Of a DNA stretch of 64,000 nt, positions 1 to 64,000 are shown piece by piece. The notes under the pieces were generated by a model. It was not told the DNA's origin. It was given only the letters and a program-made list of their open reading frames with translations, and did not search any database. Source of the DNA: Psychroserpens sp. (GTDB lineage: Bacteria > Bacteroidota > Bacteroidia > Flavobacteriales > Flavobacteriaceae); contig JAEPNY010000002.1 in the NCBI GenBank assembly GCA_017643165.1, positions 164,402-228,401 on the forward strand, given 5' to 3'. Numbering within the stretch: position 1 is the stretch's first letter; every line of letters starts with the position of its first letter. The position numbers and the translations under genes were made by a program.

Positions 1-45
1 CTGCCACAACACTTAGCAGTCATGGCAGTTTCAATCACCAACTAA
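1..45 (+). CDS. C-terminal end of an unidentified gene (partial)
   Basis: Frame 1 from the window edge is open for 14 codons and ends in TAA at 43-45, ending LPQHLAVMAVSITN. It converges on the next gene with only 13 nt between stops, the usual layout for convergent genes. Too little is visible to name a family, and a chance open stretch of this length is possible. Confidence 0.3.
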   Translation: MPQHLAVMAVSITN

Positions 46-58
46 TAATTGTCGAAAC

Positions 59-466
59 TTAATTCGACGCAAAAAAATCTCTTACCCAGGCTTTGATTTG
101 ATTATCGGTCATTGCATCGGCTTTTACGACAGCTATGACTTTTGAGCTTAAAGTTTTATAATTATTATCTACTTCAGATTTCAGCTTTTCATTTGTACCT
201 GCAGGTCCAAATATGACCAATTGATCCGCATCGCTAACTTTGGAAATAATAGCTTTAAAGTAGTTCTTGAATTGTTGCTTTTCACGATTTAAGAACGTAC
301 TATCCTTTATTACATCTTGGGGACCACTAGTAAATCGCGATCCTGTGCCACCTTTGACACGATATCGTTCGATATCTGAAGTGACGGTTGCCATCTGTTC
401 TAATTCACCTTCAAGGGTTACTATATGGGCTTTTTCTTTATCGATCCAAATTCCTGCGCGTTTCAT
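59..466 (-). CDS. Conserved hypothetical protein, eRF1/baeRF-like fold candidate
   Basis: A 135-residue soluble protein without signal peptide or membrane segment. It opens MKRAGIWIDKEKAHIV and near residues 83-95 has VIFGPAGTNEKLKSEV, which resembles the FGP..A...L..E segment of eRF1 domain 3 and of bacterial eRF1-like (baeRF/host attachment) proteins. That resemblance is my only clue to function and is weak. The gene starts 12 nt after the stop of the upstream universal stress protein gene and has no promoter of its own, so it is probably the second gene of the operon driven from the box at 1390-1401 and belongs to the same stress regulon. It is nearly cysteine-free and rich in Lys/Asp. Confidence 0.75.
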   Translation of the reverse strand: MKRAGIWIDKEKAHIVTLEGELEQMATVTSDIERYRVKGGTGSRFTSGPQDVIKDSTFLNREKQQFKNYFKAIISKVSDADQLVIFGPAGTNEKLKSEVDNNYKTLSSKVIAVVKADAMTDNQIKAWVRDFFASN

Positions 467-478
467 ACGTATTAAAGT

Positions 479-1333
479 TTAGTTTCTTAAATCATGCATA
501 ACGAGTATCGGAACTTTCGAATGAAAGGCTATACCTTTTACTAAAGGTTTCGTTAGTAAACTTCCGAAAAACATATGCTTTTTATTTATAAATGCTACCA
601 TATCACTATCCCGACTTTCAACGAAAATGTTTATTGCAGGTTCTACTGAATTCCCTGAAATAAAATGGAAACTGTATTCAACCGTTTCAAGAATCTCTTT
701 AAGAAGATCTTGATTCTCTTTTTGTTCTTTATCTAGTTTATCATCCTTAGAAATGTGTAATACTGCAATACGTGCATTGCACTTCGTTGCGATATCGGTG
801 AGATAGGTCAATTCTCGTCGTTTGTAATGCGTCTTGTAACTTGTCGGGAATACAATTTCTTTTGGAAGGGTTTTTTTAGCGCGAGATGGCACTACAATAA
901 CAGGACAGTTTCGAACTTTTTCCATGACATAAACGGCAATACTTCCGAAGAATGACTCATCAGCATCGGTTTCACCTTTCGTACCCATAATAATCATTTC
1001 AATATCCTTTTTCTCCACAACATATTTAATAGCTTCAATAGTGTTGTTGAACATGGAAATGGTTTCGAAACGATGTTTTGGATTATCATAATCACTCATC
1101 GTGATCATATCGTAAACCTTAGCCAAACCATTTTCAGACTGTAGTTTAGCTGTTTCATACAATTCACTTCCTGGCTCCATATTTAGAAGACTGTCAAAGA
1201 TGTTACTGGTCGCTGAAAACACATTCAGAAGATAAAAATCACAATTCTCATTTTTATACAACTGTTGCGCATACTGAATGGCGTGATACGCATTCTTTGA
1301 AAAATCTGTAGGAAGTAAGACCTTACGACGCAT
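479..1333 (-). CDS. Universal stress protein, tandem double UspA domain
   Basis: A 284-residue cytosolic protein of two UspA-like alpha/beta domains (about 1-150 and 153-284). The first opens with KVLLPTDFSKNA and carries the ATP-binding signature G-x2-G-x9-G-S at residues 117-131 followed by PVIVVPS, so it probably binds ATP. The second keeps the fold pattern (KEIVFPTSYKTHY, ending VPILVMH) but lacks the glycine signature, which suggests a regulatory or dimerising half. Universal stress proteins help cells survive arrest, oxygen limitation or energy stress; the exact client is unknown. It leads an operon with the 135-residue gene and has its own promoter with an Fnr-like box centred about 62 nt before the ATG. 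It is one of five such paralogues here. Confidence 0.93.
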   Translation of the reverse strand: MRRKVLLPTDFSKNAYHAIQYAQQLYKNENCDFYLLNVFSATSNIFDSLLNMEPGSELYETAKLQSENGLAKVYDMITMSDYDNPKHRFETISMFNNTIEAIKYVVEKKDIEMIIMGTKGETDADESFFGSIAVYVMEKVRNCPVIVVPSRAKKTLPKEIVFPTSYKTHYKRRELTYLTDIATKCNARIAVLHISKDDKLDKEQKENQDLLKEILETVEYSFHFISGNSVEPAINIFVESRDSDMVAFINKKHMFFGSLLTKPLVKGIAFHSKVPILVMHDLRN

Positions 1334-1358
1334 TGTTTTTAGATTTAGATTATAGAAA

Positions 1359-1401
1359 TAAATTTAAAGCTTCGTCCTCGTAATAAAAATGATAATTATC
1401 A
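1359..1401 (-). promoter_or_regulatory. Box-23-TAnnTTTG promoter of the 1333 USP operon
   Basis: On the minus strand the perfect palindrome TGATAATTATCA (1390-1401) is followed after exactly 23 nt by TAAATTTA (1366-1359), one mismatch from the Bacteroidota -7 consensus TAnnTTTG. The box centre falls near -41 from the expected start site, and the ATG at 1333 is about 20 nt further down. Confidence 0.8.
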
Positions 1402-1406
1402 ACTTA

Positions 1407-2237
1407 TTAATCTGGGATCACATAAAATGGAACAATAGGGTGGAACCCAATTTTTTTAATTACAGGTTCTTTTACAATACTTTCAATGAAACTGTGTTTA
1501 TAATTGACCATAGCCAACATGTTGACTTCTAACATTTCAATAAAATCATTGATTTCTTCTGTTTTTTTAGCGTAGTTAGGCATAAAATGGAAGCTATAAT
1601 CATAGTCCTCTAAATAGCTTTCTAACATGGTCATATTGTATTCCTGAACACCTGTGAGTTTGTCTTTAGATAAAATGCATACGATTCTAATTTTTGAATC
1701 GTAAAGCTCTATTAGAGATCTTAAGTATTTCAATTCACGATCGGCATAATCCCTTGTAAAATCTGTTGGAAAAGCAATTTGACTTGGGATTGCAAAGTCA
1801 AAATCGTCAGGTACAACTAAAAGCGGACATTGTTTAGTCTTCTTTATGATACGTACCGTATTGCTTCCAAAGAAAATTTCTTTTGCACCAGTAGATCCTT
1901 TAGTACCCATAACGACCAAATCAATATGATGTTTGGCAATCGCCATACTCATGGCATCTTCAAGATTATCGGCACTGAGTATAATATCAAACTCATGATT
2001 TGCATTAACATTGGTATGTTCGGCCATTTCTTTAAGCTCATTGAGATCTTTTAATGCGGCTTTAGACATATGATCTAATAATTTATTGGTCATATTTGAC
2101 ATCGTCGAGATATGCATTTTAGTGGAATGCAAGAAATAGAACCTACATTCTTCATGTGCAAATAATTTTAACGCATAGACTGCGGCACTCCAGGCATTAT
2201 CTGAAAAATCCGTTGGTAATAGAATATGTTTTTTCAT
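1407..2237 (-). CDS. Universal stress protein, tandem double UspA domain
   Basis: A 276-residue paralogue of the neighbouring stress proteins. The N-terminal UspA domain (KHILLPTDFSDNA at 2-14) has the nucleotide-binding pattern GTKGSTGAKEIFFGS, matching G-x2-G-x9-G-S. The second domain starts near SQIAFPTDFTRDY and ends in VPFYVIP without that signature, though it keeps the KHSF motif shared by the second halves of all copies. The 42-nt gap to the upstream USP gene contains no palindromic box, so this gene is probably the third cistron of the transcript starting before 3988. A weak TCTATTTG in the gap could give an internal promoter, but no operator lies at the expected distance. Confidence 0.92.
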   Translation of the reverse strand: MKKHILLPTDFSDNAWSAAVYALKLFAHEECRFYFLHSTKMHISTMSNMTNKLLDHMSKAALKDLNELKEMAEHTNVNANHEFDIILSADNLEDAMSMAIAKHHIDLVVMGTKGSTGAKEIFFGSNTVRIIKKTKQCPLLVVPDDFDFAIPSQIAFPTDFTRDYADRELKYLRSLIELYDSKIRIVCILSKDKLTGVQEYNMTMLESYLEDYDYSFHFMPNYAKKTEEINDFIEMLEVNMLAMVNYKHSFIESIVKEPVIKKIGFHPIVPFYVIPD

Positions 2238-2279
2238 GGCTTAGTTATTTTATGACAAATAGATAGTTGCTAATGCACA

Positions 2280-3122
2280 CTATATACGTGACGGAATTAC
2301 TAAAAATGGTACGTTTAGGTGGAACCCAATATGTTTAATATTCGATTTGAAAAATAGATTTTCAAAGAACGAATGTTTATTGTTGATCATTGCTAACAGG
2401 TTTATCTTATGTCGCACTTGAAATTCTGCAATAGCCTCTGGGATTTGATTATTTCTAACATCATAGAACAAATGACTTGTACCTTTTATAAGTTCTTTTA
2501 ACCTATCTTGATTTTCTTTTTGCTCAGGTGTTAGATCTACTGAAGTCGATACGTGCATTACATTGGTGCGTGCGCCAAAGAGACGTGCAATTTTTGTAAT
2601 GGTTTGTACATGTCGCTCCTCAAAATTAATAAGATAATCCGTTGGAAATAGTATTTCATGAGGCGCTTCATACGCGTATTCACTTGGTACAACTAAAACA
2701 GGGCATTTCGCCTTATTTATAACATGGATGGCATTAGAACCAAATAAAATTTCTTTTAATCCTGAGGCGCCTTGGGTACCCATAATAATCATGTCCATCA
2801 TATTGCCATCATATAACTCTCTTATTTCTTCTGTGATCGTATTAAATGACGAAAGACTCGCAATGGTATGTTTAGGATTATCATATTCTTTGGAAATTCG
2901 TGAGACTAGTTTGTCCAATCCATTTCGAGACGCTTCTCGCATCGCATCTTCAAGCCCGAATTGGGCCGTTCCTAATTCAGCCGACTCTAATTGATAGATA
3001 ATAGGCGTATAGGTGTTTAACAGTGTGAACGTGCAGTGTTCATCTTTAAATAACTGAAGTGCATAACTTATGGCGTTCCATGAGTTATCTGAAAAATCGG
3101 TGGGTAGGAGTATACGTATCAT
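2280..3122 (-). CDS. Universal stress protein, tandem double UspA domain
   Basis: A 280-residue double UspA protein. Domain one begins IRILLPTDFSDNS and has GTQGASGLKEILFGS (G-x2-G-x9-G-S) followed by CPVLVVPS, so it is predicted to bind ATP. Domain two begins near HEILFPTDYLINF, has the KHSFFENLFFKS segment in place of the glycine loop, and ends VPFLVIPSRI. Its start lies 11 nt after the stop of the next USP gene upstream, too little room for a promoter, so the two are cotranscribed from the 3989-4047 promoter region. Like its sisters it is acidic and lacks a signal peptide, so it acts in the cytoplasm. Which stress it serves cannot be read from the sequence. Confidence 0.93.
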   Translation of the reverse strand: MIRILLPTDFSDNSWNAISYALQLFKDEHCTFTLLNTYTPIIYQLESAELGTAQFGLEDAMREASRNGLDKLVSRISKEYDNPKHTIASLSSFNTITEEIRELYDGNMMDMIIMGTQGASGLKEILFGSNAIHVINKAKCPVLVVPSEYAYEAPHEILFPTDYLINFEERHVQTITKIARLFGARTNVMHVSTSVDLTPEQKENQDRLKELIKGTSHLFYDVRNNQIPEAIAEFQVRHKINLLAMINNKHSFFENLFFKSNIKHIGFHLNVPFLVIPSRI

Positions 3123-3133
3123 AACTATCGTTT

Positions 3134-3988
3134 TTATGCACTGGTGCGTTTAATGTTCTGCATGGCCAAAAATGGAATGTCAAGGTGTAATGACATTTCA
3201 TCTATAGTCGATTTGAATAAGATATCTTCTAAGAAAGAATGTCTTGTATTCACCATGACCAGCATGTCTACTTCGTGTTCTTTTATATAAGTGAATATTG
3301 CATTTACTATCGATTTACTCGCGATGGTTTTAAAGTTGAGCTTGTTTTTGCATAACTCTTCTGATAAGAAACGTTTATTGTCATCTTGTCTTCTAGATAG
3401 TTTATCACTACTAGATATGTAGAGAATGTCAATAATAGCGCGATAAGGTGAAGCCATTTCACAAAGAAGCTTTAATTCTCTACGTTTGTACGGAATAAGG
3501 TAATTGGTAGGAAAAGCAATATGCTTTGGTTGCGTATAGGTATAATTTGCAGGTATAGATAACACTGGACAGCTAACATATTTAAGCACTTGTAAAGTGT
3601 TACTACCGAATGTGGCAGATCTATCATCAGTTTGACCTTTAGTTCCCATAACAACAATATCAATGTCTTTTCCTTCTGAAATGAGATCTATTTCATCAAC
3701 CAGAGCGTTATAAGATGATATTTTATGATACTGATGTCTAGGATTGGCCCATACCTTATTAACGGTTTGAAGGAGTTGATTTAAATGATCATCAGCGTGA
3801 TTTTGTCGATCCTTTATTATGGTTTCGATGTGATCTGATTTTTGGAGTTCGATCTCCCTATACACTTCATCTTGATATGTATGTAAGAAATAAATATTAC
3901 TCTTGTCATATTTGAACAACTCTAATGCAAATTTGATTGCATTCATCGCATTATCTGAAAAATCGGTAGGTATTAGAATATTTCTCAT
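3134..3988 (-). CDS. Universal stress protein, tandem double UspA domain
   Basis: A 284-residue double UspA protein, first gene of a probable operon running to 1407. Domain one starts RNILIPTDFSDNA and carries GTKGQTDDRSATFGS, fitting G-x2-G-x9-G-S. Domain two starts near KHIAFPTNYLIPY and contains RHSFLEDILFKS where an ATP loop would be expected. The ATG at 3988 is supported by a box-plus-(-7) promoter just upstream (TGATATTCATCA, then 23 nt, then TAAATTGA), giving a leader of only about 12 nt. A factor-independent terminator for the preceding unit lies at 4071-4104, so this is a fresh transcription unit. Confidence 0.93.
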   Translation of the reverse strand: MRNILIPTDFSDNAMNAIKFALELFKYDKSNIYFLHTYQDEVYREIELQKSDHIETIIKDRQNHADDHLNQLLQTVNKVWANPRHQYHKISSYNALVDEIDLISEGKDIDIVVMGTKGQTDDRSATFGSNTLQVLKYVSCPVLSIPANYTYTQPKHIAFPTNYLIPYKRRELKLLCEMASPYRAIIDILYISSSDKLSRRQDDNKRFLSEELCKNKLNFKTIASKSIVNAIFTYIKEHEVDMLVMVNTRHSFLEDILFKSTIDEMSLHLDIPFLAMQNIKRTSA

Positions 3989-4004
3989 GACTCCTATTTT
4001 GATT

Positions 4005-4047
4005 TCAATTTACCAAGGAATTCAGACGAAAACAATGATGAATATCA
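4005..4047 (-). promoter_or_regulatory. Box-23-TAnnTTTG promoter of the 3988 USP operon
   Basis: Minus-strand TGATATTCATCA (4036-4047), then exactly 23 nt, then TAAATTGA (4012-4005). The -7 element is imperfect (TTGA for TTTG) but sits at the same spacing as in the other copies. It lies between the upstream terminator (4071-4104) and the ATG at 3988. Confidence 0.75.
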
Positions 4048-4070
4048 TGCTATTCAAATATAAAAGCGCA

Positions 4071-4104
4071 AAAAAAAGCCAAGCTTACACATAAGCTTGG
4101 CTTT
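4071..4104 (-). terminator. Rho-independent terminator
   Basis: A 13-bp inverted repeat (4075-4087 with 4092-4104, 4-nt loop CACA). Read on the minus strand it is followed by a run of T (complement of the A run 4071-4077). The plus-strand side has no T run, so it ends minus-strand transcripts: the 5454-4213 operon and the predicted small RNA that starts near 4151. Confidence 0.85.
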
Positions 4105-4151
4105 CTTAAAATAATAGAGAATCCCCACTCTCAATAGACATATTTAAATGA
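4071..4151 (-). ncRNA. Predicted ~80-nt small RNA of the stress regulon
   Basis: A complete promoter of the regulon type (4156-4198) points into a stretch holding no credible gene and ending at the terminator 4071-4104. The predicted transcript runs from about 4151 to 4071. It contains a small hairpin presenting the G-rich loop TGGGGATT between AGAG and CTCT, then the terminator stem. The longest ORF inside is 11 codons (MSIESGDSLLF, ATG near 4140), so a tiny peptide is an alternative to a noncoding regulator. The existence of the RNA is inferred from promoter and terminator only. Confidence 0.55.
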
Positions 4152-4155
4152 CAAT

Positions 4156-4198
4156 CAAATATAGGCATAGGTGTAATGAAAAGAAATGATATAAATCA
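4156..4198 (-). promoter_or_regulatory. Box-23-TAnnTTTG promoter of the predicted small RNA
   Basis: Minus-strand TGATTTATATCA (4187-4198), exactly 23 nt, then a perfect TATATTTG (4163-4156). No protein gene follows before the terminator at 4071-4104. It lies just past the stop codon of the 4213 gene, so it is not that gene's promoter. Confidence 0.7.
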
Positions 4199-4212
4199 GT
4201 TTTTGTACGTCG

Positions 4213-4599
4213 TCAGATTAGAATAATATCATAAGCTGTATTTAGCAGAAACAATCCCACAAAAAACAGCAGCATATAAATGACTTGTACCAGCTTAACA
4301 TTTATAAAAGCCAACCAGTTTACAGTGGGTTTAGGGAATATAAACAAGGCTAATCCGATAAATAAGGAGCTCCATCCAATTAAAGTAATTATAAGTTTAT
4401 AATTAAGTTCCCAGATATTATGGAACTGTATGTTTATAAGGCCAATTAGAATAGCTAAGAACGCTGTAATTAGAAGAAATTTCTCATCGTTTAAATCGGA
4501 AAAAATTTGTTTAATGCGTTTTGGGTTTAAACTCAAAATCAAAAAAAAGATAAGGAGGTACCAACCCCAGAATTTTGCTAAAAAAATTGAAATATCCAT
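4213..4599 (-). CDS. Small hypothetical membrane protein
   Basis: A 128-residue very hydrophobic protein with about four predicted membrane helices (roughly 12-27, 42-58, 67-88, 106-127) and short polar links such as NPKRIKQIFSDLNDEK. No catalytic motif is visible and I do not recognise the family. It begins 12 nt after the stop of the upstream universal stress protein gene and so is the second gene of that operon, under the box at 5520-5531. Insertion in the inner membrane and coregulation with stress proteins are all that can be said. Confidence 0.75.
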   Translation of the reverse strand: MDISIFLAKFWGWYLLIFFLILSLNPKRIKQIFSDLNDEKFLLITAFLAILIGLINIQFHNIWELNYKLIITLIGWSSLFIGLALFIFPKPTVNWLAFINVKLVQVIYMLLFFVGLFLLNTAYDIILI

Positions 4600-4611
4600 A
4601 ATTATATTGTG

Positions 4612-5454
4612 CTATTCATGTAATACTAAAAATGGGATCTCTGTGTGATAACTAATCTTTTCAACCCGTGTATGGAATAGAATATGTTGAAAGTAGTTCA
4701 GGTTTTTTGCTACCATCACAATAATGTCAATGTCTCTACTCTCCACAAAGCATTGTATGGCATCTTCTAATTTTGAATTGGTTAAAAAGTGAAAGCTATA
4801 GTCAAATTCATCAAAGAATTCTTCAATGAGTTCCCGATTGTGTTCTTGTTCTTTATTTAATGCTGCGCTTTTTTTCGTAATGTGTAAAATGCGCAATACG
4901 GCTGATTTATGGGATAGTAGTTCAGAAATGGGTTGTAATGTTTGTATGTCATATGACATGGTAAAGTCTGTAGGAAACGCGATTTCCTGGTGCGGTTTAA
5001 ACTGTGCATTTTCAGGAACGATTAGCGTCGTACACTTAACTTTTGTGATGACATCTCCTGCGTTGCTTCCTATGATATACTCTCTTAATCCTGAAGCACC
5101 TTTTGTTCCCATTACTATGATGTCTATATGTTTTTCTCTAACATGCTTCCTTATAGATTCTATAATAAAACTATGGTCTGTAAGCGTGTAGAAACGGTGT
5201 TTTGAATTTGGTTTGACTGAATCACTTACGCGTTTTAAGAGTTGTCTCAATTTATGTTTTGCAGGTTTAATATAAACGTCTAGTATCTCGGTTTGTGTAG
5301 GAATATAAGCGGTATCACCAACAATTAGATTATCGAGGGTGTTTACGTGTAAGAGATAGAAATTACATTGTTCTTGCTTAAAATAATGTAGTGCATATAC
5401 TATGGCATTCCATGAATTATCTGAAAAATCTGTGGGAAGTAAAACATTCTTCAT
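4612..5454 (-). CDS. Universal stress protein, tandem double UspA domain
   Basis: A 280-residue double UspA protein from the ATG at 5454; a TTG two codons upstream is open but the sister genes all start right at MKxxLLPTDFS. Domain one has GTKGASGLREYIIGS (G-x2-G-x9-G-S), the ATP-binding signature. Domain two starts near QEIAFPTDFTMSY and lacks it. This copy is the most diverged: the usual PVLVVP after the loop is TTLIVP, and the second domain reads AKNLNYFQHILF where the others have KHSF. It heads a two-gene operon with the small membrane protein and has the best -7 element of the USP promoters. Confidence 0.93.
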   Translation of the reverse strand: MKNVLLPTDFSDNSWNAIVYALHYFKQEQCNFYLLHVNTLDNLIVGDTAYIPTQTEILDVYIKPAKHKLRQLLKRVSDSVKPNSKHRFYTLTDHSFIIESIRKHVREKHIDIIVMGTKGASGLREYIIGSNAGDVITKVKCTTLIVPENAQFKPHQEIAFPTDFTMSYDIQTLQPISELLSHKSAVLRILHITKKSAALNKEQEHNRELIEEFFDEFDYSFHFLTNSKLEDAIQCFVESRDIDIIVMVAKNLNYFQHILFHTRVEKISYHTEIPFLVLHE

Positions 5455-5488
5455 TATCAATCGCTTTTCATCTTAGTCTTGCATGAAA

Positions 5489-5531
5489 CAAAACTAATCT
5501 GACTCTTGATATTATAAAATGATATTAGTCA
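5489..5531 (-). promoter_or_regulatory. Box-23-TAnnTTTG promoter of the 5454 USP operon
   Basis: Minus-strand TGACTAATATCA (5520-5531; one arm is TGAC rather than TGAT), exactly 23 nt, then a perfect TAGTTTTG (5496-5489). The ATG at 5454 follows about 30 nt after the predicted start site. The region also lies just past the end of the response-regulator gene. Confidence 0.8.
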
Positions 5532-5551
5532 ACTTTCAATTGTAAGTTAGG

Positions 5552-6604
5552 TTAATACATTTGTCGCAATTTTTCAAGATCCACAATTTTAATATTACGT
5601 CCTTCCATTTCAATAAGACCTTTCTTCTTAAAATCGGTCATTGTTCGAATGAGCGTTTCTGTAGCTATTCCTGCAACACTGGCCAAATCACTTCGTGAGA
5701 TTTTGATAGGATCCTCAGGTTTGCGATTCATCTTTTCAGCAAATTTTAAAATGGTATACGCTGTTTTCTTCTGCACTGAACTATAAGCCATTTGTAACAA
5801 CTGTTCTTTGGTTCCAACGAGATCATCAGTCAACAATTGAATAAGTTCAAGAGTTACCTTTTGATTTTGAGCTAATACAGCGCCTAATTCGGTTTTTGTA
5901 ATACCCACAAGTTCTGTGTCTTTTAATGCTGTTGAAGTCTCTTGATATGGAATATTTTGAGTGAAAGAGGTGAACCCGAAAAGGTCATCTTCTTTATGCA
6001 AAGCGGTTGTAAGTTCTTTTCCTTTCTCATCAAAAATATAGCATTTCACAACGCCTTTGAGTATGAGATAAATATAACTGGAACTTTGACCTTCAGTGTA
6101 GATAACGTCATTTTTATTAAAACTGAAAAGATCGCCATTGTCATCAAAATAGTTCTTGAGATCATTGAGTGTTTTCAGATTGTTGTCGGTTTGAATATCT
6201 AAATTCTCAGGTTCTTCTCGCTCATCTTTTAAAATTGAAGCTTTTGCAAGTCTACTTTTAATAGCGCTAATCAATTCATCTTCTGTAAACGGTTTAGTGA
6301 TGTAATCATCTGCTCCTAGATTCATTCCTTTTCTTACATCCTGTCGTTCGGTTTTAGCAGATAAGAAAATGAATGGGATATACTTAGTAGAATGTTTTTC
6401 GGTAAGTTCTTCTAATACTGAATAGCCATCCATTCTTGGCATCATAATATCGCATACAATGATGTCTGGACTTTCAGAATTGGCAACCTTTAACCCCTCA
6501 AGACCATTGTTAGCAGTAAGTACTTCAAAATTGGAAAGTTCAAGAAGTTCTGCTGTATTCTCGCGTAAGACTTGATCGTCTTCTATTAATAATACTTTAT
6601 TCAT
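5552..6604 (-). CDS. Response regulator fused to Crp/Fnr-type DNA-binding module
   Basis: A 350-residue cytosolic regulator. Residues 1-120 form a receiver with acidic pair E8/D9-D10, phosphoacceptor D52 (IIVCDIMMPRMDG), S82 and K104. Residues about 140-255 form a cyclic-nucleotide-binding beta roll (IYTEGQSSSYIYLILKG), and 256-350 the long helix plus Crp-type winged helix. The recognition helix reads ATETLIR: E316 and R320 occupy the positions of the Glu and Arg that read the TGA half-site in Crp and Fnr, and Ile319 replaces the Fnr serine. There is no cysteine cluster, so this is not an Fe-S oxygen sensor. It overlaps the kinase gene by 4 nt (ATGA), a clear cognate pair. It is the best candidate to bind the TGAT-N4-ATCA boxes around it. 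Confidence 0.93.
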   Translation of the reverse strand: MNKVLLIEDDQVLRENTAELLELSNFEVLTANNGLEGLKVANSESPDIIVCDIMMPRMDGYSVLEELTEKHSTKYIPFIFLSAKTERQDVRKGMNLGADDYITKPFTEDELISAIKSRLAKASILKDEREEPENLDIQTDNNLKTLNDLKNYFDDNGDLFSFNKNDVIYTEGQSSSYIYLILKGVVKCYIFDEKGKELTTALHKEDDLFGFTSFTQNIPYQETSTALKDTELVGITKTELGAVLAQNQKVTLELIQLLTDDLVGTKEQLLQMAYSSVQKKTAYTILKFAEKMNRKPEDPIKISRSDLASVAGIATETLIRTMTDFKKKGLIEMEGRNIKIVDLEKLRQMY

Positions 6605-8481
6605 GACGTTGCTGCATTAGGTAATTCAATCGTAAATACTGAACCTTCACCTTCTTCACTAGTGAAGTATATCTTACCATCCAAATTTTCAATATGCTCT
6701 TTAACTATGTTGAGACCGATTCCTGTGCCTTGTGAAAGCAACACGTTTTCAGCCCTAAAATAGCGTTGGAATATGTTCTTCTGGTCTTTCTTAGGAATAC
6801 CAATTCCATTATCGCCCACTACGAAAATGGTTTTATTATTCTTTTGTTTAATGTCAATATCAATTACAGTATCTTCTGACGAATACTTGATGGCATTATT
6901 GACGAGATTGGTGAGTGCTAATTCTAAAATCTTTTCATCTTGATACATGGACAGTTCGTCTACATCGTCTGGATAATTTATGTGTTGTCCATCCTTTAAT
7001 ACCATATTGGCGTTATAGATAACCTCATTAATAACTTTGCTAATTTTAAAGGTTGAAAACTTGTATTCGACTTTGCCCTTCTCTAACTTCTCTAAGGAGA
7101 GAAAGTCATTAATAATATTATTGAGGTAATTAACCTTATCTGAGATGGTTTTAATGTGTTTATCGCGTTTAGCCTGTTGCGATTCTAACGCATACTTGCT
7201 TAATAAAATGGCTGAGGTTTGAATCGCACTTAAAGGAGTTTTGAACTCATGAGATACCAAGGATAAAAACTTTGTTTTGAGATCATTTAGTTCACGCTCC
7301 GATTTTAATGCGACTTGAAGTTCTTCGGTGCGCTCAGCAACAGTTTTTTCTAATTTTTTGGTGTAATTCTTTTGATCTGATATATCCAAGACGATGGCTA
7401 TATAAATATCTTTATCGCCTAATTTTGTGCGTTGTAAATGAACATTTACAGGATAGGTAGTGCCATCTTTTCGTTTATGTAGCGTTTCAAACTCCAATTT
7501 ATGCACTTTATCTTTCGTTAGGATATCAATTTGTTCTCTAAATTCCTTCTCGTTGTATTCTGGTTTAATATCCACTGGTGTCATCGTTTGCAACTCTGAA
7601 AGCTGGAAACCAATATTTTTTTGAGCTCCATAATTAACATTTATAAAGCGTAGTGTTTCAGCATCGAAGACATAGATTTCATTCAGTGATTCATGGAAGA
7701 TATTAGCAAAATGGTTGCGTTCGGCCTCTGCATGTTTTCGTTTTGTAACATCATTCTGAATGCCTATAAAATGGGTGAGGATTCCATTTTTATTGATTAT
7801 TGGCATGATGTATAGGTCGTTCCAAAAAAGCGATCCATCTTTTTTATAATTACGAAGTGTAACTTGACAGCTTTCTCCTTTTTTAATAGCCTTACGAAGT
7901 GTGACTAAGCCTTCCTGATCACGATCTTTACCTTGTAAGAAGCGACAGTTATGATTGAGTATTTCTTTACTTGAATACCCAGTTAGTCTTTGAAATGCTG
8001 GGTTAAAGTAAATTATTGGGTTGTCTTTTACTAAGGCATCGGTGATAATGATGCCGTTATTAGCCGATTGAAGCGCACTGCTTTTAAGCATAAGATCTTT
8101 TTCAGTTTGCTTCAGTTCAGAGACATCTTTTACCAGCGCCATAATATATTGACGATGATATACCGTAAATGGATTGAGTTCTACTTCAATCTCTTTAATG
8201 TCGCCCAATTTGGTTAAGCCATAAATATCATGAGATTCACCCATGGTTCGACGTTTGCCTTTTTTTAAAAAAGTATCGAAATGTTTTTTGTGTGAATTAT
8301 GATAATTTGATGGAATAAGAATATCTAGTTTTTTATTAACGATCTCTTCCTTAGAATACCCAAAAATGTACTCTGCTGCGGAGTTAATTTCGACAATATT
8401 TTGTTGATTATCCACAATCACAACACCCTCGGAAATAGAAGCTAAAAGGATGTTGAATATTTCTTGATCTTGTGGAAACAT
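6601..8481 (-). CDS. PAS-LOV-PAS sensor histidine kinase
   Basis: A 626-residue soluble hybrid-sensor kinase with no membrane helix. Residues about 5-125 are a PAS domain, 134-250 a LOV domain, 257-372 a third PAS, 373-400 a coiled coil, then HisKA with H411 (SHEFKTPLSA) and a HATPase with N, G1 (GDNGIGIP) and G2 (GTGIGL) boxes. The LOV assignment rests on DNPIIYFNPAF, NCRFLQG with C179, NYKKDGSLFWN and FIGIQNDVT, which cover the FMN-binding residues and the photoactive cysteine of phototropin-type LOV domains. It should therefore sense blue light. The first PAS has the IPSNYHNSH stretch that lines up loosely with the haem-ligand region of FixL, so oxygen sensing is conceivable. Upstream there is TAACTTTA (8509-8502) but no palindromic box. 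Confidence 0.95.
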   Translation of the reverse strand: MFPQDQEIFNILLASISEGVVIVDNQQNIVEINSAAEYIFGYSKEEIVNKKLDILIPSNYHNSHKKHFDTFLKKGKRRTMGESHDIYGLTKLGDIKEIEVELNPFTVYHRQYIMALVKDVSELKQTEKDLMLKSSALQSANNGIIITDALVKDNPIIYFNPAFQRLTGYSSKEILNHNCRFLQGKDRDQEGLVTLRKAIKKGESCQVTLRNYKKDGSLFWNDLYIMPIINKNGILTHFIGIQNDVTKRKHAEAERNHFANIFHESLNEIYVFDAETLRFINVNYGAQKNIGFQLSELQTMTPVDIKPEYNEKEFREQIDILTKDKVHKLEFETLHKRKDGTTYPVNVHLQRTKLGDKDIYIAIVLDISDQKNYTKKLEKTVAERTEELQVALKSERELNDLKTKFLSLVSHEFKTPLSAIQTSAILLSKYALESQQAKRDKHIKTISDKVNYLNNIINDFLSLEKLEKGKVEYKFSTFKISKVINEVIYNANMVLKDGQHINYPDDVDELSMYQDEKILELALTNLVNNAIKYSSEDTVIDIDIKQKNNKTIFVVGDNGIGIPKKDQKNIFQRYFRAENVLLSQGTGIGLNIVKEHIENLDGKIYFTSEEGEGSVFTIELPNAATS

Positions 8482-8598
8482 GGTTAGACATTTCGTTCTA
8501 TTAAAGTTACGAAATTTAAAGCAATTTAGCTACTCAAACCATTGAAAATATGTCGTCTATGATAATACTGAAGACCTGATAAAATTCATTATTTAGAA

Positions 8599-8641
8599 TG
8601 ATGAAAATCATTTTAGAAACCGCGGTATCCATCTATATTTG
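8599..8641 (+). promoter_or_regulatory. Box-23-TAnnTTTG promoter of the 8668-12303 operon
   Basis: TGATGAAAATCA (8599-8610), exactly 23 nt, then a perfect TATATTTG (8634-8641); the ATG at 8668 follows about 22 nt after the predicted start site. On the other strand no -7 element occurs at this spacing, so the divergent kinase gene does not seem to use the box. Confidence 0.85.
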
Positions 8642-8667
8642 AACTGTAATTTTAAAATGATGCCATC

Positions 8668-9279
8668 ATGAAAACGATTAGAACTTTTATTTTTTGTGTT
8701 TTCTTCATTCCAATTCTTGGAATCGCTCAACCCATTGAGAATTTAGAATTTATATCGCCATTTAAGGATGGCGTTGCTGCTGTAAAAAGCAATGATACGT
8801 GGGGTTTTATAAATGAAAAAGGTCAGTTGATTATTGACTTTCGTAGGGATTTAGTGGCTACAACTTTTGAAGATGGTCAATATCCAGCGTTTATGAATGA
8901 GCGTTGTTTAATAGAAATGAATAAAGAAGGCATTTCCTATTACGGATATATTAATAAATCAGGTGAGGTGATCGTTGAACCTCAGTATTTGAATGCTACA
9001 AATTATGATAATGGGCTTGCTATAGTTCTTGAGTTAATAAAAGTTAAGGTTGGTGAGAATACAGCACTTGGTAAAACAATAGCTTATGACAAGTATCTTG
9101 AAGCCATCATAAATGTTGACGGTAACATCGTTCAATATGTGTCACCTAAGCGGGTGAATGTGATTTTGGATAAAGATTATTTAAAAGGACCTCCAAAGAT
9201 TAAATCTAAGCGCATTTCTGATTATTTATATGCGTATTTGAATGAAGATCGAACATGGACCGTAGTTGCAATTCAATAA
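8668..9279 (+). CDS. WG-repeat secreted protein
   Basis: A 203-residue protein with a signal peptide (about 1-20, FFIPILGIAQP) and WG/KWGFI-type repeats: NDTWGFINEKGQLIIDF near residue 48 and YYGYINKSGEVIVEPQY near 95, with a further degenerate unit after. WG repeats form beta structures of unknown role in many Bacteroidota periplasmic proteins. It is the first gene of a four-gene operon with an adaptor, a permease and an ATPase, 3 nt before the adaptor, so it may be a periplasmic partner or cargo-binding factor of that exporter. That link is inferred from position only. Confidence 0.85.
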   Translation: MKTIRTFIFCVFFIPILGIAQPIENLEFISPFKDGVAAVKSNDTWGFINEKGQLIIDFRRDLVATTFEDGQYPAFMNERCLIEMNKEGISYYGYINKSGEVIVEPQYLNATNYDNGLAIVLELIKVKVGENTALGKTIAYDKYLEAIINVDGNIVQYVSPKRVNVILDKDYLKGPPKIKSKRISDYLYAYLNEDRTWTVVAIQ

Positions 9280-9282
9280 ATT

Positions 9283-10365
9283 ATGATGAAGTTATTTCGT
9301 TACAGTTTACTTTGCTGTTTATTTTGGACTTGTAATTCTAATCAAGACCGAATTCTGCCAACAGAACAAACACTGGTTGAGTCCGTTTATGCCTCAGTCA
9401 CCATTCAACCAGATAGTTTATATCAGGTGTACTCTGTTGTGTCTGGTATTTTAGATTTGAACAAAGTTGAAGAAGGAGATTTGGTAGTGAAAGACCAAGC
9501 CTTAATGGAGATTATAAATACTACACCTAAACTCAATAGTAGTAACGCGAAGCTGGCCTTACAATTAGCAGAACAAAATTACAATGGGTCATCGGCTATT
9601 CTTAAGAGCCTACAAGATGAGATCCTTGCAGCTGAACTCAGGTTTCAAAATGATTCAATTAATTTTTTCCGTCAAAAGAAACTATGGACGCAAAACATTG
9701 GTTCAAAAGGAGAGTATGACACTAAAGAATTAAACTTCCAATTGTCTCAAAATAATCTTCAGTTACTTAATAATAGGTATAATCAAACTGAAAATGAACT
9801 CAAAACAGCTTTAGATCAAGCCAGAAATAATTACGAATCTACGCTTGTAAATACTAAAGATTTTACAATCACAAGTAAGATTAAGGGTAAGGTGTATGCT
9901 TTAAATAAAGAGCCTGGAGAAATCGTTAACTCGGTTGAACCTTTAGCAGTTTTAGGCAGTGAAACACATTTTATCATTGAAATGCTAGTTGATGAGGTCG
10001 ATATTGTGAAATTGCAAGAAGATCAGGAAGTTGTTATAACCCTTGATGCTTATGCATCGCAATTATTTAAAGGTATGATTAGTAAGATTTATCCAAAAAA
10101 AGATGAACGAAATCAGACCTTTAGAGTAGAGGCTGAATTTCTAAATCCACCATCAGTACTTTACCCAGGATTATCTGGAGAGGCAAATATTATTGTTGGC
10201 GAAAAATCAAATGTCCTAACGATTCCGAAAGATTATGTTATCGATGGAAGCAAAGTGCAGACAGATGATGGGATCTTAGACATATCTATAGGCCTGCAAA
10301 ATATGGAATACGTAGAAATCCTATCAGGACTGACGGCAGAAACTTATCTTTATAAACCAGAATAA
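9283..10365 (+). CDS. HlyD/MacA-type periplasmic adaptor lipoprotein
   Basis: A 360-residue membrane-fusion protein. The N-terminus looks like a lipoprotein signal with Cys near residue 17 (LFWTCNSNQ). A lipoyl-like half (about 50-70, VVSGILDLNKVEEGDLV) precedes a long coiled-coil hairpin (about 80-190), and the second lipoyl half and beta-barrel domain follow (KIKGKVYALNKEPGEIV). Adaptors of this type bridge an inner-membrane ABC exporter to an outer-membrane channel. The gene ends on the first base of the permease start codon (TAATGG), so translation is likely coupled. No TolC-like gene is nearby, so the channel must be encoded elsewhere. The substrate is unknown. Confidence 0.9.
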   Translation: MMKLFRYSLLCCLFWTCNSNQDRILPTEQTLVESVYASVTIQPDSLYQVYSVVSGILDLNKVEEGDLVVKDQALMEIINTTPKLNSSNAKLALQLAEQNYNGSSAILKSLQDEILAAELRFQNDSINFFRQKKLWTQNIGSKGEYDTKELNFQLSQNNLQLLNNRYNQTENELKTALDQARNNYESTLVNTKDFTITSKIKGKVYALNKEPGEIVNSVEPLAVLGSETHFIIEMLVDEVDIVKLQEDQEVVITLDAYASQLFKGMISKIYPKKDERNQTFRVEAEFLNPPSVLYPGLSGEANIIVGEKSNVLTIPKDYVIDGSKVQTDDGILDISIGLQNMEYVEILSGLTAETYLYKPE

Positions 10366-11627
10366 TGGCTAATTGGAGTGTTATTTTAAATATTTCAAAG
10401 ACGCATTTGCTCACTAAGATCAAGCAGACTTCTATAGCTGCACTCGGTGTAACTTTTGGAATAGGATCATATATTACATTGGTATGTTTCATGACTGGGT
10501 TGAACACCATGCTCGATGATCTTATTTTAAACCAAACACCTCATGTGCATATTTATAATGAAATTGAACCTTCGAAGAGGCAGCCCATTTCTTTATATGA
10601 TACAGTGGAAGGAAGCTTCAATGTTGTGCATTCAATTAGGCCTAAGCGCAGTCAAAAGAAAATACATAACGCTTTACCAATTATTCATTATTTAGAATCT
10701 AATCCAAAGGTTAGAGCAGCATTACCACAGGTGAAAACGCAAATATTTTACATTGCTGGTTCTATAGAACTCGGAGGAAATATTACAGGGATTCAACCAA
10801 TTAATGAAGGCAAATATTTCAATATGAGTGATTATATAGTTGAAGGTTCTGCTGAAGCACTTGAGACCACAGATAATAGTATTCTATTGGGAATCGGCAT
10901 TGCTGAAAAAATGTCGCTGAAAGTAGGAGATCGCGTTCAAGTTAGTCCCTTAAATGGTGGAATTTTTCCTTTGAAGATCGTTGGGTTTTACCAAAGTGGT
11001 ATCGCTGATCTCGACGCCATACAAAGCTTTACGACTGTTAAAACAATTCAACGCATTTTAGGCGAGTCCAAAAATTATATAACAGATATCAATATTAAAC
11101 TCTATGATATAGAAGATGCTGTTCCATTGGCTAATCGAATTGAACAGCAGTTTGACTTGAAAGCAATTGATATTAAGACGGCCAACGCACAATTTGAAAC
11201 AGGAACAACAATTCGAAATCTAATAACATATGCGGTCTCTATAACGCTTTTGATTGTTGCCGGATTCGGAATCTATAACATTTTGAATATGCTTATTTAT
11301 GAGAAAATGAATGACATTGCTATTCTTAAAGCTACAGGCTTTTCGGGCAGAGATGTTCAGTTGATATTTATGAGTCAGGCTATGATCATTGGTTTCGTTG
11401 GAGGAATATTAGGCTTAATTATTGGATACGCGTTAGCTACTTTGATAGGTACGATACCTTTTGAAACTGAAGCATTACCAACAGTAGAGACGTATCCTAT
11501 CAATATGAATCCCCTGTTCTTTGTGATCGGATTTACATTTGCCATATTTTCAACATTCTTGGCAGGATATCTACCATCTAAAAGAGCTAAAAAAATCGAT
11601 CCGGTTCGTATAATAAGAGGACAATAA
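10365..11627 (+). CDS. MacB/LolC-type ABC transporter permease
   Basis: A 420-residue inner-membrane protein of the FtsX/MacB superfamily. One membrane helix lies near residues 22-45, then comes a large periplasmic MacB-PCD-like domain (about 46-285), then three helices (about 290-312, 335-362, 380-405). The C-terminus LPSKRAKKIDPVRIIRGQ is the characteristic ending of this family. Its start overlaps the adaptor stop by one base and its stop is next to the ATPase start, so adaptor, permease and ATPase form one tripartite system. The organisation adaptor-permease-ATPase with a short ATPase matches MacAB-like peptide, lipid or antibiotic exporters and also resembles the Lol system. Confidence 0.92.
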   Translation: MANWSVILNISKTHLLTKIKQTSIAALGVTFGIGSYITLVCFMTGLNTMLDDLILNQTPHVHIYNEIEPSKRQPISLYDTVEGSFNVVHSIRPKRSQKKIHNALPIIHYLESNPKVRAALPQVKTQIFYIAGSIELGGNITGIQPINEGKYFNMSDYIVEGSAEALETTDNSILLGIGIAEKMSLKVGDRVQVSPLNGGIFPLKIVGFYQSGIADLDAIQSFTTVKTIQRILGESKNYITDINIKLYDIEDAVPLANRIEQQFDLKAIDIKTANAQFETGTTIRNLITYAVSITLLIVAGFGIYNILNMLIYEKMNDIAILKATGFSGRDVQLIFMSQAMIIGFVGGILGLIIGYALATLIGTIPFETEALPTVETYPINMNPLFFVIGFTFAIFSTFLAGYLPSKRAKKIDPVRIIRGQ

Positions 11628-11628
11628 T

Positions 11629-12303
11629 ATGAGTATTGTATTAGAAGCAAAACATATCAATAAGTATTTTAGGAAACCGACATTATTTCATGTGTTAAAG
11701 GATATTAGTTTTCAGGTGAAGTCCGGTGAATTCGCTTCAATTATGGGAAAATCGGGATGTGGAAAATCTACATTACTCTATATTCTTTCAACTATGGACA
11801 CAGATTATGATGGTGAGCTCTATTTAAACAATGAATTGATTTCAGGAAAACCAAATGAATATCTTTCCTACTTAAGAAATAAGCATATCGGATTCGTTTT
11901 TCAATTTCATTATTTACTTTCTGAATTTACAGTGTTAGAAAATGTGATGTTGCCTGCAAAGAAGTTAGGGGAGAAGATGCTTGAGGAAATAGAAAAGGAT
12001 GCTATGGAAAAGTTAAAGATATTACACATTGATCATTTGGCACATAAAAAAGCTTCTCGTGTTTCAGGTGGAGAAAAGCAAAGAGTAGCTATTGCAAGAG
12101 CTTTAATTAATAATCCTTCAATTATCATGGGAGACGAGCCAACGGGTAATCTTGATAGTCACAATTCAGATAATGTATTCAATATTTTCAAGAGTTTGAG
12201 TGTGGAACAAGGCTTATCACTACTTATTGTTACGCACGATGAAGATTTTGCAAACAAAACAGACCGCATCATCCGAATGGGTGATGGCAAAATACTTCAA
12301 TAA
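11629..12303 (+). CDS. LolD/MacB-type ABC transporter ATPase
   Basis: A 224-residue ATPase of normal length for the LolD/MacB-NBD group. Visible motifs are Walker A GKSGCGKS (about 40-47), the Q-loop GFVFQFHYLLSEFTVLENV, signature VSGGEKQR, Walker B IIMGDEPTGNLDS and the H-loop TH. The LLxEFTxLENVMLP stretch after the Q-loop is typical of the LolD/MacB subfamily that works with FtsX-fold permeases. It is the last gene of the operon that starts at 8668 and is therefore predicted to be induced with the stress regulon. Confidence 0.95.
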   Translation: MSIVLEAKHINKYFRKPTLFHVLKDISFQVKSGEFASIMGKSGCGKSTLLYILSTMDTDYDGELYLNNELISGKPNEYLSYLRNKHIGFVFQFHYLLSEFTVLENVMLPAKKLGEKMLEEIEKDAMEKLKILHIDHLAHKKASRVSGGEKQRVAIARALINNPSIIMGDEPTGNLDSHNSDNVFNIFKSLSVEQGLSLLIVTHDEDFANKTDRIIRMGDGKILQ

Positions 12304-12315
12304 AACATTTAATTT

Positions 12316-12471
12316 TTAAAGTTTTACTGCGCCAATCTTAATGATCATTCCAACGATTAAGAAGATAACTCCCAAAGGCCAAATTCCACTATCTGGATAC
12401 AACAATAATCCACCAAATAGCCAAATGATGCCCAGCGTTAAAAAGATTACAGAAATACTATTCTTTTTCAT
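12316..12471 (-). CDS. Small two-helix membrane protein (51 residues)
   Basis: A 51-codon ORF starting ATG at 12471 and ending TAA at 12316-12318, reading MKKNSISVIFLTLG... and ending KIGAVKL. Two hydrophobic helices (about 5-26 and 31-46) are separated by a YPDSGIWP turn, like short two-helix Bacteroidota membrane proteins of unknown function. A -7 element TAGTTTTA lies exactly 23 nt from the box at 12525-12536, which also serves the divergent 12593 gene, giving independent support that this is a real gene. It converges with the ABC ATPase gene, with 12 nt between stops. Confidence 0.75.
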   Translation of the reverse strand: MKKNSISVIFLTLGIIWLFGGLLLYPDSGIWPLGVIFLIVGMIIKIGAVKL

Positions 12472-12493
12472 GATAAGTAAAATTCTAATGTCT

Positions 12494-12536
12494 TAAAACT
12501 AATAAATCTTCCGCAGGTTTAAGCTGATCAAAATCA
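12494..12536 (-). promoter_or_regulatory. Minus-strand promoter from the shared box at 12525-12536
   Basis: Reading left, the box TGATTTTGATCA (12536-12525) is followed after exactly 23 nt by TAGTTTTA (12501-12494), one mismatch from TAnnTTTG, then about 18 nt to the ATG of the 51-residue membrane protein. Confidence 0.65.
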
Positions 12537-12567
12537 TTTCTAATTACTTTATTTCCAATTATTTTTA
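12525..12567 (+). promoter_or_regulatory. Plus-strand promoter from the shared box at 12525-12536
   Basis: TGATCAAAATCA (12525-12536), exactly 23 nt, then TATTTTTA (12560-12567), one mismatch from TAnnTTTG. The ATG at 12593 follows about 20 nt after the predicted start site. Confidence 0.75.
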
Positions 12568-12592
12568 GTATCAATTCATAAACTCTAGTGTC

Positions 12593-12958
12593 ATGGGAGA
12601 GATTGCAACATCAGAACGTCAAATAACACTTTTTTATAGTTCAAAGTCGGTGAGAGCCAAACAAACCTTGATTTATGCAAAAGCTGAAGGTTTACCAATC
12701 AGAGAGGTTGATATTTTAAAAACGAAACTCACAGGAACACAAATTGTGGAACTTGCACATCGCCTAAAAATGGAGGTCAAAGATTTTGTGAATCAAAATC
12801 ATCCAGAATATACGAGGCAATTCGAGCAGCATGATTTTTCTGAGAATGATTGGATTAAAATGATCCAACACCATCCAGAGATCATGAAACAACCTATAGC
12901 TCTTCGAGGTGACATTGCAATTTTGGTTGAAACACCTACTGATATAATTAAGATCTAA
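12593..12958 (+). CDS. ArsC/Spx-like protein without the catalytic cysteine
   Basis: A 121-residue thioredoxin-fold protein of the ArsC/Spx/YffB superfamily: ITLFYSSKSVRAKQTLIYAK at the N-terminus matches the nucleophile loop of ArsC and the C-terminal HPEIMKQPIALRGDIAILV matches its nP-l--rPi segment. In the loop the cysteine of the ArsC pattern is replaced by serine, and there is no cysteine in the whole protein, so reductase activity is not expected. A Spx-like binding or regulatory role is possible but unproven. It leads an operon with a CDP-alcohol transferase and a phosphoesterase and is the proximal gene of a box-type promoter. Confidence 0.85.
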   Translation: MGEIATSERQITLFYSSKSVRAKQTLIYAKAEGLPIREVDILKTKLTGTQIVELAHRLKMEVKDFVNQNHPEYTRQFEQHDFSENDWIKMIQHHPEIMKQPIALRGDIAILVETPTDIIKI

Positions 12959-12998
12959 CTTTTAAATACCTTTTGAAAATTAAAGTATTGACTTGTAT

Positions 12999-13592
12999 AT
13001 GCTTACATTTAAGAATTATAATATTGCCGATTGGTTTTCATTCTATCGAATTGCAGCATCTCCTTTTTTATTTGGATTAATATGGTTAGATGAGCAATTT
13101 ATTTTTGCTTGCTTATTGGCTGTAAGCTACAGTACAGATGCGATCGATGGATTTTTAGCACGTAAATTGAAACTAGTAAGTCCTAGAGGATCTCAACTCG
13201 ATTCTTTTGGAGATCAAATCACTTTGATTATTGGATTAATTGGACTTTTCTATTTTGAAAAGACCTTTATAATGGAGAATCTTACCATTATCATTATTGT
13301 GTTTATTCCTTATATCATTCAAATGATTTTGGCTTACATCAAATATGGTAAAGCAACGGCATTTCATACCTACTTGGCGAAGACCTCCGCTATTATGCAA
13401 AGTGCGTTTATTTTATATGCACTTTTCTTTGATCCGAACTACACCTTGTTTTATGTGATGATCGTTATAGGATTGTTAGAGACCTTCGAAGAAATAGTCC
13501 TCATATTTATGCATAAGCACTGGGTTTCAGATATCAAAGGTATTTATTGGGCCTATAAGAGTATTAAGACGTCCAAAAAACAAGAATCATGA
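12999..13592 (+). CDS. CDP-alcohol phosphatidyltransferase family protein
   Basis: A 197-residue integral membrane enzyme from the ATG at 12999 (a TTG two codons earlier is less likely). The catalytic motif D-x2-DG-x2-AR-x8-G-x3-D-x3-D is complete in DAIDGFLARKLKLVSPRGSQ followed by LDSFGD, near residues 45-71. These enzymes transfer a phosphoalcohol from a CDP-lipid, for instance to make phosphatidylglycerol phosphate or other phospholipids. Five or six membrane helices surround the motif. The acceptor cannot be told from sequence. The gene overlaps the next by 4 nt (ATGA), and the operon link with a phosphoesterase suggests a two-step phospholipid or lipid-headgroup modification under stress. 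Confidence 0.92.
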   Translation: MLTFKNYNIADWFSFYRIAASPFLFGLIWLDEQFIFACLLAVSYSTDAIDGFLARKLKLVSPRGSQLDSFGDQITLIIGLIGLFYFEKTFIMENLTIIIIVFIPYIIQMILAYIKYGKATAFHTYLAKTSAIMQSAFILYALFFDPNYTLFYVMIVIGLLETFEEIVLIFMHKHWVSDIKGIYWAYKSIKTSKKQES

Positions 13593-14806
13593 GACGTTAT
13601 TCTTTCTTTTCTATTGTATTACTTTGTTTGGCAATAGTTACGATTGATATATTCGCGTTTTACTGGTTGCAATCCATAACGCAGCTTATTGCATCTTTAT
13701 TTTTAAAAACACTAATTCATATACTGTTCTGGTTGTTCACTGTAGGATTGGTTACTGCCATAATGATTTTAAAGATACGTCTTGATGGAATGGATCCTAG
13801 GCGCAAGCATCGACTTATTTCCTCGCTTTATGGTCTAACTGTGTCTTCATTTGTTCCCAAGCTCTTATTCGTTGTCATTATTTCAATTCTTTATTTTGCT
13901 AATTATGTATTTTCTGAAAGCGAATCTCTAATAATTGTCCCTTTAATAGGGTTGTTTTCTGGACTTTTACCTTTTGGATTTATTGTCTACGGAATCTTTA
14001 AATCAGCCTATCGCTTCAAAGTCTATCATCATAAGATCAAACTAGAATCGTTGCCTAAATCATTCGATAGCGTAAAAATTGTACAGCTTTCAGATATTCA
14101 TTTGGGAAGTTTTAATTATCGCTATCATATTCTAGGCCCTGTTATTGATAGAATTAATAATATTAAGCCAGATTACATTTGTTTTACTGGTGATATGGTT
14201 AATAATTATGCTTGGGAGCTCAAAGGATGGGCCAATGTTTTTAAAGAAATGAAAGCGAAGTACAGCAAATTCGCTATTCTGGGAAATCATGATTATGGTG
14301 ATTATAGTGAATGGGCAAGCCATGATGAAAAACAGCAAAATTTCAATGACATTAAATCATTCTTTAAAACCATCGGATTTGATTTGTTGTTAAATGATTC
14401 CAGAGTACTAATGCGAGGACAAGATCAATTAGCTCTAATAGGCCTAGAAAATTGGGGTAAACCACCATTTAAACAATATGGTGATCTAGAAAACGCACTA
14501 AAAGGCGTAACTGATATACCTTGTAAAATATTGTTATCTCATGATCCTTCGCATTGGATAGAACAAGTTCTAGATAAGACAGATATTGCTTTGACTATGT
14601 CTGGTCATACACATGGTATGCAGGCCGGTTTTGAAAGAAAGAGTTTTCAATGGAGTCCAATACAGTATAATTATAAGTATTGGGCTGGTCTTTATCAAGA
14701 GGGGAAGCAATATCTTAATGTAAATCGAGGGCTCGGATGGCTAGGCTTTCCTGGACGTCTAGGAATGCGCCCAGAAATTACTCTGTTAGAGCTTCAGCGC
14801 AAGTAA
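13589..14806 (+). CDS. Membrane-anchored metallophosphoesterase
   Basis: A 405-residue protein with an N-terminal membrane part of about four helices (about 5-28, 35-58, 80-105, 110-130) and a calcineurin-type phosphoesterase domain from about 155. The metal-binding motifs are QLSDIHLGS, TGDMVNN, LGNHDYGDY, LSHDPSHW and MSGHTHGMQAG, the full D-x-H, G-D-x2, G-N-H-D/E, H, G-H-x-H set. Family members with this layout (YkuE/YaeI-like) hydrolyse phosphoesters, some of them lipid-linked. It is the last gene of the 12593 operon and overlaps the CDP-alcohol transferase by 4 nt, which suggests action on a product of that enzyme. Confidence 0.93.
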   Translation: MRRYSFFSIVLLCLAIVTIDIFAFYWLQSITQLIASLFLKTLIHILFWLFTVGLVTAIMILKIRLDGMDPRRKHRLISSLYGLTVSSFVPKLLFVVIISILYFANYVFSESESLIIVPLIGLFSGLLPFGFIVYGIFKSAYRFKVYHHKIKLESLPKSFDSVKIVQLSDIHLGSFNYRYHILGPVIDRINNIKPDYICFTGDMVNNYAWELKGWANVFKEMKAKYSKFAILGNHDYGDYSEWASHDEKQQNFNDIKSFFKTIGFDLLLNDSRVLMRGQDQLALIGLENWGKPPFKQYGDLENALKGVTDIPCKILLSHDPSHWIEQVLDKTDIALTMSGHTHGMQAGFERKSFQWSPIQYNYKYWAGLYQEGKQYLNVNRGLGWLGFPGRLGMRPEITLLELQRK

Positions 14807-14814
14807 TAAATAAC

Positions 14815-14857
14815 TGATTTATATCATAGTACAATTTTTTCTATTTAGTTAACTTGA
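14815..14857 (+). promoter_or_regulatory. Box-23-TAnnTTTG promoter of the 14883-17037 operon
   Basis: TGATTTATATCA (14815-14826), exactly 23 nt, then TAACTTGA (14850-14857), the same imperfect TTGA form as before 3988. The ATG at 14883 lies about 21 nt after the predicted start site. The box begins only 9 nt after the preceding stop codon. Confidence 0.75.
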
Positions 14858-14882
14858 CTTAATCACAAATTCGTTACAGATC

Positions 14883-15398
14883 ATGACAAAACTTCAAAAG
14901 ATTTTATGGTTTGTTTTATTAGTTCTAGGTGTTTTCTTATGCATTGCATTATGGTATAAGGTTACCTATTCAATGGACGTAGCAGAGAGTTATGAAATTC
15001 ATGCAAGCGCGTCGTCTAAAAGATTGCTCATAGCTACACAAGGCAGTGATTTTAAAGATAGTGTAGTGCAAGAGGTAGTGACACAATTTAAAGCAGATTC
15101 ATTAGCGATTAAAGTTATTGACGTTTCAGGTTTAGCTAAGATAGATCCTAACGATTACACTGCATTATTATTAATTCATACTTGGGAAAATTGGAAACCT
15201 CCTAAAGAAATAGAAAAATTCATACATAGAACGAAAATAAATCAAGATAAAATAGTTGTGATCACGACTTCTGGTGATGGTTCATATCATATGGATGGTA
15301 TGGATGCTATTACCGGACCGTCTAAACCAGAAAATATTCGTCCCATGGCTGAAGATGCGATCAAACGGTTACAGTCTATTTTAGAGCGAACACCTTAA
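14883..15398 (+). CDS. Membrane-anchored flavodoxin-like protein
   Basis: A 171-residue protein with an N-terminal membrane anchor (about 6-27, LWFVLLVLGVFLCIALWY) and a flavodoxin-like alpha/beta fold after it: RLLIATQGSDFKDSVV near residue 49 in the place of the phosphate loop, ALLLIHTWENWKPP near 98 and VVITTSGDGSYHMDG near 124. The P-loop is atypical, so FMN binding is uncertain. It may be an envelope-side redox or signalling module. It is the first gene of a tightly spaced operon (gaps 12, 11 and 2 nt) with a PNPOx-like protein, a membrane protein and a GNAT enzyme. Confidence 0.75.
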   Translation: MTKLQKILWFVLLVLGVFLCIALWYKVTYSMDVAESYEIHASASSKRLLIATQGSDFKDSVVQEVVTQFKADSLAIKVIDVSGLAKIDPNDYTALLLIHTWENWKPPKEIEKFIHRTKINQDKIVVITTSGDGSYHMDGMDAITGPSKPENIRPMAEDAIKRLQSILERTP

Positions 15399-15410
15399 AG
15401 TATTTATGTC

Positions 15411-15881
15411 ATGATTAGAAGTTTAAATCAAAAAGAATGTGAAAAAATCCTTGCAGCTAATTATATTGGTCAATTGGCCTATATTCGGCAAAAACGTCCT
15501 TACGTTGCACCTATTACGTATTTCTACGATTCAAAAATAAATGCCATTATTGGGTATTCAGCAGAAGGGCATAAAATAGAGGCTATGCGAAAAAATAATT
15601 TAGTGTCTATGGGTGTATCTGAGATTGATTCTATTAATCATTGGGATTCTATTTTGGTACATGGTCGATATGAAGAATTAATTGGTAGTACAGCGAAAGC
15701 ACATTTGCACGATTTTTCATTAGGCGTTAAGGATTTGATCATGAAGAGAGAACATCGAAAATTAGACTTTATTAGTCAATTTTCTTCTAAGATTTACAAA
15801 GATGATTTTCCAATTATTTTTTTAATACACATCGAAGAGATGACTGGTAAAATGCGCAGACATTCAGAAACTGATGACTAA
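15411..15881 (+). CDS. Pyridoxamine 5'-phosphate oxidase-like flavin-binding protein
   Basis: A 156-residue split-beta-barrel protein of the PNPOx-like/NimA group. The N-terminal SLNQKECEKILAANYIGQLAY and following KRPYVAPITYFYDSK match the start of that family, which binds FMN, F420 or haem; residues SAEGHKIEAMRKNN near 60 fit the usual flavin-contact strand. Related small proteins are often induced by low oxygen or stress. The product is cytosolic. The substrate is not predictable. It sits 12 nt after the flavodoxin-like gene. Confidence 0.88.
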   Translation: MIRSLNQKECEKILAANYIGQLAYIRQKRPYVAPITYFYDSKINAIIGYSAEGHKIEAMRKNNLVSMGVSEIDSINHWDSILVHGRYEELIGSTAKAHLHDFSLGVKDLIMKREHRKLDFISQFSSKIYKDDFPIIFLIHIEEMTGKMRRHSETDD

Positions 15882-15892
15882 AGCTTAATACT

Positions 15893-16267
15893 ATGAAAAA
15901 TACAATATCTTATGTCAATATATTAAAATATGTGGCGCGATATACTTTACTGCTCGTCGCAAGTTTGTTACTAGTGTTTTCAGTGGTATCTGGTTCTGAA
16001 GATTATGATGGTGGGATTACAGGGCTACTAAAAAATAGTCCGAACGCAATTCCGTGGTTGGTACTAATACTTTTAATCTTCGTTGCCTGGAAGTATGAAT
16101 TGCTTGGTGGATCATTAATTTTCTTATGCGGACTGTGGTTCGTTTATTTCTTTAATTTTAGTGGACCTAATTTTTGGTGGATCACCTTTTTCTTAACAAG
16201 TTTAATACCGATTATGGGCTTACTTTTTATTTTGAGTTGGTACCTTGATAAACGACGAAAAGAATAA
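15893..16267 (+). CDS. Small four-helix membrane protein
   Basis: A 124-residue hydrophobic protein with about four membrane helices (roughly 14-33, 50-68, 70-90, 96-117) and a basic C-terminus (LDKRRKE). The short loop SGSEDYDGGITGLLKNSPNA after the first helix is typical of a Bacteroidota family without assigned function. No catalytic residues stand out. Its position inside the operon (11 nt after the PNPOx-like gene, 2 nt before the GNAT gene) ties it to the stress regulon. Confidence 0.8.
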   Translation: MKNTISYVNILKYVARYTLLLVASLLLVFSVVSGSEDYDGGITGLLKNSPNAIPWLVLILLIFVAWKYELLGGSLIFLCGLWFVYFFNFSGPNFWWITFFLTSLIPIMGLLFILSWYLDKRRKE

Positions 16268-16269
16268 CT

Positions 16270-17037
16270 ATGGAAACATTAAAACTCATTGAAGTGACGC
16301 CTCAAAATGTTTATGAACAAACACTTTTTTGTATTAAAGACATTAAAAGTCCAGGGTTTGAAAGTAAACGAAAATGGTTTGAAAAGCGCTATAACGAGGG
16401 ACTAAAACTTAAGATACTTAAAAATCATCAAGATAAGATGATTGGCTTCATTGAATATACGCCAGTTTCTAAGGCTTGGCGCCCTATTAAAGGTGATAAC
16501 TTTATGTTTATTCATTGCATGTACGTGTATTCTAAAAAAGATAGAAATAAAGGCTATGGAACATTATTAGTTGATGTGGCAGAGCAAGCTGCTAAAGCCC
16601 TTGATATGTCAGGTTTATGCGTGATGACGTCAAAAGGCTCATGGATGGCCAATAAAAGTATTTTTGAACATTTAGGGTTTGAAGTTACAGAAACAAAAGA
16701 TCGTTTTGAGTTAATGGTAAAGCAATGGGATGATATGGCTGCATGCCCCGAATTAATCGACTGGACGTCACGACAACAAGACTACGATGGTTGGAATTTA
16801 GTCTATGCGGATCAGTGTCCATGGCATGAAAAATCGGCGTTCGATCTTTTAAATACAGCAATGGATTTCGGCATAGATCTTAAGATTAAGAAGATCGCTT
16901 CAGTAGAAGAGGCCAAGCAAGCACCATCGGGATTTGGCGTTTTCAATTTATTGCATAATGGTAAGTTATTGGAAGATCATTACATCAGTGCTACACGTTT
17001 TAAAAATATTCTACGCGAGGAATTGAAGATTCAATAA
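16270..17037 (+). CDS. GNAT acetyltransferase fused to a YoaP-like domain
   Basis: A 255-residue two-domain protein. Residues about 5-155 are a GNAT fold with the acetyl-CoA motif RNKGYGTLLVDVAEQAA (R/Q-x2-G-x-G/A) and a conserved MTSKGSWMANKSIFEHLGF segment. Residues about 160-255 match the YoaP-like C-terminal domain: YADQCPWHEKSAFDLLNTA, APSGFGVFNLLHNGKLL and SATRFKNIL. Such fusions occur in Bacillus YoaP and in many Bacteroidota, and the acceptor is unknown. The cysteine in QCPWH may be functional. It is the last gene of the 14883 operon. Confidence 0.88.
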   Translation: METLKLIEVTPQNVYEQTLFCIKDIKSPGFESKRKWFEKRYNEGLKLKILKNHQDKMIGFIEYTPVSKAWRPIKGDNFMFIHCMYVYSKKDRNKGYGTLLVDVAEQAAKALDMSGLCVMTSKGSWMANKSIFEHLGFEVTETKDRFELMVKQWDDMAACPELIDWTSRQQDYDGWNLVYADQCPWHEKSAFDLLNTAMDFGIDLKIKKIASVEEAKQAPSGFGVFNLLHNGKLLEDHYISATRFKNILREELKIQ

Positions 17038-17071
17038 TAGAAATCAAAACTTATCGTAAATTAGTCTAATC

Positions 17072-17114
17072 TGATCAATATCATTGTGTTACATTTTTGT
17101 TATCAGTTACTTTG
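17072..17114 (+). promoter_or_regulatory. Box-23-TAnnTTTG promoter of the ytfI-gerW unit
   Basis: TGATCAATATCA (17072-17083), exactly 23 nt, then TTACTTTG (17107-17114), one mismatch from TAnnTTTG. The predicted start site near 17119 lies downstream of the TTG at 17097, so translation must begin at the ATG at 17130. Confidence 0.78.
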
Positions 17115-17129
17115 CTGAAAACGAACGCA

Positions 17130-17636
17130 ATGATTCTCTATGTTTTTTTGATCCTATTGTTGTTGTTGATCTTCTACTTGTTAGTTGTTCCGCTAATACT
17201 GCATGTAGATACATCAACTAATCAATATTATATTCAAATTGGAGGTATTTTTAAAGCAAATTTCTTATATGATGAGGCTGAACTAATAAAGCTAAAATTT
17301 AAAATACTTGGGTTTAATTATGAAGTCTTTCCACTACGTAAGAAGCCGAAATCAAAACCGAAGAATCGTATTAAAGAAAATACTGATAATGCGAAAAAGA
17401 ATGCGCTTCCTTTCAAAAAGATATTAAGAGTGATAAGATCGTTTGAAGTAAAACAATTTCTAATTGATATAGATACGGGTGATTGTATTACAAATTCAAA
17501 ACTTTATCCTGTTTTTTCAGGGTCTAATTTTTATTTGGGCAGTCAGATGTTCATTAATTATCAAGGGAGAAATAGATTCGTGTTGACCATTCAAAATAGG
17601 CCAATACGTCTACTAAAAGCATATATGAACATTTAA
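17130..17636 (+). CDS. YtfI-like DUF2953-type membrane-anchored protein
   Basis: A 168-residue protein from the ATG at 17130; an upstream TTG in frame lies in the promoter and is rejected. An N-terminal membrane helix (about 2-24, YVFLILLLLLIFYLLVVPLI) leads to HVDTSTNQYYIQIGGIFKANF, then a basic linker (LRKKPKSKPKNRIK) and a C-terminal part ending NRPIRLLKAYMNI. The IQIGGIFKA and C-terminal VLTIQNRPIRLLKA patterns resemble the DUF2953 protein YtfI, whose gene is the neighbour of ytfJ/gerW in Bacillus. Here too a GerW-family gene follows 10 nt downstream, which strengthens the otherwise weak similarity. Confidence 0.7.
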   Translation: MILYVFLILLLLLIFYLLVVPLILHVDTSTNQYYIQIGGIFKANFLYDEAELIKLKFKILGFNYEVFPLRKKPKSKPKNRIKENTDNAKKNALPFKKILRVIRSFEVKQFLIDIDTGDCITNSKLYPVFSGSNFYLGSQMFINYQGRNRFVLTIQNRPIRLLKAYMNI

Positions 17637-17646
17637 ATTTTTTACT

Positions 17647-18015
17647 ATGGAATTACATTTTGAAGAATTATTAGGACAAATTACAGATTTTATAAAATCT
17701 GAAGCAAAGACAGAAACTGTTGTTGGACAACAGTTCGAACTTGGACAGTTTAAATGTGTACCTGTAATTAAAGTAGGTATGGGATTTGGTTCGGGTGGAG
17801 GAGAAGGAACTCAGGCTAAAGGACAACGCGGTGAAGGCATGGGAGCTGGAGCAGGTGTTGGAATTGAACCTATTGGATTTTTGGTAACCAAATCTGAAGA
17901 AATTTCATTTATTGAAGCAGGTAAAGCACATGGTTTAGCTGCAGCATTTGAAAAAGTTCCTGAGTTAATTGAGAAGTTAGTACAGAATAGAAAAATGGAA
18001 ACAGAGACCGCATAA
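17647..18015 (+). CDS. GerW (YtfJ)-family protein
   Basis: A 122-residue soluble protein of the GerW/YtfJ family. Residues 1-45 (LLGQITDFIKSEAKTETVVGQQFELGQFKCVPVIKVGMGF) are followed by the family's glycine-rich stretch GSGGGEGTQAKGQRGEGMGAG and then GIEPIGFLVTKSEEISFI. In Bacillus it is a spore-coat-associated germination factor, but the family is widespread in non-sporulating bacteria and its role there is not known. Length is a little short because the C-terminus ends soon after the helix KVPELIEKLVQ. A strong terminator follows at 18038-18082. Confidence 0.9.
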   Translation: MELHFEELLGQITDFIKSEAKTETVVGQQFELGQFKCVPVIKVGMGFGSGGGEGTQAKGQRGEGMGAGAGVGIEPIGFLVTKSEEISFIEAGKAHGLAAAFEKVPELIEKLVQNRKMETETA

Positions 18016-18037
18016 ACGAACTTCCAGATTGCAATAG

Positions 18038-18082
18038 GCCTGGATACAGATGATAGTAGTTAGACGTATTCAGGCTTTTTTT
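18038..18082 (+). terminator. Rho-independent terminator after gerW-like gene
   Basis: Inverted repeat GCCTGGATAC (18038-18047) with GTATTCAGGC (18066-18075), one G-T pair, then seven T residues. It closes the ytfI-gerW unit, so the next box at 18100 starts a separate transcript. Confidence 0.88.
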
Positions 18083-18099
18083 GTTCACTATTCCTAGAC

Positions 18100-18142
18100 T
18101 GATATAAATCATTTTAGACACTTTTTAACCTAAGTATATTTA
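18100..18142 (+). promoter_or_regulatory. Box-23-TAnnTTTG promoter of the 22-residue microprotein
   Basis: TGATATAAATCA (18100-18111), exactly 23 nt, then TATATTTA (18135-18142), one mismatch from TAnnTTTG. It lies after a terminator and before the convergent end of mlaD, so its only possible product is the short ORF at 18167. Confidence 0.75.
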
Positions 18143-18166
18143 AGAATCTTACTAAAGTGTGCTATT

Positions 18167-18235
18167 ATGAAAATTCAATACAGACTGCTATTTGCAGTAC
18201 TAATACTCGTACTTTCGACAATTTTGTGTATTTAA
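18167..18235 (+). CDS. Predicted 22-residue membrane microprotein
   Basis: ATG at 18167 opens a 22-codon ORF, MKIQYRLLFAVLILVLSTIL followed by CI, ending in TAA at 18233-18235. It is a short basic head followed by one hydrophobic helix, the layout of a membrane-inserted microprotein. Its promoter (18100-18142) has the same box, 23-nt spacing and about 20-nt leader as the regulon's larger genes. It ends 13 nt before the convergent mlaD stop, so there is no room for a longer protein. It could instead be the surviving signal peptide of a decayed gene. Confidence 0.55.
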   Translation: MKIQYRLLFAVLILVLSTILCI

Positions 18236-18248
18236 AAATGAAATTAGA

Positions 18249-19238
18249 TCAATTATTCTTGCGTTCTTCGCGCTTTGCCTGTCGTTCTAATTTTTTAAAA
18301 TACCCTCTAAATAAGAAGTTGTGTTTTAAAGCCTCCATGTTTTCATTGAACTTGGCGGTGCCTTCGTTGATATTGTCTAACGTTGATCGAAGACTATTCA
18401 CTAGAGCTGTGTCTTTAACAATATAATTGTATGCACCTTCACTTGTTTTGATATCATTCATAATGCCGTTGACGTTATCTAGAACAGTTTCGATTTCGCG
18501 ACTAGAGCTTTCTAGATTAGACACCACGAGTTTAAGTTTTTCTCCAGATAGTGTGTCATTCAATATCATGCCTAATACGGTCTCATCATTCGTTTTTAAT
18601 GACGAAATAATAGCATTTAATTCATTGATCGTATTGGTGGCGCCCTGACTCGCGAGCTTCAAATTTCTTACAGAACGCTTGAGGTCCTGTGCCATAATTG
18701 TATCATTTAAAAGTAGACCAACGGTGCCTTCACCTTCTAACATTGCTGATGTGATTTTAAGTAGGTCTGCCGTTAGTATGGCTGCGTTTTCAGAGCCAAC
18801 ACTTAAGGTGCTTAAGATATCATCAGCACCAATCTTACTATAAGATTCGATAACGTCACCATTATTAATTAATTCAGAAGGCCCTTTTCCTGGAACGATA
18901 TTCACAATCATATTTCCTACGAGACCATCAGATCCTATAGTAGCAATTGCATTTTTCTTAATGTGTGTAATTATTTTCTCCTGAATATTCATATCGACCT
19001 GAATCGTAGAATCATTTATCATGATTATATCTTTCACAGTGCCTATATCAATACCTGAATAACGCACATTATTGCCGCGTTGTAAACCGTTTACATTTTG
19101 AAAATAGGAGCTTATTGTAAAGGTCTTATTAAACATGTTTTGACGCTGACCTATTAGGTAAACAGCAACAACAAATATGATGGTACCTAAGGTTACAAAA
19201 AGTCCTAATCTAATTTTTTGTTTGTTTGTCCGTTTCAT
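18249..19238 (-). CDS. mlaD: MlaD-family (MCE domain) lipid-transport substrate-binding protein
   Basis: A 329-residue periplasmic protein anchored by one N-terminal helix (about 10-30, LGLFVTLGTIIFVVAVYLIG) with an MCE domain at about 38-118 (FQNVNGLQRGNNVRYSGIDIGTVKDI) and a long helical C-terminal half (about 150-329) with repeated NL/N-I heptads and a highly basic tail (KKLERQAKREERKN). In Mla systems the MCE protein forms a hexameric ring that passes phospholipids between membranes. The helical tail may form the tube or a periplasmic stalk. The gene is 2 nt after mlaF and last in the mlaE-F-D operon. Confidence 0.92.
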   Translation of the reverse strand: MKRTNKQKIRLGLFVTLGTIIFVVAVYLIGQRQNMFNKTFTISSYFQNVNGLQRGNNVRYSGIDIGTVKDIIMINDSTIQVDMNIQEKIITHIKKNAIATIGSDGLVGNMIVNIVPGKGPSELINNGDVIESYSKIGADDILSTLSVGSENAAILTADLLKITSAMLEGEGTVGLLLNDTIMAQDLKRSVRNLKLASQGATNTINELNAIISSLKTNDETVLGMILNDTLSGEKLKLVVSNLESSSREIETVLDNVNGIMNDIKTSEGAYNYIVKDTALVNSLRSTLDNINEGTAKFNENMEALKHNFLFRGYFKKLERQAKREERKNN

Positions 19239-19240
19239 AA

Positions 19241-20002
19241 TTAATGTTTAAAAAATGCTTTAACTTTTGGGTCATCCATTTTGGCGAGCTCATTAAAAGT
19301 TCCCATCGCGTAGTCGATTCCATCAATGAGTAAAATCATTCGATCAGAAATAACTCTAGCACAATCTACATCATGTGTAATAATTAGTGATGAGGTACCA
19401 TATTTTCTCTGAATATCTTGCATTAAGAGAATGATCTCTTTAGCTGTAATTGGATCTAAACCACTCGTTGGTTCATCATATAGAATGATCTTAGGTTTCA
19501 TGATCAATGTTCGCGCTAAGGCGATCCTTCGTTTCATTCCACCAGAGAGTTCAGAAGGCATTAAGTCTATGGCACTTACGAGTCCTACGTTCTCCAGAGC
19601 CTCAATAACTAAAGCTTCGGCATCAATGTGTTCACCAAATTTTTTCGTGTGTCTTCGCAATGGAAATTCCAAATTTTCACGTACGGTCATGGAGTCATAG
19701 AGTGCACTTCCTTGAAATAAGAATCCGATATCTGCGCGAAGGATATCAAGCGCTTCCTGATCAAGTTTAGTGATATCATTCTTCATAACCCTAATATATC
19801 CGCTATCTGATTCCAATAGTCCAACGAGACATTTGATCATAACCGATTTTCCTGATCCAGATTTTCCCATGATCACTAAACTTTCCCCTTGATATAATTC
19901 CATGTTGAAACCATTAAGTACATCATTATCACCAAAACTCTTCCTCAAATCTTTAATTTGAAGTACGATATCTCGATTCGCTATTTGAGTTTTAGTTGTC
20001 AT
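19241..20002 (-). CDS. mlaF: MlaF-type ABC transporter ATPase
   Basis: A 253-residue ATPase. Walker A is GKSGSGKS near residue 46, the Q-loop FLFQGSALYDSMTVRENLEFPL is the Mla type, the signature is LSGGMKRRIALAR (the M instead of Q/E is characteristic of MlaF) and Walker B is IILYDEPTSGLDP. It powers lipid movement through MlaE. It overlaps mlaE by 4 nt (ATGA). The C-terminal GTFNELAKMDDPKVKAFF resembles the tail by which MlaF binds MlaB-type partners, though no STAS protein gene is here. Confidence 0.95.
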   Translation of the reverse strand: MTTKTQIANRDIVLQIKDLRKSFGDNDVLNGFNMELYQGESLVIMGKSGSGKSVMIKCLVGLLESDSGYIRVMKNDITKLDQEALDILRADIGFLFQGSALYDSMTVRENLEFPLRRHTKKFGEHIDAEALVIEALENVGLVSAIDLMPSELSGGMKRRIALARTLIMKPKIILYDEPTSGLDPITAKEIILLMQDIQRKYGTSSLIITHDVDCARVISDRMILLIDGIDYAMGTFNELAKMDDPKVKAFFKH

Positions 20003-20781
20003 AGGTCATAAAATATATCGGTTACAAAAACAGCAATAAAGTCGATGATAAAAAGCAATAATGATGAAAGTACAACAGCCGTATTGGCGGCTTTACCAAC
20101 ACCTTCTGTTCCTTTCTTACAATTATAGCCCTTATAGCATCCAACAATGCCTATGGCTAATCCAAAGAAAAACGACTTGATGGTGGCTGGAAGGATATCT
20201 CCAAATTCTAAGGCATCAAAAACCTTATTAAAATACAGAAGGAATGAGACATTGCCTTTAAGGTTTTCTACCAAATATGATCCAAAAAGTGCGATGGCAT
20301 CTCCAAATAATACGAGAAGAGGAAGCATTAAGGTTACGGCGAGTACCCTTGTAGCTACGAGGTATTTAAACGGATTTGTGCCAGAAACTTCCATCGCATC
20401 AATCTGTTCTGTCACGCGCATTGAGCCTAGCTCTGCACCGATTCCTGATCCAATTCGACCTGCACAGACCAGAGCTGTGATAATAGGACCTATTTCGCGA
20501 ACAATGGAGATACTTACCATTGAAGGCATCCAAGAGACTGCACCAAATTCCATTAAGGTGGGTCGTGTTTGTAGTGTTAAGACCAGTCCAATAATGAACC
20601 CAGTAATGCCTACTAATAATAAAGAGCGGTTGCCCATTTGATAACACTGTCGCAAAAACTCTTTGGTTTCAAATGGTCGTTTGAAAACTTCAATAAAGAA
20701 TCGTTTAGTAAAATAGGAGATTTCACCTACTTCAATGAAGAAGTTAATTAATTGGGATTTTATTTGCCTTAATCCAATCAT
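19999..20781 (-). CDS. mlaE: MlaE-family ABC transporter permease
   Basis: A 260-residue inner-membrane permease with an amphipathic N-terminal helix (GEISYFTKRFFIEVFKRPFE) and about five membrane helices. The family motif REIGPIITALVCAGRIGSGIGAELGSMRVTEQIDAMEV spans about residues 100-137 and is intact. It is the first gene of the mlaE-F-D operon and has the regulon promoter TGATAATTGTCA-23-TACATTTG. There are no mlaB or mlaC genes, which is common in Bacteroidota. Direction of lipid transport cannot be told. Confidence 0.94.
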   Translation of the reverse strand: MIGLRQIKSQLINFFIEVGEISYFTKRFFIEVFKRPFETKEFLRQCYQMGNRSLLLVGITGFIIGLVLTLQTRPTLMEFGAVSWMPSMVSISIVREIGPIITALVCAGRIGSGIGAELGSMRVTEQIDAMEVSGTNPFKYLVATRVLAVTLMLPLLVLFGDAIALFGSYLVENLKGNVSFLLYFNKVFDALEFGDILPATIKSFFFGLAIGIVGCYKGYNCKKGTEGVGKAANTAVVLSSLLLFIIDFIAVFVTDIFYDL

Positions 20782-20800
20782 TATTAGTTAAGATTCTACT

Positions 20801-20843
20801 CAAATGTAGACTATAATCGAGGTTTATAAAATGACAATTATCA
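20801..20843 (-). promoter_or_regulatory. Box-23-TAnnTTTG promoter of the mlaEFD operon
   Basis: Minus-strand TGATAATTGTCA (20832-20843), exactly 23 nt, then a perfect TACATTTG (20808-20801), then about 15 nt to the ATG at 20781. A second box for the divergent gene lies 30 nt further up at 20874. Confidence 0.85.
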
Positions 20844-20873
20844 TTTGGATTGCCACGGAATCAGGCGTATATC

Positions 20874-20916
20874 TGATATTTATCATTGTGTTCCTATATA
20901 GAATTTATGACATTTA
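20874..20916 (+). promoter_or_regulatory. Box-23 promoter of the 20941 coiled-coil gene
   Basis: TGATATTTATCA (20874-20885), exactly 23 nt, then GACATTTA (20909-20916). The box is good and the spacing fits, but the -7 element is the poorest of the set (two mismatches to TAnnTTTG). The ATG at 20941 follows about 20 nt later. Confidence 0.65.
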
Positions 20917-20940
20917 GTAGGATCAAAATATAGTAACATC

Positions 20941-21546
20941 ATGAAAACGAAAGACGATACGCACTTTGTAGATAAGGTTATTGGAGCATTACGAAAAACA
21001 GCTATAGAACTCGAGGAGTTCCAAGTGCAAGCCGCTTTAGGCAAAGCTGAAGCAAAAGACAAATATGAGGAAGTTAAAAAACGATTTAATCTCTTTATTC
21101 ACGATAGTGAATTTAAGGTAAAAGGGATTAAAGAAAAGATTGAAGAGGTTAATGCAATGTTTGATAAACTAAGAGTACAATTAGCATTAGGTAAAGCAGA
21201 AACTAAAGAGATCTTTAAAAAACAAAAGAAGCAGATCTTGGCAACGATACACGAGATCGAAGTTAAAATACGAACTAATGATACTTTAAATCGCATGTAT
21301 GCCTTAGCACTTATCGAAATTGAACAATTCAAAATTCAACTTGAGATTTTAGAGCAGCGATTTAATGAGGAAAAGGGCAAGGCGAAAGATACATTTGAAA
21401 AAGGAAAAGCGGATTTCAATTCATTTATCGAAAACTTCAAAGGTAAATACGGAAAGAAAAAAGAAGTGACAAAGTTTGAACATTTTCAGCATGAAATTTC
21501 AGAAGCCTTTGATCATTTTAAGAGGGCATTTACAAAACCTGAATAA
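20941..21546 (+). CDS. Coiled-coil protein with internal repeats
   Basis: A 201-residue charged, almost fully helical soluble protein with no signal peptide. Two copies of a 24-residue unit stand out, QVQAALGKAEAKDKYEEVKK (about 28-50) and RVQLALGKAETKEIFKKQKK (about 79-101), and a third degenerate one at IQLEILEQRFNEEKGKAKDT. The Q-LALGKAE-KD pattern is reminiscent of small helical stress proteins of the CsbD/late-embryogenesis type, but I would not assign a family. It is a single-gene unit, ends at a bidirectional terminator and shares its upstream region with mlaEFD. Confidence 0.8.
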   Translation: MKTKDDTHFVDKVIGALRKTAIELEEFQVQAALGKAEAKDKYEEVKKRFNLFIHDSEFKVKGIKEKIEEVNAMFDKLRVQLALGKAETKEIFKKQKKQILATIHEIEVKIRTNDTLNRMYALALIEIEQFKIQLEILEQRFNEEKGKAKDTFEKGKADFNSFIENFKGKYGKKKEVTKFEHFQHEISEAFDHFKRAFTKPE

Positions 21547-21553
21547 ATGAAAT

Positions 21554-21581
21554 AAAAGTGCAATTATGATTGCACTTTTTT
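21554..21581. terminator. Bidirectional terminator between 21546 and 21584
   Basis: An 11-bp perfect hairpin, AAAAGTGCAAT (21554-21564) with ATTGCACTTTT (21569-21579), loop TATG, with T runs on either strand. It separates the convergent coiled-coil gene and the UbiB-family gene. Confidence 0.88.
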
Positions 21582-21583
21582 AG

Positions 21584-23287
21584 TTATGTATCGTAATCAC
21601 CTTTACTAATATTCATTAGCATACCGATTCCCAGAATAACAGCCAGTGTGAAACTTGTCATACCGAGAACAGATATACCCTTCCAAAGCGGTGCAATTTC
21701 AAAGATGATAAACAATGAAGCTCCAATGATAAGAGCCACCATGATAAACGCAGTGATCAATTGTTTGGTTATCCGCTGTAGCGTATGAACCATTGGGTCA
21801 ATACCTTTGTGTGTAAGGTTTACTTTAACTTCTCCAGAGTTGATCTTTCTAATAGCATTCTTAAGATCTTTAGGGAATTCTTCCATGTAATCTGTTAATT
21901 CTACGAGAGAATTAGCCACTTTTTTACCCATGAGAACCGGGTTGTATTTGCGTGTAGCGCTGCGTTTGAGATAAGGTTTAACAATGTCAAACTGTTCCAT
22001 ATCCGGATATAATTTGTTAATAACACCTTCAAGTGTAACTAACGAACGAGCAAAAAGGAAGAAATACGTAGGAACCTTCAAACCATGACCTATTATAATA
22101 TCTTTAAGTTCTAACAGAATGGTGCTCATTTCATTATCATGGACATCACGTACATAGTATTTCTCCACAAACTCATTGATGTCAAACTCCAGATGTCGCA
22201 TGTCCTTAATTGGCGCATTGTTAGAGAGATGCTGTAAAGCTTGTATTATGCGTTTTACATCTTTTTCTGTAATGGCTATAAATAGCTTTCCAAAAATGGA
22301 AATATCTCGAGGAAGCATACTACCCATCATGCCGAAATCTAAATAGCAGATATGATTATTTCCTTGAACAAGAAGATTGCCAGGATGCGGATCTGCATGG
22401 AAGAATCCATATTCAAAGATCTGTTTAAAATAGCTTATTGCCAATCGTTTCGCAATGACTTTTATATCGTAGTCTTTGGCTTGAAGTTCATCTAACTGAT
22501 CGATTTTTATTCCTGAGATGAATTCCAATGCTAGAACTTTTGAAGTTGTGAATTCTGGATAGACTTTCGGCGCTTTAGCAAATTGATCGAGCGATTTATC
22601 GGCCTCTAAATTGTTATAGAAGCGCTGAACATTAATAGATTCATTTATAAAATCAATTTCCTTTAAAATCGAAGATTCAAAGTTTTTCACTAATCCTATC
22701 GGATCAAAGCTCTTCAATGATGGCATTCGCTTTTCAAGGACTTCGGCAATTTTATGCATGACTTTGATATCTTCGGTTATAACATCCTCGATTCCAGATC
22801 GCTGAACCTTAAGCGCTACGCGCTTTCCGGATTTCAAAGTTACCTTATGCACTTGTGCCATAGAAGCGGATGCAAATGGCTTAGGATCGAACCAGGCGAA
22901 TAAATTTTCAACGGTGTTGTTGAGCTCAGTTTCCACTACACGACGAGCTTCGTCTTCCGCCATAGGAGGTACATTATCCTGCAACTTTTCTAGTTCAAAA
23001 GTCAATTCTAATGGTACAAGATCGGGACGATTACTAAGGATTTGACCGAATTTTACAAATGTGGGACCTAGTTCTTCGCAAACCAAACGCATTTTTGCCC
23101 ACTTGCTAAATTCCATAGCATGCATTCTGGATGATTTAGGGATGAGCTTGCGTAAAAATGTAAGACGCTTTTTCTCCTCCAGATGCTGTACCAAATCCTC
23201 AAATCCGTATTTCAACAATACTTTTAGAATTTGGTTGTATCTAGAAATGGATTTAAAATTACGTCCTATACCAGATAATATGCCCAT
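21584..23287 (-). CDS. ABC1/AarF/UbiB-family atypical kinase
   Basis: A 567-residue membrane-associated kinase-like protein. Key motifs are the KxGQ motif GPTFVKFGQILSNRPDLVP (about 73-92), the alanine-rich loop SASMAQVHKVTLKSG with the lysine ALKVQR, FFHADPHPGNLLV as catalytic loop and YLDFGMMG as the metal-binding DFG. Two membrane helices lie at the C-terminus (about 512-533, 538-560). Relatives (UbiB, COQ8) support quinone or lipid metabolism through ATPase activity. Flavobacteria use menaquinone, so the client here may be another lipid. It follows the coiled-coil gene by 1 nt and shares its box promoter. Confidence 0.93.
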   Translation of the reverse strand: MGILSGIGRNFKSISRYNQILKVLLKYGFEDLVQHLEEKKRLTFLRKLIPKSSRMHAMEFSKWAKMRLVCEELGPTFVKFGQILSNRPDLVPLELTFELEKLQDNVPPMAEDEARRVVETELNNTVENLFAWFDPKPFASASMAQVHKVTLKSGKRVALKVQRSGIEDVITEDIKVMHKIAEVLEKRMPSLKSFDPIGLVKNFESSILKEIDFINESINVQRFYNNLEADKSLDQFAKAPKVYPEFTTSKVLALEFISGIKIDQLDELQAKDYDIKVIAKRLAISYFKQIFEYGFFHADPHPGNLLVQGNNHICYLDFGMMGSMLPRDISIFGKLFIAITEKDVKRIIQALQHLSNNAPIKDMRHLEFDINEFVEKYYVRDVHDNEMSTILLELKDIIIGHGLKVPTYFFLFARSLVTLEGVINKLYPDMEQFDIVKPYLKRSATRKYNPVLMGKKVANSLVELTDYMEEFPKDLKNAIRKINSGEVKVNLTHKGIDPMVHTLQRITKQLITAFIMVALIIGASLFIIFEIAPLWKGISVLGMTSFTLAVILGIGMLMNISKGDYDT

Positions 23288-23288
23288 T

Positions 23289-23660
23289 CTATTGTGATTC
23301 CAAATGATTGATTCGCGCCTCTAGTAACGCCACAGTAGCATCCAATGCTTCCAGTTTTTCATTTAGTGCTTTTATTTCGTCTAGATGCGCAACATTGATT
23401 TTTTTGTAGAATTTGACGACCTGCTTTTCAATTTTTTCATTGAGCTCTTCGCGAAGTTCCTGAGTCTTTACAATGATACGATCTACGAACTCCATTTCCT
23501 TTCCATTTTCATCTAGAGGTCGTTCAGACATGATTTTGTTTAGATTCTCTTTTCCTTGTTCTGATAGTTCACCTAATCGGTCCAATAATTGAGTGTCTCT
23601 GGCTATGTAATACAGACTAGAACTTAAGGTGAGTAATTCTAAAATAGTTTTCGTTTTCAT
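23289..23660 (-). CDS. Coiled-coil (phasin-like) partner of UbiB-family kinase
   Basis: A 123-residue soluble helical protein with a hydrophobic-tending head (TILELLTLSSSLYYIARDTQLLDRL), a middle helix (EFVDRIIVKTQELREELNEKIEK) and a C-terminal leucine-rich coiled coil (LDEIKALNEKLEALDATVALLEARI). The layout, helix plus terminal coiled coil, resembles phasin-like or PhaF-type proteins that often precede an UbiB-family gene, but identity is too low to claim the family. The stop is 1 nt from the start of the kinase gene, so coupled expression is clear. Confidence 0.8.
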   Translation of the reverse strand: MKTKTILELLTLSSSLYYIARDTQLLDRLGELSEQGKENLNKIMSERPLDENGKEMEFVDRIIVKTQELREELNEKIEKQVVKFYKKINVAHLDEIKALNEKLEALDATVALLEARINHLESQ

Positions 23661-23684
23661 AACTATAGTCTTAGTAATCTAGCT

Positions 23685-23727
23685 TAAATGTATCACTAAA
23701 CGCTAAAGTTTAAAATGATTTAAATCA
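23685..23727 (-). promoter_or_regulatory. Minus-strand promoter from the shared box at 23716-23727
   Basis: Reading left, the perfect palindrome TGATTTAAATCA (23727-23716) is followed after exactly 23 nt by TACATTTA (23692-23685), one mismatch from TAnnTTTG, then about 20 nt to the ATG at 23660. Confidence 0.8.
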
Positions 23728-23758
23728 TTTATAATGAATTATTAAAGTCTTACTTTTA
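23716..23758 (+). promoter_or_regulatory. Plus-strand promoter from the shared box at 23716-23727
   Basis: Reading right, the same palindrome TGATTTAAATCA is followed after exactly 23 nt by TACTTTTA (23751-23758), one mismatch from TAnnTTTG, then about 24 nt to the ATG at 23787. Confidence 0.8.
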
Positions 23759-23786
23759 ATTAGGTCTAATTTTAAACCATAAGCTC

Positions 23787-24191
23787 ATGAAAACGCGCAA
23801 TATTACTGATGTTATGACTAAAAATGTAGTGTGTATTGGTCCTGATCAAAAGCTACTTGATGTTAAACATATATATGAAAAAAAAGAGTTTCATCATCAT
23901 ATCCCAGTTGTAGAAAATGATAAGTTAATTGGAATGGTAAGTTTGATTGATTTTATGTATCATATCTCTGGTGCAGGGTTAAGTGATGATCATGAGGTTT
24001 ATATGAAACTCAAAGTTAAAGACATCATGACAAAAAATCCATTTTATATGACCACTAATGCGACGGTTGAAGACGTTTCTGAAGTCTTAACTGAAGGAAA
24101 TTATCATGCGGTGCCTATTCTTGAAAACGAAAAAGTCGTTGGCATTGTCTCTACTGCTGATGTCATTAAGTATTTACTTGAAGCTGTTTAA
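23787..24191 (+). CDS. CBS-domain pair protein
   Basis: A 134-residue cytosolic protein made of two CBS domains (about 6-62 and 72-132), each with the typical xDVMTKNxxxIxPDxxLxxV start (ITDVMTKNVVCIGPDQKLLD; VKDIMTKNPFYMTTNATVED) and HxxPVVEN--LxGMVSxxD ending. Such pairs bind adenosyl ligands such as AMP, ATP or NAD and act as energy-state sensors. Stand-alone CBS proteins are familiar members of hypoxia regulons elsewhere (for example Hrp1 of the mycobacterial DosR regulon). The gene precedes an L,D-transpeptidase by 6 nt. Confidence 0.95.
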   Translation: MKTRNITDVMTKNVVCIGPDQKLLDVKHIYEKKEFHHHIPVVENDKLIGMVSLIDFMYHISGAGLSDDHEVYMKLKVKDIMTKNPFYMTTNATVEDVSEVLTEGNYHAVPILENEKVVGIVSTADVIKYLLEAV

Positions 24192-24197
24192 TATAAG

Positions 24198-25136
24198 ATG
24201 ACTAATATCAAATTCAATAGCATCCTTGGAGTTGTTATTTTGTTTTGGTTCACTATTCAGATTGGATTAAAAAATAATACTTCATATACTACAGATACGA
24301 TACCATTTACAATTGATCGATCGTGGTATAAGGATCATCACGATACAATTAAAGTGCATCGCGATATCAATGTGCGCGATTATTTTCAATTTATTGATTC
24401 ATTGATATATCATTATGATTCGTTGACCTCATATACATTGTCAGAGCATCTTCTAGTTCGAACTAATCCTTGGATAATTGATTCATTAAAGCAAACGGAT
24501 TACTACCTGCGCATCGCAAAGGATTCTTTTGTCTATGATCAAAGCCTTATGATCGTTTTACCACGAGCATCTAAAATATTGCTTCCGGACTCTATAAAAG
24601 TTCAAGAGCTACTAAAAACCTTCTCGGTAACTACAATTGATATTAATATACCTGAATATAAACTTCGGATATTGAAAGATTCAGTTGTGTGTTATGAATT
24701 TCCAATTAGGGTAGGTAGGAATGAAAAGAAGTTTTTAGAAATGTCTGGTAGGATGGAAGACCTTCGCACAAGAACAGGCAAAGGCACTATTGTTGGGCAT
24801 AATCGGTATCCTAGATATGTTAATCCAGTAGACAATCAAGAGTATGAAGTAACACGAAGAGATGATGGTAAGCTGACTAAACTTCCTCAGATACCATTTA
24901 TTGAAACCGAGTTAAATGGTCTACGTCACGGACAACTCATTCATTCAACCACAAATCCAGAAACATTAGGCAAAGCATATTCAAATGGTTGTATAGGAAC
25001 CTCGGAAGCGGATGCCTGGATAATCTACTATCATGCACCTTTAGGGACTAATATCAACATACGTTATGATCTCAATATTGCTAATGGTGAAGGTGATTCC
25101 ATTAGATTAAAAGATATTTATAAGATTAACCAATGA
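24198..25136 (+). CDS. L,D-transpeptidase (YkuD domain)
   Basis: A 312-residue exported protein with an N-terminal membrane/signal segment (about 8-25) and a YkuD domain from about 155 to 295: VTTIDINIPEYKLRILKDSV at its start and the catalytic region HSTTNPETLGKAYSNGCIGT with nucleophile Cys near residue 272. The usual SHGCIRM reads SNGCIGT, so the His and Arg next to the cysteine are changed, a variant common enough not to imply inactivity. The enzyme makes 3-3 or protein-peptidoglycan cross-links, a typical stationary-phase or stress reinforcement of the wall. It forms an operon with the CBS protein under the box at 23716. Confidence 0.92.
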   Translation: MTNIKFNSILGVVILFWFTIQIGLKNNTSYTTDTIPFTIDRSWYKDHHDTIKVHRDINVRDYFQFIDSLIYHYDSLTSYTLSEHLLVRTNPWIIDSLKQTDYYLRIAKDSFVYDQSLMIVLPRASKILLPDSIKVQELLKTFSVTTIDINIPEYKLRILKDSVVCYEFPIRVGRNEKKFLEMSGRMEDLRTRTGKGTIVGHNRYPRYVNPVDNQEYEVTRRDDGKLTKLPQIPFIETELNGLRHGQLIHSTTNPETLGKAYSNGCIGTSEADAWIIYYHAPLGTNINIRYDLNIANGEGDSIRLKDIYKINQ

Positions 25137-25138
25137 AC

Positions 25139-26134
25139 TCAGAACACCGTTAATTCATTCTCGGTTTCTAGACCTTTCATCCATTGGTCTAAATTCCAAA
25201 TGGTCGTTTCGGCAATATTTGTTAAGGCTTCTTCAGTCAAGAAGGCGTGGTGTCCTGTAATTAATACATTAGGGTACGCATTTAATTGCATGAGTAGGTC
25301 GTCGTCTGGTATCTCATTAGATCGATCTTTAAAGAATATCCCGCGCTCATTTTCAAATACATCAGCGCCATAAGCACCAATACGTTTCGATTTAAGTGCC
25401 TCTAACAAATGTTCAGTATTGACAACTGCGCCTCGAGCCGTATTGATAATTATAACATCCTTTTTCATCAGAAATAGCAGGTCTTCATTGATCAAGTAAT
25501 GTGTTTCAGAATTGAGAGGTACATTGAGGGAGATAATATCCGACTGCTCACATAAGGTCTTTAAGTTCGTATATCTGAGACCATAGGTCTCGACAAGTTT
25601 CTGATCTTCGGAAATATCAAATCCAAGAAGCTTGCAGCCAAAACCGTGCATAATCTTCACCATTACAGAGCCAATGTTACCAGTTCCAATAATACCAACT
25701 TTTTTTTGGTTAAGATCAATGCCTACTAAGTTGTCGAGATTAAAATTATAATGTTTAAAACGACGATTAGAGTCGATCAGATGTCTGTTTAATGCCAGTA
25801 ATAGACTTACACCATGTTCAGCAATGGCATAAGGTGAATATGCCGGAACATTGGCCACTCTAATGCCTAAACGCTCTGCTGCTTTGAGATTGACATTATC
25901 AAAGCCCACTGAACGTAATGTAATATATTTAACTCCGAATTCTTTTAGGAGTTCCAGATTTAGGAAGTTTGCATCATCTGCTGAAAATAATGAGATCGCG
26001 TCATAACCAATTGCCTGCATGGCGGTTTCTGAGGAAAGCGCATCTTCAATAAAGGTAAGTTGATGTTTGTTTAAATTGGCCTTTTCTAAATATGGAATTT
26101 CAAACGCTTTAGCGCTATATACTAGGACTTTCAT
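25139..26134 (-). CDS. ldhA: D-lactate dehydrogenase (LdhA-type 2-hydroxyacid dehydrogenase)
   Basis: A 331-residue NAD-dependent dehydrogenase. The nucleotide-binding motif is GIIGTGNIGSVMVKIMHGFG (about 147-166), with catalytic Arg in NTARGAVVN, Glu in DVFENERG and His in ITGHHAFLTEEALTNIA. The last block, and the RSVGFDNV at about 74, follow the fermentative D-lactate dehydrogenase LdhA of enterobacteria closely, so pyruvate to D-lactate with NADH reoxidation is the likely reaction. Its promoter is the rightmost box of the series, which fits induction when respiration is limited. It converges with the L,D-transpeptidase gene, with 2 nt between stops. Confidence 0.9.
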   Translation of the reverse strand: MKVLVYSAKAFEIPYLEKANLNKHQLTFIEDALSSETAMQAIGYDAISLFSADDANFLNLELLKEFGVKYITLRSVGFDNVNLKAAERLGIRVANVPAYSPYAIAEHGVSLLLALNRHLIDSNRRFKHYNFNLDNLVGIDLNQKKVGIIGTGNIGSVMVKIMHGFGCKLLGFDISEDQKLVETYGLRYTNLKTLCEQSDIISLNVPLNSETHYLINEDLLFLMKKDVIIINTARGAVVNTEHLLEALKSKRIGAYGADVFENERGIFFKDRSNEIPDDDLLMQLNAYPNVLITGHHAFLTEEALTNIAETTIWNLDQWMKGLETENELTVF

Positions 26135-26161
26135 AATCGAGTTTGTAATGATTATACGCGA

Positions 26162-26204
26162 TAAAACTATTAAGAAAGCATAGTATATGAAATGATATTG
26201 CTCA
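26162..26204 (-). promoter_or_regulatory. Box-23-TAnnTTTG promoter of ldhA
   Basis: Minus-strand TGAGCAATATCA (26193-26204; the left arm is TGAG), exactly 23 nt, then TAGTTTTA (26169-26162), one mismatch from TAnnTTTG, then about 23 nt to the ATG at 26134. It lies downstream of the tRNA terminator, so ldhA is separately transcribed. Confidence 0.7.
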
Positions 26205-26240
26205 AGTTAGTGCATCTCAACAATAAGGATATAAAAAACA

Positions 26241-26266
26241 AAACCCACAACTTTCGTTGTGGGTTT
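26241..26266 (-). terminator. Terminator of the tRNA-Ser gene
   Basis: Perfect 11-bp hairpin AAACCCACAAC (26241-26251) with GTTGTGGGTTT (26256-26266), loop TTTC, starting 5 nt beyond the tRNA. T-rich sequence follows on the minus strand (complement of the A-rich 26231-26242). Confidence 0.9.
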
Positions 26267-26270
26267 TTTG

Positions 26271-26355
26271 CGGAGGAAGAGGGATTCGAACCCCCGGAGG
26301 TGTGACCCTCAACAGTTTTCAAGACTGCCGCATTCGACCACTCTGCCATTCCTCC
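26271..26355 (-). tRNA. tRNA-Ser (anticodon UGA)
   Basis: An 85-nt class II tRNA. The acceptor arm GGAGGAA pairs with TTCCTCC with discriminator G, the D arm is GGCAGAGTGGTCGAATGC, the anticodon loop is CTTGAAA with UGA between the CAGT/ACTG stem, there is a long serine-type variable arm, and the T loop is GGTTCGAATCC. The 3' CCA is not encoded (the next bases are CAA). A terminator follows at once. Confidence 0.97.
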
Positions 26356-26482
26356 GATTGCGGATGCAAATATAGAACGCTTTTTTAATTCTTTCAAATA
26401 ATTATTCCCTTTTTTTAAATCAATTAATAGAGCCATAGATATATTTTATGATTCCCTTTTATTACCATTCATAACTATGGCG

Positions 26483-26490
26483 TATTTTTG
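26483..26490 (+). promoter_or_regulatory. -7 element of the nitroreductase gene
   Basis: TATTTTTG fits TAnnTTTG and lies 20 nt before the ATG at 26510. No palindromic box is at the regulon distance and no clear -33 TTG is seen. It lies inside the upstream-extended reading frame, which therefore cannot be the true N-terminus. Confidence 0.6.
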
Positions 26491-26509
26491 CAAAAAAATT
26501 GAAAGTCCT

Positions 26510-27139
26510 ATGGATACTTTAGAGCGATTAAAATGGCGATACGCCACAAAGAAGTTCGATAATGATAAAACCTTATCTCCTTCTCAAATTGAGTTGCTTA
26601 AAAATGCGTTCAATTTAACGGCAACATCATTTGGCTTACAAACTGTGAGTCTAATTGTAATTGCAGATAAAGACGTTAGAGCGCAACTTGTACCACATGC
26701 GTTTAATCAAAATCAAGTGGTCGATGCATCGCATCTATTGATTTTATGTATACAGGATAATATAGAAGAACGTGACGTTGACAATTTCTTCGATAATGTT
26801 AAAGATACGAGAGCTACGCCAGATGAGATTTTAGATCCTTTTAGAAATAATCTTAAGCAGATGATGAACGATAAGTCGGTTGATGAGCGCCAAGAATGGT
26901 CGATTCGCCAAGCCTATATCGCGTTAGGAAATCTTATGACTGTTTGCGCCATAGAGCAAATTGATGCTTGTCCGATGGAAGGCTTCCAACCGAAGGAATT
27001 TGATACCTTATTAGGTCTTCAGGATAAAGGATTGAAATCTGTGCTACTATTGCCAGTAGGTTTTCGAGCTGAAGATGATATGTTTGCCGACTTTAAAAAA
27101 GTTAGAAAACCACTTCACGAATCGGTTATAGAAATGTAA
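26510..27139 (+). CDS. NAD(P)H-dependent nitroreductase-family oxidoreductase
   Basis: A 209-residue FMN enzyme of the nitroreductase fold (NfsB/NfnB-like). The start MDTLERLKWRYATKKFDNDK has the conserved R-A-K-F FMN-binding pattern, TSFGLQTVSLIVI near 41 is the second flavin contact and LGNLMTVCAIEQIDACPMEGF near 140 is the conserved active-site block. It reduces nitro-compounds, quinones or flavin-like substrates with NAD(P)H; the native substrate is unknown. I chose ATG 26510 over 26477 because the upstream codons overlap the TATTTTTG promoter and the family normally begins at this position. Confidence 0.92.
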   Translation: MDTLERLKWRYATKKFDNDKTLSPSQIELLKNAFNLTATSFGLQTVSLIVIADKDVRAQLVPHAFNQNQVVDASHLLILCIQDNIEERDVDNFFDNVKDTRATPDEILDPFRNNLKQMMNDKSVDERQEWSIRQAYIALGNLMTVCAIEQIDACPMEGFQPKEFDTLLGLQDKGLKSVLLLPVGFRAEDDMFADFKKVRKPLHESVIEM

Positions 27140-27170
27140 TGAAAAGCTTTTAAGGTGCTTGTGAAATAAT

Positions 27171-27178
27171 TATATTTG
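27171..27178 (+). promoter_or_regulatory. -7 element before the 27224 gene
   Basis: TATATTTG, a perfect TAnnTTTG, 45 nt before the ATG at 27224. No TGAT-N4-ATCA box is present upstream, so it is an ordinary promoter of this lineage. Confidence 0.5.
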
Positions 27179-27223
27179 TTTTTACTGAAACTGTAAACAT
27201 TTCACAACTTAATTTAATTGACT

Positions 27224-27640
27224 ATGAAAAAACTTGTTTATTTTGTTCTATTCGTCTTCACGCTAAACGTTGCTGCTCAAGAACAATATACCTGGAACAC
27301 CGACTATAAATCTGCCTTACAATTATCGAAATCTCAAGATAAACCAATTTTGGCTTTTGTAGTGAATCAGCAGCAATCTGAAGCAACAGAATTACTTAAA
27401 GCCGAATTCTTTGCGTCAGCATCATTTAAGGCGATGGCCTCAAAATTGGTCCTTTTAAAACTTGATGTATCCGATCAACAATCTTATAATGCACGTATGG
27501 GAATCCATTATACCAATCAGCGTACAGCTCCTGGACTTGCCTTAGTAGGTGCTGATAACGACGCTATTGGAAATCCTCTTGTGTCCTTTACCTCAGAATC
27601 TATATCAGATTTCTTAGGATTCATAAACTCAAAATTGTAG
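27224..27640 (+). CDS. Secreted thioredoxin-fold protein without cysteines
   Basis: A 138-residue exported protein from the ATG at 27224 (a TTG two codons earlier is rejected). A signal peptide (about 1-18, ending VAAQE) precedes YTWNTDYKSALQLSKSQDKPILAFV, the beginning of a DUF953/thioredoxin-like fold, and a later TAPGLALVGADN resembling the cis-Pro loop. The place of the CxxC is VVNQQQSEAT and there is no cysteine in the mature chain, so it has no thiol redox activity. Its role may be binding. It lies 7 nt before the aminotransferase gene. Confidence 0.78.
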   Translation: MKKLVYFVLFVFTLNVAAQEQYTWNTDYKSALQLSKSQDKPILAFVVNQQQSEATELLKAEFFASASFKAMASKLVLLKLDVSDQQSYNARMGIHYTNQRTAPGLALVGADNDAIGNPLVSFTSESISDFLGFINSKL

Positions 27641-27647
27641 CTATATA

Positions 27648-28847
27648 ATGCCTGGATTTGAATTGTTTGGTGACCTTGAACGCAAGGAAGTCAATGATGT
27701 GTTAGATAATGGCGTGCTTATGCGCTATGGTTTTGATGGTATGCGTAATGGCCATTGGAAAGCCAAGGAATTAGAATCAGAGTTAAGCAAAGCATTTGGG
27801 GTAAACCATGTGCAGTTAGTGTCGAGTGGTACTGCGGCAGTTTCAGTAGCACTTGCTTCGGCAGGAGTAGGTGCAGGTGATGAGGTGATCATGCCTACCT
27901 TTACGTTTGTTGCAAGTTTTGAAGCCATTTTAATGCTAGGCGCTACTCCAGTTCTAGTTGATATTGATGACACACTTACATTAGACCCGAAAGCTGTAGA
28001 AGCAGCGATAACGCCTAAGACTAAGGCTGTAATGGTGGTTCAGATGTGTGGTAGTATGGGAGATCTTAACGCACTAAGTGCGATTTGTAAAAAACATAAC
28101 CTCATTTTTGTAGAAGATGCTTGCCAAGCTATTGGTGGTACTTACGACGGGAAGCCTCTTGGAAGTATTGCCGATCTGGGTTGTTTTTCTTTTGATTTTG
28201 TAAAAACCATAACTTGTGGAGAAGGAGGAGCTGTCATCACGAATAATAAAGACTATTATTTGAATGCAGATCATTATAGCGATCATGGTCATGATCACGT
28301 CGGAAATGATCGTGGGGCAGAAACACATCCGTTTTTAGGATATAATTTTAGAATCTCTGAATTGAACGCAGCTGTTGGTTTAGCGCAAGTAAGACGACTT
28401 TCAGAATTTATAGCTTTACAGAAAAAGAACTATACCATTCTTAGAGATGCTATTGCCAGAATACCTGGTGTAACCTTCAGAAGGGTGCCAAAAGGTGGAG
28501 AAGAAAGCTATGCGTTTCTAAACTTCTTTTTACCAGACCTGATCGATACACGCAAAGTCTCAGAAGCGTTCAAGGCAAATGGCGTAGATACTTGCTTTCA
28601 TTACTTCGATAATAATTGGCATTATGTGCGTAAATGGGAACATTTAAAAGAGGCCAAATCATTATACCCTTTATCTTCTGAAATTCAAGAGGCTCTATCA
28701 GTATTACAGAAAAAGAAATTTGAGCAATCTGATCATTATATTGGTCGAAATATCTCTTGCCTTATTAAATTATCTTGGACTGAAGAAGAGGTTCATGAAA
28801 GAGCCGCTAAGATGGTCAAGTGTATTAAAGATGCTTTAAACTCATAA
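27648..28847 (+). CDS. DegT/DnrJ/EryC1/StrS-family aminotransferase
   Basis: A 399-residue PLP-dependent sugar aminotransferase. SSGTAAVSVALASAGVGAGDEVIMPTFTFVAS (about 60-90) is the PLP-phosphate and substrate region, VEDACQAIGG (about 160) holds the PLP-ring Asp, and the Schiff-base lysine lies in CFSFDFVKTITCGEGGAV near residue 185. Enzymes of this family transaminate nucleotide-linked ketosugars for LPS O-antigen or glycan building. No other sugar-nucleotide genes adjoin it, so the pathway is unknown. The C-terminal 30 residues are lysine-rich and of usual length. Confidence 0.92.
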   Translation: MPGFELFGDLERKEVNDVLDNGVLMRYGFDGMRNGHWKAKELESELSKAFGVNHVQLVSSGTAAVSVALASAGVGAGDEVIMPTFTFVASFEAILMLGATPVLVDIDDTLTLDPKAVEAAITPKTKAVMVVQMCGSMGDLNALSAICKKHNLIFVEDACQAIGGTYDGKPLGSIADLGCFSFDFVKTITCGEGGAVITNNKDYYLNADHYSDHGHDHVGNDRGAETHPFLGYNFRISELNAAVGLAQVRRLSEFIALQKKNYTILRDAIARIPGVTFRRVPKGGEESYAFLNFFLPDLIDTRKVSEAFKANGVDTCFHYFDNNWHYVRKWEHLKEAKSLYPLSSEIQEALSVLQKKKFEQSDHYIGRNISCLIKLSWTEEEVHERAAKMVKCIKDALNS

Positions 28848-28941
28848 TATTTCGATAATACTTCCTGATGTTGTGTTAAAGTAGTGGTGCTCTTTTTTTA
28901 AATCCATCACCCAAGTCTTATATTGCTGAAAAATTAGTGTT

Positions 28942-30504
28942 ATGAAGCAATTATACTTTGGATGTGTCGGATTTCTTTGTCTAGTAATGTCTGCCTTCGG
29001 ACAACAGATGCCTATTGATTTTGAGGATGCAGCAGATAATTTTGTCGCATTTGGAGATAGCGGTTACTCATTTAATACCGACCCACAAGATGGGAGTAAT
29101 ACGGTTGGTCAATTCTTTAATGATGGCTCACAAGAATTCCAAGGGTTCTATTTAGATTTAAATCAACCTGTTGATCTCGACTTCCAACAAACACTGTCTC
29201 TAGAGTTTTATTCATTTGATCCTAATAATCATAACATTATTCTTAAACTAGAGAATGGGAGTAACGCCGATGTTCAGGTGGTACAAAACTTTTCAGTGCC
29301 ATCACCTTCAGATTGGATAACACTAAATTTTGATTTTGCGAATGCTCAATTAAGTTCTGATGGAACACCAATTAATGCCACAGGAACGTATAACCGTGTC
29401 ACTATTTTTATTGACGGCGGAAGTTTTACTCCTGGTACATATCTTATAGATAATATAAGTGATGGATCAACACCATCGAATCCAAACGAGATTGATGTGG
29501 AATATACAGATCTTGTTTGGGCAGATGAATTTGATGTAGATGGTCCTATTGATTCAAGTAAATGGTTTCATCAAACGATTCTACCAAATGGCGTAAGCTG
29601 GTTCAATGGTGAAGTTCAGCACTACACAAATAGAATTGAAAATTCATACGTAGATCAAGGCTTTTTAAATATTGTAGCAATTAAAGAAGACTTTACAGAT
29701 CAAGGGCAAACGAAAGCATATACATCCGCACGATTGAATTCAAAATTCGCCTTTACTTATGGTAGAGTGGATGTAAGAGCAAAATTGCCTTTTGGTGACG
29801 GTACTTGGCCTGCAATATGGATGCTAGGTAAAAATATCATTGAAACAGGTGGTTATTGGAGTAGTCAATATGGAACTGTATTTTGGCCAGAATGCGGAGA
29901 AATAGATATAATGGAGCATGGTCTTGGACCTGTGAATTGGGTGAGTAGTGCGTTGCATTCGCCATGCGCTGGTTGTTTTGGTGCGACTTCCAACTTTGAG
30001 TATTTTGTATTAAATGATGTTGCTAATGATTTTCATGTGTATTCAGTTAACTGGTCACCTGATCAAATTACATTCTTAATTGATGGTGTTGGTTTTTATA
30101 CATACAATCCAGCGGTGAAAAATGATGATACTTGGCCATTTTATTTAGATCAATATCTGTTATTGAATATTGCAATGGGAGGTGTCGCTGGTACTATAGA
30201 TCCAACGTTTACACAAAGTAGTATGGTGATAGATTATGTGCGTGTGTATCAAAATACCTTAAGTACAACTGATCAATTTGAAACAAAGTTTGTTGTAAGT
30301 CCGAATCCAGCAACTGATATCATTAATATTAAGACACAAGAGGCTATTGATGCCGTTTATATATACGATGTGCTAGGTCAACTAGTTTTTGAAAAGCGTT
30401 ACAACCTGAAGCGTGTAAATGTATCAGAATTGAACTCTGGGATGTACATATTAAAAATACAATCAGGAGATCGTTCTGTTTCTAAAAAAATCCTTGTGAA
30501 TTAA
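28942..30504 (+). CDS. Secreted GH16 beta-glucanase (laminarinase-like) with T9SS sorting tail
   Basis: A 520-residue exported enzyme: signal peptide (about 1-20), a beta-sandwich carbohydrate-binding-like domain (about 22-170), a GH16 catalytic domain (about 185-440) and a C-terminal Por/type IX secretion sorting domain (about 448-520, SPNPATDIINIKTQ then SGMYILKIQ). Catalytic residues are E320 and E325 in GEIDIMEH with D322 between. WADEFDVDG, GRVDVRAKLPFGDGTWPAIWMLG and the acceptor-side motifs fit bacterial laminarinases cutting beta-1,3-glucans. There is no SusCD pair nearby. It is released or surface-bound through the outer-membrane T9SS. The stop overlaps the ribBA stop by 3 nt. Confidence 0.93.
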   Translation: MKQLYFGCVGFLCLVMSAFGQQMPIDFEDAADNFVAFGDSGYSFNTDPQDGSNTVGQFFNDGSQEFQGFYLDLNQPVDLDFQQTLSLEFYSFDPNNHNIILKLENGSNADVQVVQNFSVPSPSDWITLNFDFANAQLSSDGTPINATGTYNRVTIFIDGGSFTPGTYLIDNISDGSTPSNPNEIDVEYTDLVWADEFDVDGPIDSSKWFHQTILPNGVSWFNGEVQHYTNRIENSYVDQGFLNIVAIKEDFTDQGQTKAYTSARLNSKFAFTYGRVDVRAKLPFGDGTWPAIWMLGKNIIETGGYWSSQYGTVFWPECGEIDIMEHGLGPVNWVSSALHSPCAGCFGATSNFEYFVLNDVANDFHVYSVNWSPDQITFLIDGVGFYTYNPAVKNDDTWPFYLDQYLLLNIAMGGVAGTIDPTFTQSSMVIDYVRVYQNTLSTTDQFETKFVVSPNPATDIINIKTQEAIDAVYIYDVLGQLVFEKRYNLKRVNVSELNSGMYILKIQSGDRSVSKKILVN

Positions 30505-31655
30505 TAGTTGACGTAATCTACTATTTCGAGTCCGTAACCAATCATACCAACCCGTTTAGTTTGTTGGCTATTGGAAATAAGGCGTAGTTTATGAATGTTG
30601 AGATCGTGTAAGATCTGAGCACCTATTCCAAAATCCTTTGCATCCATTTCAATACGTGGTGCTTTTGTGATCTTTCCGTCCTCTTGATTCTCTTTTAAGA
30701 TACTTAAGCGCTTAAGAAGATTCATTGACTGCGCTTGCTGATTAATAAAGATGATAGCGCCTTTCCCTTCGTTATTTATAACGCGAAACATATCATCGAG
30801 CTTTTGTTCAGCGTTATTGGTTAAAGTCCCTAATATGTCATTATTCACCAAGGTCGCATTTACTCTGGTAAGCACAGGTTCATCTTTGGTCCAAGTGCCT
30901 TTGGTTAATGCTATATGGATTTGGTTATTTGTTGTTTGCTGATAGGCACGTAATCTAAATTGACCGAAACGCGTTTCAATTTGAAAATCTTCCTTTTTCT
31001 GGATAAGCGTGTCGTGTTCCATGCGGTACGCGACTAGATCTTCTATGGAAACAATTTTCAAATCGAACTTTTTAGCAACCTCCATAAGTTGTGGTAGTCT
31101 CGCCATGGTTCCGTCTTCATTCATTATCTCTACGATAACTCCTGCAGGCGCTAATCCTGCTAATCTCGCAAAGTCGATTGCGGCTTCTGTGTGACCAGTT
31201 CGTCTTAATACACCACCATCTTTAGCAACCAAAGGGAAGATGTGTCCAGGTCGTGCCAATTCAAATGGTTTGGTGTCTTCCTTAATTAAGGCTTTTACTG
31301 TTTTTGCTCTATCACTAGCCGAAATTCCAGTAGTAACACCATTTCCTCGTAAATCTACTGAAACCGTGAAAGCAGTTTCCATTGGATCAGTGTTGTTGTT
31401 CACCATCATATGTAATTCCAACTCTTTACATCTACTTTCGGTTAGTGGCGCACAGATCAATCCTCTACCATTTGTAGCCATGAAATTAATCATCTCCGGA
31501 GTAACCGCCTCTGCGGCTGCTAGAAAATCACCTTCATTTTCTCGGTTTTCGTCATCTACAACTATAATCACTTTGCCTTGCCTGATATCAGCGATTGCTT
31601 CTTCAATAGTATTCAATTGAATGTCGGTTGTTCTCTTTACCGTATTACTCATCAT
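30501..31655 (-). CDS. ribBA: RibBA: DHBP synthase with degenerate GTP cyclohydrolase II half
   Basis: A 384-residue riboflavin enzyme. Residues about 15-212 are a complete 3,4-dihydroxy-2-butanone-4-phosphate synthase: DDENRENEGDFLAAAE, INFMATNGRGLICAPL, GISASDRAKTV, RPGHIFPLVAKDGGVLRRTGHTEA and GVIVEIMNEDGTMAR are intact. Residues about 213-384 have the GTP cyclohydrolase II fold, but the zinc-binding cysteines are gone: ATLVNND replaces ECLTGD and LTNNAEQ replaces LRCDCG, and the arginine-containing EGRGIG motif is missing. GTP cyclohydrolase activity is therefore unlikely, and the cell needs a separate ribA. It lies 40 nt after lptFG in a string of minus-strand genes. Confidence 0.92.
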   Translation of the reverse strand: MMSNTVKRTTDIQLNTIEEAIADIRQGKVIIVVDDENRENEGDFLAAAEAVTPEMINFMATNGRGLICAPLTESRCKELELHMMVNNNTDPMETAFTVSVDLRGNGVTTGISASDRAKTVKALIKEDTKPFELARPGHIFPLVAKDGGVLRRTGHTEAAIDFARLAGLAPAGVIVEIMNEDGTMARLPQLMEVAKKFDLKIVSIEDLVAYRMEHDTLIQKKEDFQIETRFGQFRLRAYQQTTNNQIHIALTKGTWTKDEPVLTRVNATLVNNDILGTLTNNAEQKLDDMFRVINNEGKGAIIFINQQAQSMNLLKRLSILKENQEDGKITKAPRIEMDAKDFGIGAQILHDLNIHKLRLISNSQQTKRVGMIGYGLEIVDYVNY

Positions 31656-31695
31656 GACTTTAATTTTAGAATTGCAAAGATAATGCTATTTTTTA

Positions 31696-34053
31696 CTACG
31701 TAGAAAGGTCTCTCTTGATTTTATTGTGCCTCAGAGAATTGACTATTGGATAAGCGATAAGACTTAAAAGTGTCCATAATGCATTAGAAGATCCTTTACG
31801 TTGCTTAACTTGTTCCTGAAGCTGTCCAAACTTGTATCCCGTAACCAGTGCATATATCAGGAATATAAAAGCTGAGATTCCAGAAAGTTCGATCGATGCA
31901 GACTTAGCAGCTGCGAGGTCATCTGTATTAAAAACAAAATATAGCACTACAAATAGCAATGCAGCACTAAAGAATATGTAGGCAAATTTATTGTATGTTT
32001 TATAGTCCTTTAATAATCGCTTATACGCTTCCAAGTCCTTTACAGCAGATGGCGTAGTGGCTACTTTCTTAACTGCGGAAACTTTAAGATCTTCTTTAAT
32101 CTTCTTCTTTTGATAAACGTAAAATAGGAAATAGAGTGGAAGACCAACCAATGCAAAAATTAAAGCATTCGAAATGTTATGCTTATCTAATTTTTTATAA
32201 AGGTTAGAATGATCAATAAATGATTTTATTAGTGCAAATATGAAGAGGATGTAAAAGAAACAGCCAGTGTAGAACATAATCGTTCCAGTCATTGGATAGC
32301 CATTATTATTTAACACAGCACCTGGAAGACCAATGACTATGGCGATAGTGTATAAAACGAAAGCTAGTTTCGAGTTTTCCTCATATAAATACTTTAATCG
32401 TATTGATTCTTCATAGCTATGGTCAGATAGGTTACCACCTATTTTTAATTCTTGTTCGGTAATTCCTCTTGAATTCAAAATAGCTAAAGATGAATTCTTA
32501 TACTCGATTCCATAATCATACTTTCTGAAATGCTTAATGACATCTATTAGTTTTTTGTCATCATATGAACTTAACGTTTGGTAGGCTTCAGAGTGACTAT
32601 CGAGTAACGTAGTATCATACGTTAGTGTTTTACTTTTTATACCGAAGAGTTTCTTAAGCGGAGCCAATAAGCCTTCAGATTCAAACAACGGTCTGTCTTT
32701 TGTAGCGCGTTGGGTGAGATAGATACTCAATGGTAACATAATAACTGTCGACATCCAAGTTGCAAAGATTGGATTGATGGAGTCGTCAAGCGAACTGTTT
32801 TTAGCAAAAATCCCAATAAAATGATAGGTCAAGAATAACAAAATCGCAATCACTAAAGGAAGCCCGATACCTCCTTTTCGGATTAGTGCTCCTAAAGGCG
32901 CACCCACGAAAAACAAAATAATACAAGCTAGTCCAAGCACATATTTATCATGTAGCGTATGCACATGCTTGTTGCGCCATTTCGTTTGCGCGGCAAAATT
33001 TTGTTTGTTCGTTGATATGATTTGTTTGGTACTATTAATGGTGTTCTGTGCCAAATTCAATAGCTGTACTTTCGTTCTATCATTAAATAGTGAGATCACG
33101 TCATTTCCGTCATAGATACTATCTTCAGCAGGAACGATATTTTCATTTAATGACGTGACACTTGTTCTATTATATAGTGTATTCGAAAACGTTTTTAGTC
33201 GCTCAGTCTTTTGCTCATATAAACTATCGATGGTGTAATTCAAATCGCTTACGTCCAACATATTGTAGCGATTGTCATAGCTCTTGTCATTGATATCGAC
33301 GTCATTCAAGCCTTCTAGATCCACATTTATAGTATATTCTTTAAAGTAGCTCCGTGCATATGGTTTTTTCTGAATTTGCTTCGGATTTCTACTAAAAATC
33401 TCTTCATAATAATGTCCATTATATAATACTAACTGAAGAATATTGGAATTCTCATTACTCTTCAATTCACCGCTTTCTGAAATAATAACGGTTCTGTTTT
33501 TAGCATTATTAAAGGCTTTTTTATGAATTACGACATTATCCAGAAACTGGCCATTTTCACCAGTTTTGTCTTCGACTTTAATATTGTAAGTCCCTATTTC
33601 ATTAAACTGACCTTTTGCAATAGCTAATGCAGGTTTTACCTGTGCGATGTTCTTTCTTAAATTATAGACATTATAGTTTGCCCATGGAATCACATTATTA
33701 GAAAAGAAAAATGTAACTAATCCTAATAATACAATAAATACACTCAGACTTTTCATCGCTCGCTGAAGTGAAATCCCAGTAGATTTCATAGCGGCAAACT
33801 CGTAGTTTTCAGCAAACTGTCCAAAAACCATGATTGATACCACTAAAATCGTTAACGGTAATATTAAAGGTATGAGCGTAGGGGTAAGATAAAGAAGTAG
33901 TTTAATGATGACGAAAGTATCAAGATCCTTTCCCGCTAGATCTCCGATATATAGCCAAATAGCCTGTAAAACAAAAATGAACATGAGTATAATAAACACG
34001 CTCAAAAATGTTTTTAGGTAGGTCGTTAATATATACCTATCTAGTATTTTCAT
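31696..34053 (-). CDS. LptF/LptG (YjgP/YjgQ)-family permease with extended C-terminus
   Basis: A 785-residue inner-membrane protein. The N-terminal half (about 1-470) is the YjgP/YjgQ permease: ILDRYILTTYLKTFLSVF start, helices around 15-35, 58-80 and 98-120, a long periplasmic beta-jellyroll region (about 125-360), and helices again at 368-388, 395-415 and 425-445. LptF and LptG move lipopolysaccharide from the inner membrane together with the LptB ATPase. The extra part from about 470 to 785 contains several more hydrophobic stretches and basic loops and is longer than Escherichia coli LptF/G (about 360). It follows lolA by 15 nt. Confidence 0.9.
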   Translation of the reverse strand: MKILDRYILTTYLKTFLSVFIILMFIFVLQAIWLYIGDLAGKDLDTFVIIKLLLYLTPTLIPLILPLTILVVSIMVFGQFAENYEFAAMKSTGISLQRAMKSLSVFIVLLGLVTFFFSNNVIPWANYNVYNLRKNIAQVKPALAIAKGQFNEIGTYNIKVEDKTGENGQFLDNVVIHKKAFNNAKNRTVIISESGELKSNENSNILQLVLYNGHYYEEIFSRNPKQIQKKPYARSYFKEYTINVDLEGLNDVDINDKSYDNRYNMLDVSDLNYTIDSLYEQKTERLKTFSNTLYNRTSVTSLNENIVPAEDSIYDGNDVISLFNDRTKVQLLNLAQNTINSTKQIISTNKQNFAAQTKWRNKHVHTLHDKYVLGLACIILFFVGAPLGALIRKGGIGLPLVIAILLFLTYHFIGIFAKNSSLDDSINPIFATWMSTVIMLPLSIYLTQRATKDRPLFESEGLLAPLKKLFGIKSKTLTYDTTLLDSHSEAYQTLSSYDDKKLIDVIKHFRKYDYGIEYKNSSLAILNSRGITEQELKIGGNLSDHSYEESIRLKYLYEENSKLAFVLYTIAIVIGLPGAVLNNNGYPMTGTIMFYTGCFFYILFIFALIKSFIDHSNLYKKLDKHNISNALIFALVGLPLYFLFYVYQKKKIKEDLKVSAVKKVATTPSAVKDLEAYKRLLKDYKTYNKFAYIFFSAALLFVVLYFVFNTDDLAAAKSASIELSGISAFIFLIYALVTGYKFGQLQEQVKQRKGSSNALWTLLSLIAYPIVNSLRHNKIKRDLST

Positions 34054-34068
34054 AAAGGATGGTTGACC

Positions 34069-34710
34069 TTAATCTATATTATTGATGTAGTAATCTGAAT
34101 ACTTTTTCTCATCAAATGTAAATAAGGATTTTGAAATCGGTTCGTTAGTTTTAAAAGAATTAACAGTTAGGGTTGTTTTTGTTCCGTTATTACCTACTTC
34201 TATTAATCTATATATGTGTTTGGTTTGCGCATCAATCCCTAAATAAACTTCTTTGATTTCAGAGTTGGTATCTATTGGATTAAGCTTTACAAATTGAATT
34301 TTACGTCCTCTAACATCCTGAACGATGTCCATGTCGTAGGTATAGCCATCTTTGTAAAACGACATCATTTCACTTGGCGTGATCGTGTTTTCATCGTCAG
34401 AACTCTCTGATGAAATCGTGACTTCTTCATCTTCAGGACTAATCGTATATAATTTTTTGCCGTCATATAAACGCGTTACACCTAAAATATTCAAAACGTA
34501 TTTTTCACCTTGCATGGTCACATCTCCACGGGTTTCCTGTTTGATGTTCTCGCTTGAATTTTCTAGAACATACTTAAAATCTATCGCGATGTTATCGTAT
34601 GAACTAACTTTGTTATAGACGTCATCTAATAAGGCCTGTGCCTGGTCTGAGCTTTGTGCTATGGTAATTGAGCTAACTAAAAATGCTATTAATACAGCTA
34701 TGCGTTTCAT
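34069..34710 (-). CDS. lolA: LolA-like outer-membrane lipoprotein carrier
   Basis: A 213-residue periplasmic protein with an 18-residue signal peptide (IAVLIAFLVSSITIAQS) and the LolA beta-barrel pattern: AQALLDDVYNKVSSYDNIAIDF, the strand pair KQETRGDVTMQGEKYVLNILG, DGKKLYTISPEDEEVT and a C-terminal GTKTTLTVNSFKTNEPISKSLFTFDEKKY. It ferries lipoproteins between membranes, or in Bacteroidota possibly other lipids. It lies between ftsK (35 nt upstream) and lptFG, the usual flavobacterial order. Confidence 0.92.
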   Translation of the reverse strand: MKRIAVLIAFLVSSITIAQSSDQAQALLDDVYNKVSSYDNIAIDFKYVLENSSENIKQETRGDVTMQGEKYVLNILGVTRLYDGKKLYTISPEDEEVTISSESSDDENTITPSEMMSFYKDGYTYDMDIVQDVRGRKIQFVKLNPIDTNSEIKEVYLGIDAQTKHIYRLIEVGNNGTKTTLTVNSFKTNEPISKSLFTFDEKKYSDYYINNID

Positions 34711-34745
34711 GGTTCTTCAGTTGTTCCGGTAAGGAATTAAATTAA

Positions 34746-37154
34746 TTAAATTTCGTTTGCTAATAATTCATCTAGAGCTACTAAATCTGGAACTAAAACT
34801 TGTCGGGCTTTACTACCTTCAAATCCTCCAACGATACCAGCGGCTTCAAGCTGATCGATTAAACGTCCGGCTCGATTATAGCCTAGTTTTAGTTTACGTT
34901 GCAAAAGCGAAGCAGAACCTTGTTGTGCCGTTACAATAATTTCTGCAGCTTCTCTGAATAGTTTATCTCTATCTTCAATATTATTATCAAGACTTGTGCC
35001 AGACTCTTCACCAACATACTCTGGTAATAAGTGCGCGTCTGGATATGCTTTCTGACCACCAATAAATTCTGTGATTTTCTCGACTTCAGGTGTATCTACA
35101 AAAGCACATTGTATACGTGTTATGTCATTTCCTTGGGTATATAACATGTCACCACGCCCAATTAACTGATCTGCTCCAGAGCCATCTAAAATAGTTCTTG
35201 AATCAATTTTAGAAGTTACTCTAAACGCAATTCTCGCTGGGAAGTTAGCTTTAATGATACCTGTAATAACATTAACAGAAGGTCGCTGTGTTGCTATGAT
35301 TAGATGAATACCGATGGCACGCGCTAATTGCGCCAATCGCGCAATAGGTGTTTCAACTTCTTTTCCTGCCGTCATTATAAGATCGGCAAACTCATCTACT
35401 ACAAGTACGATATAAGGCAGAAATTGATGGCCGTCATTAGGATTAAGTTTTCGCGCCTTGAATTTGGCGTTATATTCCTTAATATTCCGACACATAGCAT
35501 TCTTAAGCATTTCGTATCGGTTATCCATTTCAATACAAAGTGAATTTAAGGTATTGATCACTTTAGTATTATCGGTAATAATAGCTTCCTCGCTATCTGG
35601 CAATTTTGCAAGATAATGTCGTTCAATTTTGTTGAATAATGTCAACTCAACTTTCTTTGGATCGACAAGAACAAATTTGACTTCTGCTGGATGTTTTTTA
35701 TACAGTAAAGACGTCAGTACAGCATTTAATCCAACCGATTTACCTTGTCCTGTAGCACCTGCCATCAATAAGTGCGGCATTCGCGCTAAGTCTACCACAA
35801 ATGTTTCATTGCTAATGGTCTTTCCAAAGGCGATTGGTAGTTCCATTTCGGCCTTTTGGAACTTCTGTGATGCAATCACTGAACGCATTGATACAATGGT
35901 TGCTTTTTTATTTGGTACTTCAATACCAATGGTTCCTTTTCCTGGAATTGGCGCGATGATACGAATTCCTAATGCCGATAATGAGAGAGCAATATCGTCT
36001 TCAAGATTCTTGATCTTGGAAATACGAATTCCAGCCTCAGGTACGATTTCATATAAAGTAACTGTTGGGCCAATTGTGGCTTTTATACTCGCGATTCCAA
36101 TTTTATAATTGCTTAGTGTTTCAACAATTCGATTTTTATTTTCCTCAAGTTCTTCCTGATTAATGGTGATCCCTTCGGTATCATATTTTTTTAATAAATC
36201 CAAAGGAGGGAATTGAAATTTGCTCAACTCCAAAGTTGGATCGAACTGACCAAAGTCTTCGACTAATTTACCAGATAAGTTATCTGTTTCCGAAATTTCT
36301 TCTTCAACAGTTTCAATTTGAATATCTAAATCGCTTTCTTGTTTAATTTCAGGCTTTATTTCGCTTTTTAACTGTGGTTCCAATTCCTTTTCTACTTCTG
36401 GTTGAGGAACGGTCACTGGCGACTCTTCAACGGGTTCTGGCGTTTCAACATTAAGTTCGAATGCCGATTTAATCTCTTCGGCTTCAGCAGTAAGATTATT
36501 ATCAACTGTAATATTCGGTTCACTATCCACTGCTTGTATCTCCTTTTTTAAGTCTTGCTTTGCACTGTTAAAAAGCTTAACGAATGACTCGCCTGTAACC
36601 TTAAAGCGAATTGCTAAATAGGAGATAAACACAAACAATAAGAGTAAGGCTGTTCCAATTTTTCCGATATAATCTTGAAAGAAAGAATTCATTTCAAATC
36701 CAATCATACCGCCAAGTACATCATACTTATGCGCGAAAAATCCAAAAAACACAGACAACCAAATCACCATAAGTGTTCCCCAGATCCAATGGCGACGTAA
36801 ACGCACTTTGTTAATATCAAGCGTAATGTAGATTCCAGATAAAAACACAAGTCCTGAAAAAATAAATGAAGACACACCAAATCCTCGATGAATGAATAAG
36901 TCGCTAACCCAAGCGCCAAGTTTATTTAGCCAGTTCTGTGCATCTACCTCTCTTGAACTCAATTCTGATAAGGTGTTTTGGTCTGCTTTACCCGTAAAGA
37001 AGAATGATAAGAAAGCAATAAACATCAAAACACCAATAATGATCAATAAACTTCCAAAAATGAGTTTCTGTTGACTCGAGAGTTTAAGACTTGGTTTTTT
37101 GAACTTCGGCGTTGTTTTAGTTTTGCGTTTAGATTTAGTTGTTTTCTTCGCCAT
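34746..37154 (-). CDS. ftsK: FtsK/SpoIIIE-type DNA translocase
   Basis: An 802-residue protein with four N-terminal membrane helices (about 30-50, 87-107, 121-141, 162-182), a Glu/Pro/Lys-rich linker (about 195-300), the alpha/beta motor (about 315-720) with Walker A AGATGQGKS and Walker B VVDEFADL, and a C-terminal gamma winged helix (SASLLQRKLKLGYNRAGRLIDQLEAAG). It pumps chromosome DNA during cell division and activates XerCD recombination at dif. The short linker is normal for Bacteroidota. It is the first gene of the ftsK-lolA-lptFG-ribBA line. Confidence 0.97.
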   Translation of the reverse strand: MAKKTTKSKRKTKTTPKFKKPSLKLSSQQKLIFGSLLIIIGVLMFIAFLSFFFTGKADQNTLSELSSREVDAQNWLNKLGAWVSDLFIHRGFGVSSFIFSGLVFLSGIYITLDINKVRLRRHWIWGTLMVIWLSVFFGFFAHKYDVLGGMIGFEMNSFFQDYIGKIGTALLLLFVFISYLAIRFKVTGESFVKLFNSAKQDLKKEIQAVDSEPNITVDNNLTAEAEEIKSAFELNVETPEPVEESPVTVPQPEVEKELEPQLKSEIKPEIKQESDLDIQIETVEEEISETDNLSGKLVEDFGQFDPTLELSKFQFPPLDLLKKYDTEGITINQEELEENKNRIVETLSNYKIGIASIKATIGPTVTLYEIVPEAGIRISKIKNLEDDIALSLSALGIRIIAPIPGKGTIGIEVPNKKATIVSMRSVIASQKFQKAEMELPIAFGKTISNETFVVDLARMPHLLMAGATGQGKSVGLNAVLTSLLYKKHPAEVKFVLVDPKKVELTLFNKIERHYLAKLPDSEEAIITDNTKVINTLNSLCIEMDNRYEMLKNAMCRNIKEYNAKFKARKLNPNDGHQFLPYIVLVVDEFADLIMTAGKEVETPIARLAQLARAIGIHLIIATQRPSVNVITGIIKANFPARIAFRVTSKIDSRTILDGSGADQLIGRGDMLYTQGNDITRIQCAFVDTPEVEKITEFIGGQKAYPDAHLLPEYVGEESGTSLDNNIEDRDKLFREAAEIIVTAQQGSASLLQRKLKLGYNRAGRLIDQLEAAGIVGGFEGSKARQVLVPDLVALDELLANEI

Positions 37155-37218
37155 TCAAGGGTTATTAGTATAAAAACAAAAATACAAATTACTAACGTTT
37201 ATCCTAACGTAATAGTAT

Positions 37219-37587
37219 TTAAAACAACTTAGGGAAATAAATAAACATAGCTACGATTACAGCACAAATGGCAGCAATAAATACGGCGCCTGCTGCGATA
37301 TCTTTAATTCGACCTATAGTTTCGTGTCTGTCAGGATGTACAAAATCAGACATGTATTCTACGGCTGTATTCATTCCTTCTATACTCATGATTAATCCAA
37401 CACAAATGGTTTGAGCTATCCATTCGGTTTTTGAAATATCAAAATAGATACCAGCTATGGTAACGGCTATTGCAATGACAACCTGAATTTTAATACTAGA
37501 TTCAGTTCGAATTAAAAATAAAGCGCCTTTAAAAGCATAACCTACACTTTTAAGGCGATTTATTAGAAAGGGTTCTTTTTTAGACAT
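37219..37587 (-). CDS. DgkA-type diacylglycerol/undecaprenol kinase
   Basis: A 122-residue membrane enzyme of the small trimeric DgkA family. Three helices (about 37-52, 55-75, 98-118) and the signature EGMNTAVEYMSDFVHPDRHETIGRIKDIAAGAV (about 67-100) with the catalytic Glu and the metal-binding E-x2-N are visible. RLKSVGYAFKGALFLIRTE forms the amphipathic surface helix. The substrate is diacylglycerol or undecaprenol, as in Gram-positive and Bacteroidota homologues. It sits 64 nt upstream of ftsK. Confidence 0.93.
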   Translation of the reverse strand: MSKKEPFLINRLKSVGYAFKGALFLIRTESSIKIQVVIAIAVTIAGIYFDISKTEWIAQTICVGLIMSIEGMNTAVEYMSDFVHPDRHETIGRIKDIAAGAVFIAAICAVIVAMFIYFPKLF

Positions 37588-37625
37588 TGAATCAATTTAG
37601 CAGATTCAAATATACTATGAATGAA

Positions 37626-38126
37626 TTAATTTAACGCACTCAATGCAGCTTCATAATTTGGTTCTTGACCGATCTCAGGCACTTGTTCTGTATATAATAT
37701 CTTTCCAGATTGGTCAGCGACAATGACACATCGTGATAATAATCCAGCAAAAGCCGTGTCTATCATTTCTACACCGTAATTCTCACCAAAATTACCATCT
37801 TTAAAGTCACTTAGTGATACCACATCATCTAAACCTTCAGCGCCGCAAAATCTAGCCATAGCAAATGGTAGATCTCTCGAAATACATAATACGGTTGTAT
37901 TGTCTAGATTACTAGCTGCTTTATTGAATTCTCTTATAGATTGCGCGCATACACCAGTATCAACGCTTGGGAAGATATTTAATACTAAATTCTTACCAGA
38001 AAAATCCTGTAATGATTGTGAAGCAAGATCTACAGTTGTGAGTATAAAATCCGGAAGTTGCGATCCTATTTCAGGTAAATTTCCTGAGGTATGAGCTGTA
38101 TTACCTCCTAATGTTATTGTTGCCAT
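37626..38126 (-). CDS. tpx: Thiol peroxidase Tpx
   Basis: A 166-residue atypical 2-Cys peroxiredoxin of family-typical length. The peroxidatic cysteine lies in NIFPSVDTGVCAQSIREF (about 60) and the resolving cysteine in ARFCGAEGLDDVVSLSDF (about 93). It begins ATITLGGNTAHTSGNLPEIG, the usual Tpx start. It reduces hydrogen peroxide and alkyl hydroperoxides with thioredoxin. It is probably monocistronic. Confidence 0.96.
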   Translation of the reverse strand: MATITLGGNTAHTSGNLPEIGSQLPDFILTTVDLASQSLQDFSGKNLVLNIFPSVDTGVCAQSIREFNKAASNLDNTTVLCISRDLPFAMARFCGAEGLDDVVSLSDFKDGNFGENYGVEMIDTAFAGLLSRCVIVADQSGKILYTEQVPEIGQEPNYEAALSALN

Positions 38127-38221
38127 TGTTTTCTTTTTTAAGTTGATTTTTTAGAGCTTAAAATTAAGCAAATATTAGCCCATTATACCACGCTCTTTGC
38201 AATAGTTTAACAGATCGCAAA

Positions 38222-39073
38222 TTAGAAGGTCCCCACAATACCAATCGTATTAGCACTGAATCGGAAATTCCATGAAATTTTCTTTTCTGTTCGAGGCATA
38301 TCATAGGCCTTTTCTTCAAAAAGGAACTTATCAATACAGTCCACAACAAAAATACTCATAACAGTACTAAAAGCAATGTCGGTAAACCAGTGCGCATCAT
38401 CAATAAGTCTCGAAATAGGAGGTATGGCACCAACGGAGTAAATACCTACTTTAACCCATGTATTGTCAAATTGCTTTGCTATAGAATGTGCCATGGTCAT
38501 AGATAAAACGGTATGGCCAGAGGGAAAAGATCGAAAACCAGCATCATTCGCGAATGGTCTGAATTCCAGACTTCCACCGCCAGAATTAGGTCGTGCACGT
38601 CCAATGGCATTCTTACTAATAGTTTGAATAAGTCCAGTAGTTATTGAAGATGAAATGATCAAAACACTCGTTCGCCTTACTTTTTCATTTTTAGTAAAAA
38701 GTCCGAAACCGTATAGACCAGCATTCGCCATAAAATAGTTTTGAGGACTCCCAAAATACCATCCGAAATCACGAATCACCGAAGGGAAAGTTCCTGCATT
38801 CTGTTGAGAAAAATCGCGTATTGGGTCATCAGCAAGACTGAGAATAGCAGTTCCACCTATTAATATTCCTAGTTTAGCAAAATCATCGCCTTCCCAGTGC
38901 AATGGTCGTGTTAGTGAATGTCCAACACTCTTAAAAGTATATCTAGCGTCGTGTTTAAACAAATCCCAAACTCTCGTGGTATCCTTTGCTTTTGCTTCAT
39001 CCAATGATTGGGCTGAAACGGATTGAAAACTCATTAAAAGAGTGAGGAATAAAAATAATATCTTATTTCGCAA
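38222..39073 (-). CDS. PAP2-family membrane phosphatase
   Basis: A 283-residue exported or membrane protein with a signal peptide (about 1-21, FQSVSAQ) and the three acid-phosphatase motifs: KNAIGRARP (K-x6-RP), PSGHT (PSGH) and SRLIDDAHWFTD (SR-x5-H-x3-D). It hydrolyses lipid phosphates such as phosphatidate or undecaprenyl pyrophosphate on the periplasmic side. The start is a TTG at 39073, since no ATG occurs upstream in frame and the first ATG (codon 14) would remove most of the signal peptide. In Bacteroidota it is often near dgkA and tpx, as here. Confidence 0.88.
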   Translation of the reverse strand: MRNKILFLFLTLLMSFQSVSAQSLDEAKAKDTTRVWDLFKHDARYTFKSVGHSLTRPLHWEGDDFAKLGILIGGTAILSLADDPIRDFSQQNAGTFPSVIRDFGWYFGSPQNYFMANAGLYGFGLFTKNEKVRRTSVLIISSSITTGLIQTISKNAIGRARPNSGGGSLEFRPFANDAGFRSFPSGHTVLSMTMAHSIAKQFDNTWVKVGIYSVGAIPPISRLIDDAHWFTDIAFSTVMSIFVVDCIDKFLFEEKAYDMPRTEKKISWNFRFSANTIGIVGTF

Positions 39074-39263
39074 GTGAATTATTTAAAGTCGTTGATTGAG
39101 CAAAAATAGGAAATATCAAATTTAGATTGTCTAAAAAAATTATAAACTCTTTAAGAGGGCTTATAACAATTTTGAAATCGTAAAATACATTATGATTCTG
39201 ATAAAAAAAACTTTGATTTTTTGAATTTATCGTAATTATTCAAGGTTATTGTTTACACTTATT

Positions 39264-39292
39264 TTGAAGTTTAGATTCATTTTTTACATTTG
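39264..39292 (+). promoter_or_regulatory. Promoter of the ammonium transporter gene
   Basis: A perfect TACATTTG (39285-39292) with a TTG at 39264-39266, 18 nt upstream, fitting the Bacteroidota -33/-7 consensus. The ATG at 39311 lies about 14 nt after the predicted start site. No Fnr-like box is present. Confidence 0.65.
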
Positions 39293-39310
39293 GATTCTAA
39301 CACTAACACT

Positions 39311-40594
39311 ATGGGGAAAAAACTAAATTTTATCATTTTGGCGCTACTCGTTTTAGTAGCCCTTTTTTGTGGAACAGAGTATCAAATCTTAAGTAATGTA
39401 GATGATATTGATTCAGGCGATACCGCTTGGATGGTGGTAGCGTCGGCATTGGTTTTTTTAATGACGCCTGGACTTGCATTCTTCTATGGAGGAATGGTTA
39501 ATAAGAAAAGTGTCATCTCGACAATGCTTCAAAGTTTTGTGGCCTTAGGCGTGATTAGTATTCTTTGGGTCTTTATCGGCTTTAGCTTGGCCTTTGGTGA
39601 TAGTATTGGTGGAATTATAGGTGATCCTCGTACATTCTTCTGTTTTAAAGATGTGACAGTATCACCAAATCCAGATTTTGCAGGAACAATACCATTTTTA
39701 TTATTCGCATTATTTCAACTGAAATTTGCAATCATTACACCTGCGCTTATTACTGGTAGTTTTGCCGAGCGTATTCGATTTAGAAGCTATATCTTTTTTA
39801 TGGTACTCTTTTCAATTTTCATTTATTCTCCTTTAGCTCATATGACCTGGCATCCCGATGGTTTATTAAGAAACTGGGACGTTCTTGATTTTGCGGGTGG
39901 AACCGTAGTGCATATGTCTGCTGGACTTGCTGCCTTAGCGGCCGCAATATATTTAGGCAAACGAAAAGTGACATTAGAAAAACCGGCTAATATTCCTTAT
40001 GTGATTTTAGGAACAGGTCTTCTATGGTTTGGTTGGTTCGGATTTAATTCGGGATCAGCTCTTGGTGCCAACACAGATGCCGTAATTGCTTTTGCTAATA
40101 CAAATATCGCTTCTGCAACCAGTATGATGACTTGGTTATTCTTCGAGCGTTTTTATAATCGTAAAATGTCATCGTTAGGCGCCTGTATTGGAGCGATTGT
40201 TGGATTGGTTGCAATAACACCAGCTGCAGGTTTTGTAACTATCGGACATAGTATCGTAATTGGTTTTGTAGCTGCATTGGTAAGTAATATTGCGATTCAA
40301 TTAAATAAGAAATCACAGATTGATGATACCTTAGAAGTATTTCCAAGTCATGGTGTTGGAGGTATAGTAGGTATGATTTTAACAGGTGTTTTAGCTAAAG
40401 ATGTTGGACTTATTTATGGAGAAACGACCACCTTTATGCATCACATGATTGCATTGGTTGGCGTAGCTGTATTTACCTTTGTAGGAAGTTATATTTTATT
40501 AAAAGTGGTAGATCTTGCATTGCCACTTCGTGTTAGGCCAGATCAAGAAGAACGCGGTCTTGATTTATCACAACACGGCGAGAATGTTGATTAG
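39311..40594 (+). CDS. amt: Ammonium transporter (Amt family)
   Basis: A 427-residue channel with about 11-12 membrane helices. Family motifs are SGDTAWMVVASALVFLMTPGLAFFYGGMV, the signature DFAGGTVVHMSAGLAALAAA with the first pore histidine region and VFPSHGVGGIVGMILTGVLA with the twin-histidine block. It conducts ammonia/ammonium. I start it at ATG 39311; the TTG at 39290 overlaps the TACATTTG -7 element and cannot be translated. No glnB (PII) gene is adjacent, so PII control, if present, acts in trans. The C-terminal tail (RPDQEERGLDLSQHGE) is the type that contacts PII. Confidence 0.95.
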   Translation: MGKKLNFIILALLVLVALFCGTEYQILSNVDDIDSGDTAWMVVASALVFLMTPGLAFFYGGMVNKKSVISTMLQSFVALGVISILWVFIGFSLAFGDSIGGIIGDPRTFFCFKDVTVSPNPDFAGTIPFLLFALFQLKFAIITPALITGSFAERIRFRSYIFFMVLFSIFIYSPLAHMTWHPDGLLRNWDVLDFAGGTVVHMSAGLAALAAAIYLGKRKVTLEKPANIPYVILGTGLLWFGWFGFNSGSALGANTDAVIAFANTNIASATSMMTWLFFERFYNRKMSSLGACIGAIVGLVAITPAAGFVTIGHSIVIGFVAALVSNIAIQLNKKSQIDDTLEVFPSHGVGGIVGMILTGVLAKDVGLIYGETTTFMHHMIALVGVAVFTFVGSYILLKVVDLALPLRVRPDQEERGLDLSQHGENVD

Positions 40595-40631
40595 TTAACA
40601 ACTAATATATAAATTGCTTTTGCTCATAACT

Positions 40632-40664
40632 AAAAAGCCTTTTCAATTTGAAAAGGCTTTTTTT
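40632..40664. terminator. Bidirectional terminator between amt and pheT
   Basis: Perfect hairpin AAAAGCCTTTTCAA paired with TTGAAAAGGCTTTT (about 40632-40664), followed by a T run on the plus strand and preceded by an A run that is a T run on the minus strand. It ends both the amt and pheT transcripts. Confidence 0.88.
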
Positions 40665-40665
40665 A

Positions 40666-43092
40666 TTATCGTAATTCTGCTCCTAGTTGTTTTTCGAAAT
40701 TCGTTTGGAGTTTAGACATGATCTTGTCTATTTGTTTATCGGTTAGCGTCTTCTTTTCATCTTGTAATGTGAAACTTACGGCGTAACTCTTTTTGCCCTT
40801 TGGCAAATTCTTCCCGTGATAAACATCAAATAAATCCACGTCTTTTAATAGATGCTTCTCCGTTTGCATTGCGATTTTATCAATATCCTCAAACTTAATC
40901 GTATCATCTATCAATAAGGCAAAGTCTCGTCGTACTTCAGGGTATTTAGGAATGTCTTTAAACTGGATATCATTTCCTTTGGCCAATTCAAGTATGTTAT
41001 CCCAACTAAAATCTGCATAAAGAACTTCTTGAGTAATTCCGAAATGCTTCAATATCGTTTTACTAATCATTCCAAACTCCACGAGTTTTGTTTTGCCTAA
41101 CGACAATGCGATACCTTCAGAGAAAATGTCGGTTTTTATAGGTGATACTTTATGACCACCCAAACCTAAACGGTCTAAGGTACTATTTACAACGCCTTTT
41201 AGATAAAAGAAGTCACTCTTTTGGATTGGCGCATTCCAACGCATTGTACTTTTGTTACCACTTACAAAAAGCGCTAAGTGCTTTAATTCTTCATGTCCGT
41301 TATCATAACTATGATACGACTTTCCGAATTCATAAAGTTTTAGATTGTCACGTTTTCTGTTAATATTATAACTAACAGCTTCCAATCCTGAAAATAATAA
41401 GCTTTGACGTAATACCGAAAGATCATTACTCAACGGGTTGAGCATTTCTACATTATGTTCTGAGTTAAGATTTTTACTCAGTTCTGCATACTTCGGCGTT
41501 GTTAATGAGTTAGATAATATTTCGTAAAAACCTTGTGATGCCAGTTGATTTCCAATGACATTTCTAAGTTTGTAATCTTCAAATTTAGATGTGTTAGAAA
41601 TCGAGGCGTTAAGTTTTTCGGTTGTATTAATATTATTGTATCCATAAACGCGCAAAATTTCTTCAATTACATCGGCTTCTCTTTGAACTTCATTGCGGTA
41701 GGCTGGCACTGTTAATCCTAGTCCCGCTTCCGTAACATTATTGACTTTGATCTCAAGAGACGTAAGGATACTCTTTATTGTTTCTCTCGGAATTTCTTCT
41801 CCAATCAACTTTTTAGCATTGTCAAAACTTAAGCGTACCTGGAAGTCTTCTATTTTCTTAGGATAGAAATCCATCACATCACTAGAAATTTCTCCACCAG
41901 CAATATCTAAAATAAGCAGAGCCGCACGTTTTAAAGCATAATCTGTAATATTTGGATCAATACCACGCTCAAAACGAAATGATGCATCAGTATTCAATCC
42001 ATGACGTTTTGCAGTCTTTCTAATACTTACAGGATTAAAGTAAGCACTTTCTAAGAAAATACTTGTAGTTTCTTCAGTAACTCCCGAATGTATACCTCCA
42101 AATACACCCGCAATACACATTGGTTTTTCAGCATCACAGATCATAAGATCTTCGGCACTTAATTCGCGTTCCACTTCATCAAGCGTTGTGAATTTAGTCC
42201 CTTCAGGTAAAGTCTTTACAACCACTTTGTTTCCTGATATTTTCGAAGCATCGAATGCATGTAATGGTTGTCCTAATTCGTGCAATACGTAATTAGTAAT
42301 ATCTACAATGTTATTCTTCGGTGTTAAGCCTATAGCCTTTAAGCGGTTTTGCAACCATGTAGGTGATTCATCGACTTTTAATCCAGTTATCGTCAACCCG
42401 CAATAGCGTGGTGCTAAATCATAATCATTGACGTCGATATCAATTTTTAAGGTTCGACTATCGACGTGAAAAGAACTTACAGATGGTGTAATGAGTTCCG
42501 TATTGATTTCTTGTTGTAATAATCCGGCTTTAAGATCGCGCGCAGTTCCCCAATGACTCATGGCATCAGCACGATTTGGTGTCAAGCCAATCTCGAATAC
42601 GTGATCATTTTCAATATTAAAAATTTCAGCCGCAGGTGTGCCTATTTTAATATTTTCATCCAACACCATAATACCATCATGAGATGTTCCAAGACCTAAT
42701 TCATCTTCGGCGCATATCATACCTTCACTTACCTCACCTCTTATTTTACCTTTTTTGATCTTCCAAGCTTCTCCTTCTTCGGTATAAAGCGTTGTACCAA
42801 TTGTAGCTACAGGAACTTTTTGTCCAGCCGCAACGTTAGGTGCGCCACAAACGATTTTAAGATGTTCGTCTTCGCCAATATCGACAGTCGTCACTTTTAA
42901 ACGATCTGCATTAGGGTGTTGTTCGCAGGTGATAACCTTACCCACAACAATTCCTTTTAAACCACCTTTCACTGATTCGAATGGTTCTATACCTTCAATT
43001 TCTAAACCTAGGTCTGTAAGTAATTCTCCTGTTTTCTCGGCAGGCCAATCAATATTTAAGAATTGTTTTAGCCAGTTGTATGATATCTTCAT
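40666..43092 (-). CDS. pheT: Phenylalanyl-tRNA synthetase beta subunit
   Basis: An 808-residue subunit. KISYNWLKQFLNIDWPAEKT start, EMAP-II-like OB domain (about 42-150, IVVGKVITCEQHPNADRLKV), B3/B4 editing domain (about 210-380 with AGVFGG), B5 domain (about 410-475), the class II catalytic-like core (about 500-680) and a C-terminal FDX-ACB anticodon domain (about 715-808, YPEVRRDFALLIDD and LFDVYHG). It partners with PheS, whose gene is not in the window, so pheS and pheT are unlinked, as usual in Bacteroidota. Confidence 0.97.
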   Translation of the reverse strand: MKISYNWLKQFLNIDWPAEKTGELLTDLGLEIEGIEPFESVKGGLKGIVVGKVITCEQHPNADRLKVTTVDIGEDEHLKIVCGAPNVAAGQKVPVATIGTTLYTEEGEAWKIKKGKIRGEVSEGMICAEDELGLGTSHDGIMVLDENIKIGTPAAEIFNIENDHVFEIGLTPNRADAMSHWGTARDLKAGLLQQEINTELITPSVSSFHVDSRTLKIDIDVNDYDLAPRYCGLTITGLKVDESPTWLQNRLKAIGLTPKNNIVDITNYVLHELGQPLHAFDASKISGNKVVVKTLPEGTKFTTLDEVERELSAEDLMICDAEKPMCIAGVFGGIHSGVTEETTSIFLESAYFNPVSIRKTAKRHGLNTDASFRFERGIDPNITDYALKRAALLILDIAGGEISSDVMDFYPKKIEDFQVRLSFDNAKKLIGEEIPRETIKSILTSLEIKVNNVTEAGLGLTVPAYRNEVQREADVIEEILRVYGYNNINTTEKLNASISNTSKFEDYKLRNVIGNQLASQGFYEILSNSLTTPKYAELSKNLNSEHNVEMLNPLSNDLSVLRQSLLFSGLEAVSYNINRKRDNLKLYEFGKSYHSYDNGHEELKHLALFVSGNKSTMRWNAPIQKSDFFYLKGVVNSTLDRLGLGGHKVSPIKTDIFSEGIALSLGKTKLVEFGMISKTILKHFGITQEVLYADFSWDNILELAKGNDIQFKDIPKYPEVRRDFALLIDDTIKFEDIDKIAMQTEKHLLKDVDLFDVYHGKNLPKGKKSYAVSFTLQDEKKTLTDKQIDKIMSKLQTNFEKQLGAELR

Positions 43093-43251
43093 TATCTCAT
43101 TTTATCAAGTGCCAAAGATAATAATACTATCAATTTCAAGCCTTTGATTTGCGTAAAAAATGCATTATAAATCAGATTTTTAATAAAAATCAATAATTAT
43201 TATCCTCTTAACTAAAAAGCTCAAAGAAAAACTCAATCTTTGTAAGTATCC

Positions 43252-43259
43252 TATATTTG
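43252..43259 (+). promoter_or_regulatory. -7 element before the 43291 gene
   Basis: TATATTTG, a perfect TAnnTTTG, 31 nt before the ATG at 43291. No clear -33 TTG at the expected distance and no palindromic box. Confidence 0.55.
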
Positions 43260-43290
43260 TCAAGACTATTAGGATCTAAAAAAATACACG

Positions 43291-44505
43291 ATGCGATATT
43301 TATCTTTTTTATTGATTTTAAGTTTGCTTTTTGGTTGTAGAAATGACAAATCAATAACCTTACATGAAGGTGTGTGGAGAGCAGAGTTACAGGTAACCGA
43401 AACCGAGGTGCTTCCGTTTAACTTTGAAGTCACTTCACCTGATGCACTCAAAATATTTAATGCAGATGAGGTGATCATGGTGACCGATTTAAGCTATAGT
43501 AGTGATACTGTAGTATTCAAGGCGCCTGTCTTTGAAGGCTATATTAAAGCCGTATTGAAAAAGGATCGATTAGAAGGGGAGTTTATAAAGGAAAGTCTTG
43601 ATCGAGTTGTACCATTCTCAGCGGAATTTGGTGTAGACATTAGATTTAATAGTTCTAATACAGTAAGCAATTCAAATGTAACAGGAGTCTGGGAAACTGT
43701 GTTTAGTCCTGATAGTGAAGACGATAGATATATTGCAAAAGGAATTTTTACACAGGATGGAAATCGCGTTACAGGTACGTTTAGAACAACAACCGGAGAT
43801 TATCGTTATTTGGAAGGTATGATGGATGGTGAAACCATGAAATTATCAACTTTTGATGGTGCACATGCCTTTTTATTTACTGCGAAAGTTTCTGATAGCA
43901 CAATGACTGGAATGTTTTATTCAGGAAATCACTGGCAAGAACCTTTTACTGCTAAACGCAATGAGGCTTATGAACTTCCAGATGCTAACTCATTGACTTA
44001 CTTAAATGAGGGATATGAACGCTTGTCGTTTCGCTTCCCTAATGCAGAAGGTCAAATGGTGTCTTTAGATGATGCTCAGTTTAATAATAAAGTTGTGGTG
44101 GTACAAATAATGGGAACCTGGTGTCCAAACTGTCTAGATGAAAGTAGATTTTACTCTGAATATTATGATAACAATGCCGAAAAGGACATTGAATTTATAG
44201 CCTTAGCTTTCGAATATGCGAAGACTGAAGAAAAGGCATTCAGAAGTATTAAGCGATTAAAGGACGATGTAGGAATACAATATCCAATATTATTAGCTCA
44301 GTATGGAACATCGAGCAAGTCTAAAGCTCAAGAGAAATTACCGATGCTAAATCATGTGCTTTCTTATCCAACATCAGTTTTTATTGATAAACAGGGAAAT
44401 GTTAGAAAGATTCATACAGGGTTTAATGGACCTGCGACTGGTATGAAGTACATTGAGTTTAAAGAAGAATTTGATGACTTTGTGAAGCAATTATTATCTG
44501 AATAA
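43291..44505 (+). CDS. TlpA-like thioredoxin-domain lipoprotein
   Basis: A 404-residue exported lipoprotein with lipobox cysteine near residue 16 (LLFGCRND). An N-terminal DUF4369-type region (about 18-225) is built of beta strands (SITLHEGVWRAELQ, ITGTFRTTTGDYRYLEG), and a C-terminal TlpA/ResA-type thioredoxin domain (about 250-404) has the active site MGTWCPNCLDES. The CPNC pair should act as a thiol oxidoreductase, perhaps for cytochrome c maturation or periplasmic protein repair. The start at MRYLSF follows a good TATATTTG. Confidence 0.9.
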   Translation: MRYLSFLLILSLLFGCRNDKSITLHEGVWRAELQVTETEVLPFNFEVTSPDALKIFNADEVIMVTDLSYSSDTVVFKAPVFEGYIKAVLKKDRLEGEFIKESLDRVVPFSAEFGVDIRFNSSNTVSNSNVTGVWETVFSPDSEDDRYIAKGIFTQDGNRVTGTFRTTTGDYRYLEGMMDGETMKLSTFDGAHAFLFTAKVSDSTMTGMFYSGNHWQEPFTAKRNEAYELPDANSLTYLNEGYERLSFRFPNAEGQMVSLDDAQFNNKVVVVQIMGTWCPNCLDESRFYSEYYDNNAEKDIEFIALAFEYAKTEEKAFRSIKRLKDDVGIQYPILLAQYGTSSKSKAQEKLPMLNHVLSYPTSVFIDKQGNVRKIHTGFNGPATGMKYIEFKEEFDDFVKQLLSE

Positions 44506-44518
44506 AAACTATTTATTT

Positions 44519-46621
44519 CTAAGAAATATAATTCCAGATATTCTTGAATTTACTGAGTGCTCTGTAAGTATTTAAAATGTCACGATGTTCTGGAAATCCC
44601 AGTGAAGGATCTTTGTCTAGAACACGCTTAGCATAAAATCTAGCACTTTGAAGTATTGATTTGTCCTTAACAATATTTGCGATTTTCAAATTTAGTACAC
44701 CGCTTTGCTGCGTACCCATCACATCACCTGGTCCGCGTAATTTAAGGTCAACTTCTGCAATTTCAAATCCGTCACTAGTCCGTACCATGGTCTCAAGTCG
44801 TACTTTGCTATCTTGACTTAACTTATGGCTAGTCATCAAAATGCAATAGCTTTGTTCTGCACCTCGTCCTACACGACCTCTAAGTTGATGCAACTGTGAT
44901 AAACCAAAACGTTCGGAACTCTCTATAATCATGACTGAGGCGTTAGGAACATTTACACCAACTTCTATTACGGTTGTGGCGACCATAATATTCGTCTCTC
45001 CTTTGATGAAGCGTTGCATCTCATAATCTTTATCAGCTGGCTTCATCTTACCATGAACTATTGAAATCTGATAATCAGGTTGAGCAAATTCTCTTGAGAT
45101 ACTTTCATAACCGTCCATTAGATCTTTATAATCTAATGCTGAGCTTTCCTGAATTAATGGATAGACAATATAAATCTGTCTTCCTTTTGCAATTTCATCT
45201 CGAATAAATCGAAATACTTTTAGTCGATTCGAGTCATAACGATGAACAGTTTTTATGGCTTGTCGACCAGGTGGTAATTCATCGATTATTGAGATATCTA
45301 GATCCCCATATACAGACATTGCTAATGTCCTTGGTATTGGCGTTGCGGTCATGACTAAAATATGAGGAGGAGAGGTGTTTTTTTTCCATAATTTTGAACG
45401 TTGAGCGACTCCAAATCGGTGTTGCTCATCAATAATTGCAAGCCCTAAATTTTTGAATTTTACTTTATCTTCAAGTAGCGCATGCGTCCCAATTAAGATC
45501 TGTAATTCGCCTTTTTCGAGTGATTCGTGAATTTCTCTTCGTTCTGAAGTAGTACTTGAACCAGTAAGAAGTTTTATGCTGATATTCAATTTATTAGATA
45601 ATTCTAATAATCCATTGTAGTGTTGAACTGACAAAATTTCAGTTGGCGCCATTAAGCATGCTTGAAAACCGTTGTCAAGTGCGATTAGCATTGACATGAA
45701 GGCGACTATGGTCTTTCCAGATCCAACATCACCTTGTAATAATCGGTTCATTTGAGCATTGCTTCCCAAATCTTGTCTTATTTCTTTTATAACACGTTTT
45801 TGTGCACCAGTTAAATCGAACGGCAAATGATGTTTGTAGAACTTGTTGAAATAGGTTCCAACTGTTTCAAAAGGGAAGCCTTTAATTTTTGATTTATGGA
45901 TTAAATTTTTGAGAATTAATTGCAGTTGGATATAAAATAATTCCTCGAATTTTAATCGAAATTCAGCACGTGATAATAGCTCTTGATTTTTGGGAAAATG
46001 GATGTTAAATAAAGCGTCACTTTTACATAGTAACTTTAGCTCGTCAATCAGGTCTTCAGAAAGTGTTTCAGAGAAGTGACCTTTGGTTTCTAAAAACAAA
46101 CTTTGCATAATTTTAATTAGAACTCGATTGGTGATGCCTTTGTTAGATAGTTTCTCTGTAGAAGGATAAACGGCCTGCATAGACGATCTTAAGCTTTTGT
46201 TGTGCTCACTAAGCAATTCTAGTTCTGGATGTGGCATGCTAAAGATACCGTTGTACCAGTTTACTTTTCCGAAAATCACATAAGGTGTATTGAGTTTTAT
46301 GCTTTCCCTTATCCATTTTTGACCCCTAAACCAAACAAGTTCCATTGCTCCGGTATCATCTTCAAATCGTCCTACTAAGCGTTTTCCGCGTTTCTGAGCG
46401 ACCTCTTTAAGTCCTGTAATCTTTCCAATAACTTGAACTTCTGAGCTATTACGCTGCAATTCGTTGATCTTGTAATATGTTGTACGATCAAGATAGCGAT
46501 TAGGGAAAAGATTGATAAGATCTTGATAGGTGTGTATGCCTAGTTCGCTGCGAAGTAAATCCGCGCGATTTGGACCAACGCCTTTTAAGTAATCTATTGA
46601 GGTTTGAAGATTAAAACTCAT
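44519..46621 (-). CDS. recG: ATP-dependent DNA helicase RecG
   Basis: A 700-residue helicase of full length. An N-terminal wedge OB domain (about 50-180) precedes the superfamily-2 motor with motif I LLQGDVGSGKTIVA, motif II DEQHRFGV (DEQH), motif III VMTATPIPRTLAM and motif VI QLRGRVGRG, then the RecG C-terminal domain (DLKLRGPGDVMGTQQSG). It regresses stalled replication forks and Holliday junctions. It is convergent with the TlpA-like gene. Confidence 0.97.
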   Translation of the reverse strand: MSFNLQTSIDYLKGVGPNRADLLRSELGIHTYQDLINLFPNRYLDRTTYYKINELQRNSSEVQVIGKITGLKEVAQKRGKRLVGRFEDDTGAMELVWFRGQKWIRESIKLNTPYVIFGKVNWYNGIFSMPHPELELLSEHNKSLRSSMQAVYPSTEKLSNKGITNRVLIKIMQSLFLETKGHFSETLSEDLIDELKLLCKSDALFNIHFPKNQELLSRAEFRLKFEELFYIQLQLILKNLIHKSKIKGFPFETVGTYFNKFYKHHLPFDLTGAQKRVIKEIRQDLGSNAQMNRLLQGDVGSGKTIVAFMSMLIALDNGFQACLMAPTEILSVQHYNGLLELSNKLNISIKLLTGSSTTSERREIHESLEKGELQILIGTHALLEDKVKFKNLGLAIIDEQHRFGVAQRSKLWKKNTSPPHILVMTATPIPRTLAMSVYGDLDISIIDELPPGRQAIKTVHRYDSNRLKVFRFIRDEIAKGRQIYIVYPLIQESSALDYKDLMDGYESISREFAQPDYQISIVHGKMKPADKDYEMQRFIKGETNIMVATTVIEVGVNVPNASVMIIESSERFGLSQLHQLRGRVGRGAEQSYCILMTSHKLSQDSKVRLETMVRTSDGFEIAEVDLKLRGPGDVMGTQQSGVLNLKIANIVKDKSILQSARFYAKRVLDKDPSLGFPEHRDILNTYRALSKFKNIWNYIS

Positions 46622-46725
46622 AGGACGAATTTAGTCAATTCTACATAAAATATGACGTCTATTCGTGGAGGTTATAAATTGTTTTTAAAATTGTATTTTG
46701 GTCTAGTCATTGATTGAATCTACAT

Positions 46726-48714
46726 ATGAAGTTAGTTTTACAGAGTCTTTGTTACATTCTTTTTCCAGCAGTCTTAATAGCGCAGCAGGCTACTCATGTT
46801 GATGTTAAATCCATCAAGGCAAATTTGTTTATTAATTCAGATAAAAAAGAGGTAAGTGGCGAGGTGCGTTTAGAATTTGATGCGTCTCAATCAGATACAT
46901 TAGTAATCAACAAGCGTGATTTGATCATAGAACAGTTTTCACTCAATGGTATTGATTGGATAGGTGCAGGAGCAAATATTTTTGCTGAAGAGCTCATTCA
47001 GATCCCAGTATTGGCTTCAAAAGGAAACTCAATTGCGCTTAAATATCGCGTAAGGCCTAAAAAAGCGATGTATTTTATTGGAGATCAAGTCTGGACCCAA
47101 GGTCAAGGAAAATACACAAGTCATTGGTTGCCAAGTTTAGATGATGTCAATGATAAAATTGAATTTGATTTCAAGGTGACACATAAAAGCGGACCACAAG
47201 TTATTGCAAATGGGAAGTTAGTTAATAAGGAGTTTTCGGATGGATATACAACATGGAATTATGATATGGTAGCGCCGATGTCCAGTTATTTGGCTGCCAT
47301 AGCAATAGGTGATTATAAAAAGAAAGTTGAGTATTCTGAAAGCGGCATTCCTTTAGAATATTATTATTATCCACAAGATTCTGCTAAAGTTGAACCGACG
47401 TATCGTTACACAAAAAGGATATTCGATTATTTGGAAACGGAAATTGGATTTCCTTATCCATGGCAAAATTATAAGCAGGTTCCAGTTAAAGATTTTCTTT
47501 ATAGCGGAATGGAAAATACCTCTCTAACTATCTTCTCTGATAGTTTTGTTGTTGATTCTATTGGGTTTAACGACAAGAACTATGTTACAGTAAATGCACA
47601 TGAGATGGCGCATCAATGGTTCGGTGATTTAGTAACCGCTACTTCAGGAGAGCATCATTGGTTACAAGAGGGATTTGCGACCTATTATGCGCTATTAGCT
47701 GAACGTCATCTTTATGGCGATGAACACTATTACTGGCAATTATTTGAAAACGCTCAAGAATTGATTGCTCAAGAATCGGCTGGAAATAGCACGTCTTTGT
47801 TAGATCCAAAATCGAGTAGCACAACATTTTACAAGAAAGGCGCCTGGGCATTACATGTTTTGAGGGAGAAAGTGGGTGATAGTGTATTCAAAACTGCTGT
47901 AAAGCAGTATTTAGAAAAACATCAGTTCGCAACAGTAGAGACTTCTGATTTCATAATTGAAGTAGAAGCTGTTAGTGGGCAAGATCTCACAGGATTTGTT
48001 GATGAATGGTTGATTAAAGTAGAATTTCCTGAAGATGCAGTTATTAGCAGTCTTAAGCGCAATGATTTTATGAAAACTTATCTCGAATTGGATTGTAGTA
48101 AGGATAAGTTGGTTTGTGTAAATGCTTTAAATACAGATATTCCAGACAAATTGAAAGTTAAGATTATTAGTCAGATTACTGATCGTATTGATGGTGTTGC
48201 CTTCCAAAATAGCTTAGAGGTTAGGCAAGAGATAGCAAGGTATTTGACGGATATCCCAGACGCTCTAAAAGTTCAATACGAATCTCTTCTAGAAGACCCT
48301 TCTTACGTAACAAAAGAGATTGCACTTTATAATTTATGGTTGAATTTTCCTGAAGAGCGCGCCAAATATTTGAGTCAAACAAAATCAGTACAAGGCTTTA
48401 ATGATCTTAATGTGCGCTTGCTATGGCTCGTGTTGCATCTAAATACGCCTGAGTATCAATCGAAGCAAAAAATTGATATGCTTAATGAGCTGATAAGTTA
48501 TAGTCTTCCTAATCAACATTTTGAGTTGCGTATGAATGCATTTGGATACATTAAACTAATTGGTGCTTTCGAGATTACTTCAATGAAAAGTTTGATTCAA
48601 GCTACTAAACATCATAACTGGCGCTTTTCAAAATTTGCAAAAGATATGCTTTCAGAATTGGAGCAGGATGATAATTATAAGTTGTTAATCGGTAAATTAA
48701 AAAATCAATCATGA
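46726..48714 (+). CDS. M1-family metallopeptidase
   Basis: A 662-residue exported aminopeptidase-like enzyme from the ATG at 46726 (a TTG four codons before is rejected). Signal peptide (about 1-19), N-terminal M1 beta domain, then the catalytic domain with GMENTSLTIFSD (GAMEN-type exopeptidase motif) and the zinc site HEMAHQWFGDLVTATSGEHH followed by WLQEGFATYYA, matching HExxH-x18-E. A short helical C-terminal domain (about 420-662) follows. It trims N-terminal residues from peptides in the periplasm. The patatin gene overlaps its stop by 4 nt, indicating coupling. Confidence 0.94.
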   Translation: MKLVLQSLCYILFPAVLIAQQATHVDVKSIKANLFINSDKKEVSGEVRLEFDASQSDTLVINKRDLIIEQFSLNGIDWIGAGANIFAEELIQIPVLASKGNSIALKYRVRPKKAMYFIGDQVWTQGQGKYTSHWLPSLDDVNDKIEFDFKVTHKSGPQVIANGKLVNKEFSDGYTTWNYDMVAPMSSYLAAIAIGDYKKKVEYSESGIPLEYYYYPQDSAKVEPTYRYTKRIFDYLETEIGFPYPWQNYKQVPVKDFLYSGMENTSLTIFSDSFVVDSIGFNDKNYVTVNAHEMAHQWFGDLVTATSGEHHWLQEGFATYYALLAERHLYGDEHYYWQLFENAQELIAQESAGNSTSLLDPKSSSTTFYKKGAWALHVLREKVGDSVFKTAVKQYLEKHQFATVETSDFIIEVEAVSGQDLTGFVDEWLIKVEFPEDAVISSLKRNDFMKTYLELDCSKDKLVCVNALNTDIPDKLKVKIISQITDRIDGVAFQNSLEVRQEIARYLTDIPDALKVQYESLLEDPSYVTKEIALYNLWLNFPEERAKYLSQTKSVQGFNDLNVRLLWLVLHLNTPEYQSKQKIDMLNELISYSLPNQHFELRMNAFGYIKLIGAFEITSMKSLIQATKHHNWRFSKFAKDMLSELEQDDNYKLLIGKLKNQS

Positions 48715-49628
48715 GAGCATTAGTCATTTCTGGTGGTGGGAGTAAAGGTGCTTTTGCTGGTGGTGTAGCTCAGTATCTCATGGAGGGCTTAGGAAGGGAT
48801 TATGATCTTTTTTTAGGGACTTCAACTGGAAGCCTTTTGGTGCCGCATTTGGCGGTTCATGATATTGGGAAACTCTATAATATATTTACCAATGTTCAGC
48901 AGCATGATATCTTTAGTATTAGTCCGTTTGTGCAGCGTAAAAAAGGGGATCGTGAATATGTTTCGATTGATTTCTTCAATTCGTTATGGCAATTCATAAG
49001 AATGAAACGGACCTTTGGTGAGAGTAAAGCATTGAAGCGAAATATTCGTCAGAATTTCACAAGAGAAGAATTCGATAAGATTCGCTCGACTAAAGAAGAT
49101 GTAGTGGTGACAGTGTCTAATCTATCAATGAATCGCGTAGAGTACAAGTCAATACGTGATTTTACTTATGAGGAATTTTGTAATTGGATTTGGATTTCGT
49201 GTAATTACATTCCTTTTATGTCTTTAGCGACGGTTGATGGTTATGAATATGCGGACGGAGGTTTGGGGTGTGTAATTCCAATTAGGGAGGCTATTTTGCG
49301 TGGAGCAACAGAAGTCGATGCTATTGTATTAGAAGCTGAACAGATGGAGCGTAATCGAGTTCTAGGTAAAAATCCGTTTTCCTTGATGATGAACCTATTC
49401 GGTCATTTGCTTGATCAAGTTGAGAAGAATGATATTGTGATAGGTCAATTAGCTGCAAAGAATAGAGGCGTAAAACTTAATCTATATTATACGCCAACCA
49501 ATCTGACTGAAAACTCTTTAATTTTCAGTAAGCCGCTAATGATGAAATGGTGGGAACAAGGATATTCTTATGCCAAAGAAAAACACAACAATGGTAAGTT
49601 CGACAACGATCCTTTACCAAATATTTGA
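48711..49628 (+). CDS. Patatin-like phospholipase
   Basis: A 305-residue cytosolic lipase-like protein. The oxyanion motif is SGGGSKGAFAGG (about 8-17), the nucleophile elbow is GTSTGS (G-x-S-x-G, Ser near 40) and the catalytic aspartate lies in YADGG (about 181). It hydrolyses phospholipids or other acyl esters. The start ATG overlaps the M1 peptidase stop. Its stop converges on the 49614 gene, with 15 nt of overlap. Confidence 0.93.
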   Translation: MRALVISGGGSKGAFAGGVAQYLMEGLGRDYDLFLGTSTGSLLVPHLAVHDIGKLYNIFTNVQQHDIFSISPFVQRKKGDREYVSIDFFNSLWQFIRMKRTFGESKALKRNIRQNFTREEFDKIRSTKEDVVVTVSNLSMNRVEYKSIRDFTYEEFCNWIWISCNYIPFMSLATVDGYEYADGGLGCVIPIREAILRGATEVDAIVLEAEQMERNRVLGKNPFSLMMNLFGHLLDQVEKNDIVIGQLAAKNRGVKLNLYYTPTNLTENSLIFSKPLMMKWWEQGYSYAKEKHNNGKFDNDPLPNI

Positions 49629-50132
49629 TACCTCTTCTTTGATGAAAGATAGTGCGGCGTCACTAGGAGATCTTTTGTCAATCATATCAGTTAAAATCGA
49701 TTCACGAAGCTTGTCAGCCGAATCTACTTTTTCTGAAATTGTTGCTTTTCGTATCATTTGAATTGTAGCATTTTTAGCTGTTGATGTGATGTTCCAACAT
49801 TGGTCTGTTACATAGATTTGTTGTGCAATATTATGATCAAATTCTTGTTCAATACTTGCTATAAGTAAGTTTTCGTAATCTTCTTTATTTGAGCCATTTG
49901 GACTAACTCTTAAAAGTAATTTAGACGGTTTAATGCGTTCCAGGAATAAGGACAATCTTTCATAGGCTTGAAGGCGCATTGGTAATGCTTCTTTTTGCAA
50001 ATCTTTCTGTATCAAAAAATCGCGTCTTCGATTTTCATTTTCAACATGCTCTCTAAAAAATAAAAATGCAACTGCTCCAGTAACTAATGCTGGAATGCAA
50101 TAGAGTAATAATCCAATAATTTCAAGTTCCAT
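49614..50132 (-). CDS. Hypothetical protein with one membrane helix
   Basis: A 172-residue protein with one N-terminal membrane helix (about 3-25, LEIIGLLLYCIPALVTGAVAFLF) and a cytosolic helical part with a basic start (REHVENENRRRDFL). LRLQAYERLSLFLERIKPSKLLLRV is its best-conserved-looking segment and resembles a DUF that occurs singly in Flavobacteriaceae. No function can be read. The last 15 nt overlap the patatin gene on the opposite strand, so both C-termini share sequence. Confidence 0.75.
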   Translation of the reverse strand: MELEIIGLLLYCIPALVTGAVAFLFFREHVENENRRRDFLIQKDLQKEALPMRLQAYERLSLFLERIKPSKLLLRVSPNGSNKEDYENLLIASIEQEFDHNIAQQIYVTDQCWNITSTAKNATIQMIRKATISEKVDSADKLRESILTDMIDKRSPSDAALSFIKEEVSNIW

Positions 50133-50178
50133 AGTTTGGTTTTTAGCTATTTAATTGAAGTGTAAACTTAATAGTTTT

Positions 50179-51744
50179 TTAATTATTGTTCGTGTATTTT
50201 CCACCTAAATGCAAACAGTCTTTTAATTCTTGCATTGAATTGAATGGAACATGCGTCTTGTGATACTGATACGTATTTGCTAATTCTTTTGAAAGATTAT
50301 GATCATCAACATTAACATCAATATCATCCATGGTGAATTGACACGGGTGTTCATATCCAGAGGCGTGAGTAATCTCTAAAAATTCTTTTCTGAAGGTTTT
50401 AAAGTATTGAGCTAAACGCACAGATTTCAAATAAGGATCAATTCCGTTCTGCAACCACTTACTTTGTGTTGCTACGCCACTAGGACAACGATTTGTGTGA
50501 CATATCTGTGCTTGAATACAGCCGATACTCATCATAGCTTCTCTGGCAACGTTTATACAATCAACACCCATGGCGAAGGCCATAGCTGCTTTTGCCGGAA
50601 ATCCTAATTTACCACTACCAATAAACACAACCCGATCGCAAATACCTTTTTTCTGAAATAGTTTATAAAGATCACCAAAACCGTAAACCCATGGTAAGGA
50701 AACGTGATCGGCAAAACTTGGAGGTGCAGCACCTGTACCACCTTCACCGCCATCAACGGTTATAAAGTCTGGGCCTTTACCTGTTTTTTTCATAACGTCG
50801 GCTAATTCTTCCCATTGCTCTAATTTTCCTATGGCTGCTTTTATGCCTACGGGTAATCCTGTTTCTTCGGCAATAGCTTCAATGAAGTCTACTAATTCAG
50901 GAACCGTCGAGAATGCTTTATGGTTAGGCGGCGATAATACAGTTTTGCCAACTTCTACACCTCTAATTTCCGCAATTTCTTTGGTGATCTTAGAGCCCGG
51001 AAGTACACCACCTTTACCTGGTTTAGCGCCTTGTGAAAGTTTTATTTCAATTGCACGTATAAACGGATTACTCTCAACGAGCTGTTTCATTTTCTCCATC
51101 GAAAAATTTCCGTCCTCAGTTCGTACTCCGAAATACCCAGTTCCAAAATGAAAAACGACATCACCACCATTGCTATGATAAGGTGATAGTCCGCCTTCTC
51201 CTGTATTATGGAAGGCGTTTGCTAGTATAACACCTTTATTTAAGGAATCGATTGCTCGTGCCGACAGTGAACCGTAACTCATTGCAGAAACATTGATAAT
51301 TGATGCTGGACGATAAGGTCGTTTACGATTGTTGTATGCTCCGATTATTTTTGCACAAGGCAAGAAAGAATTGTCAATAGCGTTAGGGTGCGATTCTTCA
51401 ACTTTGAAAGGAAACATAGCGTTATTGACGAAAATATGCTGGTGAGCAAAAATATCTCTATCAGTACCGAAGCCTTCGTAATTATTCTGACTCTTTGAAG
51501 AGGCATATACCCAACTGCGCTCAATTCTATTGAATGGTAATTCCTCTCGGTTATTAGCTACTAAGTATTGTCTTAGTTCTGGTCCGATACTTTCTAGCAT
51601 GTAACGAATATGGCCAATTACTGGAAAGTTATGACTTATAGTGTGCTTTTTTTGAAGTACATCACGAATAGCGATTAATGCTAAAACAATGATAATCCAA
51701 AGCCACCAAGGTATAGAAGATAGTGTGTCAAGAATTGAATCCAT
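50179..51744 (-). CDS. FMN-binding glutamate synthase-family protein
   Basis: A 521-residue protein with an N-terminal membrane helix (about 12-27) and a glutamate-synthase FMN-binding/central barrel domain (about 80-480). Seen motifs are NVSAMSYGSLSARAI, KPGKGGVLPGSKI, VDGGEGGTGAAPPSF and GCIQAQICHTNRCPSGVATQ, whose cysteines spaced C-x5-C-x4-C are the [3Fe-4S] ligands of GltB. It lacks the glutaminase and other GltB domains, so it is not a complete glutamate synthase and its electron acceptor or substrate is unknown. It lies 9 nt after the M20 gene. Confidence 0.93.
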   Translation of the reverse strand: MDSILDTLSSIPWWLWIIIVLALIAIRDVLQKKHTISHNFPVIGHIRYMLESIGPELRQYLVANNREELPFNRIERSWVYASSKSQNNYEGFGTDRDIFAHQHIFVNNAMFPFKVEESHPNAIDNSFLPCAKIIGAYNNRKRPYRPASIINVSAMSYGSLSARAIDSLNKGVILANAFHNTGEGGLSPYHSNGGDVVFHFGTGYFGVRTEDGNFSMEKMKQLVESNPFIRAIEIKLSQGAKPGKGGVLPGSKITKEIAEIRGVEVGKTVLSPPNHKAFSTVPELVDFIEAIAEETGLPVGIKAAIGKLEQWEELADVMKKTGKGPDFITVDGGEGGTGAAPPSFADHVSLPWVYGFGDLYKLFQKKGICDRVVFIGSGKLGFPAKAAMAFAMGVDCINVAREAMMSIGCIQAQICHTNRCPSGVATQSKWLQNGIDPYLKSVRLAQYFKTFRKEFLEITHASGYEHPCQFTMDDIDVNVDDHNLSKELANTYQYHKTHVPFNSMQELKDCLHLGGKYTNNN

Positions 51745-51753
51745 TCGAAAAGG

Positions 51754-53025
51754 CTAATGATTTAAATAATCAAACGTTAATTCAGTCATTACTTTTACAC
51801 CAAGAAGCAAACCGCGTTCATCAATTTTAAAATCTGGTGTATGATGAGGAAATGCGTTGGTATTACCAGGAGTCATTCCTCCCAAAAAGAAATAGAAACC
51901 TGGAACTATTTCTTGAAAATAAGAAAAGTCTTCACCACCTGTGGTTGCTTTCATGAGATTCACATTGTCTTCTCCTGCTACGCGCTGTATTGTTGGCAAC
52001 ATTTGATTGACCAGCGCTACATCATTATAGGTAATTGAAGTATTGTTTTGAAACTCGATGGTTGCTTCGCCACCATAGGCTTCGGCAATGGTTTCGGTCA
52101 TCTCTGTCATTCTTCGAATGATCATTTCTTTCATTTTTGGATCTAGGGTTCTTACGGTTCCGATCAATTCTGCACTCTCAGGAATAATATTAAAACGCAC
52201 ACCACTAGTGATTTTTCCAACTGTGATAACGGCAGCTTCGTCTATTAAGCGTGCCTCTCTACTAATAATCGTTTGTAAACCATCTATGATTTTAGCAGAG
52301 ATTAAAATTGGATCCACGCCTGACCAAGGTTGAGAGCCATGTGTTTGTTTTCCTTTGACATTGATTACAAAACGCTCGACGGCTGCCATAATGCCTTCAG
52401 TTTTATATTTAATAGTTCCAACAGGAGTTCCAGAATTGATATGTAATCCGAATATGGCATCAACTTTAGGATTGTCTAAGACGCCTTCTTTGATCATTAA
52501 CTTAGCGCCTCCTTCTTCTCCTGGAGGAGGTCCTTCTTCAGCAGGTTGAAAAATAAATTTTACGGTTCCGCGAATTTGATCCTTATGTCTTGATAAGAGT
52601 TCCGCCGTACCCATTAGTATTGCGGTATGCGTATCATGTCCACAAGCATGCATGACACCTGTTTTAGTGCCGAGAAATTCGGTTACGACTTCACTCTTAA
52701 ATGGAAGGTCATTTCGTTCCGTGACTGGCAATGCATCGATATCAGCACGCAGCGCGATTACTTTTCCGGGTAGATCACCTTTTAATAAACCGACAACTCC
52801 CGTTTTAGCCACTCCAGTTTGAACTTCAATTCCCAAAGATTCGAGATGTGCTGCAATCTTTTCTGCGGTATTAAATTCTCTATTTGACAACTCTGGATTT
52901 TGGTGAAAATCTCTGCGCCATTCAATAACTTTGGCTTCTATCTCTTGGTATTCCTGATCCAGGTTTAATTGTGCAAAACACGCAGAACTACTCAATAAGA
53001 CATATAATAATAGGCGTAACTTCAT
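51754..53025 (-). CDS. M20-family amidohydrolase (peptidase D/hippurate-hydrolase type)
   Basis: A 423-residue exported metallohydrolase with a signal peptide (about 1-18, SSSACFAQ). Metal-ligand motifs are MHACGHDTH, the DADALPV-type RADIDALPV, PAEEGPPPGEEGGA and, at the C-terminus, HHTPDFKIDE. The dimerisation domain (about 205-320) starts GTIKYKTEGIMAAV. It cleaves N-acyl amino acids or related amides in the periplasm. It is likely cotranscribed with the glutamate-synthase-like gene 9 nt downstream. Confidence 0.94.
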   Translation of the reverse strand: MKLRLLLYVLLSSSACFAQLNLDQEYQEIEAKVIEWRRDFHQNPELSNREFNTAEKIAAHLESLGIEVQTGVAKTGVVGLLKGDLPGKVIALRADIDALPVTERNDLPFKSEVVTEFLGTKTGVMHACGHDTHTAILMGTAELLSRHKDQIRGTVKFIFQPAEEGPPPGEEGGAKLMIKEGVLDNPKVDAIFGLHINSGTPVGTIKYKTEGIMAAVERFVINVKGKQTHGSQPWSGVDPILISAKIIDGLQTIISREARLIDEAAVITVGKITSGVRFNIIPESAELIGTVRTLDPKMKEMIIRRMTEMTETIAEAYGGEATIEFQNNTSITYNDVALVNQMLPTIQRVAGEDNVNLMKATTGGEDFSYFQEIVPGFYFFLGGMTPGNTNAFPHHTPDFKIDERGLLLGVKVMTELTFDYLNH

Positions 53026-53168
53026 ACTTAGTAATATTTAGTGAAAGCCTAAAGATATTTAAAAATTTAGTCAATTGAATTGTTCCCCTAAATTGTTTAT
53101 AATTATTTGTAAAATCCTTCATTAAAAGTTGAGGTTTGGTTAATTTCACGTTTTAAAAGAATTTCGAT

Positions 53169-55484
53169 TTGGAAAGGTATTTAAGCCAGTTAAATGACGC
53201 ACAATTAGCTCCCGTTTTGCAGAAAGATGGTCCTATGATTGTTATTGCTGGTGCGGGTTCAGGCAAGACTAGAGTTTTGACGTATCGCATAGCGTATTTA
53301 ATGAGTCAAGGTGTAGATCCATTTAATATTTTGGCTTTAACCTTTACAAATAAAGCTGCCAGAGAAATGAAAGGGCGAATTGCTGATATCGTTGGCACTA
53401 GTGAGGCTAAAAACCTCTGGATGGGAACCTTTCACTCGGTTTTTGCTAAGATATTAAGATTCGAAGCTGACCGACTTGGTTTTCCTAGTAATTTTACCAT
53501 CTACGATACTCAAGATTCGGATCGACTGATTTCATCTATTATCAAGGAGATGGGACTTGATAAGGACGTCTACAAATACAAACAAATTCGATCTAGAATA
53601 TCGTCGTATAAGAATAGTTTAATCACTGTAAAAGCATATTTTCAGAATCCGGAACTCATTGAGGCAGACACCGCTGCGAGACGACCACGATTGGGTGATA
53701 TTTACAAGAACTATGTTGACCGTTGCTTTAAAGCAGGTGCGATGGACTTTGATGATCTTCTTTTAAAGACTAACGAGCTTCTTACGCGCTTTCCTGATGT
53801 TTTAGCTAAATATCAAGACCGTTTTCGATATATTTTAGTAGACGAGTATCAAGATACCAATCATTCTCAGTATTTGATCGTTAGAGCCTTATCTGATCGT
53901 TTTCAGAATATATGTGTGGTTGGTGATGACGCACAATCTATTTATGCTTTTAGAGGAGCGAACATCAATAACATTTTGAACTTTCAACGCGACTACGATG
54001 ATGTTAACGTTTATCGCTTAGAACAGAATTATAGATCTACGAAAAATATAGTCAATGCTGCCAATTCTATAATTGATAAGAATCAAACTAAGCTTGACAA
54101 GATCGTTTGGACTGCAAATGAAGAAGGACCTAAGATCAAGGTAAATCGCTTAATGACTGATGGTGATGAAGGTCGATTTGTAGCTAGCTCCATTTTCGAA
54201 AATAAAATGCAACATCAACTTAAGGATAGTGATTTTGCTGTATTGTATCGTACAAACGCGCAATCGAGATCTATTGAAGACGCCTTGAGAAAACGTGATA
54301 TTCCTTATCGTATTTACGGCGGACTGTCGTTTTACCAGCGTAAAGAGATTAAAGACGTTTTATCTTATTTACGTTTGATAATTAACCCATCAGATGAAGA
54401 GGCCTTAAAGCGTATTATCAATTTCCCAGCGAGAGGTATCGGGCAAACTACTGTTGACAAGTTGGTAGTTGCTGCAAATGGTTATAATCGCTCAATTTTT
54501 GAAGTGATGAAACAAATTGATAAGACTGAAGTCAATGTCAATGCTGGTACTCGAAATAAACTCAAGGATTTTGTTACCATGATCGAGAGTTTTCAGGTTA
54601 TGAATAAAACGGCAAATGCTTTTGAATTGGCCGAACACGTGACCAAAGCTTCAGGTATTATTAGAGCGTATAACAAAGAGTCAACACCTGAAGATATTAC
54701 CAGACTAGAGAACATTGAAGAGCTTCTTAATGGTATTAAAGACTTTGTTGAAGGTCAGAAAGAATTAGCCGATGCCACAGGTAATATCGCAGAATTTTTA
54801 GAAGATGTAGCTCTAGCGACCGATTTGGATAATGATAAAGGTGATGATGAGCGGGTTGCCCTAATGACCATTCACCTCGCTAAAGGATTAGAGTTTCCAT
54901 ATGTTTATATCGTAGGAATGGAAGAAGATTTGTTTCCAAGTGCGATGAGCATGAATACAAGAAGTGAGTTAGAGGAGGAGCGACGGCTTTTTTATGTGGC
55001 TTTGACGCGTGCTGAAAAACAGGCTTATTTAACCTATACCTTGTCGCGTTATCGTTGGGGAAAATTAATTGATGCGGAACCAAGTCGGTTTATTGAGGAA
55101 ATTGATGATCAATATCTAGATGTGATCACACCATTACACGAACCACGTCAAAACCCAATGCTTAGTGCAGATATTTTTGGCGACGTTGAGCCTAATCGTA
55201 TTCGCTTTAAAAAGCCTGTAAAACGTAAATCGGAAACTAAAGCGCCGAAATTTGTAGCACCGAAGAATTTAAAACCCATTTCAAAAACTAAGGCATCTCA
55301 ATCCGTGAATTTATTTGACGGTCAGTTGGCAGTTGGTAATATTGTGGAGCATACGCGATTTGGAAAAGGCGAAGTTCTTAAAATAGAAGGTAAAGGTCCA
55401 GATATGAAAGCCGAAATAAATTTTGAAGTAGGAGGTGTTAAGAAGCTATTATTAAAATTTGCTAAGCTTGATATCCTAAGTTAG
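53169..55484 (+). CDS. UvrD/PcrA/Rep-family DNA helicase
   Basis: A 771-residue superfamily-1A helicase. Motif I GAGSGKTR (about 29-36), Ia LAL-FTNKAAREM, II VDEYQDTN (about 222-229), III GDDAQSIYAFRGA, IV QNYRS, V MTIHLAKGLEFPYV and VI VALTRAEKQ are all present, with a PcrA-type C-terminal domain ending NIVEHTRFGKGEVLKIEG. It unwinds DNA in repair and replication restart. Translation begins at a TTG at 53169, because the following residues MERYLSQLNDAQ are the usual start of this group and no earlier ATG exists. Confidence 0.96.
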   Translation: MERYLSQLNDAQLAPVLQKDGPMIVIAGAGSGKTRVLTYRIAYLMSQGVDPFNILALTFTNKAAREMKGRIADIVGTSEAKNLWMGTFHSVFAKILRFEADRLGFPSNFTIYDTQDSDRLISSIIKEMGLDKDVYKYKQIRSRISSYKNSLITVKAYFQNPELIEADTAARRPRLGDIYKNYVDRCFKAGAMDFDDLLLKTNELLTRFPDVLAKYQDRFRYILVDEYQDTNHSQYLIVRALSDRFQNICVVGDDAQSIYAFRGANINNILNFQRDYDDVNVYRLEQNYRSTKNIVNAANSIIDKNQTKLDKIVWTANEEGPKIKVNRLMTDGDEGRFVASSIFENKMQHQLKDSDFAVLYRTNAQSRSIEDALRKRDIPYRIYGGLSFYQRKEIKDVLSYLRLIINPSDEEALKRIINFPARGIGQTTVDKLVVAANGYNRSIFEVMKQIDKTEVNVNAGTRNKLKDFVTMIESFQVMNKTANAFELAEHVTKASGIIRAYNKESTPEDITRLENIEELLNGIKDFVEGQKELADATGNIAEFLEDVALATDLDNDKGDDERVALMTIHLAKGLEFPYVYIVGMEEDLFPSAMSMNTRSELEEERRLFYVALTRAEKQAYLTYTLSRYRWGKLIDAEPSRFIEEIDDQYLDVITPLHEPRQNPMLSADIFGDVEPNRIRFKKPVKRKSETKAPKFVAPKNLKPISKTKASQSVNLFDGQLAVGNIVEHTRFGKGEVLKIEGKGPDMKAEINFEVGGVKKLLLKFAKLDILS

Positions 55485-56456
55485 TTATTTAACCATAAAT
55501 ACAGAATTGACGTTACCCTCGCCGTCGTACTCTTTGATAGGGTTGTCTGGATCTAATATCCAATTGCCATCTACCACAAATTTATAATAATGCTTACCTG
55601 CGGGAAGTGGTAAACGAATACTCCAATAACCATTGTCCTGTAGGTCTAACTCAATATCGTCATCATTCCAGTCATTAAATGAGCCAGCAAGAATGACGCG
55701 CTCAGCATCCTGATAACCTTCTAATAAGAATGTGACGTATTTTCCAACGTTTATCAGAGAGTTAACACCGCCAAACTCATTCCAAACTTTAGAAGGATTG
55801 GTTGGGTCTTCAATCCAGTTACCGTCTACGATAAACTTATATTCATATTCTCCTGGATTAATATCGAGCGTGATTTCCCAGCCATTTTTAATGCGATGTA
55901 GCTTAAGTTCTTCTTCATTCCATCGGTTAAATGATCCAGAAAGAATGACGTTTTGAGCGTCGTCATAACCTTTTAATCTAAAGCGAACATTTCCATCAGC
56001 ACTTTCAATAGCAGCTCTAGTATTCATTTTAAGATTGTAAACGCTTAATTCACTTCCTTTTTTATCGGCGAGTTTAATATTAGGGTCCGTTTCGTCAGGT
56101 TCTGCCCACCACTCATTATTTACAAGAAACTTAAACTCCCAAGTGAACTCATCTTTGAATTCATTTATATGCTTACGCAGTTCATAAGTGGTTTCGTTTA
56201 CTTTACGCATTTTCCAGTCGTAACGTGACCAATTGTTGAATTCACCCGCAACCACAACATTGTCAATTGTGAGGTCTTCGAATTTTATCTTTTCATGAGA
56301 CGTATCATGAAAGAATTTTTCGTAGTCATACTTATGAAACGTAAACACAATATCATTACCCTCAAATCGATAGCCTTTAGTTTCATTTTGCGAATAGCTA
56401 ACAAATGCTAATAGCGCAATACAACTGATGATGATATGTTTAAGCAGTCTTTTCAC
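55485..56456 (-). CDS. Secreted protein with three glycogen-binding-like (CBM48/E-set) domains
   Basis: A 323-residue exported protein with a signal peptide (about 1-22) and three tandem E-set domains: about 60-140 (VVVAGEFNNWSRYDWKM), 155-240 (VILSGSFNRWNEEELKL, then YEYKFIVDGNWIEDPTNP) and 250-323 (VILAGSFNDWNDDDIEL, then YYKFVVDGNWILDPDNP). Each has the G-x-FN-x-W and YKF-VDG-W-DP pattern of AMPK-type glycogen-binding modules. No catalytic domain is present, so it probably binds an alpha-glucan or acts as a scaffold. Translation starts with GTG at 56456, sharing one base with the upstream stop (TAGTG). Confidence 0.9.
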   Translation of the reverse strand: MKRLLKHIIISCIALLAFVSYSQNETKGYRFEGNDIVFTFHKYDYEKFFHDTSHEKIKFEDLTIDNVVVAGEFNNWSRYDWKMRKVNETTYELRKHINEFKDEFTWEFKFLVNNEWWAEPDETDPNIKLADKKGSELSVYNLKMNTRAAIESADGNVRFRLKGYDDAQNVILSGSFNRWNEEELKLHRIKNGWEITLDINPGEYEYKFIVDGNWIEDPTNPSKVWNEFGGVNSLINVGKYVTFLLEGYQDAERVILAGSFNDWNDDDIELDLQDNGYWSIRLPLPAGKHYYKFVVDGNWILDPDNPIKEYDGEGNVNSVFMVK

Positions 56457-57412
56457 TAGTTTCTATGTGGGAACTTTACAAAGTAAAGCTTTTCTTTTTT
56501 ATAATTAATTATTGTTCGCTGTTGTCTAAAAAACTCATAACCTAATACACCGTCAAGATTGGTACCGAATGCTTCGTTCATTTGATTCAAGTTGGTTAAT
56601 AAAGTTTCCATAGGTGCAAAGTAAATCGTATTGGTGAGTTTAACCCGATACAATTTCCCTGCCATAACTTCAATCTTCTTGCCGCTGGCACCCATTAGCA
56701 TCAATCGTTGTGAGGGATAGAAGTACTTTAGTATTTTTTTGCTAGATCGTTTATTAAGTTGATTATATTCGGCTCCTGTGTCTAATCCGAATTTAAGCTT
56801 ATGTTTATCGACATAAGTTTCGAGTACTATTGTATGACGCTTTAATTTGAAATCTACGGAATCAATTACGGTTTCCAGTAATGGTCGCGTGTCTAAGCGT
56901 TCACCATTTTTATCTACTCTAGTAAGCGTTATCTGATTTAAATACATATCAATAAACACCTCATAGTCCTTTAATATATTGTAGCCTATAATGCCTAATA
57001 AGTGTATCTTTTTGCTAGATTCAATATGACTTAAATCAATAACATCAGAATCTTTATTTTCTAATGTGATGTCATTAATGATAAATTCTTTTAGTCGTTT
57101 TTCGAGTGGATTATCAATGAGGTCAATCACTCCTGATGTAGATCTTTGGTCTTGATTTTTGGAGGCCTTTGATTTGAAATGTGATTTATTTAATATCAAG
57201 GTTTCAGAGCCTGTATCGATTATAAAGTTTCCACGCTGATCTAATAGCTCTGCTTCAATTACTATCAGATTATCAATGAGTTTAAATGGAATACGCGTTG
57301 CATGTTCACTTAATATTTCTGCCTTTGGAAAGGATACGAGCTTATCTTTACCGGTGGCACTAATACCAACTGAATACAGAAAAACCAATATTATGAACAT
57401 ATGTCTTCGCAT
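56456..57412 (-). CDS. Retropepsin-like aspartyl protease family protein
   Basis: A 318-residue exported protein with a signal peptide (about 1-20). Two aspartic-protease half-domains are visible: the first with FIIDTGSETLILNKSHF (about 82-98, DTG), the second with FGLDTGAEYNQLNKRSS (about 208-224, DTG) and GVLGYEFFRQQRTIINYKKEKLYF near the end. The two-domain layout suggests a self-contained, pepsin-like pairing rather than a dimer. Substrate unknown. Its stop codon overlaps the GTG start of the glycogen-binding gene, so the two are translationally coupled. Confidence 0.88.
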   Translation of the reverse strand: MRRHMFIILVFLYSVGISATGKDKLVSFPKAEILSEHATRIPFKLIDNLIVIEAELLDQRGNFIIDTGSETLILNKSHFKSKASKNQDQRSTSGVIDLIDNPLEKRLKEFIINDITLENKDSDVIDLSHIESSKKIHLLGIIGYNILKDYEVFIDMYLNQITLTRVDKNGERLDTRPLLETVIDSVDFKLKRHTIVLETYVDKHKLKFGLDTGAEYNQLNKRSSKKILKYFYPSQRLMLMGASGKKIEVMAGKLYRVKLTNTIYFAPMETLLTNLNQMNEAFGTNLDGVLGYEFFRQQRTIINYKKEKLYFVKFPHRN

Positions 57413-57452
57413 ACTTTATAGACGAAAAATAGTATGCCTTGTTACGCCTAAA

Positions 57453-58307
57453 TTAGAGATGCGATCCAATAAACGCTTTTAAATTTGTCCAGGTGTCAAT
57501 AAACTCAGAACCAATCCATCCGTGACCAGCATTAGGATAAAGGATAAACTGATGTGTAACACCTAAAGTTTCTAGTCTAGCCTGCATGTCTACACCTTGA
57601 CTAGTTGGAATTAAAGGATCTTGTCCGCCATAAAACAAAATGGTTGGTGGTGCATCGATAGTAACTTGATGATAAGGACTTACCAATTCAAGAAATTCTA
57701 TAGAGGCATCGATACCATAAATATCAATAATCTCTTGAAGTTCGGGATTTGTATTGTTCAAATAAGCTGGATCCGTGAAGTTCGTAGGTCCAACAATACT
57801 AGCAACCATATTAGTAGCGGCATTATCATCATGAGCATAACTCCACAACATTGATAAATGAGCACCTGCACTTGTGCCGATAAACCCGATATCATCTGAT
57901 ATAACATAGGTGCTCTGTTGATCTTTCAAATAGGAAACAATTGCTGATATATCGTCAATTTGCATTGGAAAAGGAGGGTTGTTTTGATCTGCTAAACGAT
58001 AGTTGATATTGACAATTGCAACATCAGGAATTTCCTGTAGAATAAGGTCTTTAAGTATGTTCATGCTCGATTTATCTCCAGATGTCCAACCACCTCCATG
58101 AACTAAGATCATGATCTTTGTGTCAAGGGTACGATTGGCAGGCAGGTAGATATCGAAGACCTGATCGGGATCAGTACCATACGACACATTCAGTTCTTGA
58201 CGAAATTCTAGAGCATTGGGATCTAATCCGTTTGAATCATCATCCGAACACGAAACAAAGCCAACCGTTAAAAAAAGTAAGAGGAAAGTATTTTTAATGA
58301 ACTTCAT
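57453..58307 (-). CDS. Alpha/beta-hydrolase lipoprotein (BD-FAE/carboxylesterase type)
   Basis: A 284-residue exported lipoprotein with a lipobox near LTVGFVSCSDDDS (Cys about 20). The hydrolase fold has the oxyanion HGGGWTSGDKSS (about 70), nucleophile elbow GTSAGAHLS (about 144-152), acid in GGQDPLIPTSQ (about 228) and His in NAGHGW (about 262). It is of the esterase group that includes feruloyl and carbohydrate esterases. It is probably anchored to the outer membrane and may act on glycan esters, but there is no linked PUL. Confidence 0.93.
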   Translation of the reverse strand: MKFIKNTFLLLFLTVGFVSCSDDDSNGLDPNALEFRQELNVSYGTDPDQVFDIYLPANRTLDTKIMILVHGGGWTSGDKSSMNILKDLILQEIPDVAIVNINYRLADQNNPPFPMQIDDISAIVSYLKDQQSTYVISDDIGFIGTSAGAHLSMLWSYAHDDNAATNMVASIVGPTNFTDPAYLNNTNPELQEIIDIYGIDASIEFLELVSPYHQVTIDAPPTILFYGGQDPLIPTSQGVDMQARLETLGVTHQFILYPNAGHGWIGSEFIDTWTNLKAFIGSHL

Positions 58308-58354
58308 AATGATTTATTTGATTACTTTGTTAACGTAAAAGGAAGATACATATT

Positions 58355-58975
58355 ATGGCGCAACTGATTAGAATTTATGAAGACAATCCAAATCCGCGAG
58401 AGATCAAGAAGGTTATTGATGTTTTACAGTCGGGTGGACTTATTATTTATCCAACCGATACAGTTTACGGATTAGGATGTGATATCACTAATATTAAAGC
58501 GTTGGAGAAAATTGCAAGAATTAAAGGTGTTAAATTAGAAAAGTCGAACTTCTCTTTTATTTGTAGAGATCTCAGTAATTTAAGTGATTACGTTAAACAA
58601 ATTGATACCGCAACTTTTAAAATATTGAAGCGTGCCTTACCTGGACCTTATACTTTTATTCTTCCAGGTTCAAAGAGTCTTCCACATCCATTTAAAAAGA
58701 AAAAGACCGTAGGTATTCGAGTTCCAGATAACAACATCGCATTAGAAATTGTAAATCAACTAGGAAATCCTATAATTTCGACCTCAATACGAGATGAAGA
58801 TGAGATTATTGAGTATACCACTGATCCTGAACTCATTATAGAAAAATGGGATAATCTTGTCGATCTGGTGATCGATGGAGGATATGGCGATAATGAACCT
58901 TCAACTGTTGTTGATCTGTCTCAAGACGAGCCACTTATCATTCGAGAAGGAAAAGGTAGTACAGAAATATTTTAA
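58355..58975 (+). CDS. Threonylcarbamoyladenylate synthase-family protein (TsaC/Sua5/YciO)
   Basis: A 206-residue protein of the YrdC fold. The nucleotide pocket motif is IIYPTDTVYGLGCD (about 32-45), followed by KSNFSFICRDLSNL and LPGPYTFILPG with TVGIRVPDN. These fit the L-threonylcarbamoyladenylate synthase family that makes the tRNA t6A precursor. The basic stretch SLPHPFKKKKTVGIR and the absence of a Sua5 C-terminal domain fit TsaC or the related YciO, so the assignment to t6A synthesis is probable rather than certain. Confidence 0.9.
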   Translation: MAQLIRIYEDNPNPREIKKVIDVLQSGGLIIYPTDTVYGLGCDITNIKALEKIARIKGVKLEKSNFSFICRDLSNLSDYVKQIDTATFKILKRALPGPYTFILPGSKSLPHPFKKKKTVGIRVPDNNIALEIVNQLGNPIISTSIRDEDEIIEYTTDPELIIEKWDNLVDLVIDGGYGDNEPSTVVDLSQDEPLIIREGKGSTEIF

Positions 58976-58993
58976 CTGCTTGAATAGTTACAA

Positions 58994-59026
58994 AAAAAAG
59001 CCCAATCTCAAGATTGGGCTTTTTTA
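58994..59026. terminator. Bidirectional terminator between 58975 and 59040
   Basis: Perfect hairpin AAAAAAGCCCAATCT with AGATTGGGCTTTTTT, loop CA, with T runs on both strands. It separates the convergent TsaC-type and OmpA genes. Confidence 0.9.
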
Positions 59027-59039
59027 TTTTTTGTATGTT

Positions 59040-59900
59040 TTAGTTTCCAGCTGCGGAAAGATTTTTCATTTCTTCTTCTATCATTTCGTAGAATTGATCA
59101 ATCTTCGGAAGAACGACAATTCTAGTCCTTCTGTTTTTTGCTCTATTTTCAGCTGTGTCATTTGCCACTAATGGAACATGATAACTACGTCCAGCAGCAA
59201 CTAATTGCTGAGGGTTTACTTCTAAACTCTCTAATACTCTAACTACTGCCGTAGCACGTTTTACACTGAGGTCCCAATTGTCTAAAAGCACACCTTTTTT
59301 GTATGGTACGTTATCGGTATGTGCTTCTACCATAGCTTCGAAGTCAGGTTTACTGTTGATTACTTTAGCTACTTTAGCTAAAACTTCCTTCGCTTTGCTA
59401 GTAACGTTGTAACTTCCACTTTGGAACAATAGTTTATCTGCTATAGAGATGAATACAACACCTTTTTCTACATTAACTTCGATATCTGGGTCATTAATGC
59501 CAACCTCTTTTTTCAGGCTCGATACGATTGCCAATGTTACTGAATCCTTTTTACTCAAAGCATCTTGTAATCGAGATATTTTAAGATCTTTCTCTTTTAA
59601 ACTCTCTAATGATTTTTCTAAGTTTTCAGCACCTTTTTGAGTAAGTGTAGTCAAGTTTCCTTTTGTGTCGATAAGGTCTTGATTCGCTTTTCTTAAATCT
59701 TCTAATTGGTCTTTCATTGTTTCTACGCGCGCCATTGCAGCAGCTTTATCGGCTAAACAGCTGTTTAGTTTAACCGTCGCAGAATTCAATAAATCTTGAG
59801 TTTCCTTTTGCTTTTCTTCTAGTGCCATATAATCCTTCTTCGATACACATGACGTCATAATGAGCATCCCAGCAACACTTAATAGCATTAATTTTTTCAT
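59040..59900 (-). CDS. OmpA-family peptidoglycan-binding lipoprotein
   Basis: A 286-residue exported lipoprotein with lipobox cysteine near residue 18 (LIMTSCVSK). A long coiled coil (about 25-125) leads to the OmpA-like domain (about 150-285), with ISIADKLLFQSGSYNVTSKAKEVL, MVEAHTDNVPY and the peptidoglycan-binding NRRTRIVVLPK. It should tether the outer membrane to peptidoglycan. It is well separated from the following gene by a terminator and is likely monocistronic. Confidence 0.95.
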   Translation of the reverse strand: MKKLMLLSVAGMLIMTSCVSKKDYMALEEKQKETQDLLNSATVKLNSCLADKAAAMARVETMKDQLEDLRKANQDLIDTKGNLTTLTQKGAENLEKSLESLKEKDLKISRLQDALSKKDSVTLAIVSSLKKEVGINDPDIEVNVEKGVVFISIADKLLFQSGSYNVTSKAKEVLAKVAKVINSKPDFEAMVEAHTDNVPYKKGVLLDNWDLSVKRATAVVRVLESLEVNPQQLVAAGRSYHVPLVANDTAENRAKNRRTRIVVLPKIDQFYEMIEEEMKNLSAAGN

Positions 59901-60001
59901 AATTTCAATTCTAATTTGTTGTTAAAGTATAGCTCAAAATTATACAAAAGAACATACGCATTGATGATCTTTAACTAAAATTTTAACACATTTATGAACA
60001 A

Positions 60002-60982
60002 TTACGAACGATAACGTTTTCTGACAAAATAAGACCAAACAATTGATCGCTCATTGTAGTATTTTTTTTGCTGCGGAATATTTCGTCTTGCCTTAAATAA
60101 TTTTGAGAGCTGTCCGTAAAAACTAAAGTGCGCTTTTAATATAGCGAGGAAGTGATTGCCTTTAAAACTTAGTAAGAATTTCAAACCTGCTATGCCATCT
60201 AGAAGCATTCGAATAAATAGAGTACCAATAATAGGTGATGGTAAATTCTTAGTGATTGTAAATAGACTATTTCTAAAATTGAGATATGTTTTCCTCGGAC
60301 TTCCAGAATTTAGAGTTGCACCACCAACATGATATACGGTTGAGGTGCCTACGTATTTGGTCGTAAATCCATAATTGAAGGCACGCCAACACAAATCGAT
60401 TTCTTCAAAATGTGCAAAATAGGATTCATCGAAACCATTTAAAAACTTAAATGCTTCCGATCTAATAAACAAGCAAGCACCAGAGGCCCAAAAAATAGGA
60501 ATCGTATCGTTGTATTGACCGTTGTCTTTCTCAATGTGATCAAATACACGTCCTCTGCAATAAGGAAATCCGTATTTATCAATAAATCCGCCACCTGCGC
60601 CTGCATATTCGAAATAGGTTTTATTCTTTTGGTCTACTATTTTTGGTTGAATAATTGTGGTGTCAGTATGCGTTTCAAATTCATTAATAATTGGGCTTAG
60701 CCATCCTTCAGAAACTTCAATATCACTATTTAATAGACAATAGATGTCGGCGTTCACATGTTTAAGTGCATCATTATAACCTTTGGCATATCCACCGTTT
60801 ACGTTATTTTGAATAATCTGTATTTCGGGATATTTCGAATTTAAGAACGAAATTGAATCATCAGTTGAGGCATTATCGGCAACATATATATCAGCATCAC
60901 TTGAATGTTTTACAACCGAAGGTAGAAAACGTTCTAACAACGTTTTACCGTTCCAATTTAATATGACAACTGCAATCTTCAT
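60002..60982 (-). CDS. GT2-family glycosyltransferase
   Basis: A 326-residue GT-A glycosyltransferase. VVILNWNGKTLLERFLPSV is the nucleotide-sugar start, ADNASTDDSI holds the first acidic pair, LLNSDIEVSEGWL is the DxD-like motif, and a membrane-associated C-terminus (about 235-270, basic tail) follows GTSTVYHVGGATLN. The sugar donor is unknown. It overlaps the upstream HsdR_N gene by 4 nt (ATGA). Confidence 0.93.
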   Translation of the reverse strand: MKIAVVILNWNGKTLLERFLPSVVKHSSDADIYVADNASTDDSISFLNSKYPEIQIIQNNVNGGYAKGYNDALKHVNADIYCLLNSDIEVSEGWLSPIINEFETHTDTTIIQPKIVDQKNKTYFEYAGAGGGFIDKYGFPYCRGRVFDHIEKDNGQYNDTIPIFWASGACLFIRSEAFKFLNGFDESYFAHFEEIDLCWRAFNYGFTTKYVGTSTVYHVGGATLNSGSPRKTYLNFRNSLFTITKNLPSPIIGTLFIRMLLDGIAGLKFLLSFKGNHFLAILKAHFSFYGQLSKLFKARRNIPQQKKYYNERSIVWSYFVRKRYRS

Positions 60983-61422
60983 TTATGAGCAGGAAGTTCC
61001 TTTAAAAAATTATAACCTTGATTTTTGAAATCCATAACGCAATAATAATGATTAATCCCATTGGTTACCATAAGATAACTTGCATTTAAGGTCATGTTAT
61101 ATCGCGCAATTTGATCAAATGTTGACTGATCGATAGTGACATTATAGGATTTGCATTCAACAATAAGATGAATCGTACCGTCAGGATTATAGACCACTAT
61201 ATCATAGCGTTTATTAAGATTATTGACCTTCAGTTCTTTCTCGACGTTAATTAAAGATTTGGGGTATTTTTTTTCCTGGATTAGGTAGTGTATGCAATGC
61301 TGTCGCACCCATTCTTCAGGTTGTAAAATGATAAATTTTTTACGAATCTCATCGAAAATAGAAACTTTATTTTCGTTACTTTTGAATCGGAATGAGAACT
61401 TCGGAAAATTAAGTGCTTGCAT
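60979..61422 (-). CDS. HsdR_N (type I restriction enzyme R N-terminal-like) domain protein
   Basis: A 147-residue protein from the ATG at 61422 (MQALNFPKFSF; an ATG three codons earlier is possible). It is a stand-alone nuclease-fold domain: RYDIVVYNPDGTIHLIVECKSYN has the D and E-x-K residues of the PD-(D/E)xK fold (near residues 70-90). No restriction-modification genes are linked, so despite its name it is not part of a type I system. It sits next to holA and a GT2 enzyme in flavobacterial genomes. The real role is not known. Confidence 0.9.
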   Translation of the reverse strand: MQALNFPKFSFRFKSNENKVSIFDEIRKKFIILQPEEWVRQHCIHYLIQEKKYPKSLINVEKELKVNNLNKRYDIVVYNPDGTIHLIVECKSYNVTIDQSTFDQIARYNMTLNASYLMVTNGINHYYCVMDFKNQGYNFLKELPAHK

Positions 61423-61523
61423 CAAGATCACTGTATGATTTTCCTCAAAGTTACGCTACTAAGAGAGATTTCCAAAGGGCTATCGCTTTTTTTGGAACAG
61501 CAATTCAAATTAGATCAATTACA

Positions 61524-62528
61524 TTGAACGAAGTAAAGCAGATAGTAAAAGATATTAAGGATGGTAAGATCAAACCGATCTACTTTTTAATGGGAGAGGA
61601 ACCATACTATATTGATGCCATTTCCAATTTTATTGAGTCGAATGTACTTTCCGAGGAGGAAAAAGGATTTAATCAAATTGTACTGTATGGACGAGATATT
61701 TCAGTAGATGATATTGTAAGTAATGCAAAGCGATTTCCTATGATGGCAGAGCGTCAAGTCGTTATCGTAAAGGAAGCACAGGACCTTTCTCGCACCATCG
61801 AAAAATTGGTGAGTTATGTTGAAAACCCGCAACCTTCAACAGTATTAGTTATCAATTACAAGTACAAGAAAATCGATAAACGTAAGGCCTTGTATAAAGC
61901 GTTACAAAAGGTAGGCTTGGTATTCGAGTCTAAAAAGCTTTACGAAAATCAGGTCGCGGATTGGATTAGACGTGTCTTATCTGGTAAAGGTTATACCATC
62001 TCACCGAAGGCAGCACAAATGCTTGTTGAGTTTTTAGGGACAGATCTTGGGAAAATCAACAACGAACTAGAGAAGTTACGAATCATTCTACCAGAAGGCA
62101 CACAGATAAGCGCTGAACATATTGAAGAGAATATCGGTATCAGTAAGGATTTCAATAATTTTGAGTTACGAAAAGCAATAGGTGAACGCAATACAGAGAA
62201 GGCGTTTAGAATCGTCAATTATTTTGCAGATAACCCGAAGGATAATCCCATGGTGGTAACTGTGTCCTTATTGTTTAATTTCTTCTCACAATTATTACAT
62301 TTCCACGGCTTACATGATAAGAACCCAAGGAATGTGGCTTCAGCCTTAAAAATCAATCCGTATTTCGTAAATGAATACGTAAGTGCAGCACGAAACTTTC
62401 CTATGAGAAAAGTAAGTAAAGTAGTTGCAACATTGCGTGAGTTTGATGTGAAAGGTAAAGGCGTTAATGCTAATGCTGTTCCTCAAGGAGACCTATTGAA
62501 AGAACTATTAGTTAAAATATTCAATTAG
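61524..62528 (+). CDS. holA: DNA polymerase III delta subunit
   Basis: A 334-residue clamp-loader subunit. I start it at TTG 61524 (NEVKQIVKDIKDGKIKPIYF), which matches the usual flavobacterial N-terminus; the 37 upstream codons lie in the intergenic region and do not look like protein. The AAA+ fold includes FLMGEEPYYIDAI at the position of the Walker A loop and FGT-DLGKINNELEKL in the collar part. It opens the beta clamp. It converges on the YedK gene with a 4-nt overlap of stops. Confidence 0.93.
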   Translation: MNEVKQIVKDIKDGKIKPIYFLMGEEPYYIDAISNFIESNVLSEEEKGFNQIVLYGRDISVDDIVSNAKRFPMMAERQVVIVKEAQDLSRTIEKLVSYVENPQPSTVLVINYKYKKIDKRKALYKALQKVGLVFESKKLYENQVADWIRRVLSGKGYTISPKAAQMLVEFLGTDLGKINNELEKLRIILPEGTQISAEHIEENIGISKDFNNFELRKAIGERNTEKAFRIVNYFADNPKDNPMVVTVSLLFNFFSQLLHFHGLHDKNPRNVASALKINPYFVNEYVSAARNFPMRKVSKVVATLREFDVKGKGVNANAVPQGDLLKELLVKIFN

Positions 62529-63292
62529 TCAAACTCTAGTTCTTCATAGATAAAGGGTTGGGCAATTTCTTCCACATTACCAAGGTAGGTTTTTCCTCTA
62601 AGCTTGCGAACGGTATGCGCCTGTAATTCCTGTTCTGGAAAGGATTGTATTAGATCCTGAACTAACTGAATATCTAAGTCATCATCGATGGGATCTAACC
62701 ATTTGTCCTCTAATGCTTCCGGCAAAATCAATGGCATCCTCGGACCTTTGAGTTTTGGGTTGTTATGGATTTTAGACATCATAGAATTACCCTTCGTAGT
62801 GACAATTGTAAATGTTTTAATTTGTCCTCCAGTTTCAGGGTTAGTCCATTCGCTCCAAAGTCCTGCTAATGCAATAGGATTTTTATCTCTTTTTTGAATG
62901 AGAAAAGGGTAGGTGTTACCATTAAAATGATGATGTTCGTAAAAACCGTCTATATAGATTATACAGCGATTGTGCTTAGCAGCATCTCTAAATGCTGGTT
63001 TTTCAAATATGGTTTCGCCACGTGCATTGAGGGTATTATTCCAAATTTTTTTGAGTTGGTCTTGATCGTTGACCCAATGTGGAACAAGTCCCCAAGTGGC
63101 AACTTCTGGGAATTCTGGAGAGCGATCAGTGTATATTAGAAGTTCTGGGTGTGAAAATCCAGAGGCATGATGTATGGGAAGGTCAGTGTATGGAATTAAT
63201 TTTTCTTCAATCTCAGCGATAGCAATGAGATCGCCTCGTCGTCTTGCACGATTTAACTGCGCTTCTAAGCTGGCTTTGATATCGTAACACAT
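62525..63292 (-). CDS. SOS response-associated peptidase YedK/HMCES
   Basis: A 255-residue SRAP-domain protein. The catalytic cysteine is Cys2 (MCYDIKAS), the other conserved residues lie in LNARGET (about 91), GFYEH (Glu about 117) and the HxxRMP-like segment KLKGPRMPLIL, here preceded by an inserted IHNNP. It forms a thiazolidine cross-link with abasic sites in single-stranded DNA to protect them. The start is fixed by the requirement for Cys2. Confidence 0.95.
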   Translation of the reverse strand: MCYDIKASLEAQLNRARRRGDLIAIAEIEEKLIPYTDLPIHHASGFSHPELLIYTDRSPEFPEVATWGLVPHWVNDQDQLKKIWNNTLNARGETIFEKPAFRDAAKHNRCIIYIDGFYEHHHFNGNTYPFLIQKRDKNPIALAGLWSEWTNPETGGQIKTFTIVTTKGNSMMSKIHNNPKLKGPRMPLILPEALEDKWLDPIDDDLDIQLVQDLIQSFPEQELQAHTVRKLRGKTYLGNVEEIAQPFIYEELEFD

Positions 63293-63366
63293 GCGTTTAA
63301 TCTAATGACTTTAAATATCGGAATATTCTTTGTCATCTAAAAACTTTAAAATCCGATGGCGCTTTT

Positions 63367-63843
63367 CTAGTCTTTAAGCGCTTCTAAAATAATTGTATAG
63401 TCGTATTGCAAGTCCTCGTGTAACTTTTCAATTTTCTTAGTAATAGCATCAACGTTTCGGTCAAAGAGATTCGTTAAAGTCGTATTTCGAAAAATTGAGG
63501 GCTGCATTGCTTTCAGCTTTTCACAATAATAAAGAAGTAGTACGACTTCAGTTTCTTTATTTAAAGAGTATCTGATATACTTTCGAATGGTTCTTAGAAT
63601 CTTACGAGCGCTCTTTTTAATATAGAAATAACTACTGGTATTGATGAGTTCGAATTGCTCATCGATTTCCGATTTTACGGTTTCAATATAACCATCTTCG
63701 CTATCGGCTTCAAATAACAGATAGGTGAGGAGTTCTTTGTTTTCTTTTTTGAACCGTGATAAGCGTAAGCATAATTCAGCTAATTCTTCTTTAGACTTGT
63801 ACTTTAGTTCTTTTCTAATGGTAACGACTGAAACCGCTTTCAT
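63367..63843 (-). CDS. Hypothetical helical protein of the Bacteroidota
   Basis: A 158-residue soluble, very helical and lysine-rich protein with no signal peptide (KELKYKSKEELAELCLRL start; SEIDEQFELINTSSYFYIKKSARKILRTIRKYIRY middle). I do not recognise a family. It starts 8 nt after the stop of the LytTR regulator gene and is probably its operon partner. Confidence 0.75.
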   Translation of the reverse strand: MKAVSVVTIRKELKYKSKEELAELCLRLSRFKKENKELLTYLLFEADSEDGYIETVKSEIDEQFELINTSSYFYIKKSARKILRTIRKYIRYSLNKETEVVLLLYYCEKLKAMQPSIFRNTTLTNLFDRNVDAITKKIEKLHEDLQYDYTIILEALKD

Positions 63844-63851
63844 TTATTTTT

Positions 63852-64000
63852 TTAATATTTCAAGGCACTTAAGACCTTTTGTTTATAGGTTTGTCCAATT
63901 GGTAAGGTGTAATCGTCAATTGTTATTTGATTTCCTGATAATAGACTTAGATGCGCTAAGTTAATACTAAATGATTTATGAATGCGCAAAAATCCTTCGG
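63852..64000 (-). CDS. LytTR-type DNA-binding regulator (C-terminal part)
   Basis: The end of a minus-strand gene running off the window edge; TAA at 63852-63854. The visible 48 residues read EGFLRIHKSFSINLAHLSLL followed by GNQITIDDYTLPIG and end SALKY. FxRIHKSFxINxxH and LPIGxTYKxxV are hallmarks of the LytTR DNA-binding domain, typically joined to a receiver. The rest is beyond the window. Confidence 0.85.
   Translation of the reverse strand, partial: EGFLRIHKSFSINLAHLSLLSGNQITIDDYTLPIGQTYKQKVLSALKY

Follow-up and report, generated by a model that had tools for sequence, protein, structure and literature searches.

Compactly clustered stress and dormancy genes in Psychroserpens sp. whose promoters share a putative switch site at a fixed distance, probably controlled by an adjoining two-protein sensor system

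Stress and dormancy genes of a marine-type bacterium lie packed together in the window (the whole 64,000-nt stretch of Psychroserpens sp. DNA analyzed here), beside genes for a response regulator and its partner histidine kinase, and the promoters of this block share one putative switch site at a fixed distance: TGAT-N4-ATCA boxes sit 23 nt before a TAnnTTTG-like Bacteroidota -7 element, heading transcription units (Table 1). The 13 boxes of the initial annotation were all recovered, ten of them perfect and three (5520, 20832, 26193) with one changed base. Its distance of 23 nt from box end to -7 element held as well: at a score of at least 4/6, the 13 boxes give 15 promoter directions, and no other distance between 8 and 44 nt scores higher in any of them. 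Five directions (4036, 14815, 17072, 20874 and 23716+) tie with another distance in that range, and the -7-like elements at 4036, 14815 and 20874 are weak (4/6). Two cases run counter to the rule: a -7-like element also lies 23 nt from the coding box at 54074, and reading 5520 in the opposite direction puts one at 24 nt. The kinase-regulator operon is not faced by any box of the window that has its -7 element at the 23-nt distance. The boxes at 4036 and 4187 stand in tandem ahead of a single Usp gene.

Table 1. Box promoters, small ORFs and sensor genes in the window. Direction, box position and reading direction; score, match of the -7-like element; orthologues, number keeping the footprint.
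Positions (strand)	Direction	Feature	Gene(s) behind	Score, conservation or basis
1359..1401 (-)	1390-	box TGATAATTATCA, 23 nt, TAAATTTA	Usp 479-1333	orthologues 5/6
4005..4047 (-)	4036-	box TGATATTCATCA, 23 nt, TAAATTGA; proximal of two	Usp 3134-3988	score 4/6; orthologues 9/10
4156..4198 (-)	4187-	box TGATTTATATCA, 23 nt, TATATTTG; distal tandem site	Usp 3134-3988	score 6/6
5489..5531 (-)	5520-	box TGACTAATATCA (one change), 23 nt, TAGTTTTG	Usp 4612-5460	score 6/6; orthologues 12/12
5552..6604 (-)		response regulator: receiver + cNMP-fold + Crp-type helix-turn-helix; proposed activator		Pfam, alignment
6601..8481 (-)		histidine kinase PAS-LOV-PAS-HisKA-HATPase
7732..8082 (-)		kinase residues 134-250: LOV domain with NCRFLQ, NYKKDG-FWN, FIGIQNDVT
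8092..8481 (-)		kinase residues 1-130: first PAS, closest to the haem PAS of DosP/FixL
8599..8641 (+)	8599+	box TGATGAAAATCA, 23 nt, TATATTTG	WG-repeat protein and HlyD/MacB/ABC exporter genes 8668-12303	score 6/6; orthologues 7/7
12316..12471 (-)		51-codon hydrophobic small ORF, under ORF-list size limit		tblastn 70-80% identity, 4 other genomes
12494..12536 (-)	12525-	box of 12525 in reverse direction, 23 nt, TAGTTTTA	51-codon ORF
12525..12567 (+)	12525+	box TGATCAAAATCA, 23 nt, TATTTTTA	ArsC/Spx-like 12593-12958 and genes behind	orthologues 2/2
14815..14857 (+)	14815+	box TGATTTATATCA, 23 nt, TAACTTGA	genes 14883-17037 (including PNP-oxidase-like, DUF7670, acetyltransferase)	score 4/6; orthologues 4/4
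17072..17114 (+)	17072+	box TGATCAATATCA, 23 nt, TTACTTTG	hypothetical and YtfJ-like genes	precedes family in 7 stretches
18100..18142 (+)	18100+	box TGATATAAATCA, 23 nt, TATATTTA	22-codon ORF
18167..18235 (+)		22-codon ORF, one hydrophobic segment		tblastn 50-68% identity, 5 other genomes, E 3e-5 to 0.004
20801..20843 (-)	20832-	box TGATAATTGTCA (one change), 23 nt, TACATTTG	Mla operon 18249-20781	score 6/6; orthologues 7/7
20874..20916 (+)	20874+	box TGATATTTATCA, 23 nt, GACATTTA	20941-21546	score 4/6; orthologues 4/4
23685..23727 (-)	23716-	box TGATTTAAATCA, 23 nt, TACATTTA	phasin-like/ABC1 kinase genes	orthologues 4/4
23716..23758 (+)	23716+	box of 23685..23727 in reverse direction, TACTTTTA	CBS / L,D-transpeptidase genes	orthologues 4/4
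26162..26204 (-)	26193-	box TGAGCAATATCA (one change), 23 nt, TAGTTTTA	2-hydroxyacid dehydrogenase 25139-26134	orthologues 6/6

The 12525- and 18100 promoters serve two small ORFs (51 and 22 codons) that are conserved and absent from the ORF list. A box with at most one change plus the 23-nt spacing lies upstream of the longer ORF in 5/5 cases and of the shorter in 5/6, the window included in both. With the listed start at 17097, the orthologue count for the 17072 site is 0/3; the true start of the gene behind this box is probably the ATG at 17130.

Perfect TGATN4ATCA occurs 13 times in the window, compared with a mean of 3.1 and a maximum of 9 in 100 shuffles, so that chance expectation is nearer three than the two per 64 kb given in the initial annotation. 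Boxes with at most one change are common (86, 58.8 expected), and the three one-change boxes of the series therefore rest on spacing rather than rarity. The three perfect boxes outside the cluster (40817, 54074, 58162) are all within long ORFs. The cluster does not begin at 1359, as had been proposed, but continues leftward past the window, with a box-plus-spacing match ahead of an Hsp20 gene (G000:C2:164326-164366), one more Usp gene, and others. In the whole genome there are 19 exact matches to box-N23-TAnnTT. Eleven are in this cluster; the other eight, placed using stretches L001, L002 and L014-L019, show that the regulon is not purely local, five being ahead of an ORF and three inside ORFs.

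The pattern recurs in related genomes. The 18 stretches compared, 17 of them from 15 relatives and one the window's own (11 boxes, ten inside the window), offer 250 box-directions; 96 of these reach a score of 5 or 6 out of 6 at a distance of 23 nt, and each other distance from 5 to 59 gives 0-8. A set of 48 named loci, of which L126 is the same record as G008 among the 18 stretches, gives 119/286 at 23 nt and 0-9 at other distances. Box and spacing are kept together ahead of 78 of 83 orthologues of the 15 box-led genes, compared with 12 of 127 for 19 further genes of the cluster, including usp_1407, ahead of which the window shows no box; at ten other spacings, orthologues of the box-led genes give 0-9 of 83. 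From the -7 element to the ORF start the median distance is 24 nt (quartiles 18-30; 416 promoters, L126 left out). Flanks are mostly (A/C)TGAT...ATCAT in the 48 named loci. In six of these (Polaribacter, Gelidibacter, Maribacter) no perfect intergenic box was found within 10 kb despite the presence of the regulator.

The regulator encoded at 5552-6604 begins with a receiver domain (PF00072, 1.9e-30), and Pfam assigns its output part to PF00027 (cNMP-fold), PF13545 and PF00325 (Crp-type helix-turn-helix); PDB matches include Crp, FNR and FixK2. Among 16 aligned regulators, D9, D52 and K104 of the receiver are invariant, D10 and S82 are nearly so, and E316, I319 and R320 of the recognition helix (ATETLIR) are invariant. 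In E. coli CRP, E72 and R82 hold cAMP. The equivalent positions of 5552-6604, aligned to the Crp/Fnr-family chain 3h3u, are Phe and Tyr, and none of the 16 sequences has Glu at its position, which is taken by Phe, Tyr, Asn or Gln: with the cAMP-holding residues replaced, control by cAMP is unlikely. Inspection of the same alignment found no Fnr-type N-terminal cysteine cluster for [4Fe-4S], the N terminus being the receiver.

A full-length orthologue of the regulator is present in 12 of the 22 other genomes of the genus. Exact 23-nt sites number 149 in the 13 genomes with the regulator (the window's included; 6-16 each) vs. 28 in the ten without (0-5 each; p = 3e-5), and at a control spacing of 20 nt the counts are 18 vs. 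13 (p = 0.37). Within 60 kb of the regulator gene lie 81 of the 149 sites, where at most 4.9 are expected. Usp genes number 8-12 per genome with the regulator vs. 1-7 without (p = 1e-4; 9/13 genomes with the regulator, among the 32 relatives listed). G018, a genome that gave no full-length match and was scored as regulator-free, nevertheless has a Usp cluster, and the contig with this cluster carries two sites. By site numbers and proximity, the earlier proposal that 5552-6604 is the regulator is the best-supported reading: this protein is likely to regulate the box promoters, and the gene block is probably controlled by the adjoining two-protein sensor system. Class II promoters activated by Crp/Fnr proteins have the site centered at about -41.5 from the start; a site of this type, also proposed earlier, is supported, with a position near -41 predicted from the 23-nt distance to the -7 element alone.

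The partner kinase (6601-8481) could account for two of the signals, low oxygen and light, suggested in the initial annotation. For its first PAS domain, 14 PDB sequences match at E <=0.001: 13 are DosP (best 7.5e-13), a haem PAS sensor, yddU or FixL, and the remaining one is another kinase. His64 aligns with position 77 of the DosP chain, that of the proximal His, and a His is found at this haem-ligand position in all 56 related kinases that have the first PAS. Haem binding and oxygen sensing are predicted from this likeness to DosP and FixL. In those proteins a distal Arg stabilizes bound oxygen; oxygen sensing is the weakest step here, since the window kinase has His at that position. The second PAS, judged by its motifs, is a canonical LOV blue-light domain, with the adduct Cys in NCRFLQ and the flavin-contact Asn/Gln (motifs NCRFLQ, NYKKDGSLFWN and FIGIQNDVT); its top match is a “Sensory box protein” (6.6e-38), and entries named blue-light photoreceptor (5e-32) and phototropin (2.2e-30) match as well. 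Flavin binding and a light-driven adduct are predicted from these hallmarks.

The LOV domain is present in 24 of 57 related kinases and absent from 33. Regular expressions retrieved 58 such kinases from 57 of 66 stretches, 57 once L126 was set aside (it was also left out of the regulator and kinase trees), and the LOV label follows the NC-F motif, rows lacking it being gapped over the domain in the alignment. Well-supported branches force at least five changes of LOV state on the regulator tree and at least three on the kinase tree. Domain insertion alone was rejected as an account of them: the kinase-core tree places G013 in a different clade from the regulator tree, so some changes may be replacements of the whole gene. 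The distal Arg is found in 23 of 33 kinases without LOV vs. 8 of 23 with it (Fisher p 0.014). Independent pairs are few (five on the regulator tree, three on the kinase tree; sign test above 0.05), and the link between LOV presence and Arg loss is therefore only a hint. A different output for LOV-bearing systems was considered and set aside. The main promoter families are alike with LOV (23 stretches) and without (33): Usp 71 vs. 73, Hsp20 13 vs. 9, WG 9 vs. 10. Others differ (ArsC-like 4 vs. 0; the 14883 family 6 vs. 0; hyp147 0 vs. 6), but families are named by likeness to the window's genes, stretch lengths are unequal and the counts ignore kinship, so that no conclusion on LOV-specific output follows. 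No photolyase was found among the identified families, which cover a minority of the small ones.

How else might the pattern arise? A chance run in AT-rich intergenic DNA can practically be dismissed. The genome is indeed AT-rich, one-change boxes are common and a coding box (54074) shows the same spacing, but the peaks in two sets of relatives, the low control spacings and the orthologue footprints contradict it, as do reversed patterns and genes that are not box-led; that the series exceeds chance, as first claimed, is confirmed, and the observation is real. A second Crp-type protein deserves more attention. The same genome encodes a stand-alone Fnr-like protein (G000:C3, L123:7664-8359) without a receiver but with N-terminal cysteines, adjoining an 802-aa ORF that reads as P-type-ATPase-like by its motifs. 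Its recognition helix, ATESAIR, is nearly identical to that of the regulator, so it might bind the same boxes, and the 23-nt sites in genomes without the regulator, where they are about twice as frequent as 20-nt sites (28 vs. 13), probably serve a stand-alone Fnr-like protein. All the boxes could then belong to a classic Fnr regulon, the receiver-Crp protein being merely another target or acting elsewhere. This is quite improbable: site numbers track the receiver-Crp gene without overlap and cluster around it, and Crp-type proteins of similar size occur, among the matches listed, in genomes both with the regulator (G004, G007, G008, G012) and without it (G001, G005, G010, G016). The flanks also differ, TT directly following 136 of 201 island boxes vs. 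4 of 28 sites in genomes without the regulator, a count that covers stretches outside the 48 named loci, compares sets selected differently and may include chance sites among the 28.

Sharing of the boxes, with the two-component protein acting early and Fnr taking over near anoxia, is a better contender, though still rather unlikely. In Rhizobium leguminosarum, for comparison, the same anaeroboxes serve FixK and FnrN (PMC7888657). In Psychroserpens the two proteins have the E-x-x-I-R helix in common, and also, to judge from genomes without the fusion, the 23-nt promoter architecture; against this, the differing flanks hint at separate preferences. The signal could also be neither light nor oxygen, if the LOV domain had a redox or structural role and no haem were bound by the first PAS. 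The missing distal Arg would fit, as would the 33/57 kinases without LOV, since the boxes that go with them stand ahead of many of the same gene families; the conserved ligand-position His and the NC-F motif with its adduct Cys in every aligned kinase not gapped over LOV make this alternative unlikely.

The preferred reading, held with good confidence, is a two-component system and the regulon that it drives, kept together as a rearranging neighborhood in Flavobacteriaceae. The kinase would sense low oxygen by its first PAS and blue light by its LOV domain, and phosphorylate Asp52 of the regulator, which would dimerize, bind the box centered near -41 and activate RNA polymerase as a class II activator, replacing a -33 element. 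The output may be a stasis and low-oxygen programme: its members include Usp proteins, Hsp20, Mla lipid transport, L,D-transpeptidase and 2-hydroxyacid dehydrogenase, and in relatives a DnaJ-like chaperone and (in three relatives' stretches) ribonucleotide reductase.

Known systems offer partial parallels. The rhizobial FixL-FixJ-FixK and hFixL-FxkR-FixK circuits with FnrN likewise combine an oxygen-sensing kinase (here a predicted one), a two-component relay and an Fnr-type site, but there the receiver protein turns on a separate fixK gene, whereas here one protein combines the receiver with the Fnr-type binder. The kinase of the window also has a LOV domain, unlike the rhizobial FixL systems, and most boxes here differ in their flanks from the rhizobial TTGAT-N4-ATCAA (PMC7888657). 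A microaerobically induced small heat-shock protein is reported for R. leguminosarum (PMC11784457). An economical reading, by analogy, would be a two-protein condensation of a FixL-FixJ-FixK-like circuit in which the light input is exchangeable. In mycobacteria, DosS/DosT-DosR likewise places Usp proteins, Hsp20 and other stasis genes under two-component control, but the DNA-binding domain of DosR is of LuxR type and that of 5552-6604, by Pfam, of Crp type. Six Usp genes of the DosR regulon are named in PMC2914252. YHF (PMC6798134) couples a LOV domain and a haem-binding PAS to a single kinase, which responds jointly to blue light and oxygen; both YHF and YF1 are engineered, and the present kinase, ordered PAS-LOV-PAS-kinase, would be a counterpart in nature. 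A literature search, mostly outside subscription journals, found no paper on the receiver-Crp regulator under its exact names, and none on the present system among the matches listed.

A bolder version remains tentative, and is somewhat less probable than its negation: that a natural oxygen and blue-light sensor kinase drives a dormancy regulon via one receiver-Fnr fusion, that its light module has been gained and lost repeatedly, and that LOV lineages tend to lose the Arg for stable oxygen binding as a low-oxygen programme is rewired to light. For one class of activator-dependent promoters in Bacteroidota, the findings provide a precise code that can be tested, and they bring a receiver-Crp regulator to notice. 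With 57 natural kinases, with and without LOV, beside orthologous regulators, the rewiring of a sensor becomes traceable. If light and oxygen both feed in, the system would link day-night light to stasis in common marine heterotrophs.

The strongest evidence that these genes form a regulon is a fixed distance. The initial annotation had placed 13 TGAT-N4-ATCA boxes in the window, serving 15 promoters, each with 23 nt between the box end and the first T of a -7 element resembling TAnnTTTG. All of the boxes, ten perfect and three with one change, were recovered where they had been placed, and 15 directions match the -7 element at 23 nt in at least four of six positions; among distances of 8-44 nt, none outscores 23 nt in any of these 15, with ties in five. 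Box counts alone are only modest evidence: 3.1 perfect boxes would be expected in the window after shuffling, and when one change is allowed 86 are observed versus 58.8 expected.

The claim that the series is not due to chance is upheld in two sets of relatives. In 17 stretches from 15 relatives, fetched around relatives of the putative regulator, plus the window's own, every intergenic perfect box was scored in both directions: 96 of 250 box-directions have five or six matches at 23 nt, versus 0-8 at other distances from 5 to 59 nt. The figures for 48 loci of named records (including L126, a repeat of genome G008) are 119 of 286 at 23 nt versus 0-9 elsewhere; here the perfect box lies between genes 143 times and the reversed pattern once, and in six of the 48 no perfect box stands between genes. 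Orthologous genes keep the same footprint. In the islands (box-led gene blocks around the regulator) of 12 same-genus genomes, box and 23-nt spacing are kept by 78 of 83 orthologues of the 15 genes that a box precedes in the window or immediately left of it, with 0-9 of 83 at ten control spacings; for the 19 cluster genes not behind a 23-nt box, the figure is 12 of 127. ORFs start a median of 24 nt (quartiles 18-30) after the -7 element ends. Some Polaribacter, Gelidibacter and Maribacter loci (L135-L137, L149, L150, L152, L159) retain the regulator with at most one perfect intergenic box within 10 kb.

In the putative regulator, a receiver domain precedes a cNMP-fold and a Crp-type helix-turn-helix domain. 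Its closest named record is from an uncultured Psychroserpens sp. (77%), and the next include Flavobacteriales bacterium ALC-1, Algibacter, Lacinutrix, Mangrovimonas, Winogradskyella, Polaribacter and Gelidibacter. Of 22 other genomes of the genus, 12 encode a full-length orthologue. The 13 genomes that have the regulator contain 149 exact box-23-TAnnTTT sites in total (6-16 each), and the ten that lack it contain 28 (0-5 each); at a control spacing of 20 nt, the counts are 18 and 13. The 60 kb on either side of the regulator gene hold 81 of these 149 sites, against an expectation of no more than 4.9; gene order around it varies among genomes, with many of the same genes remaining close by. 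Genome G018, counted among those without the regulator, has a universal stress protein (Usp) cluster and two sites on one contig, and its assembly may be incomplete. Remoter receiver-Crp proteins (40-43% identity; G022:C78, G023:C13, G033:C16) adjoin kinases of 676-1098 aa that also have the LOV motif.

The kinase gene is upstream of the regulator gene and overlaps it; its product has three PAS domains. For the first, the PDB gives 14 matches at E up to 0.001 (DosP, FixL, yddU, a haem PAS sensor and one multi-sensor kinase), and its His64 aligns with DosP position 77, the haem ligand; a histidine is kept there in all 56 kinases having this domain. The second carries LOV motifs, with 'Sensory box protein' as its top PDB match (6.6e-38) and others named blue-light photoreceptor (5e-32) and phototropin (2.2e-30). 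Haem in the first PAS and photochemistry in the LOV domain are predicted. Related kinases are laid out as PAS-kinase, PAS-PAS-kinase, PAS-LOV-PAS-kinase or longer, one of them with GAF by Pfam. Of 57 kinases, 24 have LOV, and counting well-supported branches the LOV state changes at least five times on the regulator tree and at least three on the kinase-core tree. In FixL an arginine stabilises oxygen; among kinases without LOV, 23 of 33 have arginine at this position, against 8 of 23 of those with LOV, a difference not significant once relatedness is corrected for, and the window's kinase has histidine.

Allowing one box change, 65 stretches contain 455 predicted promoters, 416 with a long ORF behind them. 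Usp-type proteins follow 157 of the 416; other box-led families are Hsp20, WG-repeat protein, MlaE, PNP-oxidase-like, flavin oxidoreductase, thioredoxin-like protein (by motif), DnaJ-like (11 promoters), ribonucleotide reductase (four, in three stretches) and the kinase itself (13). The main families are found whether LOV is present or absent, some smaller ones not. Boxes also precede a family of 129-155 aa, G007 (p142), in 32 of the 65 stretches, and Pfam gives no match for its representative. Two small ORFs lie behind boxes that had appeared to lead nowhere: with the window counted, a box (at most one change) and 23 nt precede the 51-codon ORF in five of five genomes and the 22-codon ORF in five of six (four of five others). 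Further short hydrophobic ORFs behind box-led promoters have 49 codons (G002) and 37 (L136).

Features of the cluster and of two further stretches (L032, L123) of the same genome
Feature	Coordinates	Strand	Remark
Regulator	5552-6604	-	
Sensor kinase	6601-8481	-	
Small ORF, 51 codons, hydrophobic	12316-12471	-	Conserved in four other genomes
ORF	17097-17636		Listed TTG start falls within promoter; ATG 17130 likelier start
Small ORF, 22 codons, single helix	18167-18235	+	Conserved in five other genomes
Regulon continued left of window	L032:19438-19887 and neighbours		Box-bearing genes: Hsp20, a further Usp gene, a transporter-like gene, others
Stand-alone Fnr-like protein	L123:7664-8359		Cysteines at N terminus; adjoins P-type-ATPase-like gene

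Most likely, the kinase would phosphorylate Asp52 of the fusion protein, which would dimerise, bind the box centred near -41 (binding and start sites being predicted) and, most likely, contact RNA polymerase as a class II activator. cAMP is unlikely as its ligand. The Bacteroides -7 consensus is TANNTTTGY (PMC12632263). Every single part of the system is already known. FixK of the Rhizobium leguminosarum hFixL-FxkR-FixK system binds TTGAT-N4-ATCAA, at sites common to FnrN (PMC7888657), and YHF, an engineered kinase joining LOV and haem PAS, responds to both signals (PMC6798134). The system itself is not described in the available parts of PMC4844311, PMC8510549, PMC12040651 and PMC8694187, an exact-phrase literature search for receiver-Crp regulators found nothing, and the searched literature offered no precedent for the combination, the promoter code or the exchangeable light domain.

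A live alternative is that control of the boxes is shared by the regulator and the stand-alone Fnr-like protein. Their recognition helices are nearly the same (ATETLIR and ATESAIR, respectively), and 23-nt sites are in excess even in genomes without the regulator. TT follows the box at 136 of 201 island sites versus 4 of 28 in genomes without the regulator, the two sets having been chosen differently. The host genome (3.14 Mb, completeness 99.9%), in which the window occupies G000:C2:164402-228401, has 19 exact box-N23-TAnnTT matches, 11 within the cluster and eight elsewhere (five before an ORF, three inside ORFs); tolerating one mismatch raises the count to 123, many of them due to chance, because the reversed pattern gives 45. 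The five distant sites before an ORF (near position 1500 of L001, L002, L015, L016 and L019) may be outlying members of the regulon or may serve the Fnr-like protein. Given the near-identical helix and the 23-nt excess in regulator-free genomes, the architecture of box and 23-nt spacing seems to be general for this protein class within the group.
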